Of a DNA stretch of 64,000 bases, positions 1-64,000 are shown in pieces. Source of the DNA: Kutzneria buriramensis (GTDB lineage Bacteria; Actinomycetota; Actinomycetes; Mycobacteriales; Pseudonocardiaceae); NCBI RefSeq assembly GCF_003387475.1, contig NZ_QUNO01000032.1, positions 1-64,000 of the forward strand, written 5' to 3'. The notes beneath the pieces are model-generated. The model saw only the letters and a list, made by a program, of their open reading frames with translations, had not been told where the DNA came from and ran no database searches. Each line of letters begins with the position of its first letter. Within the stretch, counting starts at the first letter, position 1. The translations under genes and the position numbers were made by a program.

Positions 1-92
1 ATGGAGACCAGGAGCAGTGGGAGGACGAGGACGGCCAGGCCGATCCATTCGCGTCGTCCGGCGAGGTGGGGGGTTTGCGTGGCGTGTGTCAT
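1..92 (-). CDS. MFS transporter, N-terminal fragment (cut by window edge)
   Basis: An ATG on the minus strand at 92 opens a frame that stays open to the window edge, giving about 30 residues. A polar start is followed by REWIGLAVLVLPLLLVSM. A charged REWIGLAVLVLP opening followed directly by the first membrane helix is typical of 14-helix DHA2 drug:proton antiporters. Only the cytoplasmic tail and half of helix 1 are visible, so substrate cannot be inferred. The gap of 77 bp to the next gene holds an alternating GTACGTAC stretch (129-136) that could be a repressor site. Confidence 0.55.
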   Translation of the reverse strand, partial: MTHATQTPHLAGRREWIGLAVLVLPLLLVS

Positions 93-169
93 GCCCAGAA
101 CCATACACACGTCCCACACATTTGTATAGTACGTACGTTTAAACTGGCCTTGACCTGCGGTGATGGCCC

Positions 170-610
170 TCAGATCAGCGGATGGTCGTAGCTGATGAAG
201 CCCCGAAAGGTGGCCACCTTGTCGTAGAGGGCGCGGGCACGGTCGTTGTCCTGCTTGGTGTGCCAGTACAGCCGGGCCGCGCCGCGGGTCCGAGCCTCCT
301 GCGCGACGTGCTCGATCAGCGCCCGCGCCGCGCCCTGGCCGCGCGCCGCCTCGTCCACGTACAGGTCCTGGAGGTAGCACGAGCCGGACGACCACGGGTT
401 GGCGTGGAACAGATAGTGCGCGATGCCGACCACCGGTCCGCCGTCGAGCCGCGCGGCACAGCCGAAAACGTCCTCGGCCCGCAGCAGCCGCTGCCAGGTC
501 CGCTCGTACTCCTCGTCGGACACCTCGGTCCGGTAGAACTCCTTGTATCCGCGCGCCAACACTTCCCAGCGGTCCCGGTCCTCCGGCCGCAGCGGACTGA
601 TCTCGATCAT
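170..610 (-). CDS. GNAT family N-acetyltransferase
   Basis: A 146-residue single-domain GNAT acetyltransferase. The acetyl-CoA pyrophosphate loop is the RGQGAARAL segment near residues 89-97, after the beta-4 strand LQDLYVDEAA. The C-terminal part (LYWHTKQDNDRARALYDKV) is the usual WxxxxxNxxAxxLYxK helix found in small-molecule and amine acetyltransferases. The product is cytoplasmic. Acceptor substrate is unknown and the neighbours give no hint. The gene lies 22 bp downstream of the CGNR protein on the same strand, so the two may be co-transcribed. Confidence 0.88.
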   Translation of the reverse strand: MIEISPLRPEDRDRWEVLARGYKEFYRTEVSDEEYERTWQRLLRAEDVFGCAARLDGGPVVGIAHYLFHANPWSSGSCYLQDLYVDEAARGQGAARALIEHVAQEARTRGAARLYWHTKQDNDRARALYDKVATFRGFISYDHPLI

Positions 611-632
611 GCCGCCATTGTGTCCCGGAGGA

Positions 633-1190
633 TCAGTTGGCGGGGGCGAGATTGCCGCGCTGGCGGGCCCGGTAGGTCGCGCCCTTGACCTTGTTGCCGC
701 AGGTCGTCATCGAGCACCATTCCCGCCGGAAACCGCGGGACCGGTCGATGAACACCTGATTGCACTCGGGCCGCTGGCATTCCTTGAGCAATTCCACATC
801 GGGTCCGCCGAGCAGTTCGATGGCGGCTCGAGCGACCATGGACAGCCCCTGCCGCGCGGTGGCCTCGACCCGGCGGCCGGCCGGCGTGAGCTCGACGACC
901 CCGGGCACGGGCCGGGCGTACTCGTTGAGCATCGCCACGTCCGTGTCGTTGCGGACGTCGCCGAACAGCCGGACCGCCACCAGCGCGTATATCGACTCCC
1001 GCAGCGCGATCGCGCTGGTCAGGTCGGGCACGGAGGCCGGCGGGCCGGCGTCGATCAGCTTCGACTCGCGGAACCAGGCGTCGAGGGCGGCGGGCCCGTC
1101 GAGCATCTCCAGCGGGCCCTCGAAGCGGCGGCCGCGCAGGGTGCCGACGAAGTCCAGCGCCGGGTGGTCGCACGGGAAGCGGTGAACCAT
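633..1190 (-). CDS. CGNR zinc-finger / ABATE-domain protein
   Basis: About 185 residues. The N-terminal half (CDHPALDFVGTL onward) matches the ABATE domain, seen in putative stress-linked transcriptional regulators. The C-terminus carries a zinc-ribbon-like CxxxxC...CxxxxC arrangement (CQRPEC, then WCSMTTC) ending in CGNK followed by a basic YRARQR tail. The family hallmark is CGNR; here the last residue is K, a conservative change. The start chosen is MVHRFPCDHP at 1190; an upstream in-frame ATG at 1226 would add 12 residues with no better ribosome-binding site. It probably binds DNA, but no target is known. Confidence 0.8.
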   Translation of the reverse strand: MVHRFPCDHPALDFVGTLRGRRFEGPLEMLDGPAALDAWFRESKLIDAGPPASVPDLTSAIALRESIYALVAVRLFGDVRNDTDVAMLNEYARPVPGVVELTPAGRRVEATARQGLSMVARAAIELLGGPDVELLKECQRPECNQVFIDRSRGFRREWCSMTTCGNKVKGATYRARQRGNLAPAN

Positions 1191-1306
1191 GCGCACCAGT
1201 TTGACAGGTGCGCGGACCCCGTGCAACGCTACGCACCGTTCTAACCGGTGCGCAAAGGTCGCGGCGAACTCCGCACCGGTCCGACAGGTGCCGACTGGAG
1301 GCGTTT

Positions 1307-1711
1307 GTGATCACGCGAGCGCAGTACCTCGACTTCTTCGCCAACGCGCTGACGGGAATGTCCGACATCGTCGCCGAGCTGGGCGACGACCGGGCCAACC
1401 GGCGGCTGCCGCAGCCCGGCTCGAACACGCCGTACGCGCTGCTCACCCACTGCCTCGGCGCCATCGACTACTGGGTCGGCGAGGTGGCGCTCGGCCGGCC
1501 CGCGCACCGCGACCGGGACGCCGAGTTCACCGCGTCCGGGCCGGTCGCGCCGCTGCTCGATCGCGTGCAGGCGACGATCGACCAGCTGGCCAAGGACGTC
1601 GCCGCCGCTCGCGAGGACGTCGACACCGGCGGCGCGCTGCTGCACGTCTACACCGACGTCGTCCAGCACCACGGCCAGCTCCAGATCACCCGCGACGTAC
1701 TCGTCGCATGA
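1307..1711 (+). CDS. DinB/DUF664-like mycothiol-dependent enzyme family protein
   Basis: About 134 residues, an all-helical DinB-superfamily protein. The GTG start at 1307 is supported by GGAGG at 1297-1301 with five bases of spacing; more upstream starts would add a basic, non-conserved extension. Likely metal ligands are the histidine in LLTHCLGAIDYW and the pair in DVVQHHGQLQ near the C-terminus, in the usual DinB positions. Members bind a divalent metal and some transfer low-molecular-weight thiols such as mycothiol. The stop is immediately followed by the GlxA-type regulator, whose ribosome-binding site overlaps this gene's end, so the pair is likely translated together. Confidence 0.75.
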   Translation: MITRAQYLDFFANALTGMSDIVAELGDDRANRRLPQPGSNTPYALLTHCLGAIDYWVGEVALGRPAHRDRDAEFTASGPVAPLLDRVQATIDQLAKDVAAAREDVDTGGALLHVYTDVVQHHGQLQITRDVLVA

Positions 1712-1718
1712 GGCCGTC

Positions 1719-2714
1719 ATGCAGATGAAGGCCCCTTTGGCGATGAAATCCCCTCCGGTCTCCCGAGGCCGCGACCGGCACGTGATCGCGGTGCCGGTCC
1801 TGCCGGACTCGGTGCCGTTGGAAGTGGCTGTGGTGCAACAGGTTTTCGGCCGCCGCCCGTTCCCGGGCGCGGGCGACCTGTCGAGCCGCTACCGGGTCGT
1901 GCTGTGTGGCGAGCGCCGTCGGCAGCCCCTGTACTGCGGCGTCGACCTGGGCGATCTCGCCCCGTTGGAGACCGTCCTGACCGCCGACACCGTGCTGGTC
2001 CCCGGCGTCGAAGATCCGTTCGCGCCGCGCAGCCGGTCGCTGCTGACCGTGCTGCGGGCCGCTTTCCTCGGCGGGGCGCGGATGGTCGGCCTGTGCGGCG
2101 GCGCGTTCCTGTTGGGCCGCGCCGGCGTGCTCGACGGCCGGCGCGCCACCACGCACTGGCTGTACTCGCAGGCGTTCCGCGAGGAGTTTCCGTTGACCCA
2201 CGTCGAAACCGACCGCGTCCTCGTCGCCGACGGGACCGTGCACACGTGCGCCGGCGAACTGTCCACTGCGGACATCGCGCTGCACCTGCTGTCGCTGGAC
2301 ATCGGCGACGCCTACGCCGAGGCCATCGGCCGGCTGCTGGTCGTGCCCGGCGAACAGCGGTCCCAGCACGACCGGTTCATGGAGGATTTTCTCAGCTGGC
2401 TGCGGGAACACGTGCACGAACCGCTGACGTTGAACCAGCTGGCGGCCCACGCGCACGTCAGCCAGCGCAGCCTGGTGCGGAAGTTCCGGCAGGCCACCGG
2501 AACCAGCATCTTCGACTGGATCGGCGCCGAGCGGGTGGCCCGCGCCAAGACGCTGCTGGAGACCACCGACCACCTGATCGCCGACATCGCCGTGATGGTC
2601 GGCTTCGGCTCGGCGGAATCGCTGCGCCGCAACTTCGACAAGCACGTCGGCACCTCGGCCCGGGCCTACCGGGCCAAGTTCCGGCCCACCAGGAAAGGCG
2701 TCGATCATGGCTGA
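1719..2714 (+). CDS. GlxA-family AraC-type transcriptional regulator
   Basis: 331 residues. Residues about 20-200 form a DJ-1/PfpI-like amidotransferase-fold sensor domain with GLCGGAFLLGRAG around the nucleophile-elbow cysteine and ATTHW further on. Residues about 225-325 are a double helix-turn-helix AraC domain (LNQLAAHAHVSQRSLVRKFRQATG, then IADIAVMVGFGSAESLRRNF). This is the layout of FtrA/GlxA regulators, cytoplasmic DNA-binding activators with an unknown ligand. The ATG at 1719 follows GAGG at 1710-1713. The gene overlaps the next small reading frame by 8 bp, suggesting the small protein is its partner or target. Confidence 0.9.
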   Translation: MQMKAPLAMKSPPVSRGRDRHVIAVPVLPDSVPLEVAVVQQVFGRRPFPGAGDLSSRYRVVLCGERRRQPLYCGVDLGDLAPLETVLTADTVLVPGVEDPFAPRSRSLLTVLRAAFLGGARMVGLCGGAFLLGRAGVLDGRRATTHWLYSQAFREEFPLTHVETDRVLVADGTVHTCAGELSTADIALHLLSLDIGDAYAEAIGRLLVVPGEQRSQHDRFMEDFLSWLREHVHEPLTLNQLAAHAHVSQRSLVRKFRQATGTSIFDWIGAERVARAKTLLETTDHLIADIAVMVGFGSAESLRRNFDKHVGTSARAYRAKFRPTRKGVDHG

Positions 2715-2889
2715 CACGACCACCACCGCGGGGATCACCGACGAAGAGGCCGCCGCCCGCCGCCGCGAACGCTTCGGCACGCTGCCCGCGCGGGTGCCGG
2801 CCGACCACACCGTCGAGACGGTGCCGCCGGACCGGTTCGAGTTCGGCGTCGACCCCGACACCGAGTGGATGATCCGCTACAGCGCCTGA
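2707..2889 (+). CDS. Small conserved hypothetical protein (60 aa)
   Basis: A 60-residue acidic soluble protein (MADTTTTAGITDEEAAARRR, ending DTEWMIRYSA). Its ATG lies inside the last codons of the GlxA-type regulator, with AGGAAAGG just upstream, so translation is coupled. No membrane segment, signal peptide or cysteine is present. I do not recognise a family. The good coding bias, the ribosome-binding site and the coupling argue it is real. An unrelated two-component/peptidase unit follows 66 bp later. Confidence 0.65.
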   Translation: MADTTTTAGITDEEAAARRRERFGTLPARVPADHTVETVPPDRFEFGVDPDTEWMIRYSA

Positions 2890-2894
2890 GTGAC

Positions 2895-2912
2895 TGTCAC
2901 AAACCCGTGACA
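2895..2912. promoter_or_regulatory. Inverted repeat upstream of vanY-like/two-component operon
   Basis: The sequence TGTCAC-AAACCC-GTGACA is a perfect 6-bp inverted repeat with a 6-bp spacer. It lies between the stop of the small protein and the start of the peptidase gene at 2956. It may be an operator for the response regulator encoded downstream, or for another factor. Its weak stem makes a terminator less likely. Confidence 0.4.
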
Positions 2913-2955
2913 CTCCTAAGCCGGGGTGCGCACACAGGGTCTTCACGCTGGGCAC

Positions 2956-3480
2956 ATGACCCGAACGACCCTGCTCGAGATCGCCGCCAAGGCGCTGGCC
3001 CGGCTGTTCCTGCCGGCCGCCGCCGTCCGGCATCCGCGCCGCGGCCGCCACCACGCCGCCCAGTGGGCCCTGGGCCTGCGGTTCCCGCGGGAATGCCTGG
3101 ACGGCCTGCACCCTCACACCAGGGCCGCCTTCGAGGCGGCCCGGGCGGAGGCGTTCTGGCGGGACGGTCAGCTGATCGGCCTCACCTCGGGTCACCGCGA
3201 CGCCGCCGAGCAGTACCGCCTGTACACCGAAGCTGTGCGTGCCGCCGGCTCGCACCAGGCAGCCCGGCACTGGGTGCTGCCGCCGAGCGAGTCGTGCCAC
3301 GTCCAGGGCACGGCGCTGGACGTCCGGCCGTCCGAGGGGGCGGCGTGGCTGGAGCGGCACGGCGACCGGTTCCACCTGTACAGCCGGTACGACAACGAGC
3401 CCTGGCACTTCGAGCTGTGGCCGGCGCGGCCGGCCCGCCAGCCGCATCCCGGTGCGGCGCCGTTGCGCCGTTCGTGCTAA
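2956..3480 (+). CDS. VanY-like D-alanyl-D-alanine carboxypeptidase (peptidase M15)
   Basis: 174 residues from the ATG at 2956. The zinc site of M15B/VanY peptidases is visible: SCHVQGTALDV supplies H115 and D122, and EPWHFEL supplies H151. TSGHRDAAEQ (about 78-86) is the usual SGxR...Q substrate-binding loop. These enzymes remove the terminal D-Ala from peptidoglycan stem peptides or hydrolyse related dipeptides. A short hydrophobic stretch (about 10-24) could be a weak membrane anchor; no clear cleavable signal peptide is seen. The gene is followed after 29 bp by a response regulator and sensor kinase, the order expected for a cell-wall-sensing unit. Confidence 0.85.
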   Translation: MTRTTLLEIAAKALARLFLPAAAVRHPRRGRHHAAQWALGLRFPRECLDGLHPHTRAAFEAARAEAFWRDGQLIGLTSGHRDAAEQYRLYTEAVRAAGSHQAARHWVLPPSESCHVQGTALDVRPSEGAAWLERHGDRFHLYSRYDNEPWHFELWPARPARQPHPGAAPLRRSC

Positions 3481-3509
3481 CCACTGTGTATCCGAACGAA
3501 GGAGGCACG

Positions 3510-4199
3510 GTGGCCGAACTGTTGCTCGTCGAGGACGACGCCGTGCTGGCCGAGGCCCTGTCCCGCGCGCTGACGGCCCTCGGCCACCAGGTGACGGTCG
3601 CGCCCACCGGCGAACTCGCCCTGGAGGCGTTGTTCGAGCGGCGCTCCCCCGCCGATCTGGTGCTGCTCGACGTGATGCTGCCCGGCATCGACGGCTTCGA
3701 GGTGTGCCGCACGATTCGAGCCAAGTCCACGGTTCCGGTCGTGCTGCTGACGGCCCGTGGCGATCCCGTGGACATGGTCGTCGGCCTGGAAGGCGGCGCG
3801 GACGACTACGTGGTCAAGCCGGCCGAGCCGCGGGTGATCGATGCCCGGATCAAGACCATTCTCCGCCGCGCGTCCTCGTCACCCGCGCCGAGCACCGCGG
3901 TGCACACGTTCGGCGACCTGACCGTGGACAGCGACGCGATGATCGTCAGCCGCGGCGGCGAGGAACTGCACCTGACGTCGACGGAGATGCGACTGCTGCT
4001 GGAGTTCGTCGATCACCCGGGCCAGGTGCTGTCCCGGCAGACCCTGCTCAAGCGGGTGTGGGACTACGGGTTCGCCGGCGACTCGCGCCTGGTCGACGCG
4101 GCGGTGGCCCGGCTGCGCGCGAAGATCGAGCCGGACCCGGGCAACCCGACGCTGCTGCGCACCGCGAGAGGGCTCGGCTACCGCCTGGTCAAACCGTGA
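3510..4199 (+). CDS. OmpR-family response regulator
   Basis: 229 residues. The receiver domain has the acidic pocket E8/D9/D10, the phosphorylated D54 in LVLLDVMLPG, T81 and K103 in VVKPAE. The C-terminal winged helix (about 130-229) ends in the classical TLLRTARGLGYRLVKP. The GTG start at 3510 has GGAGG at 3501-3505. The stop overlaps the kinase start by 4 bp (GTGA), so the two are translationally coupled. Together with the upstream VanY-like peptidase this resembles actinobacterial VanRS- or Cse-type envelope-stress systems, which is an inference from context. Confidence 0.93.
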   Translation: MAELLLVEDDAVLAEALSRALTALGHQVTVAPTGELALEALFERRSPADLVLLDVMLPGIDGFEVCRTIRAKSTVPVVLLTARGDPVDMVVGLEGGADDYVVKPAEPRVIDARIKTILRRASSSPAPSTAVHTFGDLTVDSDAMIVSRGGEELHLTSTEMRLLLEFVDHPGQVLSRQTLLKRVWDYGFAGDSRLVDAAVARLRAKIEPDPGNPTLLRTARGLGYRLVKP

Positions 4200-5635
4200 A
4201 GCGGTGGCATCCCGGCCTGCGCACGTCCATCGTCCTGACGGTCATCGCGGTCACCGTCGCCGCGACCGGCGCGATGGCGGGACTGTCGTACCAGTTGCAG
4301 CAGAGCAGCGTCCGCGACCGGTTCAAGTCGGCCGCGCTGGCCGACTTCGACTCGGACGCGCAGCAGATCCACCAGTGGCTGGTGAACAGCCGGGCCACCG
4401 ATGAGTCCAAACTGGACAGTGTCGCCCAGTACCTCAACGGCCGACTCTCGCTGGACTGGTCCATCGTCAACCTCAACCCTGCCATCGGCCCGCAGTCGCC
4501 GTTGTCGAACGGCGGCTACGCCGCGGTGTCCGGCGTTCCCTACACGCTCTCCCAGGAGCAGGTCGACACGGCGTTGCGGAGCCAGGAACACAAGACCTAC
4601 GACGTCAACTTCCAGGGCAGCCTGCAACTGATCATCGTCGGCCAGACGGAGCCGAGACTGCTGCTGGTCGAGTACTACGACACCAAGATCATCGACTCCG
4701 AGCTGGCCAAGGCCCGCCTCGAGCTGGCGGCCGCGTCCGTGCTGGTGATCCTGGTCGGCAGCCTGCTCGGCGTGCTGGCCGCGCGCCGGATCCAGCGCCG
4801 GGTCCGGGTCGCCGCCGGCGCCGCCCGCACGCTCGGTGCCGGTGATCTCGACACCCGGCTGGCCGTGCAGGGCACCGACGAGTTCGCCGATCTCGCCGGC
4901 TCGTTCAACGCGATGGCCGAGCGGCTCGGCGAGTCCATCGCGGAACTTCGCCGCAAAGACGCTCAGCAGCGCCGTTTCGTCGCCGACGTCGCGCACGATC
5001 TGCGTACGCCCATGGCCGTGCTGATCGCCGCCAGCGACGGCCTGCACGGACCCGAGCGGGAGCGTTCCGCCGAACTCGTCGCCACCCAGACCCGGCGGCT
5101 CAGCGCGCTCGTCGAGGACCTCTTGGAGATGTCCCGCTTCGACGCCGGCGCCGCCGAGCTCCGGCCGGAACACCTCGACCTGCAAGAGCTCTGCGTGGAC
5201 GTGGTGGAGATGGTCGCCGCCGACATCCCCGTCACCCTGCGCGGCAACGGGATCGTCGTCGGCGACCCGCGGCGGCTGCACACCGTCGTGCGCAACCTCG
5301 TCAGCAACGCGCTGCACCACGGCGCGCCGCCGATCACCATCACCGTCGACGGCACCGCCGAATTCGAGGCGCGCGTGATCGTCCGGGATCACGGGCCGGG
5401 GCTGCCGCCGGAGCTCGCGCCCGTGGTGTTCGACCGGTTCGTACGCGGCGACCGCTCCCGCCGCAGCGAGGGCAGCGGCCTGGGCCTGGCCATCGGGTAC
5501 GAGAACGCCGTGCTGCACGGCGGCCGGATCGACGTGGCCAGCCCCGGCGGCGCGGAGTTCACTCTTGTGGTGCCTCGAATTCCGCCCGGTGGTCCTCGAC
5601 CCAGCGACGGAAGTCCCGCGCCGGCGCACCCGTGA
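4196..5635 (+). CDS. Sensor histidine kinase, two-component partner
   Basis: 479 residues. Transmembrane helix 1 is at about 10-30, an extracytoplasmic sensor domain at about 31-175, helix 2 at about 177-197 and HAMP at about 198-250. The phospho-acceptor is H267 in VAHDLRTP, followed by an N box (VRNLVSNALHHG) and G boxes (DHGPGLPPE, GSGLGLAI). The sensor domain has no recognisable fold from sequence. The GTG start overlaps the regulator stop. The C-terminus (PRIPPGGPRPSDGSPAPAHP) runs 77 bp into the opposite-strand oxidoreductase gene, so the last about 25 residues may be an added tail rather than a conserved part. Confidence 0.92.
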   Translation: MKRWHPGLRTSIVLTVIAVTVAATGAMAGLSYQLQQSSVRDRFKSAALADFDSDAQQIHQWLVNSRATDESKLDSVAQYLNGRLSLDWSIVNLNPAIGPQSPLSNGGYAAVSGVPYTLSQEQVDTALRSQEHKTYDVNFQGSLQLIIVGQTEPRLLLVEYYDTKIIDSELAKARLELAAASVLVILVGSLLGVLAARRIQRRVRVAAGAARTLGAGDLDTRLAVQGTDEFADLAGSFNAMAERLGESIAELRRKDAQQRRFVADVAHDLRTPMAVLIAASDGLHGPERERSAELVATQTRRLSALVEDLLEMSRFDAGAAELRPEHLDLQELCVDVVEMVAADIPVTLRGNGIVVGDPRRLHTVVRNLVSNALHHGAPPITITVDGTAEFEARVIVRDHGPGLPPELAPVVFDRFVRGDRSRRSEGSGLGLAIGYENAVLHGGRIDVASPGGAEFTLVVPRIPPGGPRPSDGSPAPAHP

Positions 5636-6380
5636 TCTCGCGGACGGTGTCGGTGATCCGTGCCGGCACGTCCACGTGTCGGGCGTAGGCGTCCAGCAGC
5701 GACTCCATCACCTCCACGGGGAAGTGCGCCGGGCTCCGGTCGAGGAACTGCTGCCGGCTCAACTCCGTCACGGAAACGGTCCGCCCCAGCACCTCCGCGA
5801 GGATCTCCACCTGGCGGCGGATCGTCAGCGCCTCGGGACCCGTAAGCAGCAGCACCTCGCCGAGATGCCCGCCCGAGTCGAACAGCTGCTGCGCCACCGC
5901 GGCGATGTCGTCCTGGTGGATCGGGTTGAACCAGGCGTCCGGGTAGGGAACCTCCACTGTGGACTTCGTCCGCACGGATTCCGCCCAGCCCAGCGAGTTC
6001 GTCGCGAACGCGCCGGGGCGCAGGATCGTCGCCGGCAGCCCGGAGCCGAGCAGGGCGTCCTCGACGGCCTGGTGCCGGATCGCGATCGAGTTGGTGGCGG
6101 CCCCCGGCTCGTCGATCGCCGACGACGACACCAGCACGATGTGCCGGACGTCGTGCGCCGCCTTGAGAAACGCCTCGATGCCGTCGGGCTGGGTGTACAG
6201 CAGCACCCGGTCGACGCCGTCCAGCGCCTCCGCCACACCCTCCCCCGTGCTCAGATCGAGCCGGACCTCCCCCGGTTCGGGACGGCTGCTCGCCGCCCGG
6301 AACGGCGTTCCCGCGCTGGTCAGGCGGGTGATCAGGGCCCGCGCGATGCGGCCGTGCGAGCCCGTGACAAGGACGGTCAT
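5559..6380 (-). CDS. NmrA-like NAD(P)-binding oxidoreductase
   Basis: 273 residues with an N-terminal Rossmann fold. The dinucleotide loop is VLVTGSHGRIARAL, close to the atypical-SDR GxxGxxG pattern, and VDRVLLYTQP lies in the fourth strand. A Tyr-x-x-x-Lys catalytic pair is not obvious. The protein therefore fits the NmrA/azoreductase-type (QOR2-like) subgroup, which acts on quinones or senses NADP. It is transcribed away from a MarR regulator with a shared 72-bp gap that contains a perfect palindrome, so it is probably that regulator's target. The 3' end overlaps the kinase gene. Confidence 0.85.
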   Translation of the reverse strand: MTVLVTGSHGRIARALITRLTSAGTPFRAASSRPEPGEVRLDLSTGEGVAEALDGVDRVLLYTQPDGIEAFLKAAHDVRHIVLVSSSAIDEPGAATNSIAIRHQAVEDALLGSGLPATILRPGAFATNSLGWAESVRTKSTVEVPYPDAWFNPIHQDDIAAVAQQLFDSGGHLGEVLLLTGPEALTIRRQVEILAEVLGRTVSVTELSRQQFLDRSPAHFPVEVMESLLDAYARHVDVPARITDTVREITGAPARDFRRWVEDHRAEFEAPQE

Positions 6381-6416
6381 GGTCGTGTCCCCCTACGATG
6401 AGCCGTCGAGAAGTAT

Positions 6417-6436
6417 TAGCTTTGCAAGCAAAGCTA
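6417..6436. promoter_or_regulatory. Perfect palindrome, likely MarR operator
   Basis: TAGCTTTGCAAGCAAAGCTA is a 20-bp perfect dyad with 9-bp arms around a central AA. It lies in the 72-bp gap between the divergent NmrA-like and MarR genes, just upstream of the MarR ribosome-binding site (GGAG, 6441-6444). Size, symmetry and low GC fit MarR-family operators, so autoregulation and control of the oxidoreductase are expected. Confidence 0.75.
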
Positions 6437-6452
6437 GTTTGGAGTCAAAGGT

Positions 6453-6899
6453 ATGTCAACGGTGGACGACAGCGTGCGCGAGCTGCTGCTGCTCACGCCG
6501 AGGATGGTCGGGCGGGCCAAGAAGCTGCGCATCCCCGACGAGCTGCGCGGCTTCTCGCTGGCGCCGCGGCACATCACGCTGATGGCCTACCTGCTGTTCG
6601 ACGGGCCGCTCACCGTCAACGAACTGGCCGCGCGGCTGGAGGTCGCGCCGACCACCGCCAGCCTGATGGTCGGCGAGCTGAGCCGGCAGGGCGTGCTGGA
6701 GCGCACCGAGTGCCCGGTCGACCGCCGCCGCACCATCGTCAGCATCGCCGAGAATCACCGCCCCGCCGTCGAGACGTGGTTGTCGGCCGGGGCCAACGCG
6801 TGGCGAAAGGCCCTCGCCCCGCTCACCGCGCAGCAACGGGAGCTTTTCGTCGCCACGATGCGCGCCTACGAGCAGGCCGTCGCCGACGAGACCGCCTGA
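6453..6899 (+). CDS. MarR-family transcriptional regulator
   Basis: 148 residues. The winged helix-turn-helix is LTVNELAARLEVAPTTASLMVGELSRQGVLER (about 49-80), followed by a beta wing (CPVDRRRTIVSI) and a long C-terminal dimerisation helix. MarR proteins repress divergent genes and release DNA on binding phenolic or oxidant ligands. The start at 6453 follows GGAGTCAAAGGT. The palindrome at 6417-6436 lies directly upstream. The target is most likely the NmrA-like oxidoreductase across the shared promoter. Confidence 0.92.
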   Translation: MSTVDDSVRELLLLTPRMVGRAKKLRIPDELRGFSLAPRHITLMAYLLFDGPLTVNELAARLEVAPTTASLMVGELSRQGVLERTECPVDRRRTIVSIAENHRPAVETWLSAGANAWRKALAPLTAQQRELFVATMRAYEQAVADETA

Positions 6900-6929
6900 C
6901 CTGCGGCTTTGCCCACCTGAAATGGATCG

Positions 6930-6950
6930 GGAAAACCCTTGACGTTTTCC
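6930..6950 (+). terminator. Weak hairpin after the MarR gene
   Basis: GGAAAAC - 7-base loop - GTTTTCC, 31 bp after the MarR stop. A 7-bp stem with AT pairs is weak for a terminator in this GC context. It may instead be a binding site upstream of the carbohydrate-binding protein gene. No gene lies in 6900-7048. Confidence 0.3.
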
Positions 6951-7048
6951 TGATTCACATACGTGGAGTTACCCGAATCGACCATTGCCTGGCCGTCAAC
7001 GCCACTTGACAATCCGGGAACCCCGCCCTGCATTTCGGAGGTTCACCC

Positions 7049-8515
7049 GTGATCCGAGCACGAATGCCGGCGCTGCTGGCGTCGGCCGGCGTGGTCACCG
7101 GGCTGCTGGTCGTCGCGCACCCCGCCGGCGCGACCGCCCCGCAGGCCACCGGCCCACAGCTCACGGCCCAGTTCGGTCAGACCTCGACGTGGAGCAACGG
7201 CTACAACGGCAGCTACACCATCGCCAACGGCGGCACCGCCGCCAGCACCGGCTGGGCGGTCGAGTTCGACCTGCCCAGCGGCTCCACCGTGACGAAGGCG
7301 TGGAATGCCACCCTGACCAGGACCGGCCAGCATTTCAAGTTCGCCGACGTCAGCTACAACGGTGCGGTCAAACCCGGCGCCAGCACGAGCTTCGGCTTCA
7401 GCGTCAGCGGTCTGGTCACGCCGACCGGCTGCGCCGTGAACGGCAGCGCCTGTGACGGCGGCACGACCACCACCACCACCACAACGACAACTACAACCAC
7501 CACTACGACGACCACGACCACGACGACTCCGCCGACCGGTCCGACGGTGAACGTCGCCACCGCCGCCGAGCTGATCGCCGCGCTGGGCAACGCCGCGCCG
7601 GGTCAGGTGATCAAGCTGGCTTCCGGCACGTACCACGGTTCCTTTGTCACGCAGCGAGCCGGCACCGCCGCGCAGCCCATCACGCTCACCGGCCCGGCCG
7701 ACGCGGTGCTGATCAACGACGGCCCCGCCGGCGACCCGCCGGACTGCGCCGCCCCGGGCGCCCCGGGTTACGACTCGGGCTACGGCCTGTGGCTGTTCAA
7801 CGCGCCGTACTGGAACCTGGACGGCTTCACGGTGACCGACTCCAAGAAGGGCATCGTCGTCGACGACTCGCCGCACACCGCGATCGACGGCGTCACCGTG
7901 CGGCGGATCGGCGAGGAAGGCATCCACTTCCGGCGCTCGTCGGCGGACAGCGTCGTGCGGAACTCGACGGTGACCGACACGGGCCTGGTGCAGCCGGGCT
8001 ACGGCGAGGCCGTCTACATCGGATCCGCGAACTCGAACTGGGCGTGCTACGGCAACACCGACGGCGTCGACCGCGGCGACCGGGTACAGGTGCTGAACAA
8101 CCATCTGGGACCGAACGTCGCCGCCGAGCTGATCGACGTCAAGGAGGGCACCACCGGCGGCGTGATCAGTGGCAACACGTTCAACGGCCAGGGCATCAGC
8201 GGCGAGAACTCCGCCGACTCGTGGGTCGACGTGAAGGGCACCGGCTACACCATCGAGAACAACACCGGCGCCTTCGCGAGCCCCGGCACCTTCGCCGACG
8301 GCTACCAGACGCACAACGTGAGCACGACGCCGTCGTTCGCCAGCGGCTGCGGGAACGTCTGGCGCGGCAACACCTCCGACCTCGGCGGCGTCGGCCAGTA
8401 CGCCATCGACGTGACCTCGGTGTCGAAATGCGCCGGCGTCCCGAACGTCGTCTACGCCTCGAACACCGTGACCAACGCCGTGAAGGGCCTCACCAACATC
8501 AACGTCACGCCCTAG
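7049..8515 (+). CDS. Secreted CBM2 + right-handed beta-helix protein (putative polysaccharide lyase)
   Basis: 488 residues. Residues 1-29 are a Sec signal peptide (ending HPAGATA). Residues about 36-135 are a family 2 carbohydrate-binding module (TSTWSNGYNGSYTIANGG, TGWAVEFDLP, FSVSGL), of the kind that binds crystalline cellulose or chitin. A run of more than 20 threonines (about 139-165) is the linker. Residues about 172-488 are a parallel beta-helix opening with VATAAELIAALGNAAPGQVI and GTYHGSFVT, as in pectate-lyase-like and right-handed beta-helix enzymes. The GTG start has CGGAGG at 7036-7041. Catalytic residues cannot be assigned, so pectin or uronan lyase activity is only possible. 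The stop overlaps the opposite MFS stop by 4 bp. Confidence 0.85.
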   Translation: MIRARMPALLASAGVVTGLLVVAHPAGATAPQATGPQLTAQFGQTSTWSNGYNGSYTIANGGTAASTGWAVEFDLPSGSTVTKAWNATLTRTGQHFKFADVSYNGAVKPGASTSFGFSVSGLVTPTGCAVNGSACDGGTTTTTTTTTTTTTTTTTTTTTTPPTGPTVNVATAAELIAALGNAAPGQVIKLASGTYHGSFVTQRAGTAAQPITLTGPADAVLINDGPAGDPPDCAAPGAPGYDSGYGLWLFNAPYWNLDGFTVTDSKKGIVVDDSPHTAIDGVTVRRIGEEGIHFRRSSADSVVRNSTVTDTGLVQPGYGEAVYIGSANSNWACYGNTDGVDRGDRVQVLNNHLGPNVAAELIDVKEGTTGGVISGNTFNGQGISGENSADSWVDVKGTGYTIENNTGAFASPGTFADGYQTHNVSTTPSFASGCGNVWRGNTSDLGGVGQYAIDVTSVSKCAGVPNVVYASNTVTNAVKGLTNINVTP

Positions 8516-9945
8516 TCGCCGGCGGCCGGCCGGGCGTCCGCCCGGTCGGCCGTGGTGGCGCGGCGCAGTTCGTACAGTGCGATGACTATTGCCACGAGCA
8601 TGAATCCGATGGCGCAGAGCAGCGTCCTGGACACCGCGGCGGTCGGATTGCCGATGCCGGCGTAGAAGACGGTCGCCAGCACCGCGGTGCCGATCGCGGT
8701 GCCCATCCGCTGACCCGTCTGCAACGCGCCGCCGGCCACGCCGGCGATCCGGTTCGGCACGCATTCCAGCGTCAACGTCGTGTTGGGCGAGATGACCGCG
8801 CCGCCACCGATTCCGGCGACCAGCAATGGGAAGGCGATCGCGCCGCCAATCACGTCTTGCGGGGCCAGTCGCACCACCACCGCGACCGCGGCCAGTCCTA
8901 TCGTGATGAGACTCAGTCCGCCCACGGTCAGCTTGCGACCCAGTCGGGAAACCAGCCGGCCGGCCACCGCGGCCATGATCGAGGAACCGACCGCGAACGG
9001 TGTCACGGTGAGTCCGGACTGCAACGGCGTGTAGTGCAAACCCTTCTGGAGGAACAGCGACATCACCAGGAAAATGCCGGCGAACCCGCAGAAGTAGACG
9101 GAGCCGAGCAGCAAGCCCGACGAGTAGCCGGAAACGTCGGTGAACAGCCGCAGGTCCAGCAGCGGCTTGCCGCCGCGGGCGGACACGCGCTGCTCCCAGC
9201 GCACGAAGACGTAGCCGAAAACGGGGGTGGCGACCGCCAATAGCCACAACGGTCCGGCGCCACCGCTCTCCGTCTCCACGATCGGCAGCAACACGCCGAG
9301 CACCGCGAGTCCGAGCAACAGCGCGCCGACATGGTCGATCTCGTCGCGCAATTGCACCTTGCCGCGGTCCGAGCGCGGCAGCCAACGCAACGCGAGCACG
9401 AAGGCGAGGACACCCACCGGCACATTGACGAAGAACACCCAGCGCCAACCCGTCTCGTCGCCGAACACGGCCAGGATCAGGCCGCCCAGCACGGGTCCGG
9501 TCGCCGTGGAGATGCCGATGGTGGCGCCCAGCAGGCCGAACGCCCTGCCCCGTTCCGCGCCGCGGAACAGGTCCTGGATCAGGCCGGAGTTCTGCGGCGA
9601 GAGCAGGCCCGCGGCCAGTCCCTGCAACAGTCGCGCGCCGATCAGGAGCGTCTCGTTCGGAGCCGCGCCGGCCAGCGCGCTGGTCACCACGAATGCCGTC
9701 AAAGCGACCAGGAACATCGTGCGACGGCCGAGCACGTCACCCAACCGGCCGCCCGCCACCAGTGACAAGCCGAAGGTGAGCGCATATCCGGAGACGATCC
9801 ACTGCACGGATCCCGCCGAGGCGCCCAGACCGTTCTGCACCGACGGCAGCGCCACGTTCACGATGCTCACGTCGAGCAGGGTCATGAAGCCGGCGGCAAG
9901 GCTCACCGCCAGCGCTTTCCATCGGCGGGGATCGGGTTCGCTCAC
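8512..9945 (-). CDS. MFS transporter, DHA2 family (14 TM drug antiporter)
   Basis: About 477 residues with roughly fourteen hydrophobic helices. Helix 1 carries LLDVSIVNVALPSVQNGLGA (DHA2 motif D1), followed by motif A GGRLGDVLGRRTMFLV between helices 2 and 3 and motif C-like GPVLGGLI. This is the EmrB/QacA layout for proton-driven export of drugs or dyes across the membrane. The start chosen is GTG at 9945 (VSEPDPRRWKALAVSL), preceded by GGATGGAGCG. A more upstream ATG at 10119 would add 58 residues of non-membrane, low-quality sequence. No local regulator gene is adjacent. Confidence 0.88.
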   Translation of the reverse strand: MSEPDPRRWKALAVSLAAGFMTLLDVSIVNVALPSVQNGLGASAGSVQWIVSGYALTFGLSLVAGGRLGDVLGRRTMFLVALTAFVVTSALAGAAPNETLLIGARLLQGLAAGLLSPQNSGLIQDLFRGAERGRAFGLLGATIGISTATGPVLGGLILAVFGDETGWRWVFFVNVPVGVLAFVLALRWLPRSDRGKVQLRDEIDHVGALLLGLAVLGVLLPIVETESGGAGPLWLLAVATPVFGYVFVRWEQRVSARGGKPLLDLRLFTDVSGYSSGLLLGSVYFCGFAGIFLVMSLFLQKGLHYTPLQSGLTVTPFAVGSSIMAAVAGRLVSRLGRKLTVGGLSLITIGLAAVAVVVRLAPQDVIGGAIAFPLLVAGIGGGAVISPNTTLTLECVPNRIAGVAGGALQTGQRMGTAIGTAVLATVFYAGIGNPTAAVSRTLLCAIGFMLVAIVIALYELRRATTADRADARPAAGD

Positions 9946-10300
9946 CGCTCCATCCTGCTCCCGGCAAGGCGGGCGCGCGCGGTGCATCGGAATCCGGACG
10001 GGCAACGAATCCGGACCTAACGCACTTGCGGGCGGCCACCTGATCCGGTGAAGAATCGGTGACGACATGTTCCCCGCTGGTCTGTTCGGCGTACCGGGAC
10101 CGGATCGACCTCTTGACAACTACAGCCAACTCCTGCCGGGCGGCGTGACCGACCCCACCGGTTTGGCGCTCAATTCGGTATCGAGTCGGTGAGTCATTTT
10201 GTGCGGAGTATCGACTAGACTGGCGCCAGTCGCGTCGACGGGGCACGCCTCTTTGACAGCGAGTATTACGCCACGTTCCGACCCAGACGGAGAAACGTCC
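9946..10300. other. 355-bp intergenic region upstream of lsr2
   Basis: No gene is supported here. The region is less GC-rich than its surroundings and holds the promoters for the leftward MFS gene and rightward lsr2. TTGACA boxes are present at 10113 and 10253, but neither has a convincing -10 partner at the right distance. A perfect 14-bp palindrome GACTGGCGCCAGTC occurs at 10218-10231, 70 bp upstream of the lsr2 start, and could be an operator. Confidence 0.5.
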
Positions 10301-10642
10301 ATGGCACAGAAGACCATCGTCCAGCTGATCGACGACCTCGATGGCGGTGAGGCCAACGAGAGCGTGTCCTTCGGCCTTGACGGCGTCGAGTACACGATCG
10401 ACCTGTCCGAGGAGAACGCGAAGAAGCTCCGCGAGAGCCTCGTCTCGTTCGTCGAGAAGGCGCAGCGTGTCGGTGGCCGCAAGCAGCGGGGTGGCGCCAC
10501 CACCGCCGTGAAGGCCGGCGGCGACCGCGCGCAGAACCAGGCCATTCGCGAGTGGGCCCGCAGCCAGGGGGAGAAGATCTCCGACCGCGGCCGCATCCCC
10601 GCCGAGCTGGTCGCCAAGTTCCAGGCCGCCCACGGCAGCTGA
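10301..10642 (+). CDS. lsr2: Lsr2 nucleoid-associated protein
   Basis: 113 residues. The N-terminal dimerisation domain (MAQKTIVQLIDDLDGGEA, FGLDGVEYTIDLSEENAKKL) and the C-terminal DNA-binding domain (NQAIREWARSQGEKISDRGRIPAEL) both match Lsr2. The RGR tripeptide is the AT-hook-like minor-groove binder. Lsr2 is the actinobacterial H-NS analogue: it bridges DNA and silences AT-rich or acquired genes. The start at 10301 has ACGGAGAAA upstream. A 10-bp-stem hairpin follows the stop, then an array of the dispersed repeat. Confidence 0.96.
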   Translation: MAQKTIVQLIDDLDGGEANESVSFGLDGVEYTIDLSEENAKKLRESLVSFVEKAQRVGGRKQRGGATTAVKAGGDRAQNQAIREWARSQGEKISDRGRIPAELVAKFQAAHGS

Positions 10643-10660
10643 CTCCCGGTTCTTCCCGCC

Positions 10661-10697
10661 GATGGCGCCCACCCCACCCCCGGGGCCGGGCGCCATC
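10661..10697 (+). terminator. Hairpin terminator of lsr2
   Basis: GATGGCGCCC and GGGCGCCATC form a perfect 10-bp stem around a 17-base loop, 18 bp after the lsr2 stop. There is no U tract, which is usual for actinobacterial terminators. Confidence 0.65.
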
Positions 10698-10717
10698 GCC
10701 GTTCCCCCCGGTTGGAA

Positions 10718-10768
10718 CCCCCGCGAGTCGCGCTCTGGGACACACCGAATGTAGGTTTCAGGCAGATC
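10718..10768 (+). repeat. Dispersed ~50-bp repeat, copy 1
   Basis: A near-consensus copy. It opens with CCCCCGCGAGTCGCGC, has the core ACACACCGAATGT, then GGTTTCAGG, and ends CAGATC. The plus orientation is defined as running from the C-rich end to GATC. The first 29 bases and the core recur at 36574, and inverted at 11013, 13521 and 43868. Confidence 0.85.
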
Positions 10769-10782
10769 CGCCCGCCCGGTCA

Positions 10783-10826
10783 ACCCCCAGCTCAGCGTCA
10801 CACCGAATGTCGGTCCCGTGCAGATC
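10783..10826 (+). repeat. Dispersed repeat, copy 2 (degenerate)
   Basis: A shortened copy. CCCCCAG is followed by TCACACCGAATGTCGGT and ends in GTGCAGATC; the CGCGAGTCGCG part is missing. It follows copy 1 in the same orientation. Confidence 0.65.
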
Positions 10827-10828
10827 AG

Positions 10829-10878
10829 ACCGGGCGAGTCGCATTCGGCAGCGGACCGAATCCGGTTTCGGGCCGATC
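10829..10878 (+). repeat. Dispersed repeat, copy 3 (degenerate)
   Basis: A diverged copy: GGGCGAGTCGCATTC, then GACCGAATCCGGTTTCGGG, ending CCGATC. Spacing of the three blocks matches copy 1, but several bases differ. Confidence 0.5.
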
Positions 10879-10937
10879 GTGGCCGCCGGCAACCGGACCA
10901 GTCGGGCAAGTCCACGGCGGCGTCCGGTCGGCTTCCG

Positions 10938-10989
10938 GATCTGCCGGAAACTGACATTCGCTGTGTCTGTGAGCGCGACTCGCCGGGGT
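10938..10989 (-). repeat. Dispersed repeat, copy 4 (inverted)
   Basis: Read on the plus strand it starts GATCTGCCGG, has GACATTCGCTGTGTCTG and ends GCGCGACTCGCCGGGGT. This is the reverse complement of the consensus with a few changes. It faces copies 1-3. Confidence 0.8.
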
Positions 10990-11012
10990 GACGGCCGGCG
11001 TGCACGCTGCCC

Positions 11013-11063
11013 ATCTGCACCAAATCGACATTCGGTGTGTCTGTGGGCGCGACTCGCGGGGGT
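11013..11063 (-). repeat. Dispersed repeat, copy 5 (inverted)
   Basis: Reads ATCTGCACC, then GACATTCGGTGTGTCTG, ending GCGCGACTCGCGGGGGT. Its outer end touches the stop codon of the RibD-like gene (TGA at 11065-11063). With copy 1 it bounds a 346-bp inverted-repeat array filling the gap between two convergent genes. Confidence 0.85.
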
Positions 11064-11590
11064 CAGCGGGTGTAGCGGAGAGTGGTGATGCCGGAGGGGT
11101 GGGAGCGGGACTGGAGGAGGGTGAGGTCGGCGCGGCGGCGGGTGAACAGGGGCTGCCCGTCGCCGATGGCGGTGGGATAGACCTTGAACCAGTACTCGTC
11201 GACCAGGTCCAGCTCCACGAACGCCTGGGCGGTGGCGACGCCGCCGAACAGCACCATGTCCCGGCCGGGCTTGGCCTTGAGCTCGGCGACGGCGGCGGTC
11301 AGGTCGGGCGTGGTCGACCGGGAGAAGACGACCTTCGGCGTGTCCAGCATCCAGTTCGCGAAGTCGACCAGCGCGGGCGGGCTGGCCGGATCGGCGGCCT
11401 CGGCGCGGAAGTTGGCCTCGAACGCGTGGTGGATCACCCGGCCCTCCAGGATCGTGTCCACCCGCGCCCGCAGCTCGCCGGTGAGCTCCTCGTTCATCGC
11501 GGGATCGGGCCTCATGAAGTCCAGCTGACCATTCGGTCCGGAGAGCTTGCCGTCGAGCGTCAGATTGACGAACAGGATCACGTCGCGCAT
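11063..11590 (-). CDS. RibD C-terminal/dihydrofolate-reductase-family protein
   Basis: 175 residues from the ATG at 11590, which follows GAAGGAGCCCGCG. The fold signature is a first strand RDVILFVNLTLDGKLSG, KVVFSRS in the middle and MVLFGGVATAQAFVELDLVDEYWFKVYPTAIGDG near the end. This matches the RibD_C superfamily of NADPH-dependent reductases, in the YyaP/YwjB-type stand-alone group. Substrate is unknown; these proteins are usually not true folate or riboflavin enzymes. The divergent neighbour is PoxB with a 109-bp shared promoter. Confidence 0.85.
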   Translation of the reverse strand: MRDVILFVNLTLDGKLSGPNGQLDFMRPDPAMNEELTGELRARVDTILEGRVIHHAFEANFRAEAADPASPPALVDFANWMLDTPKVVFSRSTTPDLTAAVAELKAKPGRDMVLFGGVATAQAFVELDLVDEYWFKVYPTAIGDGQPLFTRRRADLTLLQSRSHPSGITTLRYTR

Positions 11591-11699
11591 CGCGGGCTCC
11601 TTCGGTGTGGGGTACGAAGAGGTAGAGCCGGCGGCCCTGGCCGACTCATCGGCGCCAAGCTGTGACGCGCGCCACATCACATGAGCGGAGGGGGTTCCG

Positions 11700-13436
11700 A
11701 TGGCGCCGACCGTCGCCGATCAACTCATCGAGATCCTCCGACAAGCCGGCGTACGCCGGGTGTACGGCCTGGTGGGCGACAGCCTGAACCCCATCGCCGA
11801 CGCGATCCGGCGCACTCCGGACGTCGAGTGGGTGCACGTCCACAACGAGGAGGCGGCGGCGCTGGCCGCGGCGGCCGAGGCGCAGCTCACCGGGCGGCTG
11901 GCGGTGTGCGCCGGCAGCTGCGGCCCCGGCAACACGCACCTGATCCAGGGCCTGTACGACGCGCATCGCACCGGCGCGCCGGTGCTGGCGATCGCCTCGC
12001 ACATCCCGTCCACGCAAATCGGCACCAACTATTTCCAGGAGACGCACCCGCAGCACCTGTTCCTGGAATGCAGCGCCTACTGCGAGTTGGTGTCCCGCCC
12101 CGAGCAACTGCCCCGGTTGCAACGCATCGCCATGCAGACGGCGTTGGCCAAACAGGGGGTGGCGGTCCTGGTGCTACCGGGTGATCTGACGGCGGAGCCG
12201 GCTCCGAATCCCACCGGCCACAGCCATCTCGTCGAGACGCGAGCGGTGGCCGTGCCGGCCGAGGAATCCGTACGGGCATTGGCCGCCAAGATCAACCAAG
12301 CCCGGACGGTGGCATTGTTCGTCGGCGCCGGCGTCCGGGACGCCCGCGCCGAAGTGCTGGAACTGGCCGCCAAGGTGCACTCGCCGATCGGGCATTCGCT
12401 CGGCGGCAAGGAGTGGATCCAGTACGACAACCCGTACGACGTGGGCATGAGCGGCCTGCTCGGTTACGGCGCGTGCTACGAGGCGACGCACGAGGCCGAC
12501 CTGCTGATCATGCTCGGCACCGACTTCCCGTACGACACCTTCCTGCCGCAGGCGCACACCGTGCAGGTGGACCGCGACGCCGCCCGGCTCGGCCGGCGGA
12601 CCCGGCTGGACCTGGGTGTCGAGGGTGACGTCGGCGAGACCCTGCGCGCGGTGCTGCCGTTGATCCACCAGAAGACGGAGCGGGCGTTCCTGGACCGAAT
12701 GCTGCGCAAGCACGCCGACGCCCTGGAGAAGGTCGTCTCCGCGTACACGGCCAAGGTCGACAAGCTGCGGCCGGTGCATCCGGAGTACGTGGCGGCGGTG
12801 CTCGACGAGCTGATCGCCGACGACGCCGTGATCACGGTCGACACGGGCATGTGCAACGTGTGGGCGGCGCGGTACCTCACGCCCAACGGCCGGCGGCGGA
12901 TCATCGGCTCGTTCCGGCACGGCACCATGGCCAACGCCCTGCCGCACGCGATCGGGGCGGCGCATGCCCAGCCGGGGCGGCAGGTCGTGTCGATGTCCGG
13001 CGACGGCGGGCTGACCATGCTGCTGGGCGAACTGCGCACCGTGCGGGAGCGCCGGGTGCCCGTGAAGATCATCGCGTTCAACAACGGGTCGCTGGGCATG
13101 ATCCGGCTGGAGATGATGGTCGCCGGCTATCCGTCGTTCGAGACGGATCACGGGGTCGCCGACCTCGCCGCGATCGCCCGCGCCTGCGGCGTGCCGGCCG
13201 AGGTGGTCGACGATCCCGCCGACCTCCGGCGCGCGCTGGAGACGGCGCTGGCCGCCAACGGCCCGTTCCTGGTGGACGTCCGCACCGACCCCAACGCCCT
13301 GTCCATCCCGCCGCACATCACCGCCGCCCAGGTCCGCGGCTTCGCCCTGGCCGCCACCCGCACCGTCCTCGACGGCGGCGTCGGCAAGATGATCGACCTC
13401 GCCCGCAGCAACCTCCGCTCCATCCCCCGACCCTGA
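11700..13436 (+). CDS. poxB: Pyruvate dehydrogenase (quinone) / pyruvate oxidase-type ThDP enzyme
   Basis: 578 residues, close to E. coli PoxB (572). The N-terminal pyrimidine-binding domain has YGLVGDSLNPIADAI and the catalytic glutamate in HNEEAAALAAAAEAQL. SCGPGNTHLI and FQETHPQHLF are PoxB-like. The ThDP diphosphate site is SGDGGLTMLLGEL...IAFNN. The enzyme decarboxylates pyruvate to acetate and CO2 with FAD, passing electrons to membrane quinone. The C-terminal 25 residues (GGVGKMIDLARSNLRSIPRP) could act as the membrane-binding helix. An acetolactate synthase is less likely given these PoxB-type segments. A ribosome-binding site GGAGGGGG precedes the ATG. Confidence 0.93.
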   Translation: MAPTVADQLIEILRQAGVRRVYGLVGDSLNPIADAIRRTPDVEWVHVHNEEAAALAAAAEAQLTGRLAVCAGSCGPGNTHLIQGLYDAHRTGAPVLAIASHIPSTQIGTNYFQETHPQHLFLECSAYCELVSRPEQLPRLQRIAMQTALAKQGVAVLVLPGDLTAEPAPNPTGHSHLVETRAVAVPAEESVRALAAKINQARTVALFVGAGVRDARAEVLELAAKVHSPIGHSLGGKEWIQYDNPYDVGMSGLLGYGACYEATHEADLLIMLGTDFPYDTFLPQAHTVQVDRDAARLGRRTRLDLGVEGDVGETLRAVLPLIHQKTERAFLDRMLRKHADALEKVVSAYTAKVDKLRPVHPEYVAAVLDELIADDAVITVDTGMCNVWAARYLTPNGRRRIIGSFRHGTMANALPHAIGAAHAQPGRQVVSMSGDGGLTMLLGELRTVRERRVPVKIIAFNNGSLGMIRLEMMVAGYPSFETDHGVADLAAIARACGVPAEVVDDPADLRRALETALAANGPFLVDVRTDPNALSIPPHITAAQVRGFALAATRTVLDGGVGKMIDLARSNLRSIPRP

Positions 13437-13437
13437 A

Positions 13438-13499
13438 CCCCCGCGAGTTCGCCCAGAAATAAAGCACAGTCAGACACACCGAAATACGGTCTCAGGCAC
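13438..13499 (+). repeat. Dispersed repeat, copy 6 (with insertion)
   Basis: Starts CCCCCGCGAGTTCGC one base after the poxB stop, continues with an inserted AT-rich segment (AGAAATAAAGCACAGT), then AGACACACCGAAATACGGT and TCAGGCAC. It is an extended, diverged copy. Confidence 0.7.
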
Positions 13500-13520
13500 A
13501 AACGAGACCGGCAGGTCTCA

Positions 13521-13572
13521 GATCTGCACGAAACGCACATTCGGTGTGCCCCAGAGCGCGACTCGCGGGGGT
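13521..13572 (-). repeat. Dispersed repeat, copy 7 (inverted)
   Basis: Reads GATCTGCACGAAACGC, ACATTCGGTGTGC and AGAGCGCGACTCGCGGGGGT. It forms an inverted pair with copy 6, the C-rich ends outward and about 20 bp between them, directly after poxB. The pair could fold as a long hairpin and end transcription. Confidence 0.85.
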
Positions 13573-13757
13573 GCGACACGCCGGCAAGGCGGGGGCCGGG
13601 GCTGAACCCGCCGCTCCCCTCGACCAGCGGGTCCAGCCTCCCCAAATCCCCGGTACGTCAACTATCGGGCGGGTGGGGTCGCGGTGGCCAGGGGTGGGCC
13701 GTTGCCAACCCAGGAAACACCCCGGTCGACGCCGGTTCTCGCTCGCACAATCGGCAC

Positions 13758-14024
13758 GTGCCGCTCGTCGTGGACACCGATCCCGGCGTGGACGACGTTT
13801 TCGCGCTGGTCGGTCTCCTCGCTGGCCACGTACGAGGAACACGAGGTGGTGGTCGAGCTCCAGGGCCACCTGCGCGGGCGACGCCGGTCGACCGCCGTGA
13901 GCAGCGGCTACCGGGCACGGAGCTGCCGAAACGCCGTCCGGTGCGGGTGGCTGTGGCCGCGGACACAGCCCGGATTCCGGCCGAGTTGCTGGAGGACATC
14001 GCCGAGCTGGGGCGGTATGTGTAA
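13758..14024 (+). pseudogene. Nucleoside hydrolase remnant (internal deletion, frameshift)
   Basis: The GTG at 13758 opens MPLVVDTDPGVDDVFAL, the N-terminal calcium-binding DTDPGVDD motif of inosine-uridine nucleoside hydrolases, which are normally about 310 residues. After about 20 residues the sequence jumps. HEVVVELQGHLRG, resembling the C-terminal strand of the family, is in another frame, and PVDRREQRLPGTELPKRRPVRVAVAADTARI returns to the first frame. The middle, including the catalytic histidine region, is gone. This is a decayed gene. The stretch 13573-13757 between the repeat pair and the remnant shows no feature. Confidence 0.7.
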
Positions 14025-14048
14025 TACCCTCGGTTACGGGGGTAAGGA

Positions 14049-16292
14049 ATGCGAGAGAGCTTCGGCCACCACGTGCGGGCGCTGCGCACGCGGCGCGCGC
14101 TGTCGCTGCGCGGCCTGGCCGAGGCGGCCGGCATCACCCCCGGCTACCTGAGCAAGATCGAGAACGGCCGGCTGCCGTCGGTGGACATGGCCCGCGCGCT
14201 GGACGTCGCGCTCGGCGCGGACGGCTCGCTGCTGGCGGTGCTGACCGTCGACCAGCTCCCCCGCCCGGCGCAGCTGCCGCTGGCGATGAGCGGCTTCGTC
14301 GGCCGGGACGCCGAGATCCGGGACCTGACCGCGGCGCTGGAACGCCCGGACAGCAAGGTGCCGCTGATCATCGCCGTGGACGGCCCGCCGGGCGCCGGCA
14401 AGACGACCCTGGCGCTGCACTTCGCGCACCGGGCCATCCCCCAGTTCCCGGACGGCCAGCTGTACGCCGACCTGCGCGGCCACAGCCCGCACGACCGGCC
14501 GGCGCTGCCCGGCGAGGTGCTGGCCGACCTGCTGCGGGCGCTCGGCGTGCCGGCCGCGGGCGCCGCCGACGTGGAGCACCTGGCCGCGCTGTACCGGTCG
14601 GCGCTGGCCGAGCGCCGGATGCTGATCGTGTTGGACAACGCGGCCGACTTCGCCCAGATCGAGCCGCTGCTGCCGGGCACCGGCCGTTGCGCGGTGATCA
14701 TCACCAGCCGGGAGCGGCTGTCCGGCCTGACGCTGCGGGCCAGCCCGCACCGCCTGACGCTGGGCCCGATGTCCGCGGACGAGTCGCTGGCGCTGCTGAC
14801 GAACGTGCTCGGCAAGGAACGCGCCGACCGCGAGCCGACGGCGCTCGTCTCGCTGGCCGACCGCTGCGGCCGGCTGCCGCTGGCGCTGCGGGTCGCGGCG
14901 GAGCGGGCCGTCACCACGCCGGACTACGACCTGCGCGATCTGGTCAGCGAGCTGGATTCGGAGCGACTGGACGTGCTCGGCGTGGAGGACTCGGACGTCC
15001 GCACCGTCTTCTCCTGGTCGCTGCGACGCCTCGACCCCGACGCGGCGCGGCTGTTCCCGCTGCTGGGCCTGCACCGGGGCCCGCAGATCAGCGGCCGGGC
15101 GGCGGCCGCGATCGCCGGCATGCCGCAGTCCTTCGCCCGCCGCGCCACCGCCCGGCTCACCCACGCGCACCTGCTTCGGGCCGTCGGCCGCGACCGCTAC
15201 ACCTTCCACGACCTGATCCGCGACTACGCCGCCGAGCTCGCCCACCGCGAGGTCGCCGACACCGCCGCGGCGGTGCACCGGCTGGTCAGCTGGTACCTGC
15301 ACTCCGCCACGGCCGCCTGCCATGTGCTGGCGCCGTTCCGGTTCGACCCGATGGCCAAGGACGAGCTGCCGACCGGAGTGCATCCGCTGGCCTGGACCTC
15401 GGACGACGCCGGCGCGCTGGACGCGCTGCGCTGGTGCGACGCGGAGCTGCCCAACATCGTGCCGGTCATCCAGATGGCCATGGACCACGGCCACTACAAG
15501 CTGGCCTGGCAGCTGCCGATCACCTTGTGGTCGTACCTGTTGCAGCGGCGGCCGTGGAGCGTCTGGATCCGCAGTCATGAGCTGGCGCGGCAGGCCGCCC
15601 GCCACGTGAACGACCGCGCGGCCGAGGGCTGGGTGGTGACCAACCTGGCCGAGGGCTATCGCCGGATGGGCGACCTCACGCAGTCCAGCCGCCTGTACGA
15701 GGAAGCCCGCGCGCTGCGCGCCGAGGTCGGCGACCGCTACGGTCTGGCCTGGGCGCTGGCCGGCTCCGCGTTCCTCGCCGCCGACCTCGGCCACGACGTC
15801 GAGGCCCTCGAGCTCTCCGACGAGGCGACGCGGATCTTCGTGGAGTACAAGGACTTCCAGGGCCAGGCGCTGTGCCTGATGACGCGCGGCGACGTGCTGC
15901 GGCTGCGGGGGGACCTCGACGGCGGCCTCGCACTGTGCGGGCTGGCGCTGGGCATGATGGTGGACATCGCCTCGCTGGAGGGGCAGGCCCAACTGCTGCG
16001 CAAGATGGTCGAGATCCACGTGGAGCGCAAGGACTTCCCGTCGGCGCTGACGCTGCTGACGATGGCCGTGACCACCGCCCGCGAGCTGCGCGACCGGTGG
16101 GCACAGGCGGAGGCGCTGACCCGCCGCGGCGAGGTGCTGGTGGAATTGGACCGCCGCGATGAGGGCCGACTGGCCTGGCAGGACGCGTTGGCGCTCTACG
16201 ACGAGCTCGACGACACCGCCGGCAGCCGCGGCGTCAGGGAGCGGCTGGCAGCTGCGCTTCCCGCCACCGCAGCACGTCCCGGCACACCGTGA
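14049..16292 (+). CDS. XRE-NB-ARC-TPR regulatory ATPase
   Basis: 747 residues. An N-terminal XRE helix-turn-helix (about 8-55, SLRGLAEAAGITPGYLSKIENGRLPS) is followed by an NB-ARC STAND ATPase. Walker A is GPPGAGKTT (112-120), Walker B is LIVLDNA (192-198), an ITSRERLSGL sensor and the GRLPLALRVAAERA segment follow. A winged region (VRTVFSWSLRRLDPDAARLFPLL) precedes about 300 residues of helical TPR repeats. STAND proteins oligomerise on signal binding. This layout resembles AfsR without the SARP domain. No target is evident. The 3' end overlaps the opposite gene by 59 bp. Confidence 0.88.
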   Translation: MRESFGHHVRALRTRRALSLRGLAEAAGITPGYLSKIENGRLPSVDMARALDVALGADGSLLAVLTVDQLPRPAQLPLAMSGFVGRDAEIRDLTAALERPDSKVPLIIAVDGPPGAGKTTLALHFAHRAIPQFPDGQLYADLRGHSPHDRPALPGEVLADLLRALGVPAAGAADVEHLAALYRSALAERRMLIVLDNAADFAQIEPLLPGTGRCAVIITSRERLSGLTLRASPHRLTLGPMSADESLALLTNVLGKERADREPTALVSLADRCGRLPLALRVAAERAVTTPDYDLRDLVSELDSERLDVLGVEDSDVRTVFSWSLRRLDPDAARLFPLLGLHRGPQISGRAAAAIAGMPQSFARRATARLTHAHLLRAVGRDRYTFHDLIRDYAAELAHREVADTAAAVHRLVSWYLHSATAACHVLAPFRFDPMAKDELPTGVHPLAWTSDDAGALDALRWCDAELPNIVPVIQMAMDHGHYKLAWQLPITLWSYLLQRRPWSVWIRSHELARQAARHVNDRAAEGWVVTNLAEGYRRMGDLTQSSRLYEEARALRAEVGDRYGLAWALAGSAFLAADLGHDVEALELSDEATRIFVEYKDFQGQALCLMTRGDVLRLRGDLDGGLALCGLALGMMVDIASLEGQAQLLRKMVEIHVERKDFPSALTLLTMAVTTARELRDRWAQAEALTRRGEVLVELDRRDEGRLAWQDALALYDELDDTAGSRGVRERLAAALPATAARPGTP

Positions 16293-17130
16293 TCAGCCTC
16301 TGCCGCAACGGTTTCGCCCGCTCGGCGAAGTCCGCCTGCTGCCGCGCGTACTCGGCACGACCGGCCGGCGTCTCGATCCGCACCGGCTCGTAGCCCAGCG
16401 CCGACAGGTCGTACGGGCTGGCCCGCATGTCCAGCTCGCGGATCCGGGACGCCAGCTCGAAGCAGTCGGCGACGAGCTCCGACGGCACGTACGGCTCCAG
16501 CTTGTACGCCACCTTGTACAGGTCCATGTTGCCGTGCAGGCAGCCCGGCTGCTCCAGCTCGACCTGCGATTCCCGGGTGGGCTGCAAGGCGTTGCGCGGG
16601 CGGGCCGGCGGCGTGAAGAACCGGAACGCGTCGAAGTGTCCACATCGGACCTGCGACGACTCCACCAGCGCGTCGGTTCCGTTGTGCCCCAACCGGAGCG
16701 GCCAACCGAAGTGCCGGACCTGCTCCGGCGTCTGCCGGTACACCATGGCCCACTCGTGCAGGCCGAAGCAGTTCAGCCGCGGCGGCCGGGACACGGTGGC
16801 GGCCAGCAGCCCCAGGTAGAACTCGGCCGTGCGCACGCGGGGTTCGGTGCAGGCGGCCGGATCGAGCGTCACACCGTCATCCGTACGGTGATAACCCCGG
16901 TAGTCGAGGAACTCGTCGGCGCCTTCCAGCACCACGCCGAGCCCCGGGTGCCACCGCTCCAACCGGCCCGGCCGGTGCGAGTAGTACGTGAACAGGAAGT
17001 CGTGCACCGGGTGCTTTTCCTTGGCCAGCGACCGTTCCTTGTGCGGCAGCGTCCAGCGCCGGACCCGGTCGACGTGCGCGCGCTGCCGGGCCCGCCACTC
17101 GGGTTCGGTCAGCACCGTCGTCGCGTCCAC
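16234..17130 (-). CDS. Conserved actinobacterial protein (3-methyladenine DNA glycosylase-like by name only)
   Basis: 298 residues, soluble, rich in conserved blocks: HPVHDFLFTYYSHRPGRLER, WHPGLGVVL, CFGLHEWAMVYR, VRCGHFDAFRFFTPPARP, EQPGCLHGNMDLYKVAYKL and ELDMRASPYDLSALGY. From memory, close relatives in many actinobacteria are annotated as 3-methyladenine DNA glycosylase. I see no helix-hairpin-helix or other known glycosylase motif that would justify that name. The many conserved His, Cys and Tyr residues suggest an enzyme or metal site. Function should be taken as unknown. Confidence 0.75.
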   Translation of the reverse strand: MDATTVLTEPEWRARQRAHVDRVRRWTLPHKERSLAKEKHPVHDFLFTYYSHRPGRLERWHPGLGVVLEGADEFLDYRGYHRTDDGVTLDPAACTEPRVRTAEFYLGLLAATVSRPPRLNCFGLHEWAMVYRQTPEQVRHFGWPLRLGHNGTDALVESSQVRCGHFDAFRFFTPPARPRNALQPTRESQVELEQPGCLHGNMDLYKVAYKLEPYVPSELVADCFELASRIRELDMRASPYDLSALGYEPVRIETPAGRAEYARQQADFAERAKPLRQRLITVCRDVLRWREAQLPAAP

Positions 17131-17150
17131 CCGACAACGGTAACCGGAGC

Positions 17151-18590
17151 TCAGCTCGCGACGACCTCCTGGGCCACCGACCTGGTCCGAAGCGTCAGCG
17201 CGGCGTACAACAGGCCCGAGAGCAGGAAGCCGAAGACGATGCCGAGGTTGGTCATGGCCAGCGGGCTGTTCAGCATGCTCGACGGCATCAGGAACGCCGT
17301 CACCACGGCCAGGTGCGGGTCGGCGGAGGTGACGAACCCGAGGCCGACCACCGTGCCGACGACCATGGAGCCGATGCCGGCCCAGTTGAAGCGCCCGTAC
17401 CGTCCGTTCGCGTCGTCGAGGGCCTCGGTGTCGTAGCCGTCACGACGGTGCAGCCACAGGTCGACCAGGAACACCGCCGCCCAGGCCGCCGCGGCGGTGC
17501 CCGTGATCAGCAGGAACGCCACGAAGACGCTGGCGAAGGTGGGCGCGACGAACACCATGTAGACACCGCCGATGATCATCAGCACGCCGTCGATGCCGGC
17601 CAGCACCGGCCGCGGCAGCCGCACGCCGATCGCCTGGAGCACCAGGCCCGAGGAGTACAGGTCGACCGCGCCGGCGGCGGTGACGCTGATGATCACGCTG
17701 ATCAGGTACGGCACCAGGAACCAGGTCGGGGCCTGCGCGGCCAGCGCGCCGATCGGGTCCTTGGCGACCGCGCCGGCCAGCACCGGGTCGCTGGTCGACA
17801 GCAGCACGCCGACCAGCACCAGCAGGCCCTGGGTGACGCCGCCGCCGGCGGCCGTCCAGCCGAGGACGGCGCGCGAAGGCGTGTTTCGTGGCAGATAGCG
17901 CGAGTAATCGGCGCCTGCCGCCAGCCAGCCCAGGCCGGTGCCGGCCATGGTCAGCACGACGCCGCCGAGGAAGATCACGCCCGTGCCGGCCTTGCCGCCG
18001 CTCAGGTCGAAGTGCAGCCGGGGCAGGACCACGATCAGGTACACCACCGTGACCACGGCGGTGATCAGCGTGAGCCAGCGCTGCACCCGCTGGATCACGT
18101 GGAAGCCGTAGACGCCGAGCACGATGGTGCCCAGGGCGATCACGGCGAACGCCACCGCCACCGCCGCGGTGCTCCCCAGACCGGGTGACAGCCGTTCGAG
18201 CACGGTGCGGGTGGCCAGCGCGCCGAGCGCGACGCTGACCGTCTCCCAGCCGACGACCGTGACGTAGGTGATCAGGGTCGGCAGCCGGCTGCCGAGCACG
18301 CCGAATGCCGCCCGGCTCAGCATCATCGCCGGCGCGCCGCCCCGCGTGCCGGCGATCGCGACCGCGCCGACCAGCGGATACGACAGCGCGATGCCGATGA
18401 CCACGGCGAGCATCGCCTGCCACCAGTTCAACCCGACGGCCACCACGAACAGGCCGTAGCCGACCGGCAGCATGCTCAGGTTGGCCGCCGACCACACCCA
18501 GAACTGGCGCCGGGGCGTGCCGTAGCGCTCCTCGTCGGGCACGTGCTCGATGCCCCGCTGCTCGACTGCACCGCGGTCGACGGTCACCAT
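17151..18590 (-). CDS. NCS1-family nucleobase:cation symporter
   Basis: 479 residues, about 12 transmembrane helices. The N-terminal cytosolic segment ends DEERYGTPRRQFWVWSAANL, the entry signature of NCS1 purine-cytosine permeases. GADYSRYLPRNTPSRAVLGW between the middle helices is another family mark. These proteins import cytosine, purines, hydantoins or related compounds with H+ or Na+. The start at 18590 has GAGGAG at a good distance. It lies 59 bp downstream of a flavin monooxygenase on the same strand; together they may import and oxidise a heterocycle, though this is inference. Confidence 0.88.
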   Translation of the reverse strand: MVTVDRGAVEQRGIEHVPDEERYGTPRRQFWVWSAANLSMLPVGYGLFVVAVGLNWWQAMLAVVIGIALSYPLVGAVAIAGTRGGAPAMMLSRAAFGVLGSRLPTLITYVTVVGWETVSVALGALATRTVLERLSPGLGSTAAVAVAFAVIALGTIVLGVYGFHVIQRVQRWLTLITAVVTVVYLIVVLPRLHFDLSGGKAGTGVIFLGGVVLTMAGTGLGWLAAGADYSRYLPRNTPSRAVLGWTAAGGGVTQGLLVLVGVLLSTSDPVLAGAVAKDPIGALAAQAPTWFLVPYLISVIISVTAAGAVDLYSSGLVLQAIGVRLPRPVLAGIDGVLMIIGGVYMVFVAPTFASVFVAFLLITGTAAAAWAAVFLVDLWLHRRDGYDTEALDDANGRYGRFNWAGIGSMVVGTVVGLGFVTSADPHLAVVTAFLMPSSMLNSPLAMTNLGIVFGFLLSGLLYAALTLRTRSVAQEVVAS

Positions 18591-18649
18591 GCGTGTCTCC
18601 TCGTTCACTCGCCCGGGATCACCGTAGCGGGGGGACGGGTCGGGAAGGA

Positions 18650-19801
18650 TCACGCCACCGGTTCGGCCCAGTCGATATGGTGCCCGTACAGCCACGCCCG
18701 CGACTGCTGCCGGTCGTTGAGCTGCTCCGACAGCACCTCGCTCTGCTGCGTGGCCCCGTCGTTGGCGCTGGTCGCCACCAGCCGCTCCACCCGCTCCCGC
18801 CGGATCCGCACGTACGCCTCGAAGGCCTCGTCCCGCGGCAGGTCGCGCAGGCACTGGGCCAGCACCACCGCGTCCTCCAACGCCATCGACGCGCCCTGGC
18901 CGGCGGCCGGGGACGCGGCGTGCGCGGCGTCGCCGACCAGCACCATCGGCCCGCGGTGCCAGGACGGAGTGGACGGCACGTCGTAGGCGTTGCCGCCGAT
19001 GATCTCTTCCCAGGTGGCCTCGATGATCCGCTTCGACGGCGTGTTGTCGGCGGTGAAGAACTCGGCGGCTCGCCGCCGCCAGCCGTCCACGGTGGTGCCG
19101 TTGATCTGGTCTCGGGTCAGCTCCGGGCCCGGCAGCCGGGCGAACCAGAACGTCTCGCCGCGCGGGGAAGTCGTGTAGCCGAAGAAGGCCCGCTTGCCCT
19201 GGATCATCCGGTACGAGTCGGTGGACACCGGCAGCGCCGGGTCGTCGGTGTAGCCGTACAGGACGTTCAGTCCGGTGTAGCGGGGCGTGGGCGCGGCCGG
19301 GTCGATCAGCGACCGCACCCGGGATCCGATGCCGTCCGCGCCGATCAGCACGTCGCCGACCGCCTCCGAGCCGTCCTCGAACACGGCCACCACCCGGTCG
19401 CCGTCCACGACCGCGTCGACGAGCCGTTTCCCGTGGCTGACCGGAATGCCGCGGCGCTCTGCCTCTTCGGTCAGCGCCCGGTAGAGCGCCGACCGGCGCA
19501 GGGTGCGGGGGTCGTGGCTGGTGGAGATCTGGCCGGCGATGTGCTGTTTGGCCAGCAGCCGGCCGGCGCCGTCGAGGAACTCCACCGTGGTCGCCGGGAA
19601 GGAGACGGCCTCGACCGCCTCGGCGGCGTCGATCGCGGCCAGCGCGTCCATGCCGTTGTTCATGATCGTGAGGAACGCGCCGACGTCCTCGCCGCCGACC
19701 GGATAGGCCTCGTAGACCGCCGGTTCCAGGCCGGCCTTGCGCAGCGCCAGCGCCGCCGCCGGCCCGGCGACGCCGCCCCCGATGATCAGTACCCGCCCCA
19801 T
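18650..19801 (-). CDS. FAD-dependent monooxygenase (aromatic hydroxylase type)
   Basis: 383 residues from the ATG at 19801, preceded by GGGAGGTGCC. The FAD ADP-binding motif is RVLIIGGGVAGPAAALAL (3-20). The DG motif lies in VLIGADGIGSRVRSL and the GD motif is MVLVGDAAHAASPAAGQGAS (about 287-306). These three motifs define class A flavin monooxygenases such as PHBH and TetX-like enzymes, which hydroxylate aromatic or polycyclic substrates with NAD(P)H and O2. The substrate is unknown. It is probably co-transcribed with the NCS1 permease downstream. Confidence 0.9.
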   Translation of the reverse strand: MGRVLIIGGGVAGPAAALALRKAGLEPAVYEAYPVGGEDVGAFLTIMNNGMDALAAIDAAEAVEAVSFPATTVEFLDGAGRLLAKQHIAGQISTSHDPRTLRRSALYRALTEEAERRGIPVSHGKRLVDAVVDGDRVVAVFEDGSEAVGDVLIGADGIGSRVRSLIDPAAPTPRYTGLNVLYGYTDDPALPVSTDSYRMIQGKRAFFGYTTSPRGETFWFARLPGPELTRDQINGTTVDGWRRRAAEFFTADNTPSKRIIEATWEEIIGGNAYDVPSTPSWHRGPMVLVGDAAHAASPAAGQGASMALEDAVVLAQCLRDLPRDEAFEAYVRIRRERVERLVATSANDGATQQSEVLSEQLNDRQQSRAWLYGHHIDWAEPVA

Positions 19802-19911
19802 GGCACCTCCCGGGCGTGAGCGTACCGGCACCGTTCGTGCTGGTCCGATCGCCAAATCTATGATTGTGTGAACAAACTCGCCGCCGCTGCGTGATCGAAA
19901 GGGGGCTCCGA

Positions 19912-21248
19912 GTGACCATCGGTCGCCGCCGCCTGCTGGGACTCGGACTCGGCGCGCTGGGCGCCGCGGCACTCGCCGGTTGCGCGCCGCCGGGCGCGAA
20001 CCAGGTCAACACGGCGCCGGTGATCCCGGCCGCCGCGCCCGGCGAGAAGATCACCCTCACCTACTGGGCGTGGCTCAAGGACCTCCAGAAGGTCTGCGAC
20101 ATCTGGAACGCCAGGAACCCGAACGTGCAGGTCGAGGCGGTGTTCAGCCTCGGCGGCGCGAACGGCGGCTACCAGAAGATGTACTCCGCGCTGGCCGCCG
20201 GCGGCGGGCCCGACCTGGCCCAGGTGGAGCTGCGGACAGTGCCGGAGTTCATGCTCGTCGACGGCCTGGTCGACCTGAGTCGCTACGGCGCCAAGCAGTA
20301 CGCCTCGCGCTACGACGAAGCCGCGTGGGGGCAGGTGAGCTTCAACGGCGGTGTGTTCGCGATCCCCCAGGACACCGGGCCGATGGGCTGGTACTACCAG
20401 CCGGCCGTGCTGGAGAAGGTCGGCGGCAAGCCGCCGACCACCTGGGACGAATGGGCGCAGCTGGCCCAGGAGCTGCACGCCAAGGATCCCGACGTGTACC
20501 TGGAATCCTTCTCCGTGGCCGATTCCTCGCCGTTCATCTCGTACGCGGCCCAGGCCGGCGCGAAGTGGTTCACCCCCACCGACAACGGCTGGCTGGTCAA
20601 CCTCACCGACGACGCTTCCCTGATGGTGGCGCGGTTCTTCGACAAGGCCGTGGACAACAAGTGGGTGCAGACGGCATACGACGCCTACAGTCCTGGTTGG
20701 ACGGCCGCGGCCGGCAACGGCCAGATCGCCGCGCTGACCGGCGCCTCCTGGGGCGACGCGCTGGTGGAGACGATCGGCACCGGCAGCGGCAAGTGGAAGG
20801 TCGCGCCGATGCCCAAGTGGTCCAGCGGTTTCGGGTCGACGGCGCTGGGCGGGTCGAGCGCGGCGGTGCTGGCCAACAGCAAGCACCCCAAGGAGGCCAT
20901 GGACTTCGCGGTGTGGATGACCACCAGCCGGGAGGGCGTCGACGCGATGATCAAGTACTGCGGCATCGGCTGGTCCCCGGCCCGCGACTACATCGGCGCG
21001 CAGCGCCAGCAGCCCAGCGACTTCTTCAGCGGCCAGAACTACAACACCGAGGTGTTCGTGCCGGCCGCGAAGCAGCAGCCCACCGACTGGAAGTGGTGGC
21101 CGATCACCCAGCGCACGATCAACGCGCTGTCCGACCAGTTCCGCCGCAAGCTGACCGCCGGCCAGTCCTTCGTGGACAGTCTGCACATCACCCAGAAGAC
21201 CACCGTGGACACGCTCCGCCAGATCGGCCTGACCGTGCAGGAGGCGAA

Positions 21249-21252
<4 letters not shown>
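19912..21252 (+). CDS. Sugar ABC transporter substrate-binding lipoprotein (Tat type)
   Basis: 446 residues. The GTG start at 19912 follows GGGGG with six bases of spacing. The leader GRRRLLGLGLGALGAAALAGC is a twin-arginine-like signal ending in a lipobox with the acylated cysteine at 24. The mature part is a family 1 extracellular solute-binding fold (LTYWAWLKDLQKVCDIWNAR, ALAAGGGPDLAQVEL, AIPQDTGPMGWYYQPAVLEKVG). It binds a sugar outside the membrane and delivers it to the two permeases encoded next with 4-bp overlaps. A GH2 beta-galactosidase at the end of the operon points to a galactoside ligand. Confidence 0.92.
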
Positions 21253-25848
<4,596 letters not shown>

Positions 25849-25854
25849 CGTGGT

Positions 25855-25886
25855 GACGGGGCTTTCCTCCCGAGGAAAGCCCCGTC
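25855..25886. terminator. Bidirectional terminator
   Basis: GACGGGGCTTTCCTC and GAGGAAAGCCCCGTC form a perfect 15-bp stem around a 2-base centre. It starts 6 bp after the beta-galactosidase stop and ends 6 bp before the opposite-strand gene's stop, serving both convergent genes. Confidence 0.9.
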
Positions 25887-25892
25887 ATCGCC

Positions 25893-27122
25893 TCACGGCA
25901 CCAGCAGGACCTGCGTCACGAACGGCAGCAGCCGGCGCGCGGCGGGGTCGGCGTCCAGCGGCACGGCGACCGGCGTCCGCCCGGTCGTCACCGCCAGCGA
26001 CTTCGCCAAAGCGTCCACATCGGACGGTGTGGAGCCGTCGGCCCAGCGCCGGATCGGCCCCACCGGGTCCCACTGCGCCTCGCTGTGCGCCTGCAACCCG
26101 GCGGCCACCGCGTCGTGCCAGCACAATCCGGCGGCCACGCCGACCGCGGCGTGCGGGCCGTCCTGCTCCAGCCACACCCGTCGGCGCGCGCCGGTGATCA
26201 GGTCGGTGCCCCAGACCCAGCCGCGCCCGGCGGCCAGCGCCCCATAGGTCGCCATCGCGGCGAGCACGCCGCGCACCTTGGCGGTCTCGGGATCGTCGGC
26301 CCAGCCGAGCACCCGGTGCGCCGGCCAGCGCCGATGCGGATCGGCGACGGTAATCCAGCTGACGACGCCGGCCTGCTCGACGGCGGTGAACACGCCGACG
26401 TGCGGGTCCACGAAAGGCGGCAGCCGGTCGAGCAGCTCGTCCGGGGCCACCGGATCGGCCGGCGGAGCCTCGGCGATCGGCCCGCCCCACTGGTAGCGGT
26501 GCTCGGTGATCGCCAGGGTGTCGCCGTCCAACCGCAGCAGCACCGGGTCGGCGGCGACGGAAGCGCCGGTCAGGTAACCGAAGCAGGTCAACGCGACCTG
26601 GGCGCCGATCAGCGCGACGGCGGCGAGCCCGATCTCGCCGCCGCCCGCCGACGGCGCGAGGCGACGCCAGGCGGCCTCGACCGGCAGTCCGCCGGCCGGA
26701 TGCACCGGCGTCAGCCACGCGTCCGGGCCGCGCAGGTAAACCTGCGCCAAGGACACATTCGCGGCGCGACAGCGCCGGCACATCTCTATCAGCTCGCCGA
26801 AATCGGCGGTCACGTGCACGACCAGATCGGTGTCGTGCAGATGCACGTTCATCCGCTCCGGCGAATCGGACAACACGTGCTGGAATTCGTCACGCAATGC
26901 GTATTCGGGCACGTCGTCGGCGAGCACGGTGATGCGCCGCCACCCGGCACCGATGCCGGCGCGCAGCACCGCGCCGAGCGCCGGACCGTCGCCGACGACC
27001 AGCACGTGAGCCTGGCGCAGTCGGTAAAACCCCTGCTCAGCGGGGGCGTTCTCGATCTCGGAGCGATATTCGACGGCCTCCGCGGCGCTGAGACCGGTGG
27101 TTGTTCCGGAACACTGGCTCAT
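25893..27122 (-). CDS. ThiF-like/YcaO-like fusion, possible TOMM cyclodehydratase relative (orphan)
   Basis: 409 residues. Residues about 36-130 look like a degenerate ThiF/E1 domain: YRLRQAHVLVVGDGPALGAVLRAGI gives a G-rich loop as in the leader-binding part of azoline-forming cyclodehydratases. Residues about 230-409 resemble a divergent YcaO domain: PPFVDPHVGVFTAVEQAG, then an AKVRGVLAAMATYGALA helix where YcaO proteins have ALxEAxER, and GVAAGLCWHDAVAAGLQAHSEAQW near the end. The ATP-binding glutamates of true YcaO enzymes are mostly missing, so catalysis is doubtful. No dehydrogenase or peptidase gene is adjacent. The assignment is by pattern only. Confidence 0.5.
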   Translation of the reverse strand: MSQCSGTTTGLSAAEAVEYRSEIENAPAEQGFYRLRQAHVLVVGDGPALGAVLRAGIGAGWRRITVLADDVPEYALRDEFQHVLSDSPERMNVHLHDTDLVVHVTADFGELIEMCRRCRAANVSLAQVYLRGPDAWLTPVHPAGGLPVEAAWRRLAPSAGGGEIGLAAVALIGAQVALTCFGYLTGASVAADPVLLRLDGDTLAITEHRYQWGGPIAEAPPADPVAPDELLDRLPPFVDPHVGVFTAVEQAGVVSWITVADPHRRWPAHRVLGWADDPETAKVRGVLAAMATYGALAAGRGWVWGTDLITGARRRVWLEQDGPHAAVGVAAGLCWHDAVAAGLQAHSEAQWDPVGPIRRWADGSTPSDVDALAKSLAVTTGRTPVAVPLDADPAARRLLPFVTQVLLVP

Positions 27123-27128
27123 GACGGC

Positions 27129-27299
27129 TCACCGAGCCGCGCCCGGGGCAGCGCACTGCACCGTAGGTGAACAACGAATGAACAATGTGCCATGAGCACT
27201 TATTTCCGGGTGGCCGCGGAATTGGCCGGCCGCCATCGCTGCACGCGACATGAATGCCTCGTTTCGGTGTGGTCCTACGTTAACACCGACTGTAGACAT
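27129..27299 (-). CDS. Possible short peptide upstream of the ThiF/YcaO-like gene (doubtful)
   Basis: An open frame of 56 codons ends 6 bp before the ThiF/YcaO-like start on the same strand. The C-terminal part (HGTLFIRCSPTVQCAAPGAAR) holds Ser, Thr and Cys, as a modified peptide would. Codon use in its first half is unlike the genome and only a weak GGAAC precedes the ATG. It may be plain intergenic DNA. Recorded because of its position. Confidence 0.15.
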   Translation of the reverse strand: MSTVGVNVGPHRNEAFMSRAAMAAGQFRGHPEISAHGTLFIRCSPTVQCAAPGAAR

Positions 27300-27375
27300 T
27301 CTGTTCCGACAATGATCGCGCCGCCGACCGGTCGGCCATCGAAGGCGACCCGAACTCACCGCCTCATGGTCTGGA

Positions 27376-27642
27376 TCACAGGGTCTGAACCAGTACGCGC
27401 ACCTCAGGGTCGCGCAGTTCGAACACCTCCAGCACGCCGATGCGCTCCAGCGCCGGCTTCAGCTCCCGCAGCTGCGCCACGATCGCCTCCCACTGAGGGG
27501 TGCTCGGCTCCGTCGCGGCGAGCGCGCGCACATTGCCGACGAACGCGGCAACCGAGCCCTTGCGCACGTATTCGCCGTACATCTCGGTGCCGTCCTGGCC
27601 GTCGGGCAGCACATCCTCCGGCTTCACGGGCTTGACGTCCAC
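27376..27642 (-). CDS. Small hypothetical protein (88 aa) under twin operators
   Basis: 88 residues, soluble and acidic (MDVKPVKPEDVLPDGQDG, ending ELRDPEVRVLVQTL). The GTG start at 27642 follows a strong AAGGAGG. PQWEAIVAQLRELKPALERIGVLEVFEL suggests a helical bundle with a final strand. I do not recognise the family. Two copies of a TGCGTG-N7-CACGCA inverted repeat lie just upstream, so expression is probably tightly controlled by a repressor not in the window. Without neighbours on its strand, its role cannot be inferred. Confidence 0.75.
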   Translation of the reverse strand: MDVKPVKPEDVLPDGQDGTEMYGEYVRKGSVAAFVGNVRALAATEPSTPQWEAIVAQLRELKPALERIGVLEVFELRDPEVRVLVQTL

Positions 27643-27660
27643 GGTTTCCTCCTTCAGCTT

Positions 27661-27679
27661 TGCGTGTCAACTGCACGCA
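27661..27679. promoter_or_regulatory. Operator half 1: TGCGTG-N7-CACGCA
   Basis: TGCGTGTCAACTGCACGCA is a 6-bp inverted repeat around a 7-bp spacer, 18 bp upstream of the GTG start of the 88-residue protein. An almost identical site lies 33 bp further away. Confidence 0.65.
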
Positions 27680-27693
27680 ACGCTAGCCCGACT

Positions 27694-27712
27694 TGCGTGC
27701 CGGTTGCACGCA
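27694..27712. promoter_or_regulatory. Operator half 2: TGCGTG-N7-CACGCA
   Basis: TGCGTGCCGGTTGCACGCA repeats the motif of 27661-27679. The centres are 33 bp apart, about three helical turns, so two dimers would sit on the same face of the DNA. The pair covers the expected promoter of the leftward small gene. Confidence 0.65.
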
Positions 27713-27904
27713 TACGAGGGGTGATGCGCGTCACACATCTCGACCGTCCGGAATGGACGGGCAACGCGACCTGCCCGCAGAACCGGGCGTCCTTGACTTT
27801 CCGGACACGTCTGTCCACGATGCACACCGTCTTTCCCCTGTCTCCCTTGCCTTTTCCGGCCTCGGCCGAAGCACTGGAGCGCGTCCGTGGCACGAAAGGT
27901 GGAC

Positions 27905-28783
27905 ATGAGCGAGGAATCAACGGCCGGCCCGCGGCGGCGGCGCTGGCTGTGGGTGGCGGTGCCGGCGGTGCTGGCCCTGGGCATCACGGCGGCGAGCCTG
28001 AGCGTGTACTTCGCCGAACGCGCGCAGAGCCAGTCCCAGCAGGTGCTCGGCGACGCCGGCTCCGCCGACCGGGTCGATGTCCTGTTCTACGTGCAGAAGC
28101 TGGATCCGGTGAGCCAGACGCTGTCCGCACAGGTGTCCATCGATCCCAAGGGCCGCCTCGCCGACAGCGACGGCAATCCCGCCAAGGACATCACCGTGCA
28201 CCTGGCCGCGTTCAAGGGCGACACGCTCACCTTCAAGGCCGCCAAGTTCCCGACCGTCAACGACGTGCAGGTGCCGCTGTCCGACGGCGTGATCACCGAC
28301 TACCCGTTCGACAGCTACAAGGTCGACTTCGCCTTCTACGCCGAGAGCGCCGGCGACACCGCGCCGGTCGCCGTGACCTTCGCCAGCGGCGACACGTTCT
28401 TCGCCCTGAACCCGCGCGATTCCAAGACCACCGACGGCGTGTTCACGTTCTCCGCCGACGCCGGCCGCACCGCCGGCATGTTCGCGTTCGCGGTGTTCAT
28501 CATGCTGTTCATGTGGTGCCTCAGCGTCGCCGCGGTGATCGCCGCGACCTTCGCCATCGCCGGCCGACACGGCCTGCTGTGGCCGTCCATGAGCTTCATG
28601 GGCGCGCTGCTGTTCGCCCTGGTCCCGCTGCGCAACGCCGTCCCCGGCGGCCCGCCGATCGGCTCCGTGATCGACTTCGCCGCGTTCTTCATCGCCGAGG
28701 CCCTGATCTCGCTGTCGCTGATCTGCACGGTGGTCATCGGCTACCGCGTCGAGCTGCGCAAACGGGCCGAGGCCGCCGCCTAG
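27905..28783 (+). CDS. DUF4436 family membrane protein
   Basis: 292 residues from the ATG at 27905 (AAAGGTGG upstream); a GTG at 27887 is possible. A transmembrane helix at about 15-35 is followed by an extracytoplasmic domain (VDVLFYVQKLDPVSQTLSAQVSIDPKG, DYPFDSYKVDFAFYA) and three C-terminal helices (FAFAVFIMLFMWCLSVAAVI, then about 215-235 and 250-272). This is the layout of DUF4436 proteins common in mycobacteria and relatives, of unknown function. The 3' end overlaps the opposite FadD stop by 4 bp. Confidence 0.82.
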   Translation: MSEESTAGPRRRRWLWVAVPAVLALGITAASLSVYFAERAQSQSQQVLGDAGSADRVDVLFYVQKLDPVSQTLSAQVSIDPKGRLADSDGNPAKDITVHLAAFKGDTLTFKAAKFPTVNDVQVPLSDGVITDYPFDSYKVDFAFYAESAGDTAPVAVTFASGDTFFALNPRDSKTTDGVFTFSADAGRTAGMFAFAVFIMLFMWCLSVAAVIAATFAIAGRHGLLWPSMSFMGALLFALVPLRNAVPGGPPIGSVIDFAAFFIAEALISLSLICTVVIGYRVELRKRAEAAA

Positions 28784-30585
28784 ACGCGGACGCGGCCGGC
28801 GGCGACCTCCCCGGCGTACTCGTCGTACCGCGGCACGTAGCCGTTCTCGGTGAGCACGTAGACCGGGCCGTCGCCGGCGTAGCCCTGCTCGCGCAGCGCG
28901 ACCTTGCGGCTCTTGAACGTGGACGTCTGCTCGACCTCGTCGATCACCCGGAGGAACAGGGGAATCGCGTAGCCGGGCAGGCGATCCGCGAGATGCCTGG
29001 CCAGCGCCGGCCCGTCGAGCTCGGCCCGTAGCTTGATCGCGGCCATGCCGGCCTTGCCGTCGGCTCCGGGCACCTCCACGCCGTAGACGACGGCCTGCTC
29101 GATCGCGGGCCACTCGTCCAGCGCCCCCTCGACCTCGGTGGTGGCGACGTTCTCGCCCTTCCACCGGAAGGTGTCGCCCAGCCGGTCGACGAACGCCACG
29201 TGCGACCAGCCCTGGTCGCGCACCAGGTCGCCGGTGTTGAACCAGCAGTCGCCGCGGCGGAAACCGTTGCGCACCAGCTTGCGCTCGGACGCGTCCTGGT
29301 CGGTGTAGCCGTCGAACGGGGCGCGGTCGGTGACCTTGGTGATCAGCAGCCCGATCTGCCCGGCGCCGACCCGGCGCAGGTGCCCGCCGGCGTCCCGGCT
29401 CGGCTGCCCGGTGTCGGCGTCGAAGGCGACAACCGCGTACGGCAGCGGGCACAGCCCGGCGGTGCGCTCGATGTTCAGGGCGTTGATGAAGGCCAGGTTG
29501 CACTCGCTGGCGCCGTAGAACTCCGCGACCCGCCCGATGCCGAAGCGCTGCGTGAACTCGTCCCAGATCTCCGGCCGCAGCCCGTTTCCGACGACCACGC
29601 GCACCCGGTGCGTGCGCTCGTTGGGCCGTACGGGCTGGTTGAGCAGGTATCGGCACAGCTCGCCGATGTAGCAGAACGCGGTGGCACGAGTGCGTTCGAT
29701 GTCGTCCCAGAACCGCGACGCCGAGAAGTTCCGTCCCAGAGCCAGAGTCGCGCCCGCGCCGAGCACCGACGACAGCGACACCGTCAAGGCGTTGTTGTGG
29801 TACAGCGGAAGGCAGCAGTACAGCGTGTCGCCGGAGGTGAGCCGCACGCCGAGGTGGCCGAGGCCGGTCATCGCCTTGAGCCACCGGAAATGGCTCATCG
29901 AGCTCGCCTTCGGCAGGCCGGTCGTGCCGGAGGTGAAGATGTAGAACGCCTTGTCCCGCGCGTGGATCAGCGGCGTCTGCACGGGATCGTGGTCGTCGGC
30001 GCTGATCGCCGCCTCGTCCATGTCGAGGTACCCCGGCAACGCGTCGTCGCCGTCGGGCAGGCAGAGCACCTTGCCGCGGATCTCCTCGGACGGCAGGGAT
30101 TCCAGCGCCTCGCGGCACTCGCTGCCGACGACCAGCACGGTGCTGTCGAGCAGCTTCTGGCTGTGGTTCAACACATCGCCGCGCTGGTGGTGGTTGAGCA
30201 TGCCCGCGGTGGCCCCGAGCTTGACCACCGCCAGCACGGCCAGCAGCGTCTCCGGGCGGTTCTCGGCCAGGATGCCGACCGTGCGGCCCGGCCGCACGCC
30301 GTGGGCGTTGAGCACGGCGGCGTACCGGTTGACCCAGAGATTGGCCTGGCCGTAGGACAACTCGGTGTCCTCGAAGCGCAGGAACGGCCGCTCCGGGTGG
30401 CGGTGCGCGACCCGCTGGAACACGTGACCGACCGAGTCGCGGCTGGTCGGACCGATGGTGACCAGGCCGATCGCGCCGTGCAGCAGGCTCGGCGCGTCCA
30501 GCGCCAGGCCGGGCAGCGCCCTGACGACTTCGGCCAGGCCGATCCGGTGTGCCGCTGACTGCTCCGTCACGTTCACCCAGGCCAT
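28780..30585 (-). CDS. Long-chain fatty-acyl-CoA synthetase (FadD6-like), end of mce operon
   Basis: About 601 residues. The AMP-binding P-loop is IFTSGTTGLPKASSMSH, and the fatty-acyl-CoA synthetase signature is CWFNTGDLVRDQGWSHVAF followed by DRLGDTFRWKGENVATTEVE. The catalytic lysine is expected in the C-terminal lid (TSTFKSRKVAL). It activates long-chain acids to acyl-CoA via acyl-AMP. It lies 34 bp after the last Mce-associated gene on the same strand, so imported acids are the likely substrate. ATG at 30585 was chosen; a TTG at 30612 (GAGGTAA upstream) would add nine residues. A palindrome overlaps this start region. Confidence 0.9.
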   Translation of the reverse strand: MAWVNVTEQSAAHRIGLAEVVRALPGLALDAPSLLHGAIGLVTIGPTSRDSVGHVFQRVAHRHPERPFLRFEDTELSYGQANLWVNRYAAVLNAHGVRPGRTVGILAENRPETLLAVLAVVKLGATAGMLNHHQRGDVLNHSQKLLDSTVLVVGSECREALESLPSEEIRGKVLCLPDGDDALPGYLDMDEAAISADDHDPVQTPLIHARDKAFYIFTSGTTGLPKASSMSHFRWLKAMTGLGHLGVRLTSGDTLYCCLPLYHNNALTVSLSSVLGAGATLALGRNFSASRFWDDIERTRATAFCYIGELCRYLLNQPVRPNERTHRVRVVVGNGLRPEIWDEFTQRFGIGRVAEFYGASECNLAFINALNIERTAGLCPLPYAVVAFDADTGQPSRDAGGHLRRVGAGQIGLLITKVTDRAPFDGYTDQDASERKLVRNGFRRGDCWFNTGDLVRDQGWSHVAFVDRLGDTFRWKGENVATTEVEGALDEWPAIEQAVVYGVEVPGADGKAGMAAIKLRAELDGPALARHLADRLPGYAIPLFLRVIDEVEQTSTFKSRKVALREQGYAGDGPVYVLTENGYVPRYDEYAGEVAAGRVRV

Positions 30586-30586
30586 G

Positions 30587-30600
30587 CTACCGACCGGTAG
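30587..30600. promoter_or_regulatory. Palindrome CTACCGACCGGTAG before fadD
   Basis: CTACCG-AC-CGGTAG is a perfect 14-bp dyad immediately upstream of the FadD ATG. TACCGNNCGGTA-type dyads are typical of TetR-family lipid regulators. Binding here could give fadD its own control within the mce operon; its position over the ribosome-binding region is unusual. Confidence 0.4.
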
Positions 30601-30619
30601 GTATCCGGACAACGGTCCG

Positions 30620-31108
30620 TTACCTCGTCCGCAGGTCCGTGATCACCCAGTGGTCGCCCTGACGCTGCGCCGTCACGGTGAGTTCGGCGGCGGCGAGGGT
30701 GCTCTGGTTGTTGTCGCCGCGGGTGGCCGACTGGTCGAGGAACACCAGCAACTGGGCGTGCTCCCCCTGCAGCATCGTGACGCCGCTGTCGACGACCTTG
30801 GTGGTGAGCAACAGCTTCTGGGACGGGGCCTGCTGTTTCACCTGCGCGAAAAGGTCGTTGTACTGGCCGAGCGCGTTGCCGGCGAGGGTCTGCTTGGCGG
30901 CCTGCTCGGTCACCGCCGTGTTGTCGTACCGATAGGAGAACACCCTGCCCAGCGCGGCATCCACGTCCTCGACGACCTTGCTCGTGGCGGCCGGGTCGAC
31001 CAGCGCCTGATTGTTCGTCGCGGGGTCGTCGTACAGGCCCACGGCTTCCAGCCGGAACCAGATTCCCAGTGCGGTCAGGATGATCGCGGCGGCGACGAGG
31101 TACCTCAC
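30620..31108 (-). CDS. Mce-associated membrane protein (second)
   Basis: 162 residues. One N-terminal helix (RYLVAAAIILTALGIWFRL) is followed by an extracytoplasmic domain of the SnoaL/NTF2-like shape typical of Mas proteins (LGRVFSYRYDNTAVTEQAAKQTL, ELTVTAQRQGDHWVITDLRTR). The GTG start overlaps the preceding Mas gene by 4 bp (GTGA). In mycobacteria such proteins stabilise the Mce complex; that role is assumed here. Confidence 0.85.
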   Translation of the reverse strand: MRYLVAAAIILTALGIWFRLEAVGLYDDPATNNQALVDPAATSKVVEDVDAALGRVFSYRYDNTAVTEQAAKQTLAGNALGQYNDLFAQVKQQAPSQKLLLTTKVVDSGVTMLQGEHAQLLVFLDQSATRGDNNQSTLAAAELTVTAQRQGDHWVITDLRTR

Positions 31109-31584
31109 GACTGCACCTGGACGGGTGCGAGGGCGCTGACCTGCCAGTCGTTGCCGGTGCGGGTCAGGTCGGCCTGGAACCGCGTGCGCTTGGACGTCGC
31201 CTGACCTTGGGACGGCGTGACGTTGAGCTGCACCGCGGCGATCAGCTTGGCGGTGCCGGCCCGCTGGTCCAGCGCCGTCACGGCGGTGTCCATGACCTGC
31301 GCGGTGGTGACGGTTTTGGCCTGTTCCAACTGTTTCCGGCTGTCCGTGCCGGTCTGCGCAAGCTGGTCGTGCAGCGTGCCGGTGGACACCTTGAGCCACG
31401 CCTGGAGACCGTCGTCGACCTTGCGGTAGTCGAGGGTGTTCAGCGTGGCGATGTCGTGCTGCGCGGCCTGCGTGACGGCCTGCCGGTCCAGCGCGAACTG
31501 CCGCGCGTCGTCGTGGGCGGCGCTCCACCAGGACCACCCGCCCCACGCGGCGAACACCGCCGCCAGGATCACCACGATCTTCAT
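31105..31584 (-). CDS. Mce-associated membrane protein (first)
   Basis: 159 residues with an N-terminal anchor (KIVVILAAVFAAWGGWSWWSAAHDD) and a periplasmic-side domain (DIATLNTLDYRKVDDGLQAWLKVSTGTLHDQL) matching Mce-associated proteins. It follows mceF after 8 bp and overlaps the next paralogue, so the pair is a duplication within the operon. It should act in the cell envelope with the Mce ring. Confidence 0.87.
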   Translation of the reverse strand: MKIVVILAAVFAAWGGWSWWSAAHDDARQFALDRQAVTQAAQHDIATLNTLDYRKVDDGLQAWLKVSTGTLHDQLAQTGTDSRKQLEQAKTVTTAQVMDTAVTALDQRAGTAKLIAAVQLNVTPSQGQATSKRTRFQADLTRTGNDWQVSALAPVQVQS

Positions 31585-31592
31585 GTCGGCTC

Positions 31593-32684
31593 CTATCCGT
31601 TCGGGGCGTTCTGGGCGCCGCGGACGCCGGTGCCCGAGGCGGCCGGCAGGGCACAGCGGGCCTGCGTGTTCAGCGGCGCGCCGGCCCCGGTGTCGAGCCC
31701 GCTGCGCCGGTTCGTGCCGTCGTAGCCGGCGGTGCAGCCCAGCGGGTCGAAAAACGTCAGCGACAGGCCGAAGTTGGCGATGCCGTTGCCCACCGTGTTC
31801 GAGCCGGCGGCGATCGCCGGCGGGGCGGAGACCAGCAGCTCCTGGATGGCGTCGGTGCGGCCCAGCGCCAGCGTCGAGGTCGTCAGCAGGTTGGCGATGA
31901 GCACGCCGAGGCTGGGGTCGGTGTCCCTGATCAGGGCGCTGACCTGTGAGGACAGCTGCGGCACGGTGCCGATCAGGCGCCGCAGGTCGCCGTCGGACCG
32001 GTCCAGCTGCTCGGCGATGAGCCTGGCGTTGGCGCCGAACTGGGTTAGCGCGGCCGACTCGTCGTTCTGGGTCTTCAGCACGGTCGCCGAGTCGGTGACG
32101 AGCTGGGTCAGCTGCGGCAGGTGCTGGGTCGTGGCATCGACGAAGGAATGCGTGCTGTCCAACAGGGTTTGCAGATCCGGCGTGGCGCCGCGGGTGGCCG
32201 TGTCGAGCTCGTCGACGAGCGTGTGCAGGGAATCCGCCGGCACGCTGGCGACCAGGCTGTCGATGTTGGTCAGCAGGGTCTGCACCGGCAGCGGCGTCTT
32301 GGTGGCGCTCTGTGGGATGACCGATCCCTGGTGCAGGGTGGGGCCGTCGGGCTTGCGGGGCTTGAGATCGACGTACTGCTCGCCCACCGCGGAGCGGTCC
32401 GCCACCACCGCGTCGACGTCGGCCGGGATGCCGTACTGGATCAGGTCCAGCTCGACGTCGACGCCGTCGTCGGTGAGGTCGAGGGGCCCGACGCGGCCTA
32501 CGGGTACGCCGCGGTAGGTCACCTCGGCGTTGGTGAAGATGCCGCCGGCGTCGACGAGCCTCATGGTGACGGTGTATCCGCCGGTGCCGAACAGCCCGAC
32601 GTAGCGGCCGGCGACGTAGGCGACCGCGGTGAGGCCGACCAGCAGGAACGCGGCGACCTTGATCCGTATCCGGGACGTCAGCAT
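31593..32684 (-). CDS. mceF: MCE family protein, MceF position
   Basis: 363 residues. A membrane anchor (RIKVAAFLLVGLTAVAYVAGRYV) is followed by the MCE domain (about 35-115; YTVTMRLVDAGGIFTNAEVTYRGVPVGRVG) and a long helical region forming the tunnel. The C-terminal tail is Cys- and Gly-rich (LGCTAGYDGTNRR), typical of MceF. ATG overlaps the mceE stop by one base (TGATG). Mce subunits form a hexamer carrying hydrophobic substrates from the outer envelope to the YrbE permease. Confidence 0.93.
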   Translation of the reverse strand: MLTSRIRIKVAAFLLVGLTAVAYVAGRYVGLFGTGGYTVTMRLVDAGGIFTNAEVTYRGVPVGRVGPLDLTDDGVDVELDLIQYGIPADVDAVVADRSAVGEQYVDLKPRKPDGPTLHQGSVIPQSATKTPLPVQTLLTNIDSLVASVPADSLHTLVDELDTATRGATPDLQTLLDSTHSFVDATTQHLPQLTQLVTDSATVLKTQNDESAALTQFGANARLIAEQLDRSDGDLRRLIGTVPQLSSQVSALIRDTDPSLGVLIANLLTTSTLALGRTDAIQELLVSAPPAIAAGSNTVGNGIANFGLSLTFFDPLGCTAGYDGTNRRSGLDTGAGAPLNTQARCALPAASGTGVRGAQNAPNG

Positions 32685-33607
32685 CAGTGGTCCTGGAGGT
32701 AGACGTTGAGGTAGTCGCCCTTGATGTCGTCGAGGACGGCGTCGGTGAAGGGGAAGGTCACCAGCACCTGCAACGCCTTCGGCAGGCTCTGACCGGCGGC
32801 GGCGAGCTGTTGCAGCGTCGGTTGCAGGGCCTTGAGGTCGGCGACGAGGTCGTCGCGGCTCTGGTTGACGGTGGTGACGGCGACCTTGGCCAGCTGGTCG
32901 AGGGCGTCGACCATCCGGGTCAGTTTGCCCCGCTGCTCGGCCAGGACCGCGATGCCGGGGGTGAGGCCGTCGATGGCGCCGGTGATCTGGGTCTTGCGGT
33001 CGTCGAGCGTCTTGGCCAGCTTCGCCATGCCGTCCAACGCCTTGGTGATGTCGTCGCGGTGCGCGTCCAGGTGGTTGACAAGCGCGTCCACTTTGGACAG
33101 CAGGTCGCGGACGTTGCCCTCGTTGCCGTTCAGGGCGAGGTTCACCTGCTGGGTGATCGTCTGGAGCTGGGCGACGCCGCCGCCGTTGAGCACCATCGAC
33201 AGGGCGCCCAGCACCTCCTCCACCTGAGGGTTCCGGTTGGTGCGGCTGAGCGGGATGGTGGCGCCGTTCCGGAGCGGCGGCTTGGTGGTGTCGTTCGCCG
33301 TGAGTTCGACGAACTTCTCGCCGAGCAGGCTGGATTGGCGCAGGTAGGCGTGGGCGTCGGCGGGCAGGCGGACGTCGCCGTTGACGGTCATCGTGACCAG
33401 CGCGCTCCAGCCGTCGGGGGCGAGCCGGACGGTGTCGACCCGGCCCACCGGCACGTCGTCGACCTTCACGGCGGCTTGCGGCACCAGATCGAGCACGTCC
33501 CCGAACTGGGCGGTGACCTGGTAGGACCGGTTGCCGACGTCCGCGCCGCCGGGCAGGGCGCAGGCGGTGGCGAGCAGAATCGTCGCCAGCACGAGGTAGT
33601 TGCGCAT
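32684..33607 (-). CDS. mceE: MCE family lipoprotein, MceE position
   Basis: 307 residues. The leader MRNYLVLATILLATAC is a lipoprotein signal with the acylated Cys16, as in mycobacterial MceE/LprK. The MCE domain (about 35-115, TAQFGDVLDLVPQAAVKVDDVPVGRVD) is followed by coiled-coil segments. It joins its neighbours with single-base overlaps. As the lipoprotein subunit it would sit anchored in the outer leaflet. Confidence 0.93.
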   Translation of the reverse strand: MRNYLVLATILLATACALPGGADVGNRSYQVTAQFGDVLDLVPQAAVKVDDVPVGRVDTVRLAPDGWSALVTMTVNGDVRLPADAHAYLRQSSLLGEKFVELTANDTTKPPLRNGATIPLSRTNRNPQVEEVLGALSMVLNGGGVAQLQTITQQVNLALNGNEGNVRDLLSKVDALVNHLDAHRDDITKALDGMAKLAKTLDDRKTQITGAIDGLTPGIAVLAEQRGKLTRMVDALDQLAKVAVTTVNQSRDDLVADLKALQPTLQQLAAAGQSLPKALQVLVTFPFTDAVLDDIKGDYLNVYLQDH

Positions 33608-34578
33608 CAGCCCACCGCCGGTAGGGGGAGGGCGGGTTGCGTGCCGGGCGAGAACTCGCGGATGTCGGCCCGGCCGGCGAGGGTCTTCGTCGCCGGGTCG
33701 TAGGCGTTGAGCACGTTGCGAAGCGCGAGTGGGGCTACCTTCAACGCTTCGTCCAGTGAAGCCCTTTCCTTGACCAGCACCTGACTCACCGCGGCTAGCT
33801 TGTCCACATTGGACTTCAGGCGGCCGCGGTTGTCCTGGATGAACTGCTTCACCGCCGCCAAGGCGGTGGCGAGCTGGTTCAACGCGGCGCCCAGGTCGTC
33901 CCGGTTCGCGGCGAGGAAGGAGGACACCTGCGAGAGCCGGTCGGTGACGTCCCGGACCTGGTCGTCGCTGGCCGCCAGGGTCGCGGTGAACTTCTGGAGG
34001 CCGTCCACCGTGCCGGTGAAGTCGTCCCTCGACCCGGACAGCGTGCCGGCCGCCGCGCCGAGCTGCTTGATCGTGTCGTTGAGCTTGGCCCCGTTGCCGT
34101 TCAGGACATCGGCACCGGTTCTGACCAGGTCGGACAGCGCCCCGTCGGCGTTCGCGCCGCTCGGTCCGAGCGCGGTGGCCAGCTGGTTCAGGCTCCCGTA
34201 CAGCTGGTCCAACTCGACCGGCGTGGCTGTGCTGTCCTCGTGGATCATCGCGTCCGGCGGCAGTTGCGGGCCTGTCGTGTAGGCCGGCGCGAGCTGCACG
34301 AACCGGTCCGAGACCAGGCTCGGCGCCATGATGACCGCCTTGACGTCGCTGGGGATCCTGACGCCCGGGTCGACCGTGAGCTGGACGCGGACCTGCGTGC
34401 CGGCCGGCCGGACCTCGTCGACCGTGCCGACCTTGACGCCGAGGACCCGCACGTCGGAGCCCGCGTACACGCCGACCGTCTCGGCGAAGTAGGCCGTCAG
34501 GTGCAGCGGTGGAGTGTCGTCGAGGGGCCAGAACACCGTGCTGGCCACCACGAGGATCACGCTCACCAGTCGGTTCAT
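33607..34578 (-). CDS. mceD: MCE family protein, MceD position
   Basis: 323 residues from the ATG at 34578, one base overlapping the mceC stop. A short N-terminal anchor (NRLVSVILVVASTVFWPL) precedes the MCE domain (LTAYFAETVGVYAGSDVRVLGVKVGTVD, about 25-105), then helical heptad-like segments (LNQLATALGPSG, DVTDRLSQVSSFLAANRDDL). The C-terminus is short (REFSPGTQPALPLPAVG) compared with mycobacterial MceD. Position in the operon and the domain support the assignment. Confidence 0.92.
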   Translation of the reverse strand: MNRLVSVILVVASTVFWPLDDTPPLHLTAYFAETVGVYAGSDVRVLGVKVGTVDEVRPAGTQVRVQLTVDPGVRIPSDVKAVIMAPSLVSDRFVQLAPAYTTGPQLPPDAMIHEDSTATPVELDQLYGSLNQLATALGPSGANADGALSDLVRTGADVLNGNGAKLNDTIKQLGAAAGTLSGSRDDFTGTVDGLQKFTATLAASDDQVRDVTDRLSQVSSFLAANRDDLGAALNQLATALAAVKQFIQDNRGRLKSNVDKLAAVSQVLVKERASLDEALKVAPLALRNVLNAYDPATKTLAGRADIREFSPGTQPALPLPAVG

Positions 34579-35564
34579 CAGTTGCCCTTCGACCCGGGCG
34601 GTGTGCAGTCCCGGCCCGGCGTCGCCGGCACCAGGCCACACAGATAGGTGTCGATCCAGCGGCCGTTGCCCAGCGCGTTGTCCAGCAGGCGGTAGTACGG
34701 CCCGATCAGGGCCAGCCCCTTGTCCAGATTCACCTGGTTGCGTTGCAGCACGGCCGTCATCTGATCCAGCTGGGTCAGCGTCGGTCCGAGCTGGGCGTTG
34801 TTGTCCTGCACCAGCCCCGCGAGCTGGGTCGCCAGCGCCTTGCTGCCCGTCAGCAGCGCCTCGACCGCCTGCCTGCGCTGCTGGACCTCCCGCAACAGCA
34901 GCGCGCCGTCGCCGATCAGCCTCTGGAACTGGTCGTCGCGGTCCGCCAGCGTCTGGCTGATCTTCTTGGTGCCGGCCAGCAGCTGCCGCAGCTGCTCGTC
35001 CCGTGCGGAGATCGACTTCGACAGGCTGGACAGTCCATCCACCGTAGACCGGATCTCCTGCGGCGCGTTGCGGAAGGTGTCGGACAGCACCTGGAAGCTC
35101 TGCGCCAGCTGGGTCGAGTCGATCTGGCTCACCGTGCCGGCGAGGTCGTCGAACGCCGCCACCACGTCGTACGGCGATGCCGTGCGCTGCTTGGGGATCG
35201 GCTGCGCCGGGTCCTGCGGGCCGCTGCCCTGCGGGTTCAGCTCCAGGTACTTCTGCCCCAGCAGCGTCTTGATCTCGATCGACGCCGTCGTCCGGTCGCC
35301 GATCCAGGCGTCCCTGGCGCGGAAGGCCACCCGCACCTGGTCGCCGGCCAGCGTCACCGCCGTCACCTCGCCGACCTTCACCCCCGCCACCGCCACCTCG
35401 TCCGACGGCTTCAGGCCCGCCGCCTCCGTGAAGTAGGCGGAGTAGCCGATGGTCCCGAACGGCAGGTCGTCGGCGAAGAAGACGCCCGCCGTGACCAGCG
35501 CCGTCACCGTCACACCGACCGCAGCGACGGCAACAGGACTGCGTTCCAGGAAGCTCCGTTTCAC
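34578..35564 (-). CDS. mceC: MCE family protein, MceC position
   Basis: 328 residues. The GTG at 35564 follows GGGGAGG and overlaps the mceB stop (GTGA). An anchor (AVAAVGVTVTALVTAGVFFA) precedes the MCE domain (YSAYFTEAAGLKPSDEVAVAGVKVGEVTAV) and a long helical stalk. It ends in a Cys-containing tail (WIDTYLCGLVPATPGRDCTPPG), close to the tail of mceB (WLNFYLCG), which marks the two as nearest paralogues. Confidence 0.93.
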   Translation of the reverse strand: MKRSFLERSPVAVAAVGVTVTALVTAGVFFADDLPFGTIGYSAYFTEAAGLKPSDEVAVAGVKVGEVTAVTLAGDQVRVAFRARDAWIGDRTTASIEIKTLLGQKYLELNPQGSGPQDPAQPIPKQRTASPYDVVAAFDDLAGTVSQIDSTQLAQSFQVLSDTFRNAPQEIRSTVDGLSSLSKSISARDEQLRQLLAGTKKISQTLADRDDQFQRLIGDGALLLREVQQRRQAVEALLTGSKALATQLAGLVQDNNAQLGPTLTQLDQMTAVLQRNQVNLDKGLALIGPYYRLLDNALGNGRWIDTYLCGLVPATPGRDCTPPGSKGN

Positions 35565-36568
35565 TTGCACCTCCCCGCCGTCACCGGGATTCCCGGGGTC
35601 GCCCCGCCCGGTGGCGCCGGCGCGTCCGTGGTCGCGCCGCACAGGTAGAAGTTGAGCCACGAGCCGTAGGACGCGGTCCGGCCGATGGCGTCCAGCTTCG
35701 CCGGCAGGTTCGTCAGGAACTGGTCGACGAGCCCCTCGTTCGCGGCGAGGTTGGCCGCCACCCCGCCGAGCTGCGCGATGTCGTCCTTCAGCGGCTGGCG
35801 GCCCTGCTGGAGCAGGTTCGTGGTGGCATCGGCCAGGCCGGCGAGGCCGCTGACGGCGTCGCCGATCGCGCCGCGGTCGGCCGACAGACCGCTGACCAGC
35901 TGCTGGGTCGTCGTCACAAGCGTGGACAGCTGGTCGTCGTGCGTGTTGACCTGCGCCAGCACCGAATTCAGGTGGTCGATCACCTCGCCGATCACCTGAT
36001 CCCGTTGCGCCAGTGTGGAGGTCAGGGAGGCCGTGTGCGCGAGCAGGTCGTCGACGGTGCCGCCCTCGCCCTGGAGGACCTGCACGATCTCGCCGGCCAT
36101 CTGGTTGACGTCCCCCGGCGACAAGGCGCGCAGCACCGGCTTGAACCCGTTGAGCAGCGCGGTCAGGTCCAGCGCCGGCGACGTCCGGGCCAGCGGGATC
36201 CGGCCGCCCGGCGGCAACATCTGGTTCGGGTCGCCGGCCCCCTCGCCGAGGGCGATGTACCGCTGCCCCACCAGGTTCCGATACTTGATCGCCGCCGTCA
36301 CGGACGCCGGCAGCGGATGGTCGCGCTCCACCGAGAACTCCACCTCCGCGACCCGCTGCTCGGCCACGGAGATCCGGTCCACCTGCCCCACCTTCACCCC
36401 GGCGATCCGCACGTCGTCCCCCACCGACAGCGCGATGGCGTTGCTGAACCGCGCCGAGTACTCCGCGGTGTCCCCGCTCCCCGGATTGGCGATCGCCACC
36501 CCCAACGCCCCCGTGGCCACCCCCGTCACCACCACGAACACCACACTCTTGACCAGCGTCGCCCTCAC
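35561..36568 (-). CDS. mceB: MCE family protein, MceB position
   Basis: 335 residues from GTG 36568 (VRATLVKSVVFVVVTGVATG). An upstream GTG at 36574 is possible. A membrane anchor, MCE domain (YSARFSNAIALSVGDDVRIAGVKVGQVDRI) and helical stalk follow. The only ribosome-binding candidate, GGGGG at 36578-36574, lies in the end of dispersed repeat copy 8. The repeats separate this gene from mceA by 109 bp, while every other junction from the first operon gene to mceF overlaps. Confidence 0.92.
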   Translation of the reverse strand: MRATLVKSVVFVVVTGVATGALGVAIANPGSGDTAEYSARFSNAIALSVGDDVRIAGVKVGQVDRISVAEQRVAEVEFSVERDHPLPASVTAAIKYRNLVGQRYIALGEGAGDPNQMLPPGGRIPLARTSPALDLTALLNGFKPVLRALSPGDVNQMAGEIVQVLQGEGGTVDDLLAHTASLTSTLAQRDQVIGEVIDHLNSVLAQVNTHDDQLSTLVTTTQQLVSGLSADRGAIGDAVSGLAGLADATTNLLQQGRQPLKDDIAQLGGVAANLAANEGLVDQFLTNLPAKLDAIGRTASYGSWLNFYLCGATTDAPAPPGGATPGIPVTAGRCK

Positions 36569-36573
36569 AGCCA

Positions 36574-36623
36574 CCCCCGCGAGTCGCGCTCTGGGACACA
36601 CCGAATGTAGGTTTCAGGCAGAC
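36574..36623 (+). repeat. Dispersed repeat, copy 8 (inside mce operon)
   Basis: A near-perfect copy: CCCCCGCGAGTCGCGCTC, GGGACACACCGAATGT, AGGTTTCAGGCAGAC. It is almost identical to copy 1 at 10718. Its C-rich end abuts the mceB start, so on the coding strand it reads GCGGGGGT, the apparent ribosome-binding site. Confidence 0.9.
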
Positions 36624-36626
36624 CGA

Positions 36627-36677
36627 ACCCTCGCGAGTCCCGCTTAGCGTCACGCCGAAAACCGCACTCCGGCACAC
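36627..36677 (+). repeat. Dispersed repeat, copy 9 (degenerate)
   Basis: ACCCTCGCGAGTCCCGCTTA, GCGTCACGCCGAAAACCG and CTCCGGCACAC keep the block order of the consensus with several changes. It fills the rest of the mceA-mceB gap and ends at the mceA stop codon. Confidence 0.6.
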
Positions 36678-37823
36678 TCATCCGACCGTCACCTCCGCCC
36701 CTCGGTACAGCGGCCCCACCAGCACACTTCCCCAGCTGGGCATGTCCCTCCCCGTCAGCGCGCCGATGAAGGTGTTCTCCTGCGCCGAATTCGGCGCGGC
36801 CGTCACGGGATAACACGTCGGGCCGCCGTGGTCGTCGTAGACGGGAGCGTCCTGGCCGGGGAGGTACTTTCCCTTCGCCGGCTGGACATTCACCGTCACG
36901 TGCATGCCGGGCTGACCGGTCCCCCTGCCCAGCACCTTGTCCATCTCCGGCTCGAACGCGGTGAGCGCACGCAGCATGCACGGATACTCGGGCGAGTACC
37001 GCGCCAGCAGGTTGAGCGTGGGCACGCTGGCCTGCGACAGGCGAATGATGTTGGCCCCGTTGCGTTCGAGGAAGGTCGCCAGGTCCTGCGAACCGGTGGT
37101 GAGGTTCTGGAACAGGCCGGCGAGGTTGGCCCGCTGGTCGGCGATGGTGCGGCTGGTGGTCGTCAGATCCGACAGCGCCTGCACGACGTCCGGCGCGATC
37201 TTGCTGTAGTTGTCGGTGACCTGGGCGAGCTCCCGCAGACCGGCGGTGAACTCGTCCAGGTGCGGGGTGAACCGGTCCACGTCGCTGCCGAGCCAGGTCA
37301 GGGTCTGACCTAGCGCCGCGCCGCGGCCGGCCAGGCCACCGGCCAGGGTGCTGAGGATGGACGACAGCTTCTGCGGCTGCACCGCCTGCAAGGTGGGCAT
37401 GAGATCGCCGACGACCTGCTCGACCTCGACGGCTGACGCCGAACGGTCCTGCTGGATCACGTCGCCGGCGGCCAAGCGGCTCGAGGATTTTCCCGGTGAC
37501 GCAACGAGATCCACGTAGCGTTCGCCGAACAGCGTCTTCGGCAGCAGGCGGGCGGTCACGGCGGCCGGGACCCGGGCGATCATGTCCGGGCGCATCGCCA
37601 ACGAAACCTCGGCGCCGGATCCGTCCGTGCGGACGTCACGAACCGCGCCGACCACCACGCCGCGCAGTTTCACCTCGGCGTCGAGATGCAGCTGGTTGCC
37701 GACGTGATCGGTTCGCAGCGTCACCATCGCGGTCGGCGTGAAGTCCTTGCGGTACACGGCAACCGCCAGCACGACGACCAGCGCCATGATCAGCAGGTAG
37801 ACCGCGCCGAGGAGCCGCTTCAT
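36678..37823 (-). CDS. mceA: MCE family protein, MceA position
   Basis: 381 residues. The anchor is LLGAVYLLIMALVVVLAVAVY, and the MCE domain (about 40-115) carries NQLHLDAEVKLRGVVVGAVRDVR. Long helical segments follow, then a C-terminal domain with QENTFIGALTGRDMPSWGSVLVGPLYRGAEVTVG. The ATG overlaps the yrbEB stop by 4 bp. MceA starts the block of substrate-binding subunits in all mce operons; here the order A-F is canonical. Confidence 0.93.
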   Translation of the reverse strand: MKRLLGAVYLLIMALVVVLAVAVYRKDFTPTAMVTLRTDHVGNQLHLDAEVKLRGVVVGAVRDVRTDGSGAEVSLAMRPDMIARVPAAVTARLLPKTLFGERYVDLVASPGKSSSRLAAGDVIQQDRSASAVEVEQVVGDLMPTLQAVQPQKLSSILSTLAGGLAGRGAALGQTLTWLGSDVDRFTPHLDEFTAGLRELAQVTDNYSKIAPDVVQALSDLTTTSRTIADQRANLAGLFQNLTTGSQDLATFLERNGANIIRLSQASVPTLNLLARYSPEYPCMLRALTAFEPEMDKVLGRGTGQPGMHVTVNVQPAKGKYLPGQDAPVYDDHGGPTCYPVTAAPNSAQENTFIGALTGRDMPSWGSVLVGPLYRGAEVTVG

Positions 37824-38605
37824 CCCGCGACCTTCACGGTGGTCGTCGCGCCCCAGATGGCCAGGCTCAGGAAGAAGTCCAGCATGCTCACCGCGACGAT
37901 GGTCGTCCGCACGGCCCGACCGACGGCGACGCCGACCCCCGCGGGGCCGCCGGTCGCGCGGTAGCCGAAGTAGCAGTGCACCAGCATCACGACCACGCTG
38001 AACATCAGGACCTTGCCGAACGAGAACAGCACATCGTCGGGCGGCAGGAACAGGGCGAAATAATGGTCGTAGGTGCCGGCCGACTGGCCGTAGAAGACAA
38101 CCGTGATCTCCCGTGACGCCAGGTACGAACACAGCAACCCGATGGCGTACAAGGGAACCACGGCGACGAAGCCGGCGACGACCCTGGTGCTCACCAGGTA
38201 CGGCAGGCTGCGCACGGCGATCACCTCCAGCGCGTCGACCTCCTCGGCGATGCGCATCGCCCCCAGCTGCGCGGTGAAACCGGAACCGACCGTCGCCGAC
38301 AACGCCAGCCCGGCCACCAGCGGCGCGATCTCGCGGGTGTTGAAGTACGCCGACATGAACCCCGAGAACGCCGCCACGCCGATCTGGTTCAGCGCCGAAT
38401 ACCCTTGCAGGCCGACGACGACGCCGGTGAACACGGTCATGCCGACCATCACGCCGACGGTGCCGCCGATCACCGCCAGCGCCCCGGACCCGAAGCCGAC
38501 CTCGGCCAGCAGCCGGACGACCTCCTTGAAGTACCGGCGCACCGCGAACGGCACCGCCGCCAGCGCGCGCAGGAAGAACAGCAGCTGATCGCCGAGCGCC
38601 TCCAT
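37820..38605 (-). CDS. yrbEB: MlaE/YrbE-family permease, YrbEB position
   Basis: 261 residues, five or six helices. EVVRLLAEVGFGSGALAVIGGTVGVMVGMTVFTG and AMRIAEEVDALEVIAVRSLPYLVSTR are the MlaE permease signatures, the second being the coupling helix to the ATPase. It forms the inner-membrane channel with YrbEA. The start was placed at ATG 38605 (TGATG overlap); GTG 38608 is equally possible. Confidence 0.93.
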   Translation of the reverse strand: MEALGDQLLFFLRALAAVPFAVRRYFKEVVRLLAEVGFGSGALAVIGGTVGVMVGMTVFTGVVVGLQGYSALNQIGVAAFSGFMSAYFNTREIAPLVAGLALSATVGSGFTAQLGAMRIAEEVDALEVIAVRSLPYLVSTRVVAGFVAVVPLYAIGLLCSYLASREITVVFYGQSAGTYDHYFALFLPPDDVLFSFGKVLMFSVVVMLVHCYFGYRATGGPAGVGVAVGRAVRTTIVAVSMLDFFLSLAIWGATTTVKVAG

Positions 38606-39354
38606 CACATCCCCTTCGGCGGCACGATCCGCAGGTACACCGCGGTGATCACGGCATTCACCAGGAACAGCAACAGGAACGTGATGACCACGGACTGGTT
38701 CACCGCGTCGCCGACGCCCTTCGGACCGCCCCGGGGATGCAGCCCGCGGTAGGACGCGACGACGCCGGCGAGGAAGCCGAAGATCATCGCCTTGAGCTCG
38801 CTGACCCACAGGTCCGGCAGCTGGGCCAGCGCGGCGAAGCTCGCCACGTACGCGCCGGGCGTGCCGCCCTGCATGATCACGTTGAAGAAATAGCCGCCGG
38901 CGACGCCGACCACGCTCACCATGCCGTTGAGCAGCACCGCAACCGACGTCGCCGCCAGCACGCGCGGCACGACCAGCCGGTGCACGGGCGAGACGCCGAG
39001 CACCTCCATCGCGTCGATCTCCTCGCGGATCGTGCGCGACCCCAGGTCCGCGCAGATGGCCGAGCCGCCCGCGCCGGCGATGATCAGCGTGGTGACGATC
39101 GGGCTGGCCTGCTGGATGATCGCCAGCACGGACGCCGCGCCGTCGAAGGACTCCGCCCCGATCTGGGCCGTCAGCGAACCCAGCTCCAGCCCGATCACCG
39201 CGCCGAACGGGATCGACACCAGCATCGACGGCAGGATGGAGACGCTGGCCACGAACCAGAACTGCCCGAGCAGTTCCCGGTACTGGAAGGGGCGACGCAG
39301 GAGTTGGCGCAGAACCTCCAGGCCCAGCGCGAACATCTGGCCGACGGCGGTCAC
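38605..39354 (-). CDS. yrbEA: MlaE/YrbE-family permease, YrbEA position
   Basis: 249 residues. SILPSMLVSIPFGAVIGLELGSL and SRTIREEIDAMEVLGVSPVHRLVVPR define an MlaE permease; the EEIDAMEVLG helix docks to the ATP-binding subunit. The GTG start overlaps the ATPase gene stop (GTGA). Together with YrbEB it completes the ABC core of the importer. Confidence 0.93.
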   Translation of the reverse strand: MTAVGQMFALGLEVLRQLLRRPFQYRELLGQFWFVASVSILPSMLVSIPFGAVIGLELGSLTAQIGAESFDGAASVLAIIQQASPIVTTLIIAGAGGSAICADLGSRTIREEIDAMEVLGVSPVHRLVVPRVLAATSVAVLLNGMVSVVGVAGGYFFNVIMQGGTPGAYVASFAALAQLPDLWVSELKAMIFGFLAGVVASYRGLHPRGGPKGVGDAVNQSVVITFLLLFLVNAVITAVYLRIVPPKGM

Positions 39355-40295
39355 CGCGGCACGCCCCAGTTCGCCAGCACGTGCTCGCGGGCCGCCGGCG
39401 ACAGCGTCGGCAGCATCACCCGTACGCGCTCCTGCCGGCGCTGGATCGCCTGTCGTGCCGGCAATCCCGGGCTGGGCGTCAGCTGCGGCACGATCTCCGG
39501 CACCGTGCTCGGCCACGTGCCCTCGGCGGCATCGGTCTCCTCGCTCATGCCGATCGGGCCGTGCCGGTGGCCGCCGAGGAACTGGGCGACGACCGGTTCC
39601 TCGCTGGTCAGCAGGATCTCGCGGGGCCCGAAGCCGACCAGCCGCCGCCGGTAGAGCATGCCCAGGTTGTCCGGCACGGTCCGGGCCACGCTGATGTTGT
39701 GCGTGACGATCAGGATCGTCACGTCGACCTGGGCATTCAGGTCCACCAGGAGCTGGCTGAGGTAGGCGGTGCGGACCGGGTCGAGCCCGGAGTCGGGTTC
39801 GTCGCACAGGATGATCTCCGGGTCCAGCACCAGCGCCCGGGCCAGGCCGGCGCGCTTGCGCATGCCGCCGGAGAGCTCGCCGGGCAGCTTGCGCTCCGCG
39901 CCGACCAGGCCCACCAGCTCCATCTTGTCGTTGACGAGCCGCCGGATCTCGGCCTCGGTCTTGCGGGTGTGCTCCCGCAGCGGGAACGCGATGTTGTCGT
40001 ACACGGTCATCGAGCCGAACAGCGCGCCGTCCTGGAACAGCACCCCGAACAGCTTGCGCAGCTCGTAGCGCTCGGACTCGGTGCAGCGGCACAGGTCCAC
40101 GCCGTTGACCATGATCCGGCCGCGCTCCGGCCGCAGCAGGCCGACGAGGCACTTGAGGAACACGGACTTCCCGGTGCCGGATGGTCCCAGTAGGACACTG
40201 AGCTCGCCGGCCGGAACCGTCAGCGACACGTCCTGCCAGATGTTCTGACGGCCGAAGGACTTCGCCAGACCGTGCACCTCGATCTGCACGCCCAT
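39351..40295 (-). CDS. MlaF/Mkl-like ABC ATPase of the mce system
   Basis: 314 residues. Walker A is LLGPSGTGKS, the signature is LSGGMRKRAG, Walker B is IILCDEPDSGLDP and the H loop is IVTHN. In M. tuberculosis the Mce ATPase (Mkl) is encoded apart from the operons; here it is inside, directly upstream of yrbEA. The final about 60 residues (AAEGTWPSTVPEIVPQLTPS...) form an extension seen in Mce-type ATPases. ATG overlaps the preceding secreted-protein stop by one base, tying that protein to the transporter. Confidence 0.93.
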   Translation of the reverse strand: MGVQIEVHGLAKSFGRQNIWQDVSLTVPAGELSVLLGPSGTGKSVFLKCLVGLLRPERGRIMVNGVDLCRCTESERYELRKLFGVLFQDGALFGSMTVYDNIAFPLREHTRKTEAEIRRLVNDKMELVGLVGAERKLPGELSGGMRKRAGLARALVLDPEIILCDEPDSGLDPVRTAYLSQLLVDLNAQVDVTILIVTHNISVARTVPDNLGMLYRRRLVGFGPREILLTSEEPVVAQFLGGHRHGPIGMSEETDAAEGTWPSTVPEIVPQLTPSPGLPARQAIQRRQERVRVMLPTLSPAAREHVLANWGVPR

Positions 40296-40957
40296 CAATG
40301 CTCCTCGCAGGTGGTGGCGCCGCCGCAGAGGAACGTCAGCACGGTGCGCAACGTGTTGCCGGGCCCGGAGACCAGGCCGGTCATGAGCGGGTCGAGGTTC
40401 TCGGTGGCGCCGGAGTGGTGGAACGGCGGGATGGTGAACGTGCCGGAGATCGTGCCGGTGGACAGCGGGCTCGCGAACGGCCCGGTCTGCACGATCGCCG
40501 TCTCGTCGCTGCGGCAGTTCGCCCCGAGGTTCAGCGGCACGCCGTGCACCCTCGCGTTGGTCAGGGCGAAGACCAGGCGCGTGGTGGCGGTGAGAGTTCC
40601 GTTCTGCAGCACCGAATCCACCTGCGCGGTGGACGTGACGGTGACGGTCGTGGTGGCCGGCATGAAGCCGAAGGTGACGAAGTAGCTGTCGGCCGGCGGC
40701 AACGCGAGCGTACCGGTGATGTCGACCCGGAGGGTGCCGGGCGTGATCACGAACTGGCCGTCGAGGCGACCCGGACCGATGATGAGGTCCGAGCCGAGCT
40801 TGGCCACATGGGTCGTGGTGTCCACGCGATAGTGCACCGGCGTCGGCGGATTGTCGTCCGCCGGCCGAGTTGTAGTCGTCGGGGCGGCGCTCGCCGACGT
40901 GCCGAGGCCGATCGCGCAGCCGACCAGGACGGCGACCGCCAACCACCGCTGTGCCAT
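40295..40957 (-). CDS. Secreted beta-rich protein at the head of the mce operon
   Basis: 220 residues. A Sec signal peptide (AQRWLAVAVLVGCAIGLGTSASA) is followed by a short Thr/Pro segment and a beta-rich domain (about 40-220) with DSYFVTFGFMPATTTVTV, NLGANCRSD and LVSGPGNTLRTVLTFLCG. The same pattern, including NC and SGPGNT, ends the secreted protein at 42563-43801. It is probably cell-surface. Its stop overlaps the ATPase start, so it is the first gene of the mce transcript. A role in lipid capture is a guess. I know no named family for it. Confidence 0.75.
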   Translation of the reverse strand: MAQRWLAVAVLVGCAIGLGTSASAAPTTTTRPADDNPPTPVHYRVDTTTHVAKLGSDLIIGPGRLDGQFVITPGTLRVDITGTLALPPADSYFVTFGFMPATTTVTVTSTAQVDSVLQNGTLTATTRLVFALTNARVHGVPLNLGANCRSDETAIVQTGPFASPLSTGTISGTFTIPPFHHSGATENLDPLMTGLVSGPGNTLRTVLTFLCGGATTCEEH

Positions 40958-41076
40958 GCCGGCGGACGCTACTCACGAGTATCCTTGCCCACAAGGAAAT
41001 CCCCCGCCGACCACGGAAATTGTCAAGGCCGCGCAATTTCCGCGCCACGGACCTTGCGCAGGGTCGACAAACGCCG

Positions 41077-41556
41077 TCAGCAGTCCACGGCCTTGGCGAA
41101 CGCCCGGTCCAGGTCCTTGTTCTGACGGAGCGTGGCCTTCGGGTCGCCGGCGTCGTCCAGCCCGGCCATGCCGGTGTTGACGTCGGCGACGGCCTGCTGG
41201 AGCCCGCCGTCGTCGCCGGGCTTGACCGCCGCGAGCCTGGACCTGGCCTGCTGCAACGACTTCTGTGCGGCGTCGATGGTGCCCAGGGCCTTGTCGACGA
41301 CCGCCTGACCGCCCGGCACCGGCGGCGGCCCGGCCGCGCGTATGCCGGCCGCCTCCTTGCCCAGGGCGGTCGACACCGTGTCGAGGAACGCGACCAGGTC
41401 CGCCGACGTCTGCTGCGGCGCGGCGGCGATCCTCGGCGTGGCGTCGCAAACCCTGGCTGCCCAGGCGATCGCCGGGGCGTCCGGGTCGGGTGCCGGTGGC
41501 GGCGCGGCGCAGGCAGCGATCAACATCAGGCTCAACAGCGGCGCGAGGCGAATCAT
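41077..41556 (-). CDS. Small lipoprotein, unknown function
   Basis: 159 residues from ATG 41556. The leader IRLAPLLSLMLIAACAAPPP has a lipobox with the cysteine at 16. The mature protein is helical (SADLVAFLDTVSTALGKEAAGI, AQKSLQQARSRLAAVKPG), with two further cysteines (VCDATPR and the final AVDC) that could pair. It would be attached to the outer face of the membrane. It precedes the mce operon by 119 bp on the same strand and may belong to it. The family is not recognised. Confidence 0.7.
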   Translation of the reverse strand: MIRLAPLLSLMLIAACAAPPPAPDPDAPAIAWAARVCDATPRIAAAPQQTSADLVAFLDTVSTALGKEAAGIRAAGPPPVPGGQAVVDKALGTIDAAQKSLQQARSRLAAVKPGDDGGLQQAVADVNTGMAGLDDAGDPKATLRQNKDLDRAFAKAVDC

Positions 41557-41641
41557 GCCGGCAGCGTCGACCACCCGCCGGCACGCGACAAGGCGGCCGA
41601 CGGAATTTGTCACGCGCGCACAGCGCGCCCCGCGAGAACCG

Positions 41642-42388
41642 TTACGAGAAGTGCGTTTTCGGCCGTTCCACCTCGACGCCGTCCAGGAAGATGTCCACCT
41701 TCTCGTTGTAGAACGCGATCAGCCCGGCGATGGGCAGCAGCTGCCGGGTCGGGAAGTCGTAGCACCAGGCCAGGTCGGCGTGCACGGTGTCGCCGGTGCT
41801 CACCGACCAGTAGCCGGTGGTCCTTCCCTTGTACGGGCAGGCGGTCTCCGTGTCGGACGGCACCAGGTGCTCGAAGTTCACCTCGGTGCGGTTGAGGTAG
41901 TAGCGGGTCGGCAGGCCCGTCTCGAACACCAGCACCGGCGACGAGGATTCGGCCAGCACCACACCGTCCAGTTCCACCCGAACGGTGCGGGTCGAGCGCA
42001 GCGCGTCCACCCGCGCGTACGGATTGCGCGGATGGACGAAGATCTCCTCGTCCTCCTCGAACCAGGAATCCAAGGCGTCCCAGTCGAATTTGACGAGTCC
42101 GTCCTCGAACACCCTTACCGTGCCGGGCTTGCTCACCTCGCCCACCCGCAGGCCGTGCCGGCGGGCCTTGCCGTGGCGCAGGTTCTGCACGTGCTCCTCG
42201 TCGACCAGGACCTCGGGATCGACGTCGGCCAGCGGGATGTAGTACTGCGGATAGAACGGCCATTCCCAGACGTAGCGGGCGTTCGTGGTGTCGAAGACGG
42301 TCCGGCCGCCCAGCACCGCCCGCACCCGGCGCGGCGCCGGCTCGCTGTGGCCGGCCTGCACCGGCGCCTCGGGGTAGTCGCGCGTCAC
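41642..42388 (-). CDS. DUF427 domain protein (two tandem domains)
   Basis: 248 residues. Two DUF427 beta-barrel repeats are visible: RAVLGGRTVFDTTNARYVWEW at about 23-43 and VRVELDGVVLAESSSPVLVFETGLPTRYYL at about 133-162. YKGRTTGYWSV and ADLAWCYDFP are characteristic. The family is widespread in actinobacteria and fungi; its function is unknown. Conserved Trp, Tyr and Cys residues hint at a small-molecule pocket. It is soluble, with no signal peptide. Confidence 0.85.
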   Translation of the reverse strand: MTRDYPEAPVQAGHSEPAPRRVRAVLGGRTVFDTTNARYVWEWPFYPQYYIPLADVDPEVLVDEEHVQNLRHGKARRHGLRVGEVSKPGTVRVFEDGLVKFDWDALDSWFEEDEEIFVHPRNPYARVDALRSTRTVRVELDGVVLAESSSPVLVFETGLPTRYYLNRTEVNFEHLVPSDTETACPYKGRTTGYWSVSTGDTVHADLAWCYDFPTRQLLPIAGLIAFYNEKVDIFLDGVEVERPKTHFS

Positions 42389-42562
42389 ACCGTCGACCCT
42401 AGGTTCTTGTCACGGCATGAGCAATTCCCATGGGGGTGAATCTGTCAGCTGCCCGCAACTTTCCCACCCGTTCTTGCCGGCGGTAAGCGCCCTCATTAGC
42501 TTCGGGTCACGCTCCGGTAAACGCGGTTCTCCTTGCTGTTGACACAGGAAAGTAGGACGACT

Positions 42563-43801
42563 GTGAATCATCGAACATTGGGGGCGGCCACGCTGGCCGC
42601 GCTGGTGCTGACGGGCCTTGCCGTCGGCGCCGGCGTGTCCACGGCCGCGTCCACTCCCGTGGACAAGACGCTGACGTTCACCTGCCCCTTCCCGCTGATC
42701 GGCAACCAGACGCTGGCGGTTCGGATCCAGGCCACGATGTCCACTCCGGACACCGTCGGCGGCGATCTCGTGACGACCAACTTCTCCGCCACCGCAACGG
42801 TTCCGCCCACCGCCACGCAGGGGTTGGCGTTGGTCGGGGCCACCACGATCGAGGGCACGGCGCAGGCCGGCGTCTCCTTGAACGAGGCCGGCACGCCGCT
42901 GGACATCACCATTCCCGGCCTGACGATCCCGTCGACACCCGTGCCGGCCTCGGGTTCGTTCGACACCGTGGCATCCGGTCCGGTGCCGACGGCGACGATC
43001 ACCAAGGCGGGCACCACAACCGTGTCGGTCGGCGGGTTCTCGACCACGTTGACGCCGAAGAAGGCCGACGGCACGCCGACCGGGCTGGGCACCTTCACGT
43101 CCGACTGCACCCTCAACAGCGGCCAGGACGCGCAGCTGATCAGCTTCACGGTGGCCGACGCGCCGCCGCCGACCACCACGACCACGACGCCGCCCCCGAC
43201 GACGACAACGACGACCACTCCCCCGCCGACCACGACCACTACCACCAAGGCCCCGCCGCCGACGACCACCACGACGTCGGCCCCCGGCACCATCACCTAC
43301 AGCTACGACATCAAGGGCAGCTCGGAGATCAAGAGCCTGCACGGCACCGTGCCCATCACCGGCGGTATCACCGCCAAGCTCGACCTGGGCACCGCCAAGT
43401 ACACCGCCGACCTCGCCCTGGACCCGACCAGCGCGCGGTTCACGCTGTTCGGTTTCCTGCCGATCACCACGAGGATCGCCTTCCAGCCGGTCGGACAGAC
43501 CACCGGCTCGGTCAGCGGCGGCGCGCTCGACGCCACGTCCAAGCTGACCATCAAGATGCCGCGGATCAGCCTGTTCGGGCTGCCGATCAGCCAGTCCCCG
43601 AACTGCGGCACCAGCCGGCCGTCCATGGTGAAGATGACCTCCGGCCCCGGCTTCGACGTGCTCAAGGGCGGCGCGCTGTCCGGCGGCTACGCGATCGCGC
43701 CGCTCACCGGCTGCGGCCCGTTCACCCCGTTCATCAGCGCCCTGGCCAGCGGCCCCGGCAACACCATCGACCTCACCCTCACGGGCAAGCCCACCCACTG
43801 A
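42563..43801 (+). CDS. Secreted two-domain beta protein (DUF6801-like + SGPGNT domain)
   Basis: 412 residues. A signal peptide (about 1-28) is followed by domain 1 (about 30-197, KTLTFTCPFPLIGNQTLAVR), which looks like DUF6801 from memory. A Pro/Thr linker (about 200-245) follows, then domain 2 (about 250-412, FTLFGFLPITTRIAF, QSPNCGTS, ALASGPGNTIDLTL). Domain 1 is nearly identical to the sortase-anchored protein on the opposite strand. Domain 2 matches the secreted protein heading the mce operon. It therefore links both families. No membrane anchor, so it is released or held by partners. GTG 42563 follows AGGACGACT. Confidence 0.8.
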   Translation: MNHRTLGAATLAALVLTGLAVGAGVSTAASTPVDKTLTFTCPFPLIGNQTLAVRIQATMSTPDTVGGDLVTTNFSATATVPPTATQGLALVGATTIEGTAQAGVSLNEAGTPLDITIPGLTIPSTPVPASGSFDTVASGPVPTATITKAGTTTVSVGGFSTTLTPKKADGTPTGLGTFTSDCTLNSGQDAQLISFTVADAPPPTTTTTTPPPTTTTTTTPPPTTTTTTKAPPPTTTTTSAPGTITYSYDIKGSSEIKSLHGTVPITGGITAKLDLGTAKYTADLALDPTSARFTLFGFLPITTRIAFQPVGQTTGSVSGGALDATSKLTIKMPRISLFGLPISQSPNCGTSRPSMVKMTSGPGFDVLKGGALSGGYAIAPLTGCGPFTPFISALASGPGNTIDLTLTGKPTH

Positions 43802-43808
43802 AGTTCTT

Positions 43809-43862
43809 GCTGGGAAGGGCCCCAACCTGGCGTTGAACGTCCAGGTTGGGGCCCTTCCCAGC
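43809..43862. terminator. Very strong bidirectional terminator (22-bp stem)
   Basis: GCTGGGAAGGGCCCCAACCTGG and its exact reverse complement flank a 10-base loop, 7 bp after the plus-strand stop. It lies between two convergent genes. Its outer GCWGGGAAGG stem start recurs in the terminator at 59289. Confidence 0.93.
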
Positions 43863-43867
43863 ATCAG

Positions 43868-43919
43868 AATCTGCCTGAAACCTACATTCGGTGTGTCTGA
43901 GAGCGCGACTCGCGGGGGT
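43868..43919 (-). repeat. Dispersed repeat, copy 10 (inverted, overlaps a gene end)
   Basis: Reads AATCTGCCTGAAACC, TACATTCGGTGTGTCTG and AGAGCGCGACTCGCGGGGGT. It sits directly after the terminator and covers the last 12 codons and stop (43882-43884) of the sortase-substrate gene, encoding its HPRESRSQTHRM tail. Confidence 0.9.
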
Positions 43920-44835
43920 GTCGGCGGCGGAGCAGGAGGAGGCCGGCGGCGATGAGGAGGAAGCCCAGGCCGGTGGGCAGCAGGATGGAGGCACCGGTGA
44001 ACGCCAGTGGGGGCGAGGGGTTGGCCGCCGGCAGGATGGCGACATCCGTGGTGGAAGGCTCGCCGGGAGTGAGGGTCGTGGGTTCCACGGTGGTCGGCAG
44101 GTCCGTGGTGGTCGTCGGCTGAGCCGTGGTCGTGGTTGGCAGGTCGGTGGTCGTGGTCGGCGGCAAGGTCGTGGTGGTGGTCGGCGGAGTAGTGGTGGTC
44201 GTGGTGGGCGGCGGGGTGGTCGTCGTGGTGGATCCACCGCCGCCGACCGTGAAGCTGATGAGTTGGGCGTCCTGACCGGGGTTCAGGGTGCAGTCGGACG
44301 TGAACGTGCCCAGACCGGTCGGCGAGCCGTCCGCCTTCTTCGGCGTGAGGGTGGTCGAGAAACCACCGACCGTCACGGTGGTCGCACCGGCCCGAGTGAT
44401 CGTCGCCGTCGGCACCGGCCCCGACGCGACCGTGTCGAACGAGCCCGAGGCCGGCACGGGTGTCGACGGGATGGTCAGCCCGGGAATGGTGATGTCCAGC
44501 GGGGTCCCGGCCTCGTTCAACGTCACCCCGGCCTGCGCGGTGCCGGCGATCGTCGCGGCCCCGACCAGCGCCAGCCCCTGCGTGGCGGTGGGCGGAACCG
44601 TTGCGGTAGCGGTGAAATCCGACGTCACGAGGTCGCCGCCGACCGCCGACGGCACGGTCATGACGGCCTGGATCCGCACCGACAGCGTCTGGTTGCCGAT
44701 CAGCGGGAACGGGCAGGTGAACGCCAGCGTCTTGGCCACCGGGGTGCCGGCCGCGGCGGCAGCGAAAGGCACCGAGCCGAGGGCCAGCGCCACACCGGCC
44801 ACCGCGCACAGCCGGGACGACAATGTGAGAGCCAT
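43882..44835 (-). CDS. Cell-wall-anchored protein, class E sortase substrate (LAFTG)
   Basis: 317 residues from ATG 44835 (CTGGAGGAAGAA upstream). A signal peptide ends near AAAAAG. A DUF6801-like domain (about 28-195, KTLAFTCPFPLIGNQTLSVR) is almost identical to its neighbour's. A long Thr-rich linker (about 200-262) leads to PPLAFTG, a membrane helix (ASILLPTGLGFLLIAAGLLLL) and RRR. LAXTG is the motif of actinobacterial class E sortases, so the protein should be linked to peptidoglycan. The residues after RRR are encoded by dispersed-repeat copy 10 and are not expected in relatives. Confidence 0.85.
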   Translation of the reverse strand: MALTLSSRLCAVAGVALALGSVPFAAAAAGTPVAKTLAFTCPFPLIGNQTLSVRIQAVMTVPSAVGGDLVTSDFTATATVPPTATQGLALVGAATIAGTAQAGVTLNEAGTPLDITIPGLTIPSTPVPASGSFDTVASGPVPTATITRAGATTVTVGGFSTTLTPKKADGSPTGLGTFTSDCTLNPGQDAQLISFTVGGGGSTTTTTPPPTTTTTTPPTTTTTLPPTTTTDLPTTTTAQPTTTTDLPTTVEPTTLTPGEPSTTDVAILPAANPSPPLAFTGASILLPTGLGFLLIAAGLLLLRRRHPRESRSQTHRM

Positions 44836-45098
44836 TTCTTCCTCCAGACAGGGCGAGGAAAGAAAAGTTACCGACGGGCACTCAAACGGAGCAATACTCA
44901 AATAACTACAACAAAACCGAGACTTGTCACCGCGCTACAAACTCCACGAGGGAAACTATCCACCATCTGACAAGAACCCGGGAACACTGCTCCCATCCGG
45001 TACACAATCACACCGACTTTTGACGGGAGGACCGCGCCGATTTTATCGTCGCAGCAGCACAATCCCCGGAGAACTCTGTCACAACGAGGTGGCGAGCG
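44836..45098. promoter_or_regulatory. Divergent promoter region (AT-richer)
   Basis: This 263-bp gap between the leftward sortase substrate and rightward PucR gene is clearly less GC-rich than its surroundings (for instance CTCAAATAACTACAACAAAA near 44891-44910). It should hold both promoters. No clear -10/-35 pair or long dyad was found by eye. Confidence 0.45.
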
Positions 45099-46241
45099 AT
45101 GACGGCTGTCCGCACCGACGCGAGCCAGCTGTGGGCCCGCCTGCCCAGTCACCTCGGCAAGCGGTTCCGTCCCTACGCCGGCCGGCTGGCCCGCGACGTC
45201 GTCCGCGAGATCCAGCACTCCGTGCCGGACTACTCCCGGCCGCTGCGGGGCAAGTTCGGCCAGGTGCTCGTCGGCGGCGTGGAGCGGGCGATCGTGCACT
45301 GTTTCGAAAGCGTCGGCAATCCGACCGTCTCCAGCGCGGAGTGGACGGCCTGGTTCCGCTACATCGGACGGGTGGAGTTCACCGAGGGCCGCACCACCGA
45401 CTCGATGCAGACCGCGGTCCGGGTCGGGGCCCGCGTCGCCTGGCGCAACCTGGCCGCCGCCGGCCGCGAGCTCGGCATCCCGCCGGACGTCCTGATGCTC
45501 ACGGCCGAGGCGATCTTCGCCTACGTGGACGAGCTGTGCCGGGTGGCCGTGGAGGGTTACGCCGAGGCGCGCCACGAGGCGGAGGCCGGCGACGAGCGGC
45601 AGCGGGCGCAGCTGCTGCGGCTGATCCTCGCCGACCCGCCGACCTCGACGGAATCGATTGAGGCGCAGGCGATCGCCGCCAACTGGCCGCTGCCGCCCGA
45701 GGCCGCCGTCATCGCCCTGACCGAGGACACCGCCCACCCGCCGGAGGGCTGCCTGACCGACGGCGGCTGCGTGCTCACGCCGGATCCGGAACGAACGACG
45801 AGGCAGCTGCGGCCGCGGCTGATGGCCGTCGGCCCGACCGTGCCGCTGGCCCAGGCGCGGCAGTCACTGGCGCTGGCCCGGCGGGCGATCAACCTGGTCA
45901 GCCGGGGCGTCATCGCCGGGCCGGTCGTCCGGTGCGACGACCACCTGCTCACCCTGCTGCTGCACGCCGACGACTTCCTGCTGGCCGAGCTGAGCCGGCG
46001 CAGCCTCGCCCCGTTCGCCGAGCTCACCCCGAAGCAGCGCGAGCGGCTGTCGGCCACACTGCTCGCCTGGCTGGACACGCGCGGTGGCGTCAACGAGATC
46101 GCGACCAGGCTGACCGTGCACCCGCAGACCGTCCGCTACCGCATGCACCAGATCGACCAACTGGTCGGCGACCGCATCAACGACCCGATCCGGCGGCTGG
46201 AACTGGAGGTGTCGCTCCGCGCGCAGCTGCGACATGGTTGA
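45099..46241 (+). CDS. PucR-family transcriptional regulator
   Basis: 380 residues. The C-terminal helix-turn-helix (about 325-370, LDTRGGVNEIATRLTVHPQTVRYRMHQIDQLVGDRI) is the HTH_30 domain of PucR/CdaR regulators. The N-terminal part (YAGRLARDVVREIQHSVPDYSRPL, FTEGRTTDSMQTAVRVGARVAW) is the helical sensor-like domain of the actinobacterial subgroup; no GAF or PUR motif is evident. It starts with ATG 45099, after GAGGTGG. It overlaps the PaaI-type thioesterase gene and may regulate it. Confidence 0.88.
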   Translation: MTAVRTDASQLWARLPSHLGKRFRPYAGRLARDVVREIQHSVPDYSRPLRGKFGQVLVGGVERAIVHCFESVGNPTVSSAEWTAWFRYIGRVEFTEGRTTDSMQTAVRVGARVAWRNLAAAGRELGIPPDVLMLTAEAIFAYVDELCRVAVEGYAEARHEAEAGDERQRAQLLRLILADPPTSTESIEAQAIAANWPLPPEAAVIALTEDTAHPPEGCLTDGGCVLTPDPERTTRQLRPRLMAVGPTVPLAQARQSLALARRAINLVSRGVIAGPVVRCDDHLLTLLLHADDFLLAELSRRSLAPFAELTPKQRERLSATLLAWLDTRGGVNEIATRLTVHPQTVRYRMHQIDQLVGDRINDPIRRLELEVSLRAQLRHG

Positions 46242-46626
46242 TTGTCACAGCATGTACGACAGCGACCACGCCAGCCACGCCCTGGGCATCGTCATCGAAC
46301 AGGACGATCCCGGCACGGCCACCGCCACCATGACCGTCACCGCGCAGATGCTCAACGGCCACGGCATCGCCCACGGCGGTTACGTCTTCCTGCTCGCCGA
46401 CACCGCGTTCGCCTATGCCTGCAACAGCTACGGGCCGGTGACCGTCGCCCAGTCGGGCCAGGTGACCTTCCTGCGGCCGGCCGCGCTCGGCGACGAACTG
46501 GTCGCAAGGGCAGCGGAACGCGATCGTTTTGGTCGAAACGGCATCTACGACGTGACGGTCACACGAACGGACGGCGTCGTGATAGCGGAGTTCCGCGGCC
46601 ACAGCCGCGAGACGGCTCAGCGCTGA
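46234..46626 (+). CDS. PaaI-family hotdog thioesterase
   Basis: 130 residues (124 from the alternative ATG at 46252). The hotdog fold is clear: ATATMTVTAQMLNGHGIAHGGYVFLLADTAFAYACNSYG, with HGGYxFxLxDxAFA as the PaaI catalytic signature, then SGQVTFLRPAALGDELVA. It hydrolyses acyl-CoA thioesters; PaaI acts on ring-hydroxylated phenylacetyl-CoA in phenylacetate catabolism, but no other paa gene is present here. It overlaps the PucR gene by 8 bp. Confidence 0.9.
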   Translation: MVDCHSMYDSDHASHALGIVIEQDDPGTATATMTVTAQMLNGHGIAHGGYVFLLADTAFAYACNSYGPVTVAQSGQVTFLRPAALGDELVARAAERDRFGRNGIYDVTVTRTDGVVIAEFRGHSRETAQR

Positions 46627-46632
46627 CCGACC

Positions 46633-47625
46633 TCACCGTTGGGGGGCGACGACCGACGTCCAGCTGTGCAACGCCTTCTCCAGCGCCAGGGCGGAATCGC
46701 TGCTGTCCATCGCCTCGGTGGTGCGCAGGCCGCCGGCGGTGAGCCGGGTGCGCAGGTCGCGGTCCAGCATCAGGCGGACCAGCGACTCGGCCATCGTGTT
46801 CACGTCGCCGGCCTCGACCAGCAGGCTGTTGCGGTCGTGTTCGGCGAAGTCCTCGACGGCGCTGCCGCGGACGCCGACCACCGCCGAGCCGCACGCCATG
46901 GCCTGGGCGCTGCTCACGGCATCACCGAGGTGCACGGCGTCGCGCTGGTACACCTGCCGTACCAACTCGTAGGTGGGCAGCGCCCTCAGGTAGCGAATCC
47001 AGAGCGGCAGTCGCTCCGGGCGGCGACCGGCGCCGAAGGCGGTGACCTCCATGGTGGGCAGCAATGCCCTGGTCCGCTCCAACGCCTCCAACGCGGTCGC
47101 CGCCCCGGAGTCCGGTCCCACCAGCACGCTCACCCGGTGCCCGCGCGGCAGCGCCGGATGTGGCGGCCGGAAGACCGCTAGATTGAGACCCTGGGACACG
47201 ACCGTCACGGCGGAACTGGGCACACCGAGTCCATTCAGGACGCCGGCGAGGCGCTCCGACGTGGCAATCTTGGGCACGGCCAGCCGCAGCCCGGGGTCCG
47301 CCTCCCACTGCTCACGGGACTGAACCAGCTGCCCTGCCCGGCCGTGGCGGTCGGACAACGCGGGCAGCAGCTTCGACGTGCTGGCGTCGGTGGCCAGCAC
47401 GACATCCCCGTCCGGCACGACGTCCGGGGTCAGCCGCGCGGTCGTCACGACCCGCACCGAGGACGGCACACGACCCCTGCGCGACCAGCCGGGCACCCGA
47501 AGCCCGGCCCGCTCGCGCAGCCTGACCACGCTGATCTCGTGGCCACGAGCCGCCAACTCGTCGGCATATCCCTGGATCACCTGCGCACCGACAACCGGTG
47601 TCGGACACACAAAGGTGACGCGCAT
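46633..47625 (-). CDS. Glycosyltransferase family 4-like protein
   Basis: 330 residues from ATG 47625 (GGAGTGCCGGT upstream). A GT-B layout: N-terminal MRVTFVCPTPVVGAQVIQGYADELAARGHEISVV, and C-terminal nucleotide-sugar half with VYQRDAVHLGDAVSSAQAMACGSAVVGVRGSAVEDFAEHDRNSLLVEAGD. The second Glu of the E-x7-E motif is present in SAVEDF, but the first is changed to Ser/Ala (SSAQAMACG), a weakened motif. It is transcribed away from the exopolysaccharide operon and probably contributes a sugar to that polymer. Confidence 0.82.
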   Translation of the reverse strand: MRVTFVCPTPVVGAQVIQGYADELAARGHEISVVRLRERAGLRVPGWSRRGRVPSSVRVVTTARLTPDVVPDGDVVLATDASTSKLLPALSDRHGRAGQLVQSREQWEADPGLRLAVPKIATSERLAGVLNGLGVPSSAVTVVSQGLNLAVFRPPHPALPRGHRVSVLVGPDSGAATALEALERTRALLPTMEVTAFGAGRRPERLPLWIRYLRALPTYELVRQVYQRDAVHLGDAVSSAQAMACGSAVVGVRGSAVEDFAEHDRNSLLVEAGDVNTMAESLVRLMLDRDLRTRLTAGGLRTTEAMDSSDSALALEKALHSWTSVVAPQR

Positions 47626-48070
47626 ACCGGCACTCCACTCCACTAGAGACGTCAGATGCCCCGCACATCGAGCACGGGGCCCCGACGTTACGACCCCTGG
47701 GGGCCGCACCCGGTTCAACTGCGCCACCCCCGCCGGGGTTATGCGGCCGTTCAGCCCAATCCGCGACCACACCGCCGGATCCGCGGTCACGCTTGGTAGC
47801 CGAGGCGAGGGTCGTTGCGCTGAACGTCGCAGCGCCGCTGAGCTGAGCGGCGCAACCCATCCCTCGACCAGGTGATCAGCATGGATCTGTTGCCTGCCAA
47901 GCGAATCCTTCGCTGTAACGAGATCAGCGCGAAAGCCGAGAAGGATCGTGGACGTCCACCTGGAACTCCGCTGTTCATCACAGTTGACGCGCCCACGCGG
48001 CGCGAGGTCGTCGCAGTCGGTCCTGCACAAGGGAATGTGTATGAGAGGGCAACCGAGGGGGACCCCCAGG
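47626..48070. other. 445-bp leader/promoter region of the exopolysaccharide operon
   Basis: This region separates a leftward glycosyltransferase from the rightward operon. It contains the hairpin GCGCCGCT-GAGCTG-AGCGGCGC (47832-47853). GTTGCGC at 47814-47820 can pair with GCGCAAC at 47850-47856, competing with that hairpin. Such alternative pairing could be an attenuator. Short frames starting at 47881 and 47948 lack good coding bias and were not called. Confidence 0.45.
47832..47853 (+). promoter_or_regulatory. Leader hairpin with a competing pairing
   Basis: An 8-bp stem with a 6-base loop, about 220 bp upstream of the initiating transferase. The descending arm overlaps the alternative 7-bp pairing with 47814-47820. 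There is no U tract. Confidence 0.35.
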
Positions 48071-49564
48071 ATGGCACTGCTGCCGCACGAGCACTCGCAC
48101 CTGTTGGCTGTCACGTCCACCCGCTGGCACGGCCGGCACCGCCACCACCGGTCCCCGCTCACCGTATGGGAGAGCCGGTACCGGACCGCGGTGATCATGT
48201 CCGACGTGCTGGCCACCGCCATCGCCACGCTGCTCGCCACCGTCCTGATCGGACGCGAGCTGCCCGACTACCTGGGCCAGCTGCCACGGCTGGTCAGCGT
48301 CGCCGCTCTACTCATAGTGGTCGCCGCGCTGCCGGCGAACCGCGCGTGGGACCCGAAGGTGCTGGGTCAGGGCGCGGAAGAGTTCCGAAGACTGGGAAAG
48401 GCGCTCATCGCGACCGCCGTGACACTGTCGGTCGCCGGTGTCGCCTTCGAGCTGACCCACCTGCGGTTATGGGTGTTCTTCGTGGTGCCGGCGGTCGGGG
48501 CGGTCGCGTTCCCCGGCCGCTACCTGCTGCGCAGGCTGCTGCACAGCCGCCGGGCCAAGGGCGAGTGCCTGCTCCCGGTGATGGCGGCCGGCAGCGTGGA
48601 GTGGGCCGCCGACCTGATCGCCCGCACCCGCAAGGAGCCGCACAACGGCTGGCGCGTCGAGGCGCTGTGCACGCCGGACGGTTTCGGCGCGGACGGCGGC
48701 CAGGAGGTCGCCGGCGTGCCGGTCGTCGGCGGGCTCGGCGACCTGACCGAACGGGCACAGCCCGGCGGCTACCGGGTCGTCGCCGTGGCCGCCGATCCAT
48801 ATTGGACTCCCATGCAGCTCCAGCGGCTGGCCTGGGAGCTGGAGGACACCGAGTCCGAGCTGGTGGTCGCGCCGGTGCTGATGGAGCTGGCCGGGCCGCG
48901 GCTGCACGTGTCCGGTGTGGTCGGCATGCCACTGCTGCGGGTGCAGGCGCCGACCTTCGGCCGGGCCAAGCGGGTGATCAAGAACATCGTCGACCGGATC
49001 GGCGCGCTGCTGCTGCTCACGCTGCTCGCGCCGGTGCTGCTGGCCATCGCGGTGATCGTCAAGACCGACGACGGCGGCCCGGTGCTGTTCCGGCAGAAGC
49101 GGGTCGGCCAGGGCGGCAAGCCGTTCACCATGTGGAAGTTCCGCACCATGGTGGTCAACGCCGACGCGCTGCTCGACCAGCTGCGCGCCAGCAACCAGGG
49201 CGCGGGGCCGTTGTTCAAGATGCGCCAGGACCCCCGGATCACCGGGCCGGGGCGGCTGCTGCGCCGCTACTCGCTGGACGAGCTGCCGCAGCTGGTGAAC
49301 GTGCTGACCGGCGCGATGTCGCTGGTCGGGCCGCGGCCGCCGCTGCCGCACGAGGTCGAGCAGTACGGCTCGGACGCCGGCCGGCGACTGCTCGTCAAGC
49401 CGGGGCTGACCGGGCTGTGGCAGATCAGCGGGCGCAGCGACCTGCCGTGGGAGGAAGCGCTGCGACTGGACCTGCGGTACGTGGAGGACTGGTCGCTGGC
49501 GCTGGACGCCATCATCCTGTGGAAGACCGTTCGCGCCGTGTTCAGCGGGGCGGGTGCGTACTGA
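48071..49564 (+). CDS. Exopolysaccharide initiating sugar-1-phosphate transferase (WcaJ type)
   Basis: About 497 residues. Four or five N-terminal helices and a CoA-binding-like Rossmann region precede the C-terminal bacterial sugar-transferase domain (about 305-497). This domain carries KRVIKNIVDRIGALLLLTLLAP, FRQKRVGQGGKPFTMWKFRTM, LDELPQLVNVLTGAMSLVGPRPPL and PGLTGLWQISGRSDLPWEE. It transfers hexose-1-P from a nucleotide sugar to undecaprenyl phosphate, the first step of polymer assembly. ATG 48071 was chosen; ATG 48041 with AAGGGAA upstream is also good. It is the first gene of an 11-gene operon. Confidence 0.92.
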   Translation: MALLPHEHSHLLAVTSTRWHGRHRHHRSPLTVWESRYRTAVIMSDVLATAIATLLATVLIGRELPDYLGQLPRLVSVAALLIVVAALPANRAWDPKVLGQGAEEFRRLGKALIATAVTLSVAGVAFELTHLRLWVFFVVPAVGAVAFPGRYLLRRLLHSRRAKGECLLPVMAAGSVEWAADLIARTRKEPHNGWRVEALCTPDGFGADGGQEVAGVPVVGGLGDLTERAQPGGYRVVAVAADPYWTPMQLQRLAWELEDTESELVVAPVLMELAGPRLHVSGVVGMPLLRVQAPTFGRAKRVIKNIVDRIGALLLLTLLAPVLLAIAVIVKTDDGGPVLFRQKRVGQGGKPFTMWKFRTMVVNADALLDQLRASNQGAGPLFKMRQDPRITGPGRLLRRYSLDELPQLVNVLTGAMSLVGPRPPLPHEVEQYGSDAGRRLLVKPGLTGLWQISGRSDLPWEEALRLDLRYVEDWSLALDAIILWKTVRAVFSGAGAY

Positions 49565-49565
49565 C

Positions 49566-50477
49566 ATGGCCGGCTGGCAGGGAGTCAGGGCTCTGGTGAC
49601 CGGCGGGACCGGCTTCATCGGTTCCCATCTCGTGCGACGGCTGGCCGGACTCGGCGCGGTCGTGCACGCGGTGAGCCGCCGGGTGCGAGAGCACGTGGAC
49701 GGCGGGGAGACCTGGCACGTCGCCGATCTTTGCGACGCCGACCAGGTCGGCGAGGTGATCCGCGAGGTCGAGCCGGAGGTGGTGTTCCACCTGGCGAGCG
49801 AGGTGACCGGCGCGCGCGAGGTGCGGATGGTCCGGCCGACCCTGGAGAGCAATCTGGACAGCGCGGTCAACCTGCTGACGGCCGTCGCCGACGTGGCGCC
49901 GGCCGGCCGGCTGGTGCTGGCCGGCTCGGTCGAGGAGCCGCGGCTGTCCGACGGCGACACGGTGCCGTGTTCGCCGTACGCGGTGGCCAAGTGGGCGGTC
50001 TCCGGCTACGCGAGAATGTTTCACGAGCTGTGGCGCCTGCCGGTCACGACGCTGCGCATCGGCATGGTGTACGGCCCAGGGCAACAGGATCTGCGCAAGC
50101 TCATCCCGTATGTGACGACCGCGTTGCTGCGCGGTGAAGTCCCCGAGCTGGGCAGCGGAACCCGGCTGGTGGACTGGGTGTACGTCGACGACGTGGTCGA
50201 CGCGTTCCTGGCCGCGGCGAGCTCGGAGCAGGCGCCGGGGCAAGCGTTCGACATCGCCTCGGGCACGCAGCTGTCGATCCGGGACACCGTCGAACTGCTG
50301 GCGAAGATCATCGGCGCCGAGCAGCAGCCGCGCTTCGGCGCGGTCGCGGACCGGCCGCTGGACCGGCCGCAGGTGGCCGACATCGCGCCGGCCGGTGAAC
50401 TGCTGGGGTGGCGTCCGCGTATCGGTCTGGAGACCGGGCTGCGCCGCACGGCGGACTGGTATTCCTCCACACTGTAA
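49566..50477 (+). CDS. NAD-dependent sugar epimerase/dehydratase (extended SDR)
   Basis: 303 residues. The NAD loop is LVTGGTGFIGSHLV near the start, and the catalytic Tyr/Lys lie in CSPYAVAKWA (YxxxK). VYVDDVVDAFLAA and a GWRPRIGLETGLRRT end are typical of nucleotide-sugar epimerases. The exact sugar (UDP-Gal/Glc type or dTDP-type) cannot be fixed. One base separates it from the transferase gene. It supplies an activated sugar for the polymer. Confidence 0.9.
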   Translation: MAGWQGVRALVTGGTGFIGSHLVRRLAGLGAVVHAVSRRVREHVDGGETWHVADLCDADQVGEVIREVEPEVVFHLASEVTGAREVRMVRPTLESNLDSAVNLLTAVADVAPAGRLVLAGSVEEPRLSDGDTVPCSPYAVAKWAVSGYARMFHELWRLPVTTLRIGMVYGPGQQDLRKLIPYVTTALLRGEVPELGSGTRLVDWVYVDDVVDAFLAAASSEQAPGQAFDIASGTQLSIRDTVELLAKIIGAEQQPRFGAVADRPLDRPQVADIAPAGELLGWRPRIGLETGLRRTADWYSSTL

Positions 50478-50544
50478 CGAATTCGGGCGGAACGTCCGAT
50501 ATAGCGGGTGATTCGACGTCGTGCGCTTGGAGGTGGGGACGATC

Positions 50545-51213
50545 ATGTCTCGCTCGGTCGTCAACCTCACGGTGCACGGCGTCGGGCCGACCGACCGGCC
50601 GCTGGAGCCGAACGAGGACCAGACCTGGGTCACCGTCGAGCAGTTCGAGCAGGTGCTCGACGCGGCCGTGGGCCGGCCGGACGTGCGGATCACCTTCGAC
50701 GACGGCAACGCCTCCGACGTCGAGATCGCGTTGCCCCGCCTGGTGGAACGCGGCCTCACGGCGGATTTCTTCGTGCTGGCGGGACTGATCGGGCAACCCG
50801 GCCGGATCGACCTGGACGGCCTGCACGAGCTGATGAAGGCCGGCATGCGGATCGGCTCGCACGGCTGGTCGCACCGCAACTGGCGGCGGCTGACCGACGC
50901 GCAGGCCCGCGAGGAGATCGTGCAGGCGGCCGACGTGCTGGCCGATCTCACCGGCGAAGTGGTCACCGAGGTGGCGATCCCGTTCGGCTCCTACGACCGG
51001 CACGTGCTGCGCCGGCTGCGCCGGGCCGGCGTGCAGCGGGTGTACACCAGCGACGGCGGCCGGGCCACTGCCGGCTCCTGGCTGCAACCCCGCAACAGTT
51101 TGCGCCACGACAGCGGGGCCAAGTGGGCGCACGAGGTGCTCACGGGGAGGCCATCCGTGCCCGTCCGGGCCCGCCGAACAGCCGCACGGGCGATCAAACG
51201 TCTGCGTGGTTGA
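50545..51213 (+). CDS. Polysaccharide deacetylase (NodB/CE4)
   Basis: 222 residues from ATG 50545, with GGAGGTGGGG upstream. The CE4 metal and base residues are in TFDDG (50-54) and SHGWSH (H106 and H110, the HxxxH pair). It lacks a signal peptide, so it probably acts in the cytoplasm on a lipid-linked or soluble amino-sugar precursor and not on finished polymer. It removes N- or O-acetyl groups. Its place between the epimerase and GT2 genes supports a biosynthetic role. Confidence 0.88.
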   Translation: MSRSVVNLTVHGVGPTDRPLEPNEDQTWVTVEQFEQVLDAAVGRPDVRITFDDGNASDVEIALPRLVERGLTADFFVLAGLIGQPGRIDLDGLHELMKAGMRIGSHGWSHRNWRRLTDAQAREEIVQAADVLADLTGEVVTEVAIPFGSYDRHVLRRLRRAGVQRVYTSDGGRATAGSWLQPRNSLRHDSGAKWAHEVLTGRPSVPVRARRTAARAIKRLRG

Positions 51214-51278
51214 CCGGTAACTCGTTGTCGCGCAAGGGTTCCGGTAACGTGCGCCGCGCTGCGCACGATGACGTGCAC

Positions 51279-52193
51279 ATGAGGGCACGGACCGCGATCG
51301 TGGTCGTCACCTACAACAGCGCGCCGGTGCTGGCCGACTGCCTGCGCTCCTTGGCGCAAGGGGCCGATGGCGTCGAGCTCGACGCCGTGGTCGTGGTCGA
51401 CAACGCGTCGCGCGACGGCACGCTGGAGTTGGCCGAGTCGTTCACCGACCTTCCGATGAGGACGGTCCAAATGGGCCGCAACGCCGGCTACGCCGCCGGC
51501 ATCAACGCCGGCGTCAACGAGCTGGACCTGGCCGTGCTGGACTCCATTCTGGTGATCAACCCGGACTGCCGGCTCACGCACGGCGGCCTGGCGACGCTCG
51601 CGAAGACACTGACAGTGCCCGGATGCGGCATCGCGGTGCCGCGACTGGTCAATCCGGATGGATCTCTCCAGCCGTCGCTGCGCCGGATGCCCACTGTGCG
51701 TAGAGCGTTGGTGGAGGCCGTGATCGGCGGTGTGCGGGCCGGCCGGATCGGCAAGCTCGGCGAACTGGTCACCGACCCCCGGGAGTACGAGCGGCCGGCG
51801 CCGGCGGCCTGGGCGACCGGCGCGGCGATGCTCATCTCGGTCAACGCGCTGCTCCAGACCGGCCCGTGGGACGAGTCTTTCCTCCTCTACAGCGAGGAGA
51901 CCGAGTTCGCGCTGCGCGCGGCCGACCGCGGCTGGGCGCTGTGGTACGAGCCGGATGCCGTGGTCGAGCACATCGGCGGCGACTCCAGCACGAATCCCAC
52001 GCTGGCCGCGCTGTTGACGGTGAACAAGGTGCGGCTGTTCCGTCGCCGCCGCGGGCTCGTGCCGGCGCTGGCCTACTACTTCGCTGTAATACTTGGAGAG
52101 TCGGCACGGGCGATGGCCGGCCGGCAGACCTCGAAGGCCTCGGTCGCCGCGCTGCTGCGGCCGTCCCGTCGAATCCAGACCCTGGCCAGCTGA
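51279..52193 (+). CDS. Glycosyltransferase family 2 (rhamnosyl/galactofuranosyl type)
   Basis: 304 residues. TAIVVVTYNSAPVLADCLRSL begins a GT-A fold, VVVVDNASRDGTLEL and NAGYAAGINAGV bind the nucleotide, and VINPDCRL is the metal-binding DxD equivalent. WATGAAMLIS...FLLYSEETEFALRAADRGW holds the catalytic base region. This subgroup often transfers rhamnose or Galf. ATG 51279 fits the family start; GTG 51249 with AAGGG upstream is an alternative. Confidence 0.9.
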   Translation: MRARTAIVVVTYNSAPVLADCLRSLAQGADGVELDAVVVVDNASRDGTLELAESFTDLPMRTVQMGRNAGYAAGINAGVNELDLAVLDSILVINPDCRLTHGGLATLAKTLTVPGCGIAVPRLVNPDGSLQPSLRRMPTVRRALVEAVIGGVRAGRIGKLGELVTDPREYERPAPAAWATGAAMLISVNALLQTGPWDESFLLYSEETEFALRAADRGWALWYEPDAVVEHIGGDSSTNPTLAALLTVNKVRLFRRRRGLVPALAYYFAVILGESARAMAGRQTSKASVAALLRPSRRIQTLAS

Positions 52194-53242
52194 TGCGCTG
52201 GTTGACGTTCGACGCGCTCGGGGCGCGTGAACTCGATGCGTGGCACACCTTGCGGGCCGGCAACGCGGCACTGGACAGTCCGTACTTCCACCCGGGTTTC
52301 GCCGCCGCCGTGCACGCGAGCGGTCGCACCGTGCACGTCGCGGTCGACTCCGACGCCGACGGCCGGATCCGAGCGTTGCTGCCCGGTCACCGTGAGGGAT
52401 CGACGCTGCGGCCGGTCGGGTGGCCCGGCGCCGACTTCCAGGGGCCGATCCTGGCCGCCGGGGACTCCTTCTCCCCCTTGGCATTGCTCTCCGGTGGTGT
52501 GCGCTCGTTCGAGTTCGATCATCTGGTGGAAGGGGATGCGGCGTTCGAGCCGTGGATCCGGTCACGCCGGGTGTCGCCGTATCTCGACGTGCGCGGAGGT
52601 CTGGACGGCTACCTCGGCCGCGCGTCGAAGTCGGGACGGGACAACATCTCCCAGGCCCGGCGGCGCACGGCGAAGGCGGAGCGCGAGCTCGGGCCGGTGA
52701 AGTTCCAGGTGGACGTCGTCGACGAGGACCTGTTGCGCCAAGTGGTGGAACTCAAGCGCGGCCAGTACCGGGCAACCGGCGCAAGGGACTTCTTCGCGGA
52801 GCCCGATCGGCTCAACCTCTTGCACCGCTTGCTTCACACCCGCGAGGACGGCTTCGCCGGCATACTGTCCACAGTGCACGCCGGGCCGAACTTGATCGCG
52901 GCTCATTTCGGCATCCGCTCGGATTCGGTGCTGCACTGGTGGTTCCCGGTGTACTCGCCCGAACACGGAAAGCTCGCGCCCGGCTGGATGTTGCTGCGCG
53001 AACTAGTCATCGCCGCGCCCTCGCTGGGCATCGACCGGATCGATCTGGGCCGGGGCGACGACGAGTACAAGCGGCGGGCCAAGACCGGCGATTCCACCGT
53101 GTGTCAAGGAATCGTCACCCGCAGCTCCAGCCGGCTGGCCCTGCGCAAGCTCGGTGACTCCGTGGTATCGGGCGTGAAGTCCTCGCCCCTGGCGCCGGGA
53201 CTGCGCCGAGTGGTGCGAGGGTTGCGGAACCTCAACAGGTAA
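52193..53242 (+). CDS. GNAT/BioF2 (FemAB-like) acyltransferase in exopolysaccharide operon
   Basis: 349 residues, two tandem GNAT-like halves. The second carries LKRGQYRATGARDFF, AGPNLIAAHFGIRSDSVLHWWFPVYSPEHGKLAPGWMLL and IDRIDLGRGDDEYKRRAKTGD, which is the BioF2/CelD-like pattern found in polysaccharide loci. It probably acylates a sugar with an acyl-CoA or an aminoacyl donor. Its ATG overlaps the GT2 stop (TGATG). Confidence 0.82.
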   Translation: MRWLTFDALGARELDAWHTLRAGNAALDSPYFHPGFAAAVHASGRTVHVAVDSDADGRIRALLPGHREGSTLRPVGWPGADFQGPILAAGDSFSPLALLSGGVRSFEFDHLVEGDAAFEPWIRSRRVSPYLDVRGGLDGYLGRASKSGRDNISQARRRTAKAERELGPVKFQVDVVDEDLLRQVVELKRGQYRATGARDFFAEPDRLNLLHRLLHTREDGFAGILSTVHAGPNLIAAHFGIRSDSVLHWWFPVYSPEHGKLAPGWMLLRELVIAAPSLGIDRIDLGRGDDEYKRRAKTGDSTVCQGIVTRSSSRLALRKLGDSVVSGVKSSPLAPGLRRVVRGLRNLNR

Positions 53243-53306
53243 CGAGGCCAACACTTTCCCCGATCATAGGGGCGCGCGCACGTCGAGCGCGATGGAGGCT
53301 TCGCAG

Positions 53307-54638
53307 ATGAAGATCAGCGTGTTCGGGCTCGGGTACGTGGGTTGTGTCTCGGCGGCATGCCTTGCCGGCCAGGGCCACCGCGTGGTGGGCGTGGACGTCA
53401 ACCAGGTCAAGGTGGACCTGATCACCGCGGGCAAGGCGCCGGTGGTGGAGGAACGGATCGGCGAGCTGACGGCGGAAGTCGTGGCGAGCGGGGCGTTGCG
53501 GGCCACCACCGACGTGGCCGAGGCGATCGCGGAGACAGACGTGTCGCTGGTCTGTGTCGGCACCCCGTCGGCGCCCAACGGCAGTCTGTCCACCACCTAT
53601 CTGGAGCGGGTGTCCGAGGAGATCGGCGCGGCGCTGGCCGCCAAGTCCGGCCGGCACACAGTGGTCTTCCGCAGCACCATGCTCCCGGGCACGTGCCTGG
53701 ACCTGCTGCTGCCGATCCTGGAGAAGTCCTCCGGCCTGACCGCCGGCGTGGACTTCGGCGTCGCGGTGAACCCGGAGTTCCTGCGCGAGGGCACCAGCGT
53801 CCGCGACTTCTTCGACCCGCCCAAGACCGTGATCGGTGAGTTCGACACGGCCAGCGGCGACGTGGTGGCCGCGCTGTACGAGGGCCTGCCCGGCGACGTG
53901 TTCCGGGTGCCGGTGCCGGTGGCCGAGATGACCAAGTACGCGGACAACGCCTTCCACGGCCTCAAGATCGCCTTCGCCAACGAGCTGGGCGCGGTGTCGC
54001 GGGCGCTGAACCTGGACTCGCACCGGGTGATGGACGTGTTCCTGGCCGACCGCAAGCTCAACGTGAGCCCCGCGTACCTGCGGCCCGGCTTCGCGTTCGG
54101 CGGCTCGTGCCTGCCCAAGGACCTGCGGGGCCTGGTCTACGCGGCGCGGCGCGCCGACGTGTCGGTGCCGCTGCTGTCGCACGTGTTGCCCTCCAACGAG
54201 GAACACCTCAGGCGCGCGTTCGAATTCATCGCCGCGACCGGCCGCCGCCGGATCGGCCTGTTCGGCCTGTCGTTCAAGCCGGGCACCGACGACCTGCGCG
54301 AGAGCCCGCTGGTCGAGCTGGCCGAACGCCTCCTGGGCAAGGGTTACGACCTGCGCATCTACGACGCCAACGTGACCCTGTCCCGGCTGATGGGGGCCAA
54401 CCGCGAGTACATCGAGGGCCGGCTGCCGCACCTGGGCGAGCTGCTGTCCAACTCCGTCTCCGATGTCATGGCGCACGCCGAAGTCTGTGTCATCGGATGC
54501 CGGGACGACGCCGTCCTGGCGGCGCTCCCCTCAGGCGATTCTGCCGAGCAAGGCGAGCGCGTGATCGTCGACCTCGTCCGCCTCCCCGACGCCGAGCTGC
54601 GCCGGGAACGACCTGGATACGTGGGCCTTGGCTGGTAA
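53307..54638 (+). CDS. GDP-mannose 6-dehydrogenase (AlgD-type)
   Basis: 443 residues. NAD-binding KISVFGLGYVGCVSAACLA is followed by STMLPGT, GVAVNPEFLREGT, MTKYADNAFHGLKIAFANE and FAFGGSCLPKD. The catalytic Cys is residue 268, the same number as in Pseudomonas AlgD, and RPGFAFGGSCLPKD, GANREYIE and the final GLGW also follow AlgD. It oxidises GDP-mannose to GDP-mannuronate, so the polymer should carry a uronic acid. A UDP-glucose dehydrogenase remains possible but fits less well. GGAGG at 53294-53298 precedes the ATG. Confidence 0.87.
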   Translation: MKISVFGLGYVGCVSAACLAGQGHRVVGVDVNQVKVDLITAGKAPVVEERIGELTAEVVASGALRATTDVAEAIAETDVSLVCVGTPSAPNGSLSTTYLERVSEEIGAALAAKSGRHTVVFRSTMLPGTCLDLLLPILEKSSGLTAGVDFGVAVNPEFLREGTSVRDFFDPPKTVIGEFDTASGDVVAALYEGLPGDVFRVPVPVAEMTKYADNAFHGLKIAFANELGAVSRALNLDSHRVMDVFLADRKLNVSPAYLRPGFAFGGSCLPKDLRGLVYAARRADVSVPLLSHVLPSNEEHLRRAFEFIAATGRRRIGLFGLSFKPGTDDLRESPLVELAERLLGKGYDLRIYDANVTLSRLMGANREYIEGRLPHLGELLSNSVSDVMAHAEVCVIGCRDDAVLAALPSGDSAEQGERVIVDLVRLPDAELRRERPGYVGLGW

Positions 54639-55806
54639 AGCACTCATCCTGGTGGAGAACCTGTCCGTCCCGTTCGACCGACGCGTGTGGCAGGAGAGCA
54701 AGGCGCTGCGCGACGCCGGCTGGGACGTGCACGTCATCTGTCCACAGGGGACTAAACAGGACCGGGAACCGTACGCCGAGATCGACGGGGTGAAGATCCA
54801 CCGGTATCCGCTGAAGGCGGCGACCGGGGGCCCCAGGGGATACCTGTTCGAGTACTCCGCCGCGGTGTGGCACACCTTCCGGCTGGCCCGCAAGATCGGG
54901 CCGGTCGACGTCGTGCACGCCTGCAACCCGCCGGACCTGCTGTTCCTGGTGGCGCGCTGGCTCAAGCGCGGCGGCGCGAAGTTCATCTTCGACCAGCACG
55001 ACCTGGTGCCGGAGCTGTACCTGTCGCGGTTCAACCGCGGCGAGGACTTCCTGTACCGCGCGGTGTGCCGGCTGGAGAAGTCCACCTACGCCACGGCCGA
55101 CGTGGTGATCTCCACCAACGAGAGCTACCGGCAGGTCGCGCTCAAGCGCGGCGGCATGGACCCGGACAAGGTGTTCGTGGTCCGCAGCGCGCCGGCGGTG
55201 GAACGCTTCCACGAGGTGCCCGAGGAGGAGGAACTCCGCAAGGGCAAGCCGCACCTGCTGTGCTACCTCGGCGTGATGGGCCCGCAGGACGGCGTGGACT
55301 ACGCCTTACGCGCGCTGGCCAAGATCCGTGACGAGCTCGGCCGCACCGACTGGCACGCCGTGTTCATGGGCGGCGGCGACACCTTCGACCAGATGGTCGC
55401 GCTGTCGCGAACGCTCGGCCTGGACGACCTCGTCGAGTTCACCGGTCGGGTCAGCGACGCCGACCTGCTGCGCTACCTGTCCGCCGCCGACGTGTGCCTG
55501 GCGCCGGACCCGCTCAACCCGCTCAACGACGTCTCCACCATGAACAAGATCATGGAGTACATGGCGATGTCCAAGCCGATCGTGTCCTTCGACCTGGTCG
55601 AGGCGCGCGTGTCGGCGGACGAGGCGGCCGTGTACGCCGCCGCCAACGACGAGTCGGAGTTCGCCAAGCTGGTGGTGAAACTGCTCGACGACCCGGCCGA
55701 GCGCAAGCGCATGGGCCAGCTGGGCCGGGAGCGCGTGGCCGGACCGCTGTCGTGGGAGAACTCCCGCAGGGCGCTGCTGTCCGCCTACGCCGCGGCGCTG
55801 GCATGA
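54628..55806 (+). CDS. Glycosyltransferase family 4
   Basis: 392 residues. The apparent TTG start overlaps the dehydrogenase by 11 bp. The N-terminal half opens KALILVENLSVPFDRRVWQESKAL, the hallmark of a GT4 subgroup (FDRRVWxEA). The donor half has LCYLGVMGPQDGVDYALRAL, VFMGGGDTFDQM and CLAPDPLNPLNDVSTMNKIMEYMAMSKPIVSFDL. It adds an internal sugar from a nucleotide donor to the lipid-linked repeat unit. It ends with a 4-bp overlap into the acyltransferase. Confidence 0.9.
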   Translation: MAGKALILVENLSVPFDRRVWQESKALRDAGWDVHVICPQGTKQDREPYAEIDGVKIHRYPLKAATGGPRGYLFEYSAAVWHTFRLARKIGPVDVVHACNPPDLLFLVARWLKRGGAKFIFDQHDLVPELYLSRFNRGEDFLYRAVCRLEKSTYATADVVISTNESYRQVALKRGGMDPDKVFVVRSAPAVERFHEVPEEEELRKGKPHLLCYLGVMGPQDGVDYALRALAKIRDELGRTDWHAVFMGGGDTFDQMVALSRTLGLDDLVEFTGRVSDADLLRYLSAADVCLAPDPLNPLNDVSTMNKIMEYMAMSKPIVSFDLVEARVSADEAAVYAAANDESEFAKLVVKLLDDPAERKRMGQLGRERVAGPLSWENSRRALLSAYAAALA

Positions 55807-56894
55807 GCGAACGGACGGCGGTCGGCGCCCCCGAACGGGGCGCGGCCGCCGTCTCCGCGCGGATTCCGTCCCTGACCGGCCTGCGGTTCGCCGCGGCGCT
55901 GCTGGTGTTCGGCTTCCACGTGCACGCGGAGAACATCTTCCACGACCCGACCGCGCGGTGGCTGCTGGCCTTCGTGTTCGGCCAGGGCGCGGTCGGCGTC
56001 GGCTTCTTCTTCGTGCTCTCCGGCTTCGTGCTGTTCTGGTCCGGAAAACCGGGCATGCCCGCCCGCACGGTGTGGCGGCGGCGCGCCGCGAAGATCGTGC
56101 CCAATCACGTCGTGACGTGGCTGATCGCGCTGGCCGGCATCGTCTACGCGAGCCCGCGCGGTTTCAATGTGGTGTCGTCGGTCGTCGGGCTTTTCCTGCT
56201 CCAGGCCTGGGTTCCGGTGCAGGGCGTGTACTTCGGCGGGAACACGCCGGCATGGTCGCTCTCGTGCGAGGCGGCGTTCTACTTCGCGTTCCCGCTGCTG
56301 TATTTCTGGATTCGCCGGCTGGCCGAACGTCATTTGTGGCCGGTGGCCATCGCTCTGGTCGCCGCGGTGCTGCTGGTGCCGGTTCTGGTGCTGCCGCTGC
56401 CGACCTCGACGGCGTACTGGCTGTCCTATGTCTTCCCCGTCACTCGCGCGCTGGAATTCGCGCTCGGCATGGTGCTGGCCCGAATCGTCGCCAGCGGCCG
56501 CTGGATCCGCGTCGGGCTGCTGCCGTCGATGCTGCTGTGCGTGTTCGCGTACTGGCTGTGCGCCTACCTGCCCGGCATGTTCGGCAACGTCGCCGGCACG
56601 GTCATCCCGATCGCGCTGCTGGTCGCGGCGGCCGCCGTCGCCGACATCGAGGGCAGGTGGTCGCCGTGGCGGCACCCGGTGATGGTGTGGCTCGGTGACA
56701 TCTCCTTCGCGTTCTACCTGCTGCACCAGCTGGTGATCCGCTTCGTCGGGAAGGCCCTCCACATCGGATCGCTGTCCACGGTCGGGGCGTTGGGCTTGAC
56801 TGCGGGGCTGCTGGTCGTCACCGTGGGGGCGGCCTGGCTGCTGTACAACACGGTGGAACTGCCCATGATGCGATTGCTGCGGGGTCGGCGATGA
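55803..56894 (+). CDS. Acyltransferase family 3 membrane protein
   Basis: 363 residues, about ten transmembrane helices. The family opening SLTGLRFAAALLVFGFHVHAE and GVGFFFVLSGFVLFWSGKP are clear, with the catalytic histidine in FGFHVHAE. These enzymes O-acetylate surface polysaccharides from cytosolic acetyl-CoA. ATGA overlaps on both sides place it firmly in the operon. Another member occurs at 62455. Confidence 0.92.
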   Translation: MSERTAVGAPERGAAAVSARIPSLTGLRFAAALLVFGFHVHAENIFHDPTARWLLAFVFGQGAVGVGFFFVLSGFVLFWSGKPGMPARTVWRRRAAKIVPNHVVTWLIALAGIVYASPRGFNVVSSVVGLFLLQAWVPVQGVYFGGNTPAWSLSCEAAFYFAFPLLYFWIRRLAERHLWPVAIALVAAVLLVPVLVLPLPTSTAYWLSYVFPVTRALEFALGMVLARIVASGRWIRVGLLPSMLLCVFAYWLCAYLPGMFGNVAGTVIPIALLVAAAAVADIEGRWSPWRHPVMVWLGDISFAFYLLHQLVIRFVGKALHIGSLSTVGALGLTAGLLVVTVGAAWLLYNTVELPMMRLLRGRR

Positions 56895-57712
56895 CGAGTG
56901 TGGTCATACCCGCCCACAACGAGGAGGCCGTGCTCGGGCGCTGCCTGAGCACGCTGCTCGCGGACGCCGACGAGGACGAGTTCGACGTCGTCGTCGTGCC
57001 GAACGCGTGCACCGACGACACGGCCGCGGTGGCGCGGCAGTACGGCGTGCGGGTCATCGAGACCCCGTACGGCGGCAAGGCGCACGCGCTGCGCCTGGGC
57101 GACGACGCCTGCCGCGACTTCCCCCGCGTCTACCTGGACGCGGACATCGAGCTGAGCACGGAGTCCGTGCGCGAGCTGGTGGCCGCCCTGGAGCGGCCCG
57201 GCATCCTCGCCTGCGCGCCCGTGCCGGAGCTGGACCTGACCGGGTCCGGCCCGATCGCGCGGCGGGTGCACCGGGTGCACGACCGGCTGATCGCACCCGG
57301 CCGGGTGCTCGCCGGCGTCGGCGTGTACGCGCTGTCCAAGGACGGCCACGCCAAGGTGTTCCCGCTGCCCGACATCATCTCCGACGACGGCTGGGTGCAC
57401 CGGTCGTTCACCCCGCTGGAGCGCACCGTCGTGCCGTCGGCGCGCTCCGTGGTGCGGCCGGCCCGGACGATCAAGGCGCACCTGAAGCGCCGGATCCGGG
57501 TCCGGCAGGGCAACCGGCAGCTGGCCGAGATGGGCCGGCCCGCGCCGGAGGGGCGGCTCAAGCTGAGCGCGCTCGGTTCGCTGATCACGCGGCGGTCGGT
57601 GTCCCTTGTGGACGCCGCCTGCTACCTTTCCGTGCTCGTGGTGGACAAGTTCGTGGCCCGGCGCAAGGCCGGGGCCGAGGTGAACTGGACCGCCGACACG
57701 AGCACTCGCTGA
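56891..57712 (+). CDS. Glycosyltransferase family 2
   Basis: 273 residues. SVVIPAHNEEAVLGRCLSTLL begins a GT-A fold, VVVVPNACTDDTAAVA binds the nucleotide, YLDADIELS carries the DxD, and SDDGWVHRSF the acceptor region. A C-terminal helix (VDAACYLSVLVVDKFVARR) may touch the membrane. It shares a 4-bp overlap with the acyltransferase gene and lies 16 bp before the RmlC-like gene. Confidence 0.88.
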   Translation: MTSVVIPAHNEEAVLGRCLSTLLADADEDEFDVVVVPNACTDDTAAVARQYGVRVIETPYGGKAHALRLGDDACRDFPRVYLDADIELSTESVRELVAALERPGILACAPVPELDLTGSGPIARRVHRVHDRLIAPGRVLAGVGVYALSKDGHAKVFPLPDIISDDGWVHRSFTPLERTVVPSARSVVRPARTIKAHLKRRIRVRQGNRQLAEMGRPAPEGRLKLSALGSLITRRSVSLVDAACYLSVLVVDKFVARRKAGAEVNWTADTSTR

Positions 57713-57728
57713 CAGGAAGCCATCACAG

Positions 57729-58277
57729 ATGCACGTGGAACAGGCCGGTATCGACGGTGTGCTGCTGTTCGTGCCCACCCCGCACCGGGACGACCGGGGA
57801 TTGTTCACCCGGACCTTCGACCTGGCCATCGCCGAGAAGCACGGCGTCGGCGACTTCCTTCAGGACAGCCAGTCCCGGTCGCGGCAGGGCACAATCCGCG
57901 GCATGCACGGCCGGAGCGGCCGTGGCGAGGCCAAGCTCGTGCGGTGCGCCCGCGGCGCGGTGCACGACGTGCTCGTGGACGCCCGGCCCGGATCTCCCAC
58001 GTTCGGGCGAATCGAGTCGTTCCGGCTCGACGACGAGACCTTCGCGACGCTATATGTTCCGCCGGGCCTGCTGCACGGGTTCCAGGCGCTGACCGAGCAG
58101 GCCGACGTCTGCTACCGGATCGACCGCGAGCACGACCCCGCCGAGGACCTGGCCGTCCGCTACGACGACGCCGACCTGGCGATCGCGTGGCCGCAGCCGG
58201 TCACCGTGGTCAGCCCGCGCGACGCCGGCGCCGGATCCTGGGCGTCGCTGCTGACCACTTTGGAGCGTTCACCATGA
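57729..58277 (+). CDS. dTDP-4-dehydrorhamnose 3,5-epimerase-like protein (RmlC family)
   Basis: 182 residues, a cupin. RDDRGLFTRTFD, IRGMHGRSGRGEAKLVRCARGAVHDVLVD and YVPPGLLHGFQALTEQADVCYRID match RmlC. The catalytic base His is residue 60 (RGMHG). It epimerises C3/C5 of a 4-keto sugar on the way to L-rhamnose or a related deoxy sugar. rmlA, rmlB and rmlD are not in this window, so they must lie elsewhere or the substrate differs. Confidence 0.88.
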   Translation: MHVEQAGIDGVLLFVPTPHRDDRGLFTRTFDLAIAEKHGVGDFLQDSQSRSRQGTIRGMHGRSGRGEAKLVRCARGAVHDVLVDARPGSPTFGRIESFRLDDETFATLYVPPGLLHGFQALTEQADVCYRIDREHDPAEDLAVRYDDADLAIAWPQPVTVVSPRDAGAGSWASLLTTLERSP

Positions 58278-59278
58278 GACATGCGTTAACCGTCGCGGTT
58301 GTCGGGGCCACGGCGATCCTGCTGACAGCCTGCACCGGGTCGACACCCGTGGCCGATCCGGTGAGCACCACCCCGAGCTCCACGACCACCAGCAGCACCA
58401 CGGCTGCGTCCAGCACCACCACCGCGACGTCGTCGACCACGACGACCACCACCAGCTCCAAGCCCGCCGGGTCGTCCACGGCGCCGCCGGCCGGCCGCTC
58501 CGGCGGCGGACGCTGCGCCGCCTATCCGAACCCCTCCTGCACCGGCGTGCCGCCTGGCATCACGCTGAAGACCCTCGCGTCCAACGTCCCGGACGGCGAC
58601 GGCTACCGCGTCACCGACAACGGAACCGTGCTCGACGGCGTGCACATCGCCGGCAACCTGCTGATCACCGCGTACAACGTGACCATCCGCAACAGCCAGA
58701 TCGACGGCTGGGTCGACGACCAGTACGGGAACAGCTACTACTCGTTCACCATCCTGGACTCCACCGTCGGCCGGCCCACCGGCTGCGACTCGCTGCCCGG
58801 CGTCGGCCAGGGCACGTTCACCGCCCGCGGCGTGCTGGTGCAGAACCACAGCCACGGCTTCCAGGCCGGCGGCAGCGACGTCAGCATCCACGACTCGTAC
58901 GCGAAGATCTGCTCGAACCCCGGGGACCACTCCGACGGCATCCAGAGCTACGGCGCCGGCAACAACATCGTGTTGGACCACAACACCCTGGACGAGCGCG
59001 GCGTCAAGGACATCACCGCGCCGGTCTTCCTGACCGACCAGCAGAACAACGTCACCGTGACGAACAATCTGCTGGCCGGCGGCACGTATTCCATCCAGGT
59101 CAAGAACTTCGGCGGCACCGCCGTGGTGACCGGCAACCGCATGGTCGACAAGTCGTGGGAATACGCCCCCGTCGAGTCCACGTGCGCCCAGATCCAGTGG
59201 TCCGACAACAGCGTCGTCACCATCGACGCCGACTACGCCATCACCTCAACGGTCGGCCCGCTCCCCTGCGCCACCTGA
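58274..59278 (+). CDS. Secreted beta-helix lipoprotein, likely polymer-modifying enzyme
   Basis: 334 residues. The leader RHALTVAVVGATAILLTAC ends in a lipobox (Cys20), followed by a Ser/Thr-rich linker (about 30-75). The mature domain (about 80-334) is a right-handed parallel beta-helix (VTDNGTVLDGVHIAGNLLITAYNVTIRNSQIDG). DHSDGIQSYGAGNNIVLDHN is its strongest conserved block and probably the active site. ATGA overlap with the RmlC-like gene makes it the last gene of the operon. Beta-helix lyases and epimerases such as AlgG act on uronic polymers, which fits the AlgD-type gene. Catalysis is unproven. Confidence 0.8.
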   Translation: MRHALTVAVVGATAILLTACTGSTPVADPVSTTPSSTTTSSTTAASSTTTATSSTTTTTTSSKPAGSSTAPPAGRSGGGRCAAYPNPSCTGVPPGITLKTLASNVPDGDGYRVTDNGTVLDGVHIAGNLLITAYNVTIRNSQIDGWVDDQYGNSYYSFTILDSTVGRPTGCDSLPGVGQGTFTARGVLVQNHSHGFQAGGSDVSIHDSYAKICSNPGDHSDGIQSYGAGNNIVLDHNTLDERGVKDITAPVFLTDQQNNVTVTNNLLAGGTYSIQVKNFGGTAVVTGNRMVDKSWEYAPVESTCAQIQWSDNSVVTIDADYAITSTVGPLPCAT

Positions 59279-59288
59279 CAACTCCGAT

Positions 59289-59341
59289 GCAGGGAAGGAC
59301 GCCTTCCCCTCGTTGAGCGAGGGTAAGGCGTCCTTCCCTGC
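59289..59341. terminator. Strong bidirectional terminator
   Basis: GCAGGGAAGGACGCCTT and AAGGCGTCCTTCCCTGC form a perfect 17-bp stem, continued after one mismatch by CCCTCG/CGAGGG, around a 5-base loop. It lies between the operon end and the opposite-strand polymerase gene. The outer GCWGGGAAGG matches the terminator at 43809. Confidence 0.93.
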
Positions 59342-59355
59342 GTGACAGGGGAACT

Positions 59356-60765
59356 TCAGGCGACGGGCTCGGGGAGGGTCTCGGTGCGGCGCCGGCGGCG
59401 GGCGGCGAAGCCGCGCAGCCAGGCCCAGCGGTACCGGACCCAGTACAGGACGCCGAACTGGTCCTCGTGCGGGGCGAGCGACTTGGCGGTCCGCAGCAGC
59501 GATCCGGCCGCGCCGACGAGCACGAACGTGAAGCCGGTGACGGTGGCGAAGCCGAGCAGGTCGAAGGTGGCGGAGCCGATGAGCGGGGCGACGAGGCAGG
59601 CACAGATGGTCAGCGCCAGGTCGCGCGCGCCGGGATCCTTGCTCAGGTAGCGGGCCCGCAGCGCGGAGTAGAAGGCGCACAGGAAGATGCTGGCGAACGC
59701 GGCCACGCCGACGAAGCCGGTCTCCACTGTGGACAGAATGTACTGGTTGTCGAACACCTCGTGCTTGCCGGCGTACCAGGTGCCCGGCCCGTGCCCGAAC
59801 AGCGGGTGCAGGCTGATCTGCTTGGCGGCGACGGCGGAGGCGTAGGTGCGGTGCGAGATGCTGCTGTCGTTGCCCAGATTGGCGAACAGGTCGAACAGCG
59901 CGCCGAGCAAGCTGGGCACCGCGACCTTGATGACGCCGAGGAAGACGGCCCCGACGAGCAGCGTGTACCACCGCCGCTTGGCCGGCCAGCCCAGGAAGAG
60001 CACGACGGCGGCGCCGATGATGCCGAGCACGGCGGACCGCGACACCGAGAACATCATGCCGGCGGCGATGATCCCGCAGCAGACCCACCACCGCAGCGCG
60101 GGCTCGCCGCGTTGCTTGGCCTGGAAGGCGAAGTGCGCGGCCAACGGCAGCAACATCGCGCACAGCACGCCGAATTCGATCGGGTGCCCGGTGGTGCCGG
60201 CGACGCGGGCCAGCGCGTCCCGGGTCTGCACGGCGCTGTCGTCGGACGTCGCACGCAGACCGGGCAGCACCATGTACTTGGTGAGGTCCAGCTTGAGGAG
60301 GAACTGGCACACGCCGACCAGCGCGACCCCGGTGCCGCAGATCACGCCGGTCTTGAGCACGCGGTCGAGCCGGATCAGGCCGCGGACGCCGTCGTTCATC
60401 ATCAACGCCACGGCGCAGTTGCCGGCGACCAGCACGATGGCGTGGTCGGACAGCTTCACCTCGTCCGCCGGCAGCGGCCCGTAGTTGGCGTAGCCGTACG
60501 AGAAGAACACGGCGATCATGTACACGAAGATGCCGGTGCGGACCGGAGTCCGGCCCTTGGCCATGCCGAGCGTCAAGGTGAGCTGGGCGCATATCCAGCA
60601 GATGAGGGCGAACAGCGCCGCCACGTTGGCGGGCGTCAGCGACAGCGGGATTCCCTTGAACACCAACCGCGCCGGCACCAACATCAGCACCGCGACGAAG
60701 ATGCAGATCAGCGTCGCGCCGTCGGCGAGCGACCGGGTCTTCCCGGGGATGAAGTCCGTCGACAT
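59356..60765 (-). CDS. O-antigen ligase/polymerase-like membrane protein (Wzy-like)
   Basis: 469 residues from ATG 60765, about twelve transmembrane helices. The family loop between late helices is visible: HRTYASAVAAKQISLHPLFGHGPGTWYAGKHEVFDNQYILSTVETGFVG, with the GHGPG and DNQYL-type motifs of Wzy_C/O-antigen ligases. FSVSRSAVLG precedes it. It should polymerise the undecaprenyl-linked repeat units outside the membrane. A charged C-terminal tail (WVRYRWAWLRGFAARRRRR) is cytoplasmic. It is transcribed with the two chain-length genes upstream. Confidence 0.88.
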   Translation of the reverse strand: MSTDFIPGKTRSLADGATLICIFVAVLMLVPARLVFKGIPLSLTPANVAALFALICWICAQLTLTLGMAKGRTPVRTGIFVYMIAVFFSYGYANYGPLPADEVKLSDHAIVLVAGNCAVALMMNDGVRGLIRLDRVLKTGVICGTGVALVGVCQFLLKLDLTKYMVLPGLRATSDDSAVQTRDALARVAGTTGHPIEFGVLCAMLLPLAAHFAFQAKQRGEPALRWWVCCGIIAAGMMFSVSRSAVLGIIGAAVVLFLGWPAKRRWYTLLVGAVFLGVIKVAVPSLLGALFDLFANLGNDSSISHRTYASAVAAKQISLHPLFGHGPGTWYAGKHEVFDNQYILSTVETGFVGVAAFASIFLCAFYSALRARYLSKDPGARDLALTICACLVAPLIGSATFDLLGFATVTGFTFVLVGAAGSLLRTAKSLAPHEDQFGVLYWVRYRWAWLRGFAARRRRRTETLPEPVA

Positions 60766-60766
60766 G

Positions 60767-61471
60767 TCAGGCGCCGCTCGGCGCCGGCACGAGCGCCTTC
60801 TCGCTCGCGGACCCGGCCTTGCGCCGGCGCGCCTGGTAGTAGCTCTCGAAGCTGTACGCGGCGCACAGCGCGGCCACCACACCCATCACCACCGCGACCG
60901 CGGCGGCCCGGGTCTTGTTGCCGCGCTGGGCCACCGGCGTCGTCGGCTGCACCGCGACGTCCACGGTGATGTACGTCTGGGGCGGCGCGTCGAGCACCTT
61001 CTGCCGGCTGGCCAACTCCTGCTTCACCCGGTCCACGCACCGCTTGGCGATGTCCTGCGCGGCCTGCGGGCTGCGGCTGTCGCCCTCCACGAACACGAAC
61101 GGCCCGGCGACGATCTGCTCCTGCTGGTTGGTGCTGCCGTTGGTCACCTTGTACGTGGGGTCGCCGGTCGGCGACGCGCCGAGCGCGGCCGCCACCTCCG
61201 GCGTGTTCAGCGCTTGGATGACGATCGCCGCCGCGTTGTTCAGCCCCTGGTCGAAGTTCAGCAGCGGGTTGGTGATGGTCCCCTTGTCGTCCGGCAGCGC
61301 CGGCAGGCTGCCGCCGGCCAGCGGCTGGTCCAGCACCAGCACGGCGGTGGAGGTGTAGGTGACCGGAATCGTCAGGTAGATGCCGCCCGCCGCGACCAGC
61401 GCCAGCAGGAACGCGGGCAGCGCCACGTACCAGCGCCGCCCCAGCACGAGCACCGTCTGCCAGAAGTCCAT
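60767..61471 (-). CDS. Wzz/YveK-like chain-length protein (second)
   Basis: 234 residues. Two helices (about 13-35, WYVALPAFLLALVAAGGIYLTIP, and about 187-207) flank an extracytoplasmic domain (TSTAVLVLDQPLAGG, NPLLNFDQGLNNAAAIVIQALNTPEVAAALG, GPFVFVEGDSRSPQAAQDIAKRC). The second helix is followed by a short basic tail with no Walker motifs, so no tyrosine-kinase domain is fused. It is a clear paralogue of the next gene upstream. It should set polymer length with the Wzy-like protein. Confidence 0.85.
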   Translation of the reverse strand: MDFWQTVLVLGRRWYVALPAFLLALVAAGGIYLTIPVTYTSTAVLVLDQPLAGGSLPALPDDKGTITNPLLNFDQGLNNAAAIVIQALNTPEVAAALGASPTGDPTYKVTNGSTNQQEQIVAGPFVFVEGDSRSPQAAQDIAKRCVDRVKQELASRQKVLDAPPQTYITVDVAVQPTTPVAQRGNKTRAAAVAVVMGVVAALCAAYSFESYYQARRRKAGSASEKALVPAPSGA

Positions 61472-61477
61472 GTCGGG

Positions 61478-62293
61478 CTACACCGTCTCATGGGGGTTGT
61501 CGTCGTTGAGCGTGCCGGAGAAGGCGTCGCCGCGGACGGTGAGGATCGCCTTGTCCTTGGCCCGCGCCATCCGCAGGGTCGGCGGTTCGAGCTCACCGGG
61601 AGAGCTGGTGAGCTCGGCCACCGTGTCCGGGGCCCGCAGCTTGCGGGACTCGCGCATCCGGTCCAGGGCGTACGCGCCGCCGAGGCCGAGCAGCAGCACC
61701 AGCGCCAGGGCCGCGCCGGTGAGCTGGAGCTTGACCGTCATCTTGGAGACCGGCGCCGTCGGCGCGATCACGTCGACGATGGTCACGTAGGTGATCGGCG
61801 GGGCGTTCAGCGCCTTCTGACGGTTGACCAGCTCCTCGCGGAGCTTGTCCTGAGCCTTCTTCACGATGCCGCTGGCGGCCTCCGGGGTGGTGCTCTCCCC
61901 CTCGATGTACACGAACGGTCCGGTCTGGCTGCTGCTGAGCAGATCGGGGCTCGTCGAGCCGTCGTTGATCGTGACGGTCGTCGGGCTGTGCGGCCCGACG
62001 CCGAGGTCGGCCAGCGCGGTGGGGGTGGTCACGGCCTGGATCAGGATGCCGCTGGTGGTCTTGAGGCCGTCGTTGAAGTTCAGCAGCGGGTTGGTCAGGC
62101 CGGTGGGCTTGTTGGGGTCCATCGAGAGCGTGCCGCCGCTGGCCGGGGTGGCCAGCACCATGAAGGAACGGGAGACATAGTGGGTCGGAACCAGCAGGAA
62201 CGTCACCGCCGCAGCGAGCACAGCCAGTAGCACGACCGGCGGGCCCACGTAGCGGCGGCGCAGTAGACCCCACATGGATTTCCAGAATTCCAT
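61478..62293 (-). CDS. Wzz/YveK-like chain-length protein (first)
   Basis: 271 residues. The same plan as its neighbour: MEFWKSMWGLLRRRYVGPPVVLLAVLAAAVTFLLVPTHYVSRS, NPLLNFNDGLKTTSGILIQAVTTP, GPFVYIEGESTTPEAASGIVKKAQDKLREELVNRQKALNAPPITYVTI. A longer cytoplasmic tail (about 215-271) has no ATPase motif. The tandem pair arose by duplication. It lies 6 bp before the second copy, divergent from the acyltransferase at 62455. Confidence 0.85.
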   Translation of the reverse strand: MEFWKSMWGLLRRRYVGPPVVLLAVLAAAVTFLLVPTHYVSRSFMVLATPASGGTLSMDPNKPTGLTNPLLNFNDGLKTTSGILIQAVTTPTALADLGVGPHSPTTVTINDGSTSPDLLSSSQTGPFVYIEGESTTPEAASGIVKKAQDKLREELVNRQKALNAPPITYVTIVDVIAPTAPVSKMTVKLQLTGAALALVLLLGLGGAYALDRMRESRKLRAPDTVAELTSSPGELEPPTLRMARAKDKAILTVRGDAFSGTLNDDNPHETV

Positions 62294-62454
62294 AGGCCCC
62301 TGCCCCGTTCAGTGAGCGCCGGTCACGGCGACCGCCGGCAACGAAACCATCGCCCACCTGCGCATTCTCGTTACCACACTGGGCCGTTCGGAGCAGTTCA
62401 CGTTACTCCGAGGGTGACGGTTACGCGGGCGGGGGCGCGCGCGATGTGAGGGGC

Positions 62455-63594
62455 ATGGACTCACCTGCCCGCCCGCGGCTCGTCGGGCTGGACGGCCTCC
62501 GGGGACTGGCGGCGCTGTTCGTGGTGCTGCACCACAGCTACCTGATGGCGTTCCCCGGTTTTCCGGTCACCCACGCGCCCGCTTGGACGGGTTTCCTGCT
62601 GTATGGGCATTTCGCGGTGGTGGTGTTCATCGTGCTGTCCGGCTTCTCGCTGGCGGTCTCGCCCGCCCGCAACGGCTGGCGGCTGGACAGCAAGGCGAAG
62701 TTCGCCCGCCGGCGGGCCTGGCGCATCCTGCCGCCGTACTGGCCGGCACTGCTGTTCAGCCTCGTGATCGCCTGGACGCTCGTGCCGCAGCCGGGCGAGG
62801 GCGTGCCGACCGGCAAGTCCGTCGTGCTCTACGGCCTGCTGCTCCAGGACGTGTTCGGCTCGCCCAGCCCGAACGGCGCGTTCTGGTCGATCGCCGTAGA
62901 GGCGCAGCTGTACTTCGTGTTCCCGCTCCTGCTGCTGACGCTGCGCCGGTTCGGTGCCGCGGTGATGCTCGGCGCGGCAACGGGAATCGTGGTGCTGATC
63001 GGCGCGCTGGCGCCGCATGTGTCCGCTGTGGACGCTTTGATGCGGTTCACGCCCCAGTTCGCCGCTTTGTTCGCGGCCGGCGTGGTCGCGGCCGGAATCG
63101 TGCGGGCCGGCGAGAAGTGGCAGCGCGTGCGCTGGCAGTGGTGGGCCTTCGCCGCCGCGGTGCCGGTCGTGGCGCTGATCGTCGTGATGGGCCCGGTCTG
63201 GACGACCAGCAACTTCCTCTGGGTGGACCTGGCCGTCGGCCCGGCCGTCGCGCTGCTGCTGGTGGCCGTGGCGACCCGGCAGCCGAAGCCGTTGGTACGC
63301 CTGCTCGACACCCGTCCGGGGCGCAGCCTCGGCTCCTTCTCCTACAGCCTCTACCTCACACACGCGCCGATCGTCGTGGTGGTCTACACGTTCGTGGTCG
63401 GGCCGCTGTTCGGCACCGGCATGGCCGCTTTCGGCGTGATGCTGCTGATCTGCGTGCCCGTGACGGTGGCGTTCGCCCGCGGCTTCGCTGCCGTGTTCGA
63501 GATCCCGTTCGTGAAGCACCGCAGCTGGGCCGCCCTCAAGGCGGCCATGGCCGCCCGCACAGCCAAGCCCGAGCCGGTCCCGGCCGCCGACTGA
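62455..63594 (+). CDS. Acyltransferase family 3 membrane protein
   Basis: About 379 residues, ten to eleven helices. LVGLDGLRGLAALFVVLHHSYL is the family opening with the catalytic His, FAVVVFIVLSGFSLAVSPARN and NGAFWSIAVEAQLYFVFPLLLL follow the pattern, and a basic tail (VKHRSWAALKAAMAARTAKPEP) ends it. It probably O-acylates the surface polymer. ATG 62455 was taken; GTG 62446 is possible. The 161-bp gap upstream holds the divergent promoters. Confidence 0.9.
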   Translation: MDSPARPRLVGLDGLRGLAALFVVLHHSYLMAFPGFPVTHAPAWTGFLLYGHFAVVVFIVLSGFSLAVSPARNGWRLDSKAKFARRRAWRILPPYWPALLFSLVIAWTLVPQPGEGVPTGKSVVLYGLLLQDVFGSPSPNGAFWSIAVEAQLYFVFPLLLLTLRRFGAAVMLGAATGIVVLIGALAPHVSAVDALMRFTPQFAALFAAGVVAAGIVRAGEKWQRVRWQWWAFAAAVPVVALIVVMGPVWTTSNFLWVDLAVGPAVALLLVAVATRQPKPLVRLLDTRPGRSLGSFSYSLYLTHAPIVVVVYTFVVGPLFGTGMAAFGVMLLICVPVTVAFARGFAAVFEIPFVKHRSWAALKAAMAARTAKPEPVPAAD

Positions 63595-64000
63595 CTAGCG
63601 CGGCACCAGCCGGCCGGCCATGCGCACGAGCTTGCGGGCCCGCCGGGTGGCGACGATCCGCTGCCGGCGGGCGTACATCTTGCCGACCTCGACCATCGCC
63701 TGCCGGCGCTGGTCGTCGTTCAACGCGTCGGTCTGCCGCACGTAGTCGAGCATCGCCCGGCACTGCAGAGTGGTCGCGAAGTGCGCCTGCCACGCGGGCA
63801 CGTCCAGCCGGCGCGCCAGGGTCGCCGGCTTCTCGTGCTTCCAGTTCCGCTTGGCCAGCACCTCCGGCACGTGCCCCCACGGCCCGGCCAGCGCGAGCTT
63901 GGTGGCGTACACCTCGTCCTCGCGCAGCATGTTGATCCGCTCGATGCGCACGATCGGCTCGCGGCGGACCATGCCGTACAGCGGATCGATGATCAGGTGG
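63595..64000 (-). CDS. Glycosyltransferase, C-terminal part (cut by window edge)
   Basis: The frame is open past 64000; the visible end begins HLIIDPLYGMVRREPIVRIERINMLREDEVYATKLALAGPW and continues to a basic tail (RRQRIVATRRARKLVRMAGRLVPR). LREDEVYATKLALAGPWGHVPEVLAKRNWKHEKP is the acceptor-loop region of GT2 enzymes (the ED...H.P pattern). The catalytic N-terminal half is outside. It is likely another member of the polymer locus. Confidence 0.7.
   Translation of the reverse strand, partial: HLIIDPLYGMVRREPIVRIERINMLREDEVYATKLALAGPWGHVPEVLAKRNWKHEKPATLARRLDVPAWQAHFATTLQCRAMLDYVRQTDALNDDQRRQAMVEVGKMYARRQRIVATRRARKLVRMAGRLVPR

Follow-up and report, generated by a model that had tools for sequence, protein, structure and literature searches.

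A 49-bp repeat of Kutzneria tends to adjoin stop codons and has a species dialect at orthologous sites

A dispersed repeat with an arm of ~49 bp as its unit is present in a 64,000-nucleotide stretch of the Kutzneria buriramensis genome (~12 Mb; contig NZ_QUNO01000032.1, positions 1 to 64,000; hereafter the window), and in the collections searched the family is confined to the genus. The C-rich end of the arm tends to adjoin stop codons, and each species has its own dialect of the repeat, orthologous places included; this species-specific spelling at the same places points to an as yet unknown copying system. We favor a reading in which the arms are REP/BIME-like mobile repeats without a known transposase, which insert at stop codons and are replaced in place by newer copies, and we assign it a probability of about 0.5.

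Six arms in the window are in the current dialect. The first, of bubble type TGGG (10718–10766, plus strand, 65.1 bits), is followed head-to-tail by a degraded arm of older lettering (10776–10824, plus, 21.8 bits). A second degraded arm (10830–10878, plus) was recognized by eye only and found by neither profile. Two further current-dialect arms lie on the minus strand at 10940–10988 (47.7 bits) and 11014–11062 (50.9 bits), the C-end of the latter touching, at distance 0, the stop codon of a gene encoding a RibD_C domain (11063–11590, minus). A long-spacer arm variant (13438–13500, plus, 15.7 bits), 1 nt behind the TGA (13434–13436) of a TPP-enzyme gene, forms a degraded dimer with a current-dialect arm at 13523–13571 (minus, 57.3 bits). 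Between two minus-strand MlaD/Mce genes there is a single current-dialect arm (36574–36622, plus, 63.2 bits) with an older-dialect arm, bearing C where the own dialect has G, head-to-tail behind it (36628–36676, plus). The sixth current-dialect arm is at 43870–43918 (minus, 66.0 bits).

An earlier note on this DNA had described ten copies of a ~50-bp repeat sharing three ordered blocks, and the blocks were confirmed at those places. The own-dialect profile, derived from 48 strict copies of the own genome (four of them in the window), recovers nine of the ten listed copies, eight scoring ≥15 bits, and misses the one near 10830; 50 dinucleotide-shuffled windows gave no matches at ≥15 bits and five at ≥9 bits (maximum 13.9). 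The copy at 36628 scores 11.6 bits with this profile, which is inside the shuffle range, and 24.6 bits with an all-dialect profile, the shuffle control having been run for the own-dialect profile only. The signal is in the combined profile: taken singly, block CCCGCGAGTCGCGC gave 33 matches in the window at ≤3 mismatches versus 74 expected, and block ACACCGAATGT 16 at ≤2 mismatches versus 10.7 expected, neither above chance. The placement of all copies at gene ends or in gaps stands subject to one qualification: a called gene (43882–44802, minus) runs into the arm at 43870–43918.

Genome-wide, 217 arms were found at ≤3 mismatches (reversed control, 0); strict copies number 66. Arms occur singly, head-to-tail, and as 22 inverted dimers in two size classes, seven of 96–98 bp and 15 of 117–124 bp. 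The REP/MITE-like spreading proposed previously is supported by these hundreds of copies, fresh and degraded, by the inverted dimers, and by empty orthologous sites; overall, the earlier interpretation is partly supported. The most telling features, namely the 0–1 nt fit to stop codons, the dialects at orthologous sites, and the two fixed dimer sizes, lay outside its view. Twelve regions not chosen by the repeat (240 kb) contain four arms, probably an underestimate because these regions come mostly from contigs poor in strict copies. At ≤1 mismatch, one of 46 genera of the family carries the repeat. A looser palindrome pattern, CGAGTCNCGCT-N20..50-AGCGNGACTCG, occurs per strand at 58 places in G224, 11 in G223, seven in G226, two in G222, and one in G221 (all relatives within the genus); it is found at no place in the own genome because the own dimers exceed the allowed gap. 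The pattern also occurs at one place in one genome from another genus, making two of 46 genera at this looser test, and its reversed control gave one place in one genome. The arms gave no phage match, and the one plasmid match (E 0.8, 36% of the query covered) was taken as chance. Rfam models gave no matches at gathering scores in three loci searched (L046, L047, and L061).

The 56 arm junctions comprise 32 convergent, 24 tandem, and no divergent ones. Of 93 own-genome arms, a set for which the long-spacer arm at 13438–13500 was too weak, 30 have their CCCCCGCGAG end 0–1 nt behind a stop codon. The stops adjoining arms are TAA in 11/30 cases compared with 35/679 elsewhere (p = 6e-7) and TAG in 0/30 compared with 115/679 (p = 0.009), and from the TAA excess the element seems to supply the last base of the stop codon. 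Relatives behave similarly, with 24 of 61 arms at −1 to 2 nt from a stop and TAA at 9/24 versus 43/583, although this test is not fully independent since some loci are common with the own genome. Tight convergent junctions were considered as the source of the adjacency; they are an insufficient explanation, as it is also seen at tandem junctions with long gaps. Twenty arms at tandem junctions face the upstream stop, and 13 of these show the fit (0.35 expected under even placement). Single arms at tandem junctions point toward the upstream stop in nine cases and away in three, which is not significant (p = 0.15).

Such placement would also be expected of functional 3′-end elements, in which a two-way terminating hairpin is useful to convergent genes, is maintained by selection, and is homogenized within each species by ectopic gene conversion. 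Both dimers tested fold strongly (z −15.7 and −18.3), and relatives lacking the repeat have an unrelated hairpin at L047:9018 (G223 and G226) and L064:9013 (G223), in line with such a function. A terminator-type structure in the dimers is plausible from the modeled folds, and under the mobile-repeat reading that we favor, too, dimers between genes probably act as two-way mRNA 3′-end structures. The conserved ends of the arm include no T run. However, three single arms tested fold no better than shuffles (z −0.0 to 1.5), and two mce genes of one strand have a single arm between them; such a role is probably not to be expected of single arms. The transcription-end role suggested in the earlier note is plausible for the dimers and not for the three arms folded. 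Moreover, in the regions picked independently of the repeat, many convergent junctions are nearly gapless and lack a hairpin. Nor are the arms of a dimer homogenized: mutual correction was not seen, the bubble being less matched within a dimer than in shuffled pairs (p = 0.002). As an account of the whole family, 3′-end function is unlikely. An origin-of-replication reading of L046, where two TTATCCACA motifs lie beside an arm, was dropped on gene context.

Sharing a locus does not make the arms of two species more alike: similarity is 0.755 at a common locus and 0.756 between different loci, whereas within a species it is 0.829; the within-minus-between difference among relatives only is 0.052 (0 of 2000 permutations). 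The locus signal is not nil in every species pair, as G222 and G223 share 0.883 at shared loci (six pairs) versus 0.806 elsewhere, and G221 and G224 0.75 versus 0.705. The letter counts quoted are from the orthology comparison; counts that take in loci retrieved with a lettered pattern are biased. Seven unresolved locus–species cells were left out of the orthology table (window 13437 in G224; window 43866 in G221, G223, and G224; L064:16586 in G221 and G223; L059:18770 in G226), and a lone G226 arm (1/7) was considered doubtful and excluded. For L047:9018 and L059:18770, the stops of the relatives were assigned by visual inspection.

Occupancy varies among relatives. The arm at 36574 is present in G222 and G223 and absent in G221, G224, and G226; L059:18770 is empty in G221, G223, and G224; and across G221–G224 the own-arm loci are occupied in 33 of 66 cells, a lower bound because the finder missed arms visible by eye (e.g., G224 at L046:10097). 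Such turnover, with a site empty in one relative, filled in another, and filled differently in a third, is in line with independent hot-spot insertions, with stops at certain junctions hit again in each lineage after loss and standing copies never replaced; repeated insertion at favored sites could mimic replacement in place. This explanation is improbable given that L046:9075 carries, in all five species compared, one arm of the same length (53–55 bp), edges, and orientation behind the same TAA, and that only two of 206 own junctions hold arms in the regions not chosen by the repeat. Dialects might also be expected of a protein recognition sequence, for example, an uptake or chromosome-organizing signal; Neisserial uptake sequences have species dialects and are often inverted pairs at terminators (PMC3630211). 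However, the arms are ~49 bp long, number hundreds per 12 Mb, and lie at gene ends. Furthermore, the dialects of the relatives, with A or C at one of its bases, do not preserve the small dyad CGCGA-G-TCGCG pointed out in the earlier note. We regard a recognition sequence as scarcely credible.

Under the reading we favor, that of mobile repeats renewed in place, a trans-acting activity would place new arms at or into stops (T|AACCCC, TG|AACCCC), and the arm end would complete the interrupted stop; with its stop so completed, the protein would therefore be spared. New arms would also join old ones on their stop-side edge, and the old copy would be replaced in place once either direct repeat was lost, so that sites would gradually take on the current dialect. 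Among 11 head-to-tail pairs, the stop-proximal arm has the higher score in 10; a head-to-tail array at L054 and a truncated fragment at L048, with older lettering on the stop side, are counter-cases. A cognate RAYT, for which the earlier note had proposed a search, was not encountered: the RAYT domain PF01797 has no match in the own genome, and of seven genus genomes one gave a single partial match (33 profile positions). Alternatively, the dimer could be a MITE-type element mobilized by a DDE transposase that an insertion sequence encodes at another location, with single arms as its remains. Consistent with this, the dimers end in inverted repeats and have two sizes, and CTA flanks the arm on both sides at L059:18770 in one empty-site comparison, although this one clean site could instead reflect selection for both stops. 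Single arms with intact ends are nevertheless common, one filling an otherwise empty site, and by eye there is no consistent short target duplication around dimers; a MITE-type origin is quite unlikely.

For short dispersed repeats to change in concert at shared sites, something must copy them; the usual copier of bacterial REPs, a RAYT, was not found in this genome. Tentatively, and with more doubt than confidence, this may be a homing system of 49-bp units directed to stops, with a non-RAYT enzyme, constant rewriting of standing copies, and a dialect in each species; if so, evolution would be concerted across hundreds of scattered non-coding sites. If confirmed, the genus would offer a natural experiment, with the same stops in several dialects plus empty sites, the head-to-tail old–new pairs would be possible intermediates, and it would be seen how a repeat can spread where genes are dense and yet leave proteins intact, by providing the stop codon at its landing site.

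ERIC and other MITE-like palindromes are imperfect, ~100–130 bp long, and located in transcribed intergenic DNA. In contrast, the Kutzneria half-palindrome also exists as its own unit and in head-to-tail series, and the terminal inverted repeats typical of MITEs are present in the dimers and not in single arms. The uptake motif of Neisseriaceae is much shorter than the Kutzneria arm, far denser, and also intragenic. Both are dispersed, with species dialects and inverted pairs at gene ends (for Neisseriaceae, PMC3630211). The Kutzneria arm at the mce site (36574) resembles the placement of MIRU, the target of which is DTGA. MIRU is described as a short actinobacterial mobile repeat that inserts where stop and start codons overlap and hardly impairs expression (PMC12548453). 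Unlike MIRU, most Kutzneria arms follow the stop of a convergent gene or precede a long gap, and the arm differs in sequence and length. REP, BIME, and REPIN elements are hundreds of short intergenic repeats with inverted dimers, mobilized by RAYTs, mostly between convergent or same-direction genes near 3′ ends; GTAG REPs often provide a TAG stop, and orthologous RAYT genes can be flanked by different REP classes (PMC3733652, PMC3686654). The Kutzneria repeat is similar in its inverted dimers and in its convergent and tandem junctions near 3′ ends. Unlike the self-complementary 20–40 bp REP unit, its arm is 49 bp with no fold in the three tested, there is no GTAG/CGTC tag at an arm end (column counts over 48 copies), GTAG being internal in some copies only, and the own genome has no Y1 transposase domain (PF01797). 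The stops behind Kutzneria arms are TAA or TGA rather than the TAG of GTAG REPs, and the change of dialect has been measured at many shared sites that are not RAYT genes.

The sequence blocks from which an earlier note had recognised a dispersed repeat, with ten copies at four loci, were found where it had placed them in the window. Each block alone, with mismatches allowed, did not exceed chance, whereas the blocks combined in a profile stood above it: a profile built from 48 strict copies (four of them from the window) recovered nine of the ten copies, eight at ≥15 bits, and none of fifty dinucleotide shuffles of the window gave a match at ≥15 bits. Column counts over 48 copies, picked for the strict core, describe a unit of ~49 bp, here called the arm, as (A)ACCCCCGCGAGTC-G-CGCTC-NNNNR-CACACCGAATGT-NGGTTTCAGGCAGA. 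Arms occur singly, head to tail (7 of 11 such neighbours at a spacing of 48–50 bp) and as inverted dimers. The latter number 22 and come in two size classes, of 96–98 bp (n = 7) and 117–124 bp (n = 15). Two dimers folded better than shuffles (z −15.7 and −18.3); three single arms did not (z 1.5, 1.3 and −0.0). The letters of a dimer's two arms in its mismatched part, the bubble, are less alike than in shuffled pairs (identity 73 versus a mean of 89.9, p 0.002), and the mismatched bubble is therefore kept in dimers. A long-spacer variant, CCCCCGCGAGTTCGCCCAGAAAT-A-AGCACAG..., which exceeds the usual arm by 14 bases, lies at window 13438–13500 and at L025:883, in another examined region.

Searched genome-wide, as the earlier note had proposed, the pattern with ≤3 mismatches occurs at 217 places in the 12-Mb K. 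buriramensis genome, whose contig 32 holds the window (107 and 110 by strand; 100 of the 217 are among the matches listed), compared with none for the reversed-pattern control. The strict pattern, with spacers of 4–14 allowed, occurs at 66 places, 33 per strand, all with the same spacer length. None of these 66 lies on contigs C6, C7, C13, C17 and C19 or in C1:1–750299 (2.85 Mb), where ~16 would be expected under an even spread; C13 carries a degraded arm (L121). Among 390 family genomes in 46 genera, matches with ≤1 mismatch were confined to Kutzneria, in five of its seven genomes, and a looser dimer pattern added a single place outside the genus, in one genome. The repeat is present in two named records, Kutzneria sp. 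744 and Kutzneria sp. CA-103260; phage records gave no match, and plasmid records a single, chance-like one.

The suggested bias toward gene 3′ ends was evident with genes called by our own codon-usage script: arms of ≥20 bits occupy 56 distinct junctions, 32 convergent, 24 tandem and none divergent, against 135, 432 and 119, respectively, among junctions in those sequences (p 3e-13), most regions having been selected for holding arms and not by gene orientation. The C-rich end of the arm (C-end) lies 0–1 nt behind a same-strand stop codon in 30 of 93 arms, and 29 of the 93 have no such stop within 40 nt. Tandem junctions, where there is room, have 20 arms that face the upstream stop, and 13 of these begin 0–1 nt behind it (expected 0.35); the orientation of single arms at such junctions, 9 to 3, is not significant.

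Among the adjoining stops in K. buriramensis, TAA accounts for 11/30, compared with 35/679 in other genes (p 6e-7), and TAG for 0/30, compared with 115/679 (p 0.009). In four relatives, a stop is found −1 to 2 nt from the arm in 24 of 61 cases; TAA makes up 9/24 of these stops versus 43/583 (p 6e-5) and TAG 1/24 (p 0.10). Some of the loci are common to several species, and this comparison is therefore not fully independent. On the simplest reading, the A's at the arm end would complete the stop (T+AACCCC or TG+AACCCC). This agrees with stop differences, read by eye in the relatives (congeners designated G221–G226), at two loci: the right gene ends in TAA in K. buriramensis at both L047:9018 and L059:18770, and in TAG in G223 and G224 at the former and in G221, G223 and G224, all empty there, at the latter.

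At L059:18770, the stops of the two convergent genes touch or overlap in these three relatives, and K. buriramensis carries a 47-bp arm with CTA on either side. The window arm at 36574, flanked by a pair of minus-strand MlaD-domain genes, has counterparts in G222 and G223, and its site is empty in G221, G224 and G226. Both the stop and the next start are preserved there, and the repeated TGA could therefore reflect target duplication or selection. We consider it highly probable (about 85%) that the arms are mobile, and likely that insertion takes place at stops. A genome-wide search for the responsible enzyme, made with the RAYT transposase domain PF01797, gave no match in K. buriramensis.

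Arm lettering was compared at 18 loci by orthology, the K. buriramensis loci being picked via a G-type pattern and the relatives' loci fetched by their flanks. CGAGTC is followed by G in 29/31 K. buriramensis arms, by A in 7/8 G223 and 11/16 G222 arms, and by C in 9/11 G224 and 8/8 G221 arms. At L046:9075, all five species have one arm behind the same TAA; its edges are shared and 53–55 bp apart, but the lettering is particular to each species. Among 76 arms, identity between species is 0.755 at the same locus (124 pairs) and 0.756 at different loci (2019 pairs), compared with 0.829 for arms of one species at different loci (681 pairs), and permuting loci gave p 0.54; the flanks average 86% identity (34 cells). 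The corresponding values are 0.776, 0.776 and 0.834 with the diagnostic base masked, and 0.757, 0.742 and 0.803 with K. buriramensis left out; among relatives only, the within-minus-between difference of 0.052 was reached in 0/2000 permutations. Some locus signal is present in the pairs G222–G223 (0.883 at the same locus versus 0.806) and G221–G224 (0.75 versus 0.705). Overall, locus tells little about arm lettering and species much, even though G221–G224 carry an arm in no fewer than 33 of the 66 cells assessed, compared with 2/206 junctions in K. buriramensis regions not selected by the repeat. Such a pattern means either concerted evolution or insertion time after time at the same sites. 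A dimer family peculiar to G224 (Kutzneria sp. CA-103260), CGAGTCCCGCTCTCGGGCAACTGAATGTCGAGTT..., represents a third dialect, in which the inner half differs (58 places per strand on contig C1; L128, L131 and L134).

One possible, tentative route to such dialects is replacement by stop-side entry and loss of one direct repeat: new arms would enter between the stop and the old arm, and one repeat would then be lost, leaving the new arm in the old one's place. In 10 of 11 head-to-tail pairs, the stop-proximal arm has the higher score. Where one arm has the older lettering, GTCACACC or TAGCGTCAC, which persists in G221, the stop side is by our reading held by the newer arm in 6/7 pairs; against this, a truncated older fragment at L048 has the reverse order.

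Dimers may end transcription both ways: unrelated hairpins can stand where relatives lack the element, at L047:9018 (G223 and G226) and L064:9013 (G223). A hairpin is not a general requirement, however, since many of the convergent junctions elsewhere lack one and leave next to no gap. The non-folding single arms look like passengers. Other unrelated long palindromes occupy matching junctions in relatives at L047:17526 (G221, L100) and L054:12727 (G222, L106), which suggests that these gene ends host a general turnover of palindromes. A second dispersed hairpin family at gene ends, GGGAAGGACGCCTT...CGTT(C/G)A(A)CG...AAGGCGTCCTTCCC and relatives, is represented by 11 different copies across 749 kb of K. 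buriramensis sequence (window 43812–43859 and 59286–59341; L016, L049, L050, L051, L052, L053, L055, L062, L063), and occupies the position of the 49-bp element in G223 at both L047:9018 and L064:9013. The convergent genes at window 42578–43801(+) and 43882–44802(−), tail to tail, both encode a DUF6801 domain (unknown function), and the region to the right differs in G222 and the other relatives.

The arm family is real, widespread and new, although of a kind already known. Our literature search, covering few subscription papers, found no description of it; the consulted portions of the Kutzneria albida genome paper do not mention the repeat (PMC4210621), and those of the RepRanger paper list three Actinomycetota and no Kutzneria (PMC12306157). 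Dialect change at standing stop-codon sites was likewise not found described in the literature searched. As far as the available text describes them, orthologous RAYT genes can be flanked by different REP classes (PMC3686654), and published REP families resemble the arms in gene-end placement, in forming dimers and in supplying the stop, TAG in their case; in contrast to the arms, REP units fold, carry tags and depend on RAYTs or, in the CGTC type, have no known enzyme (PMC3733652).
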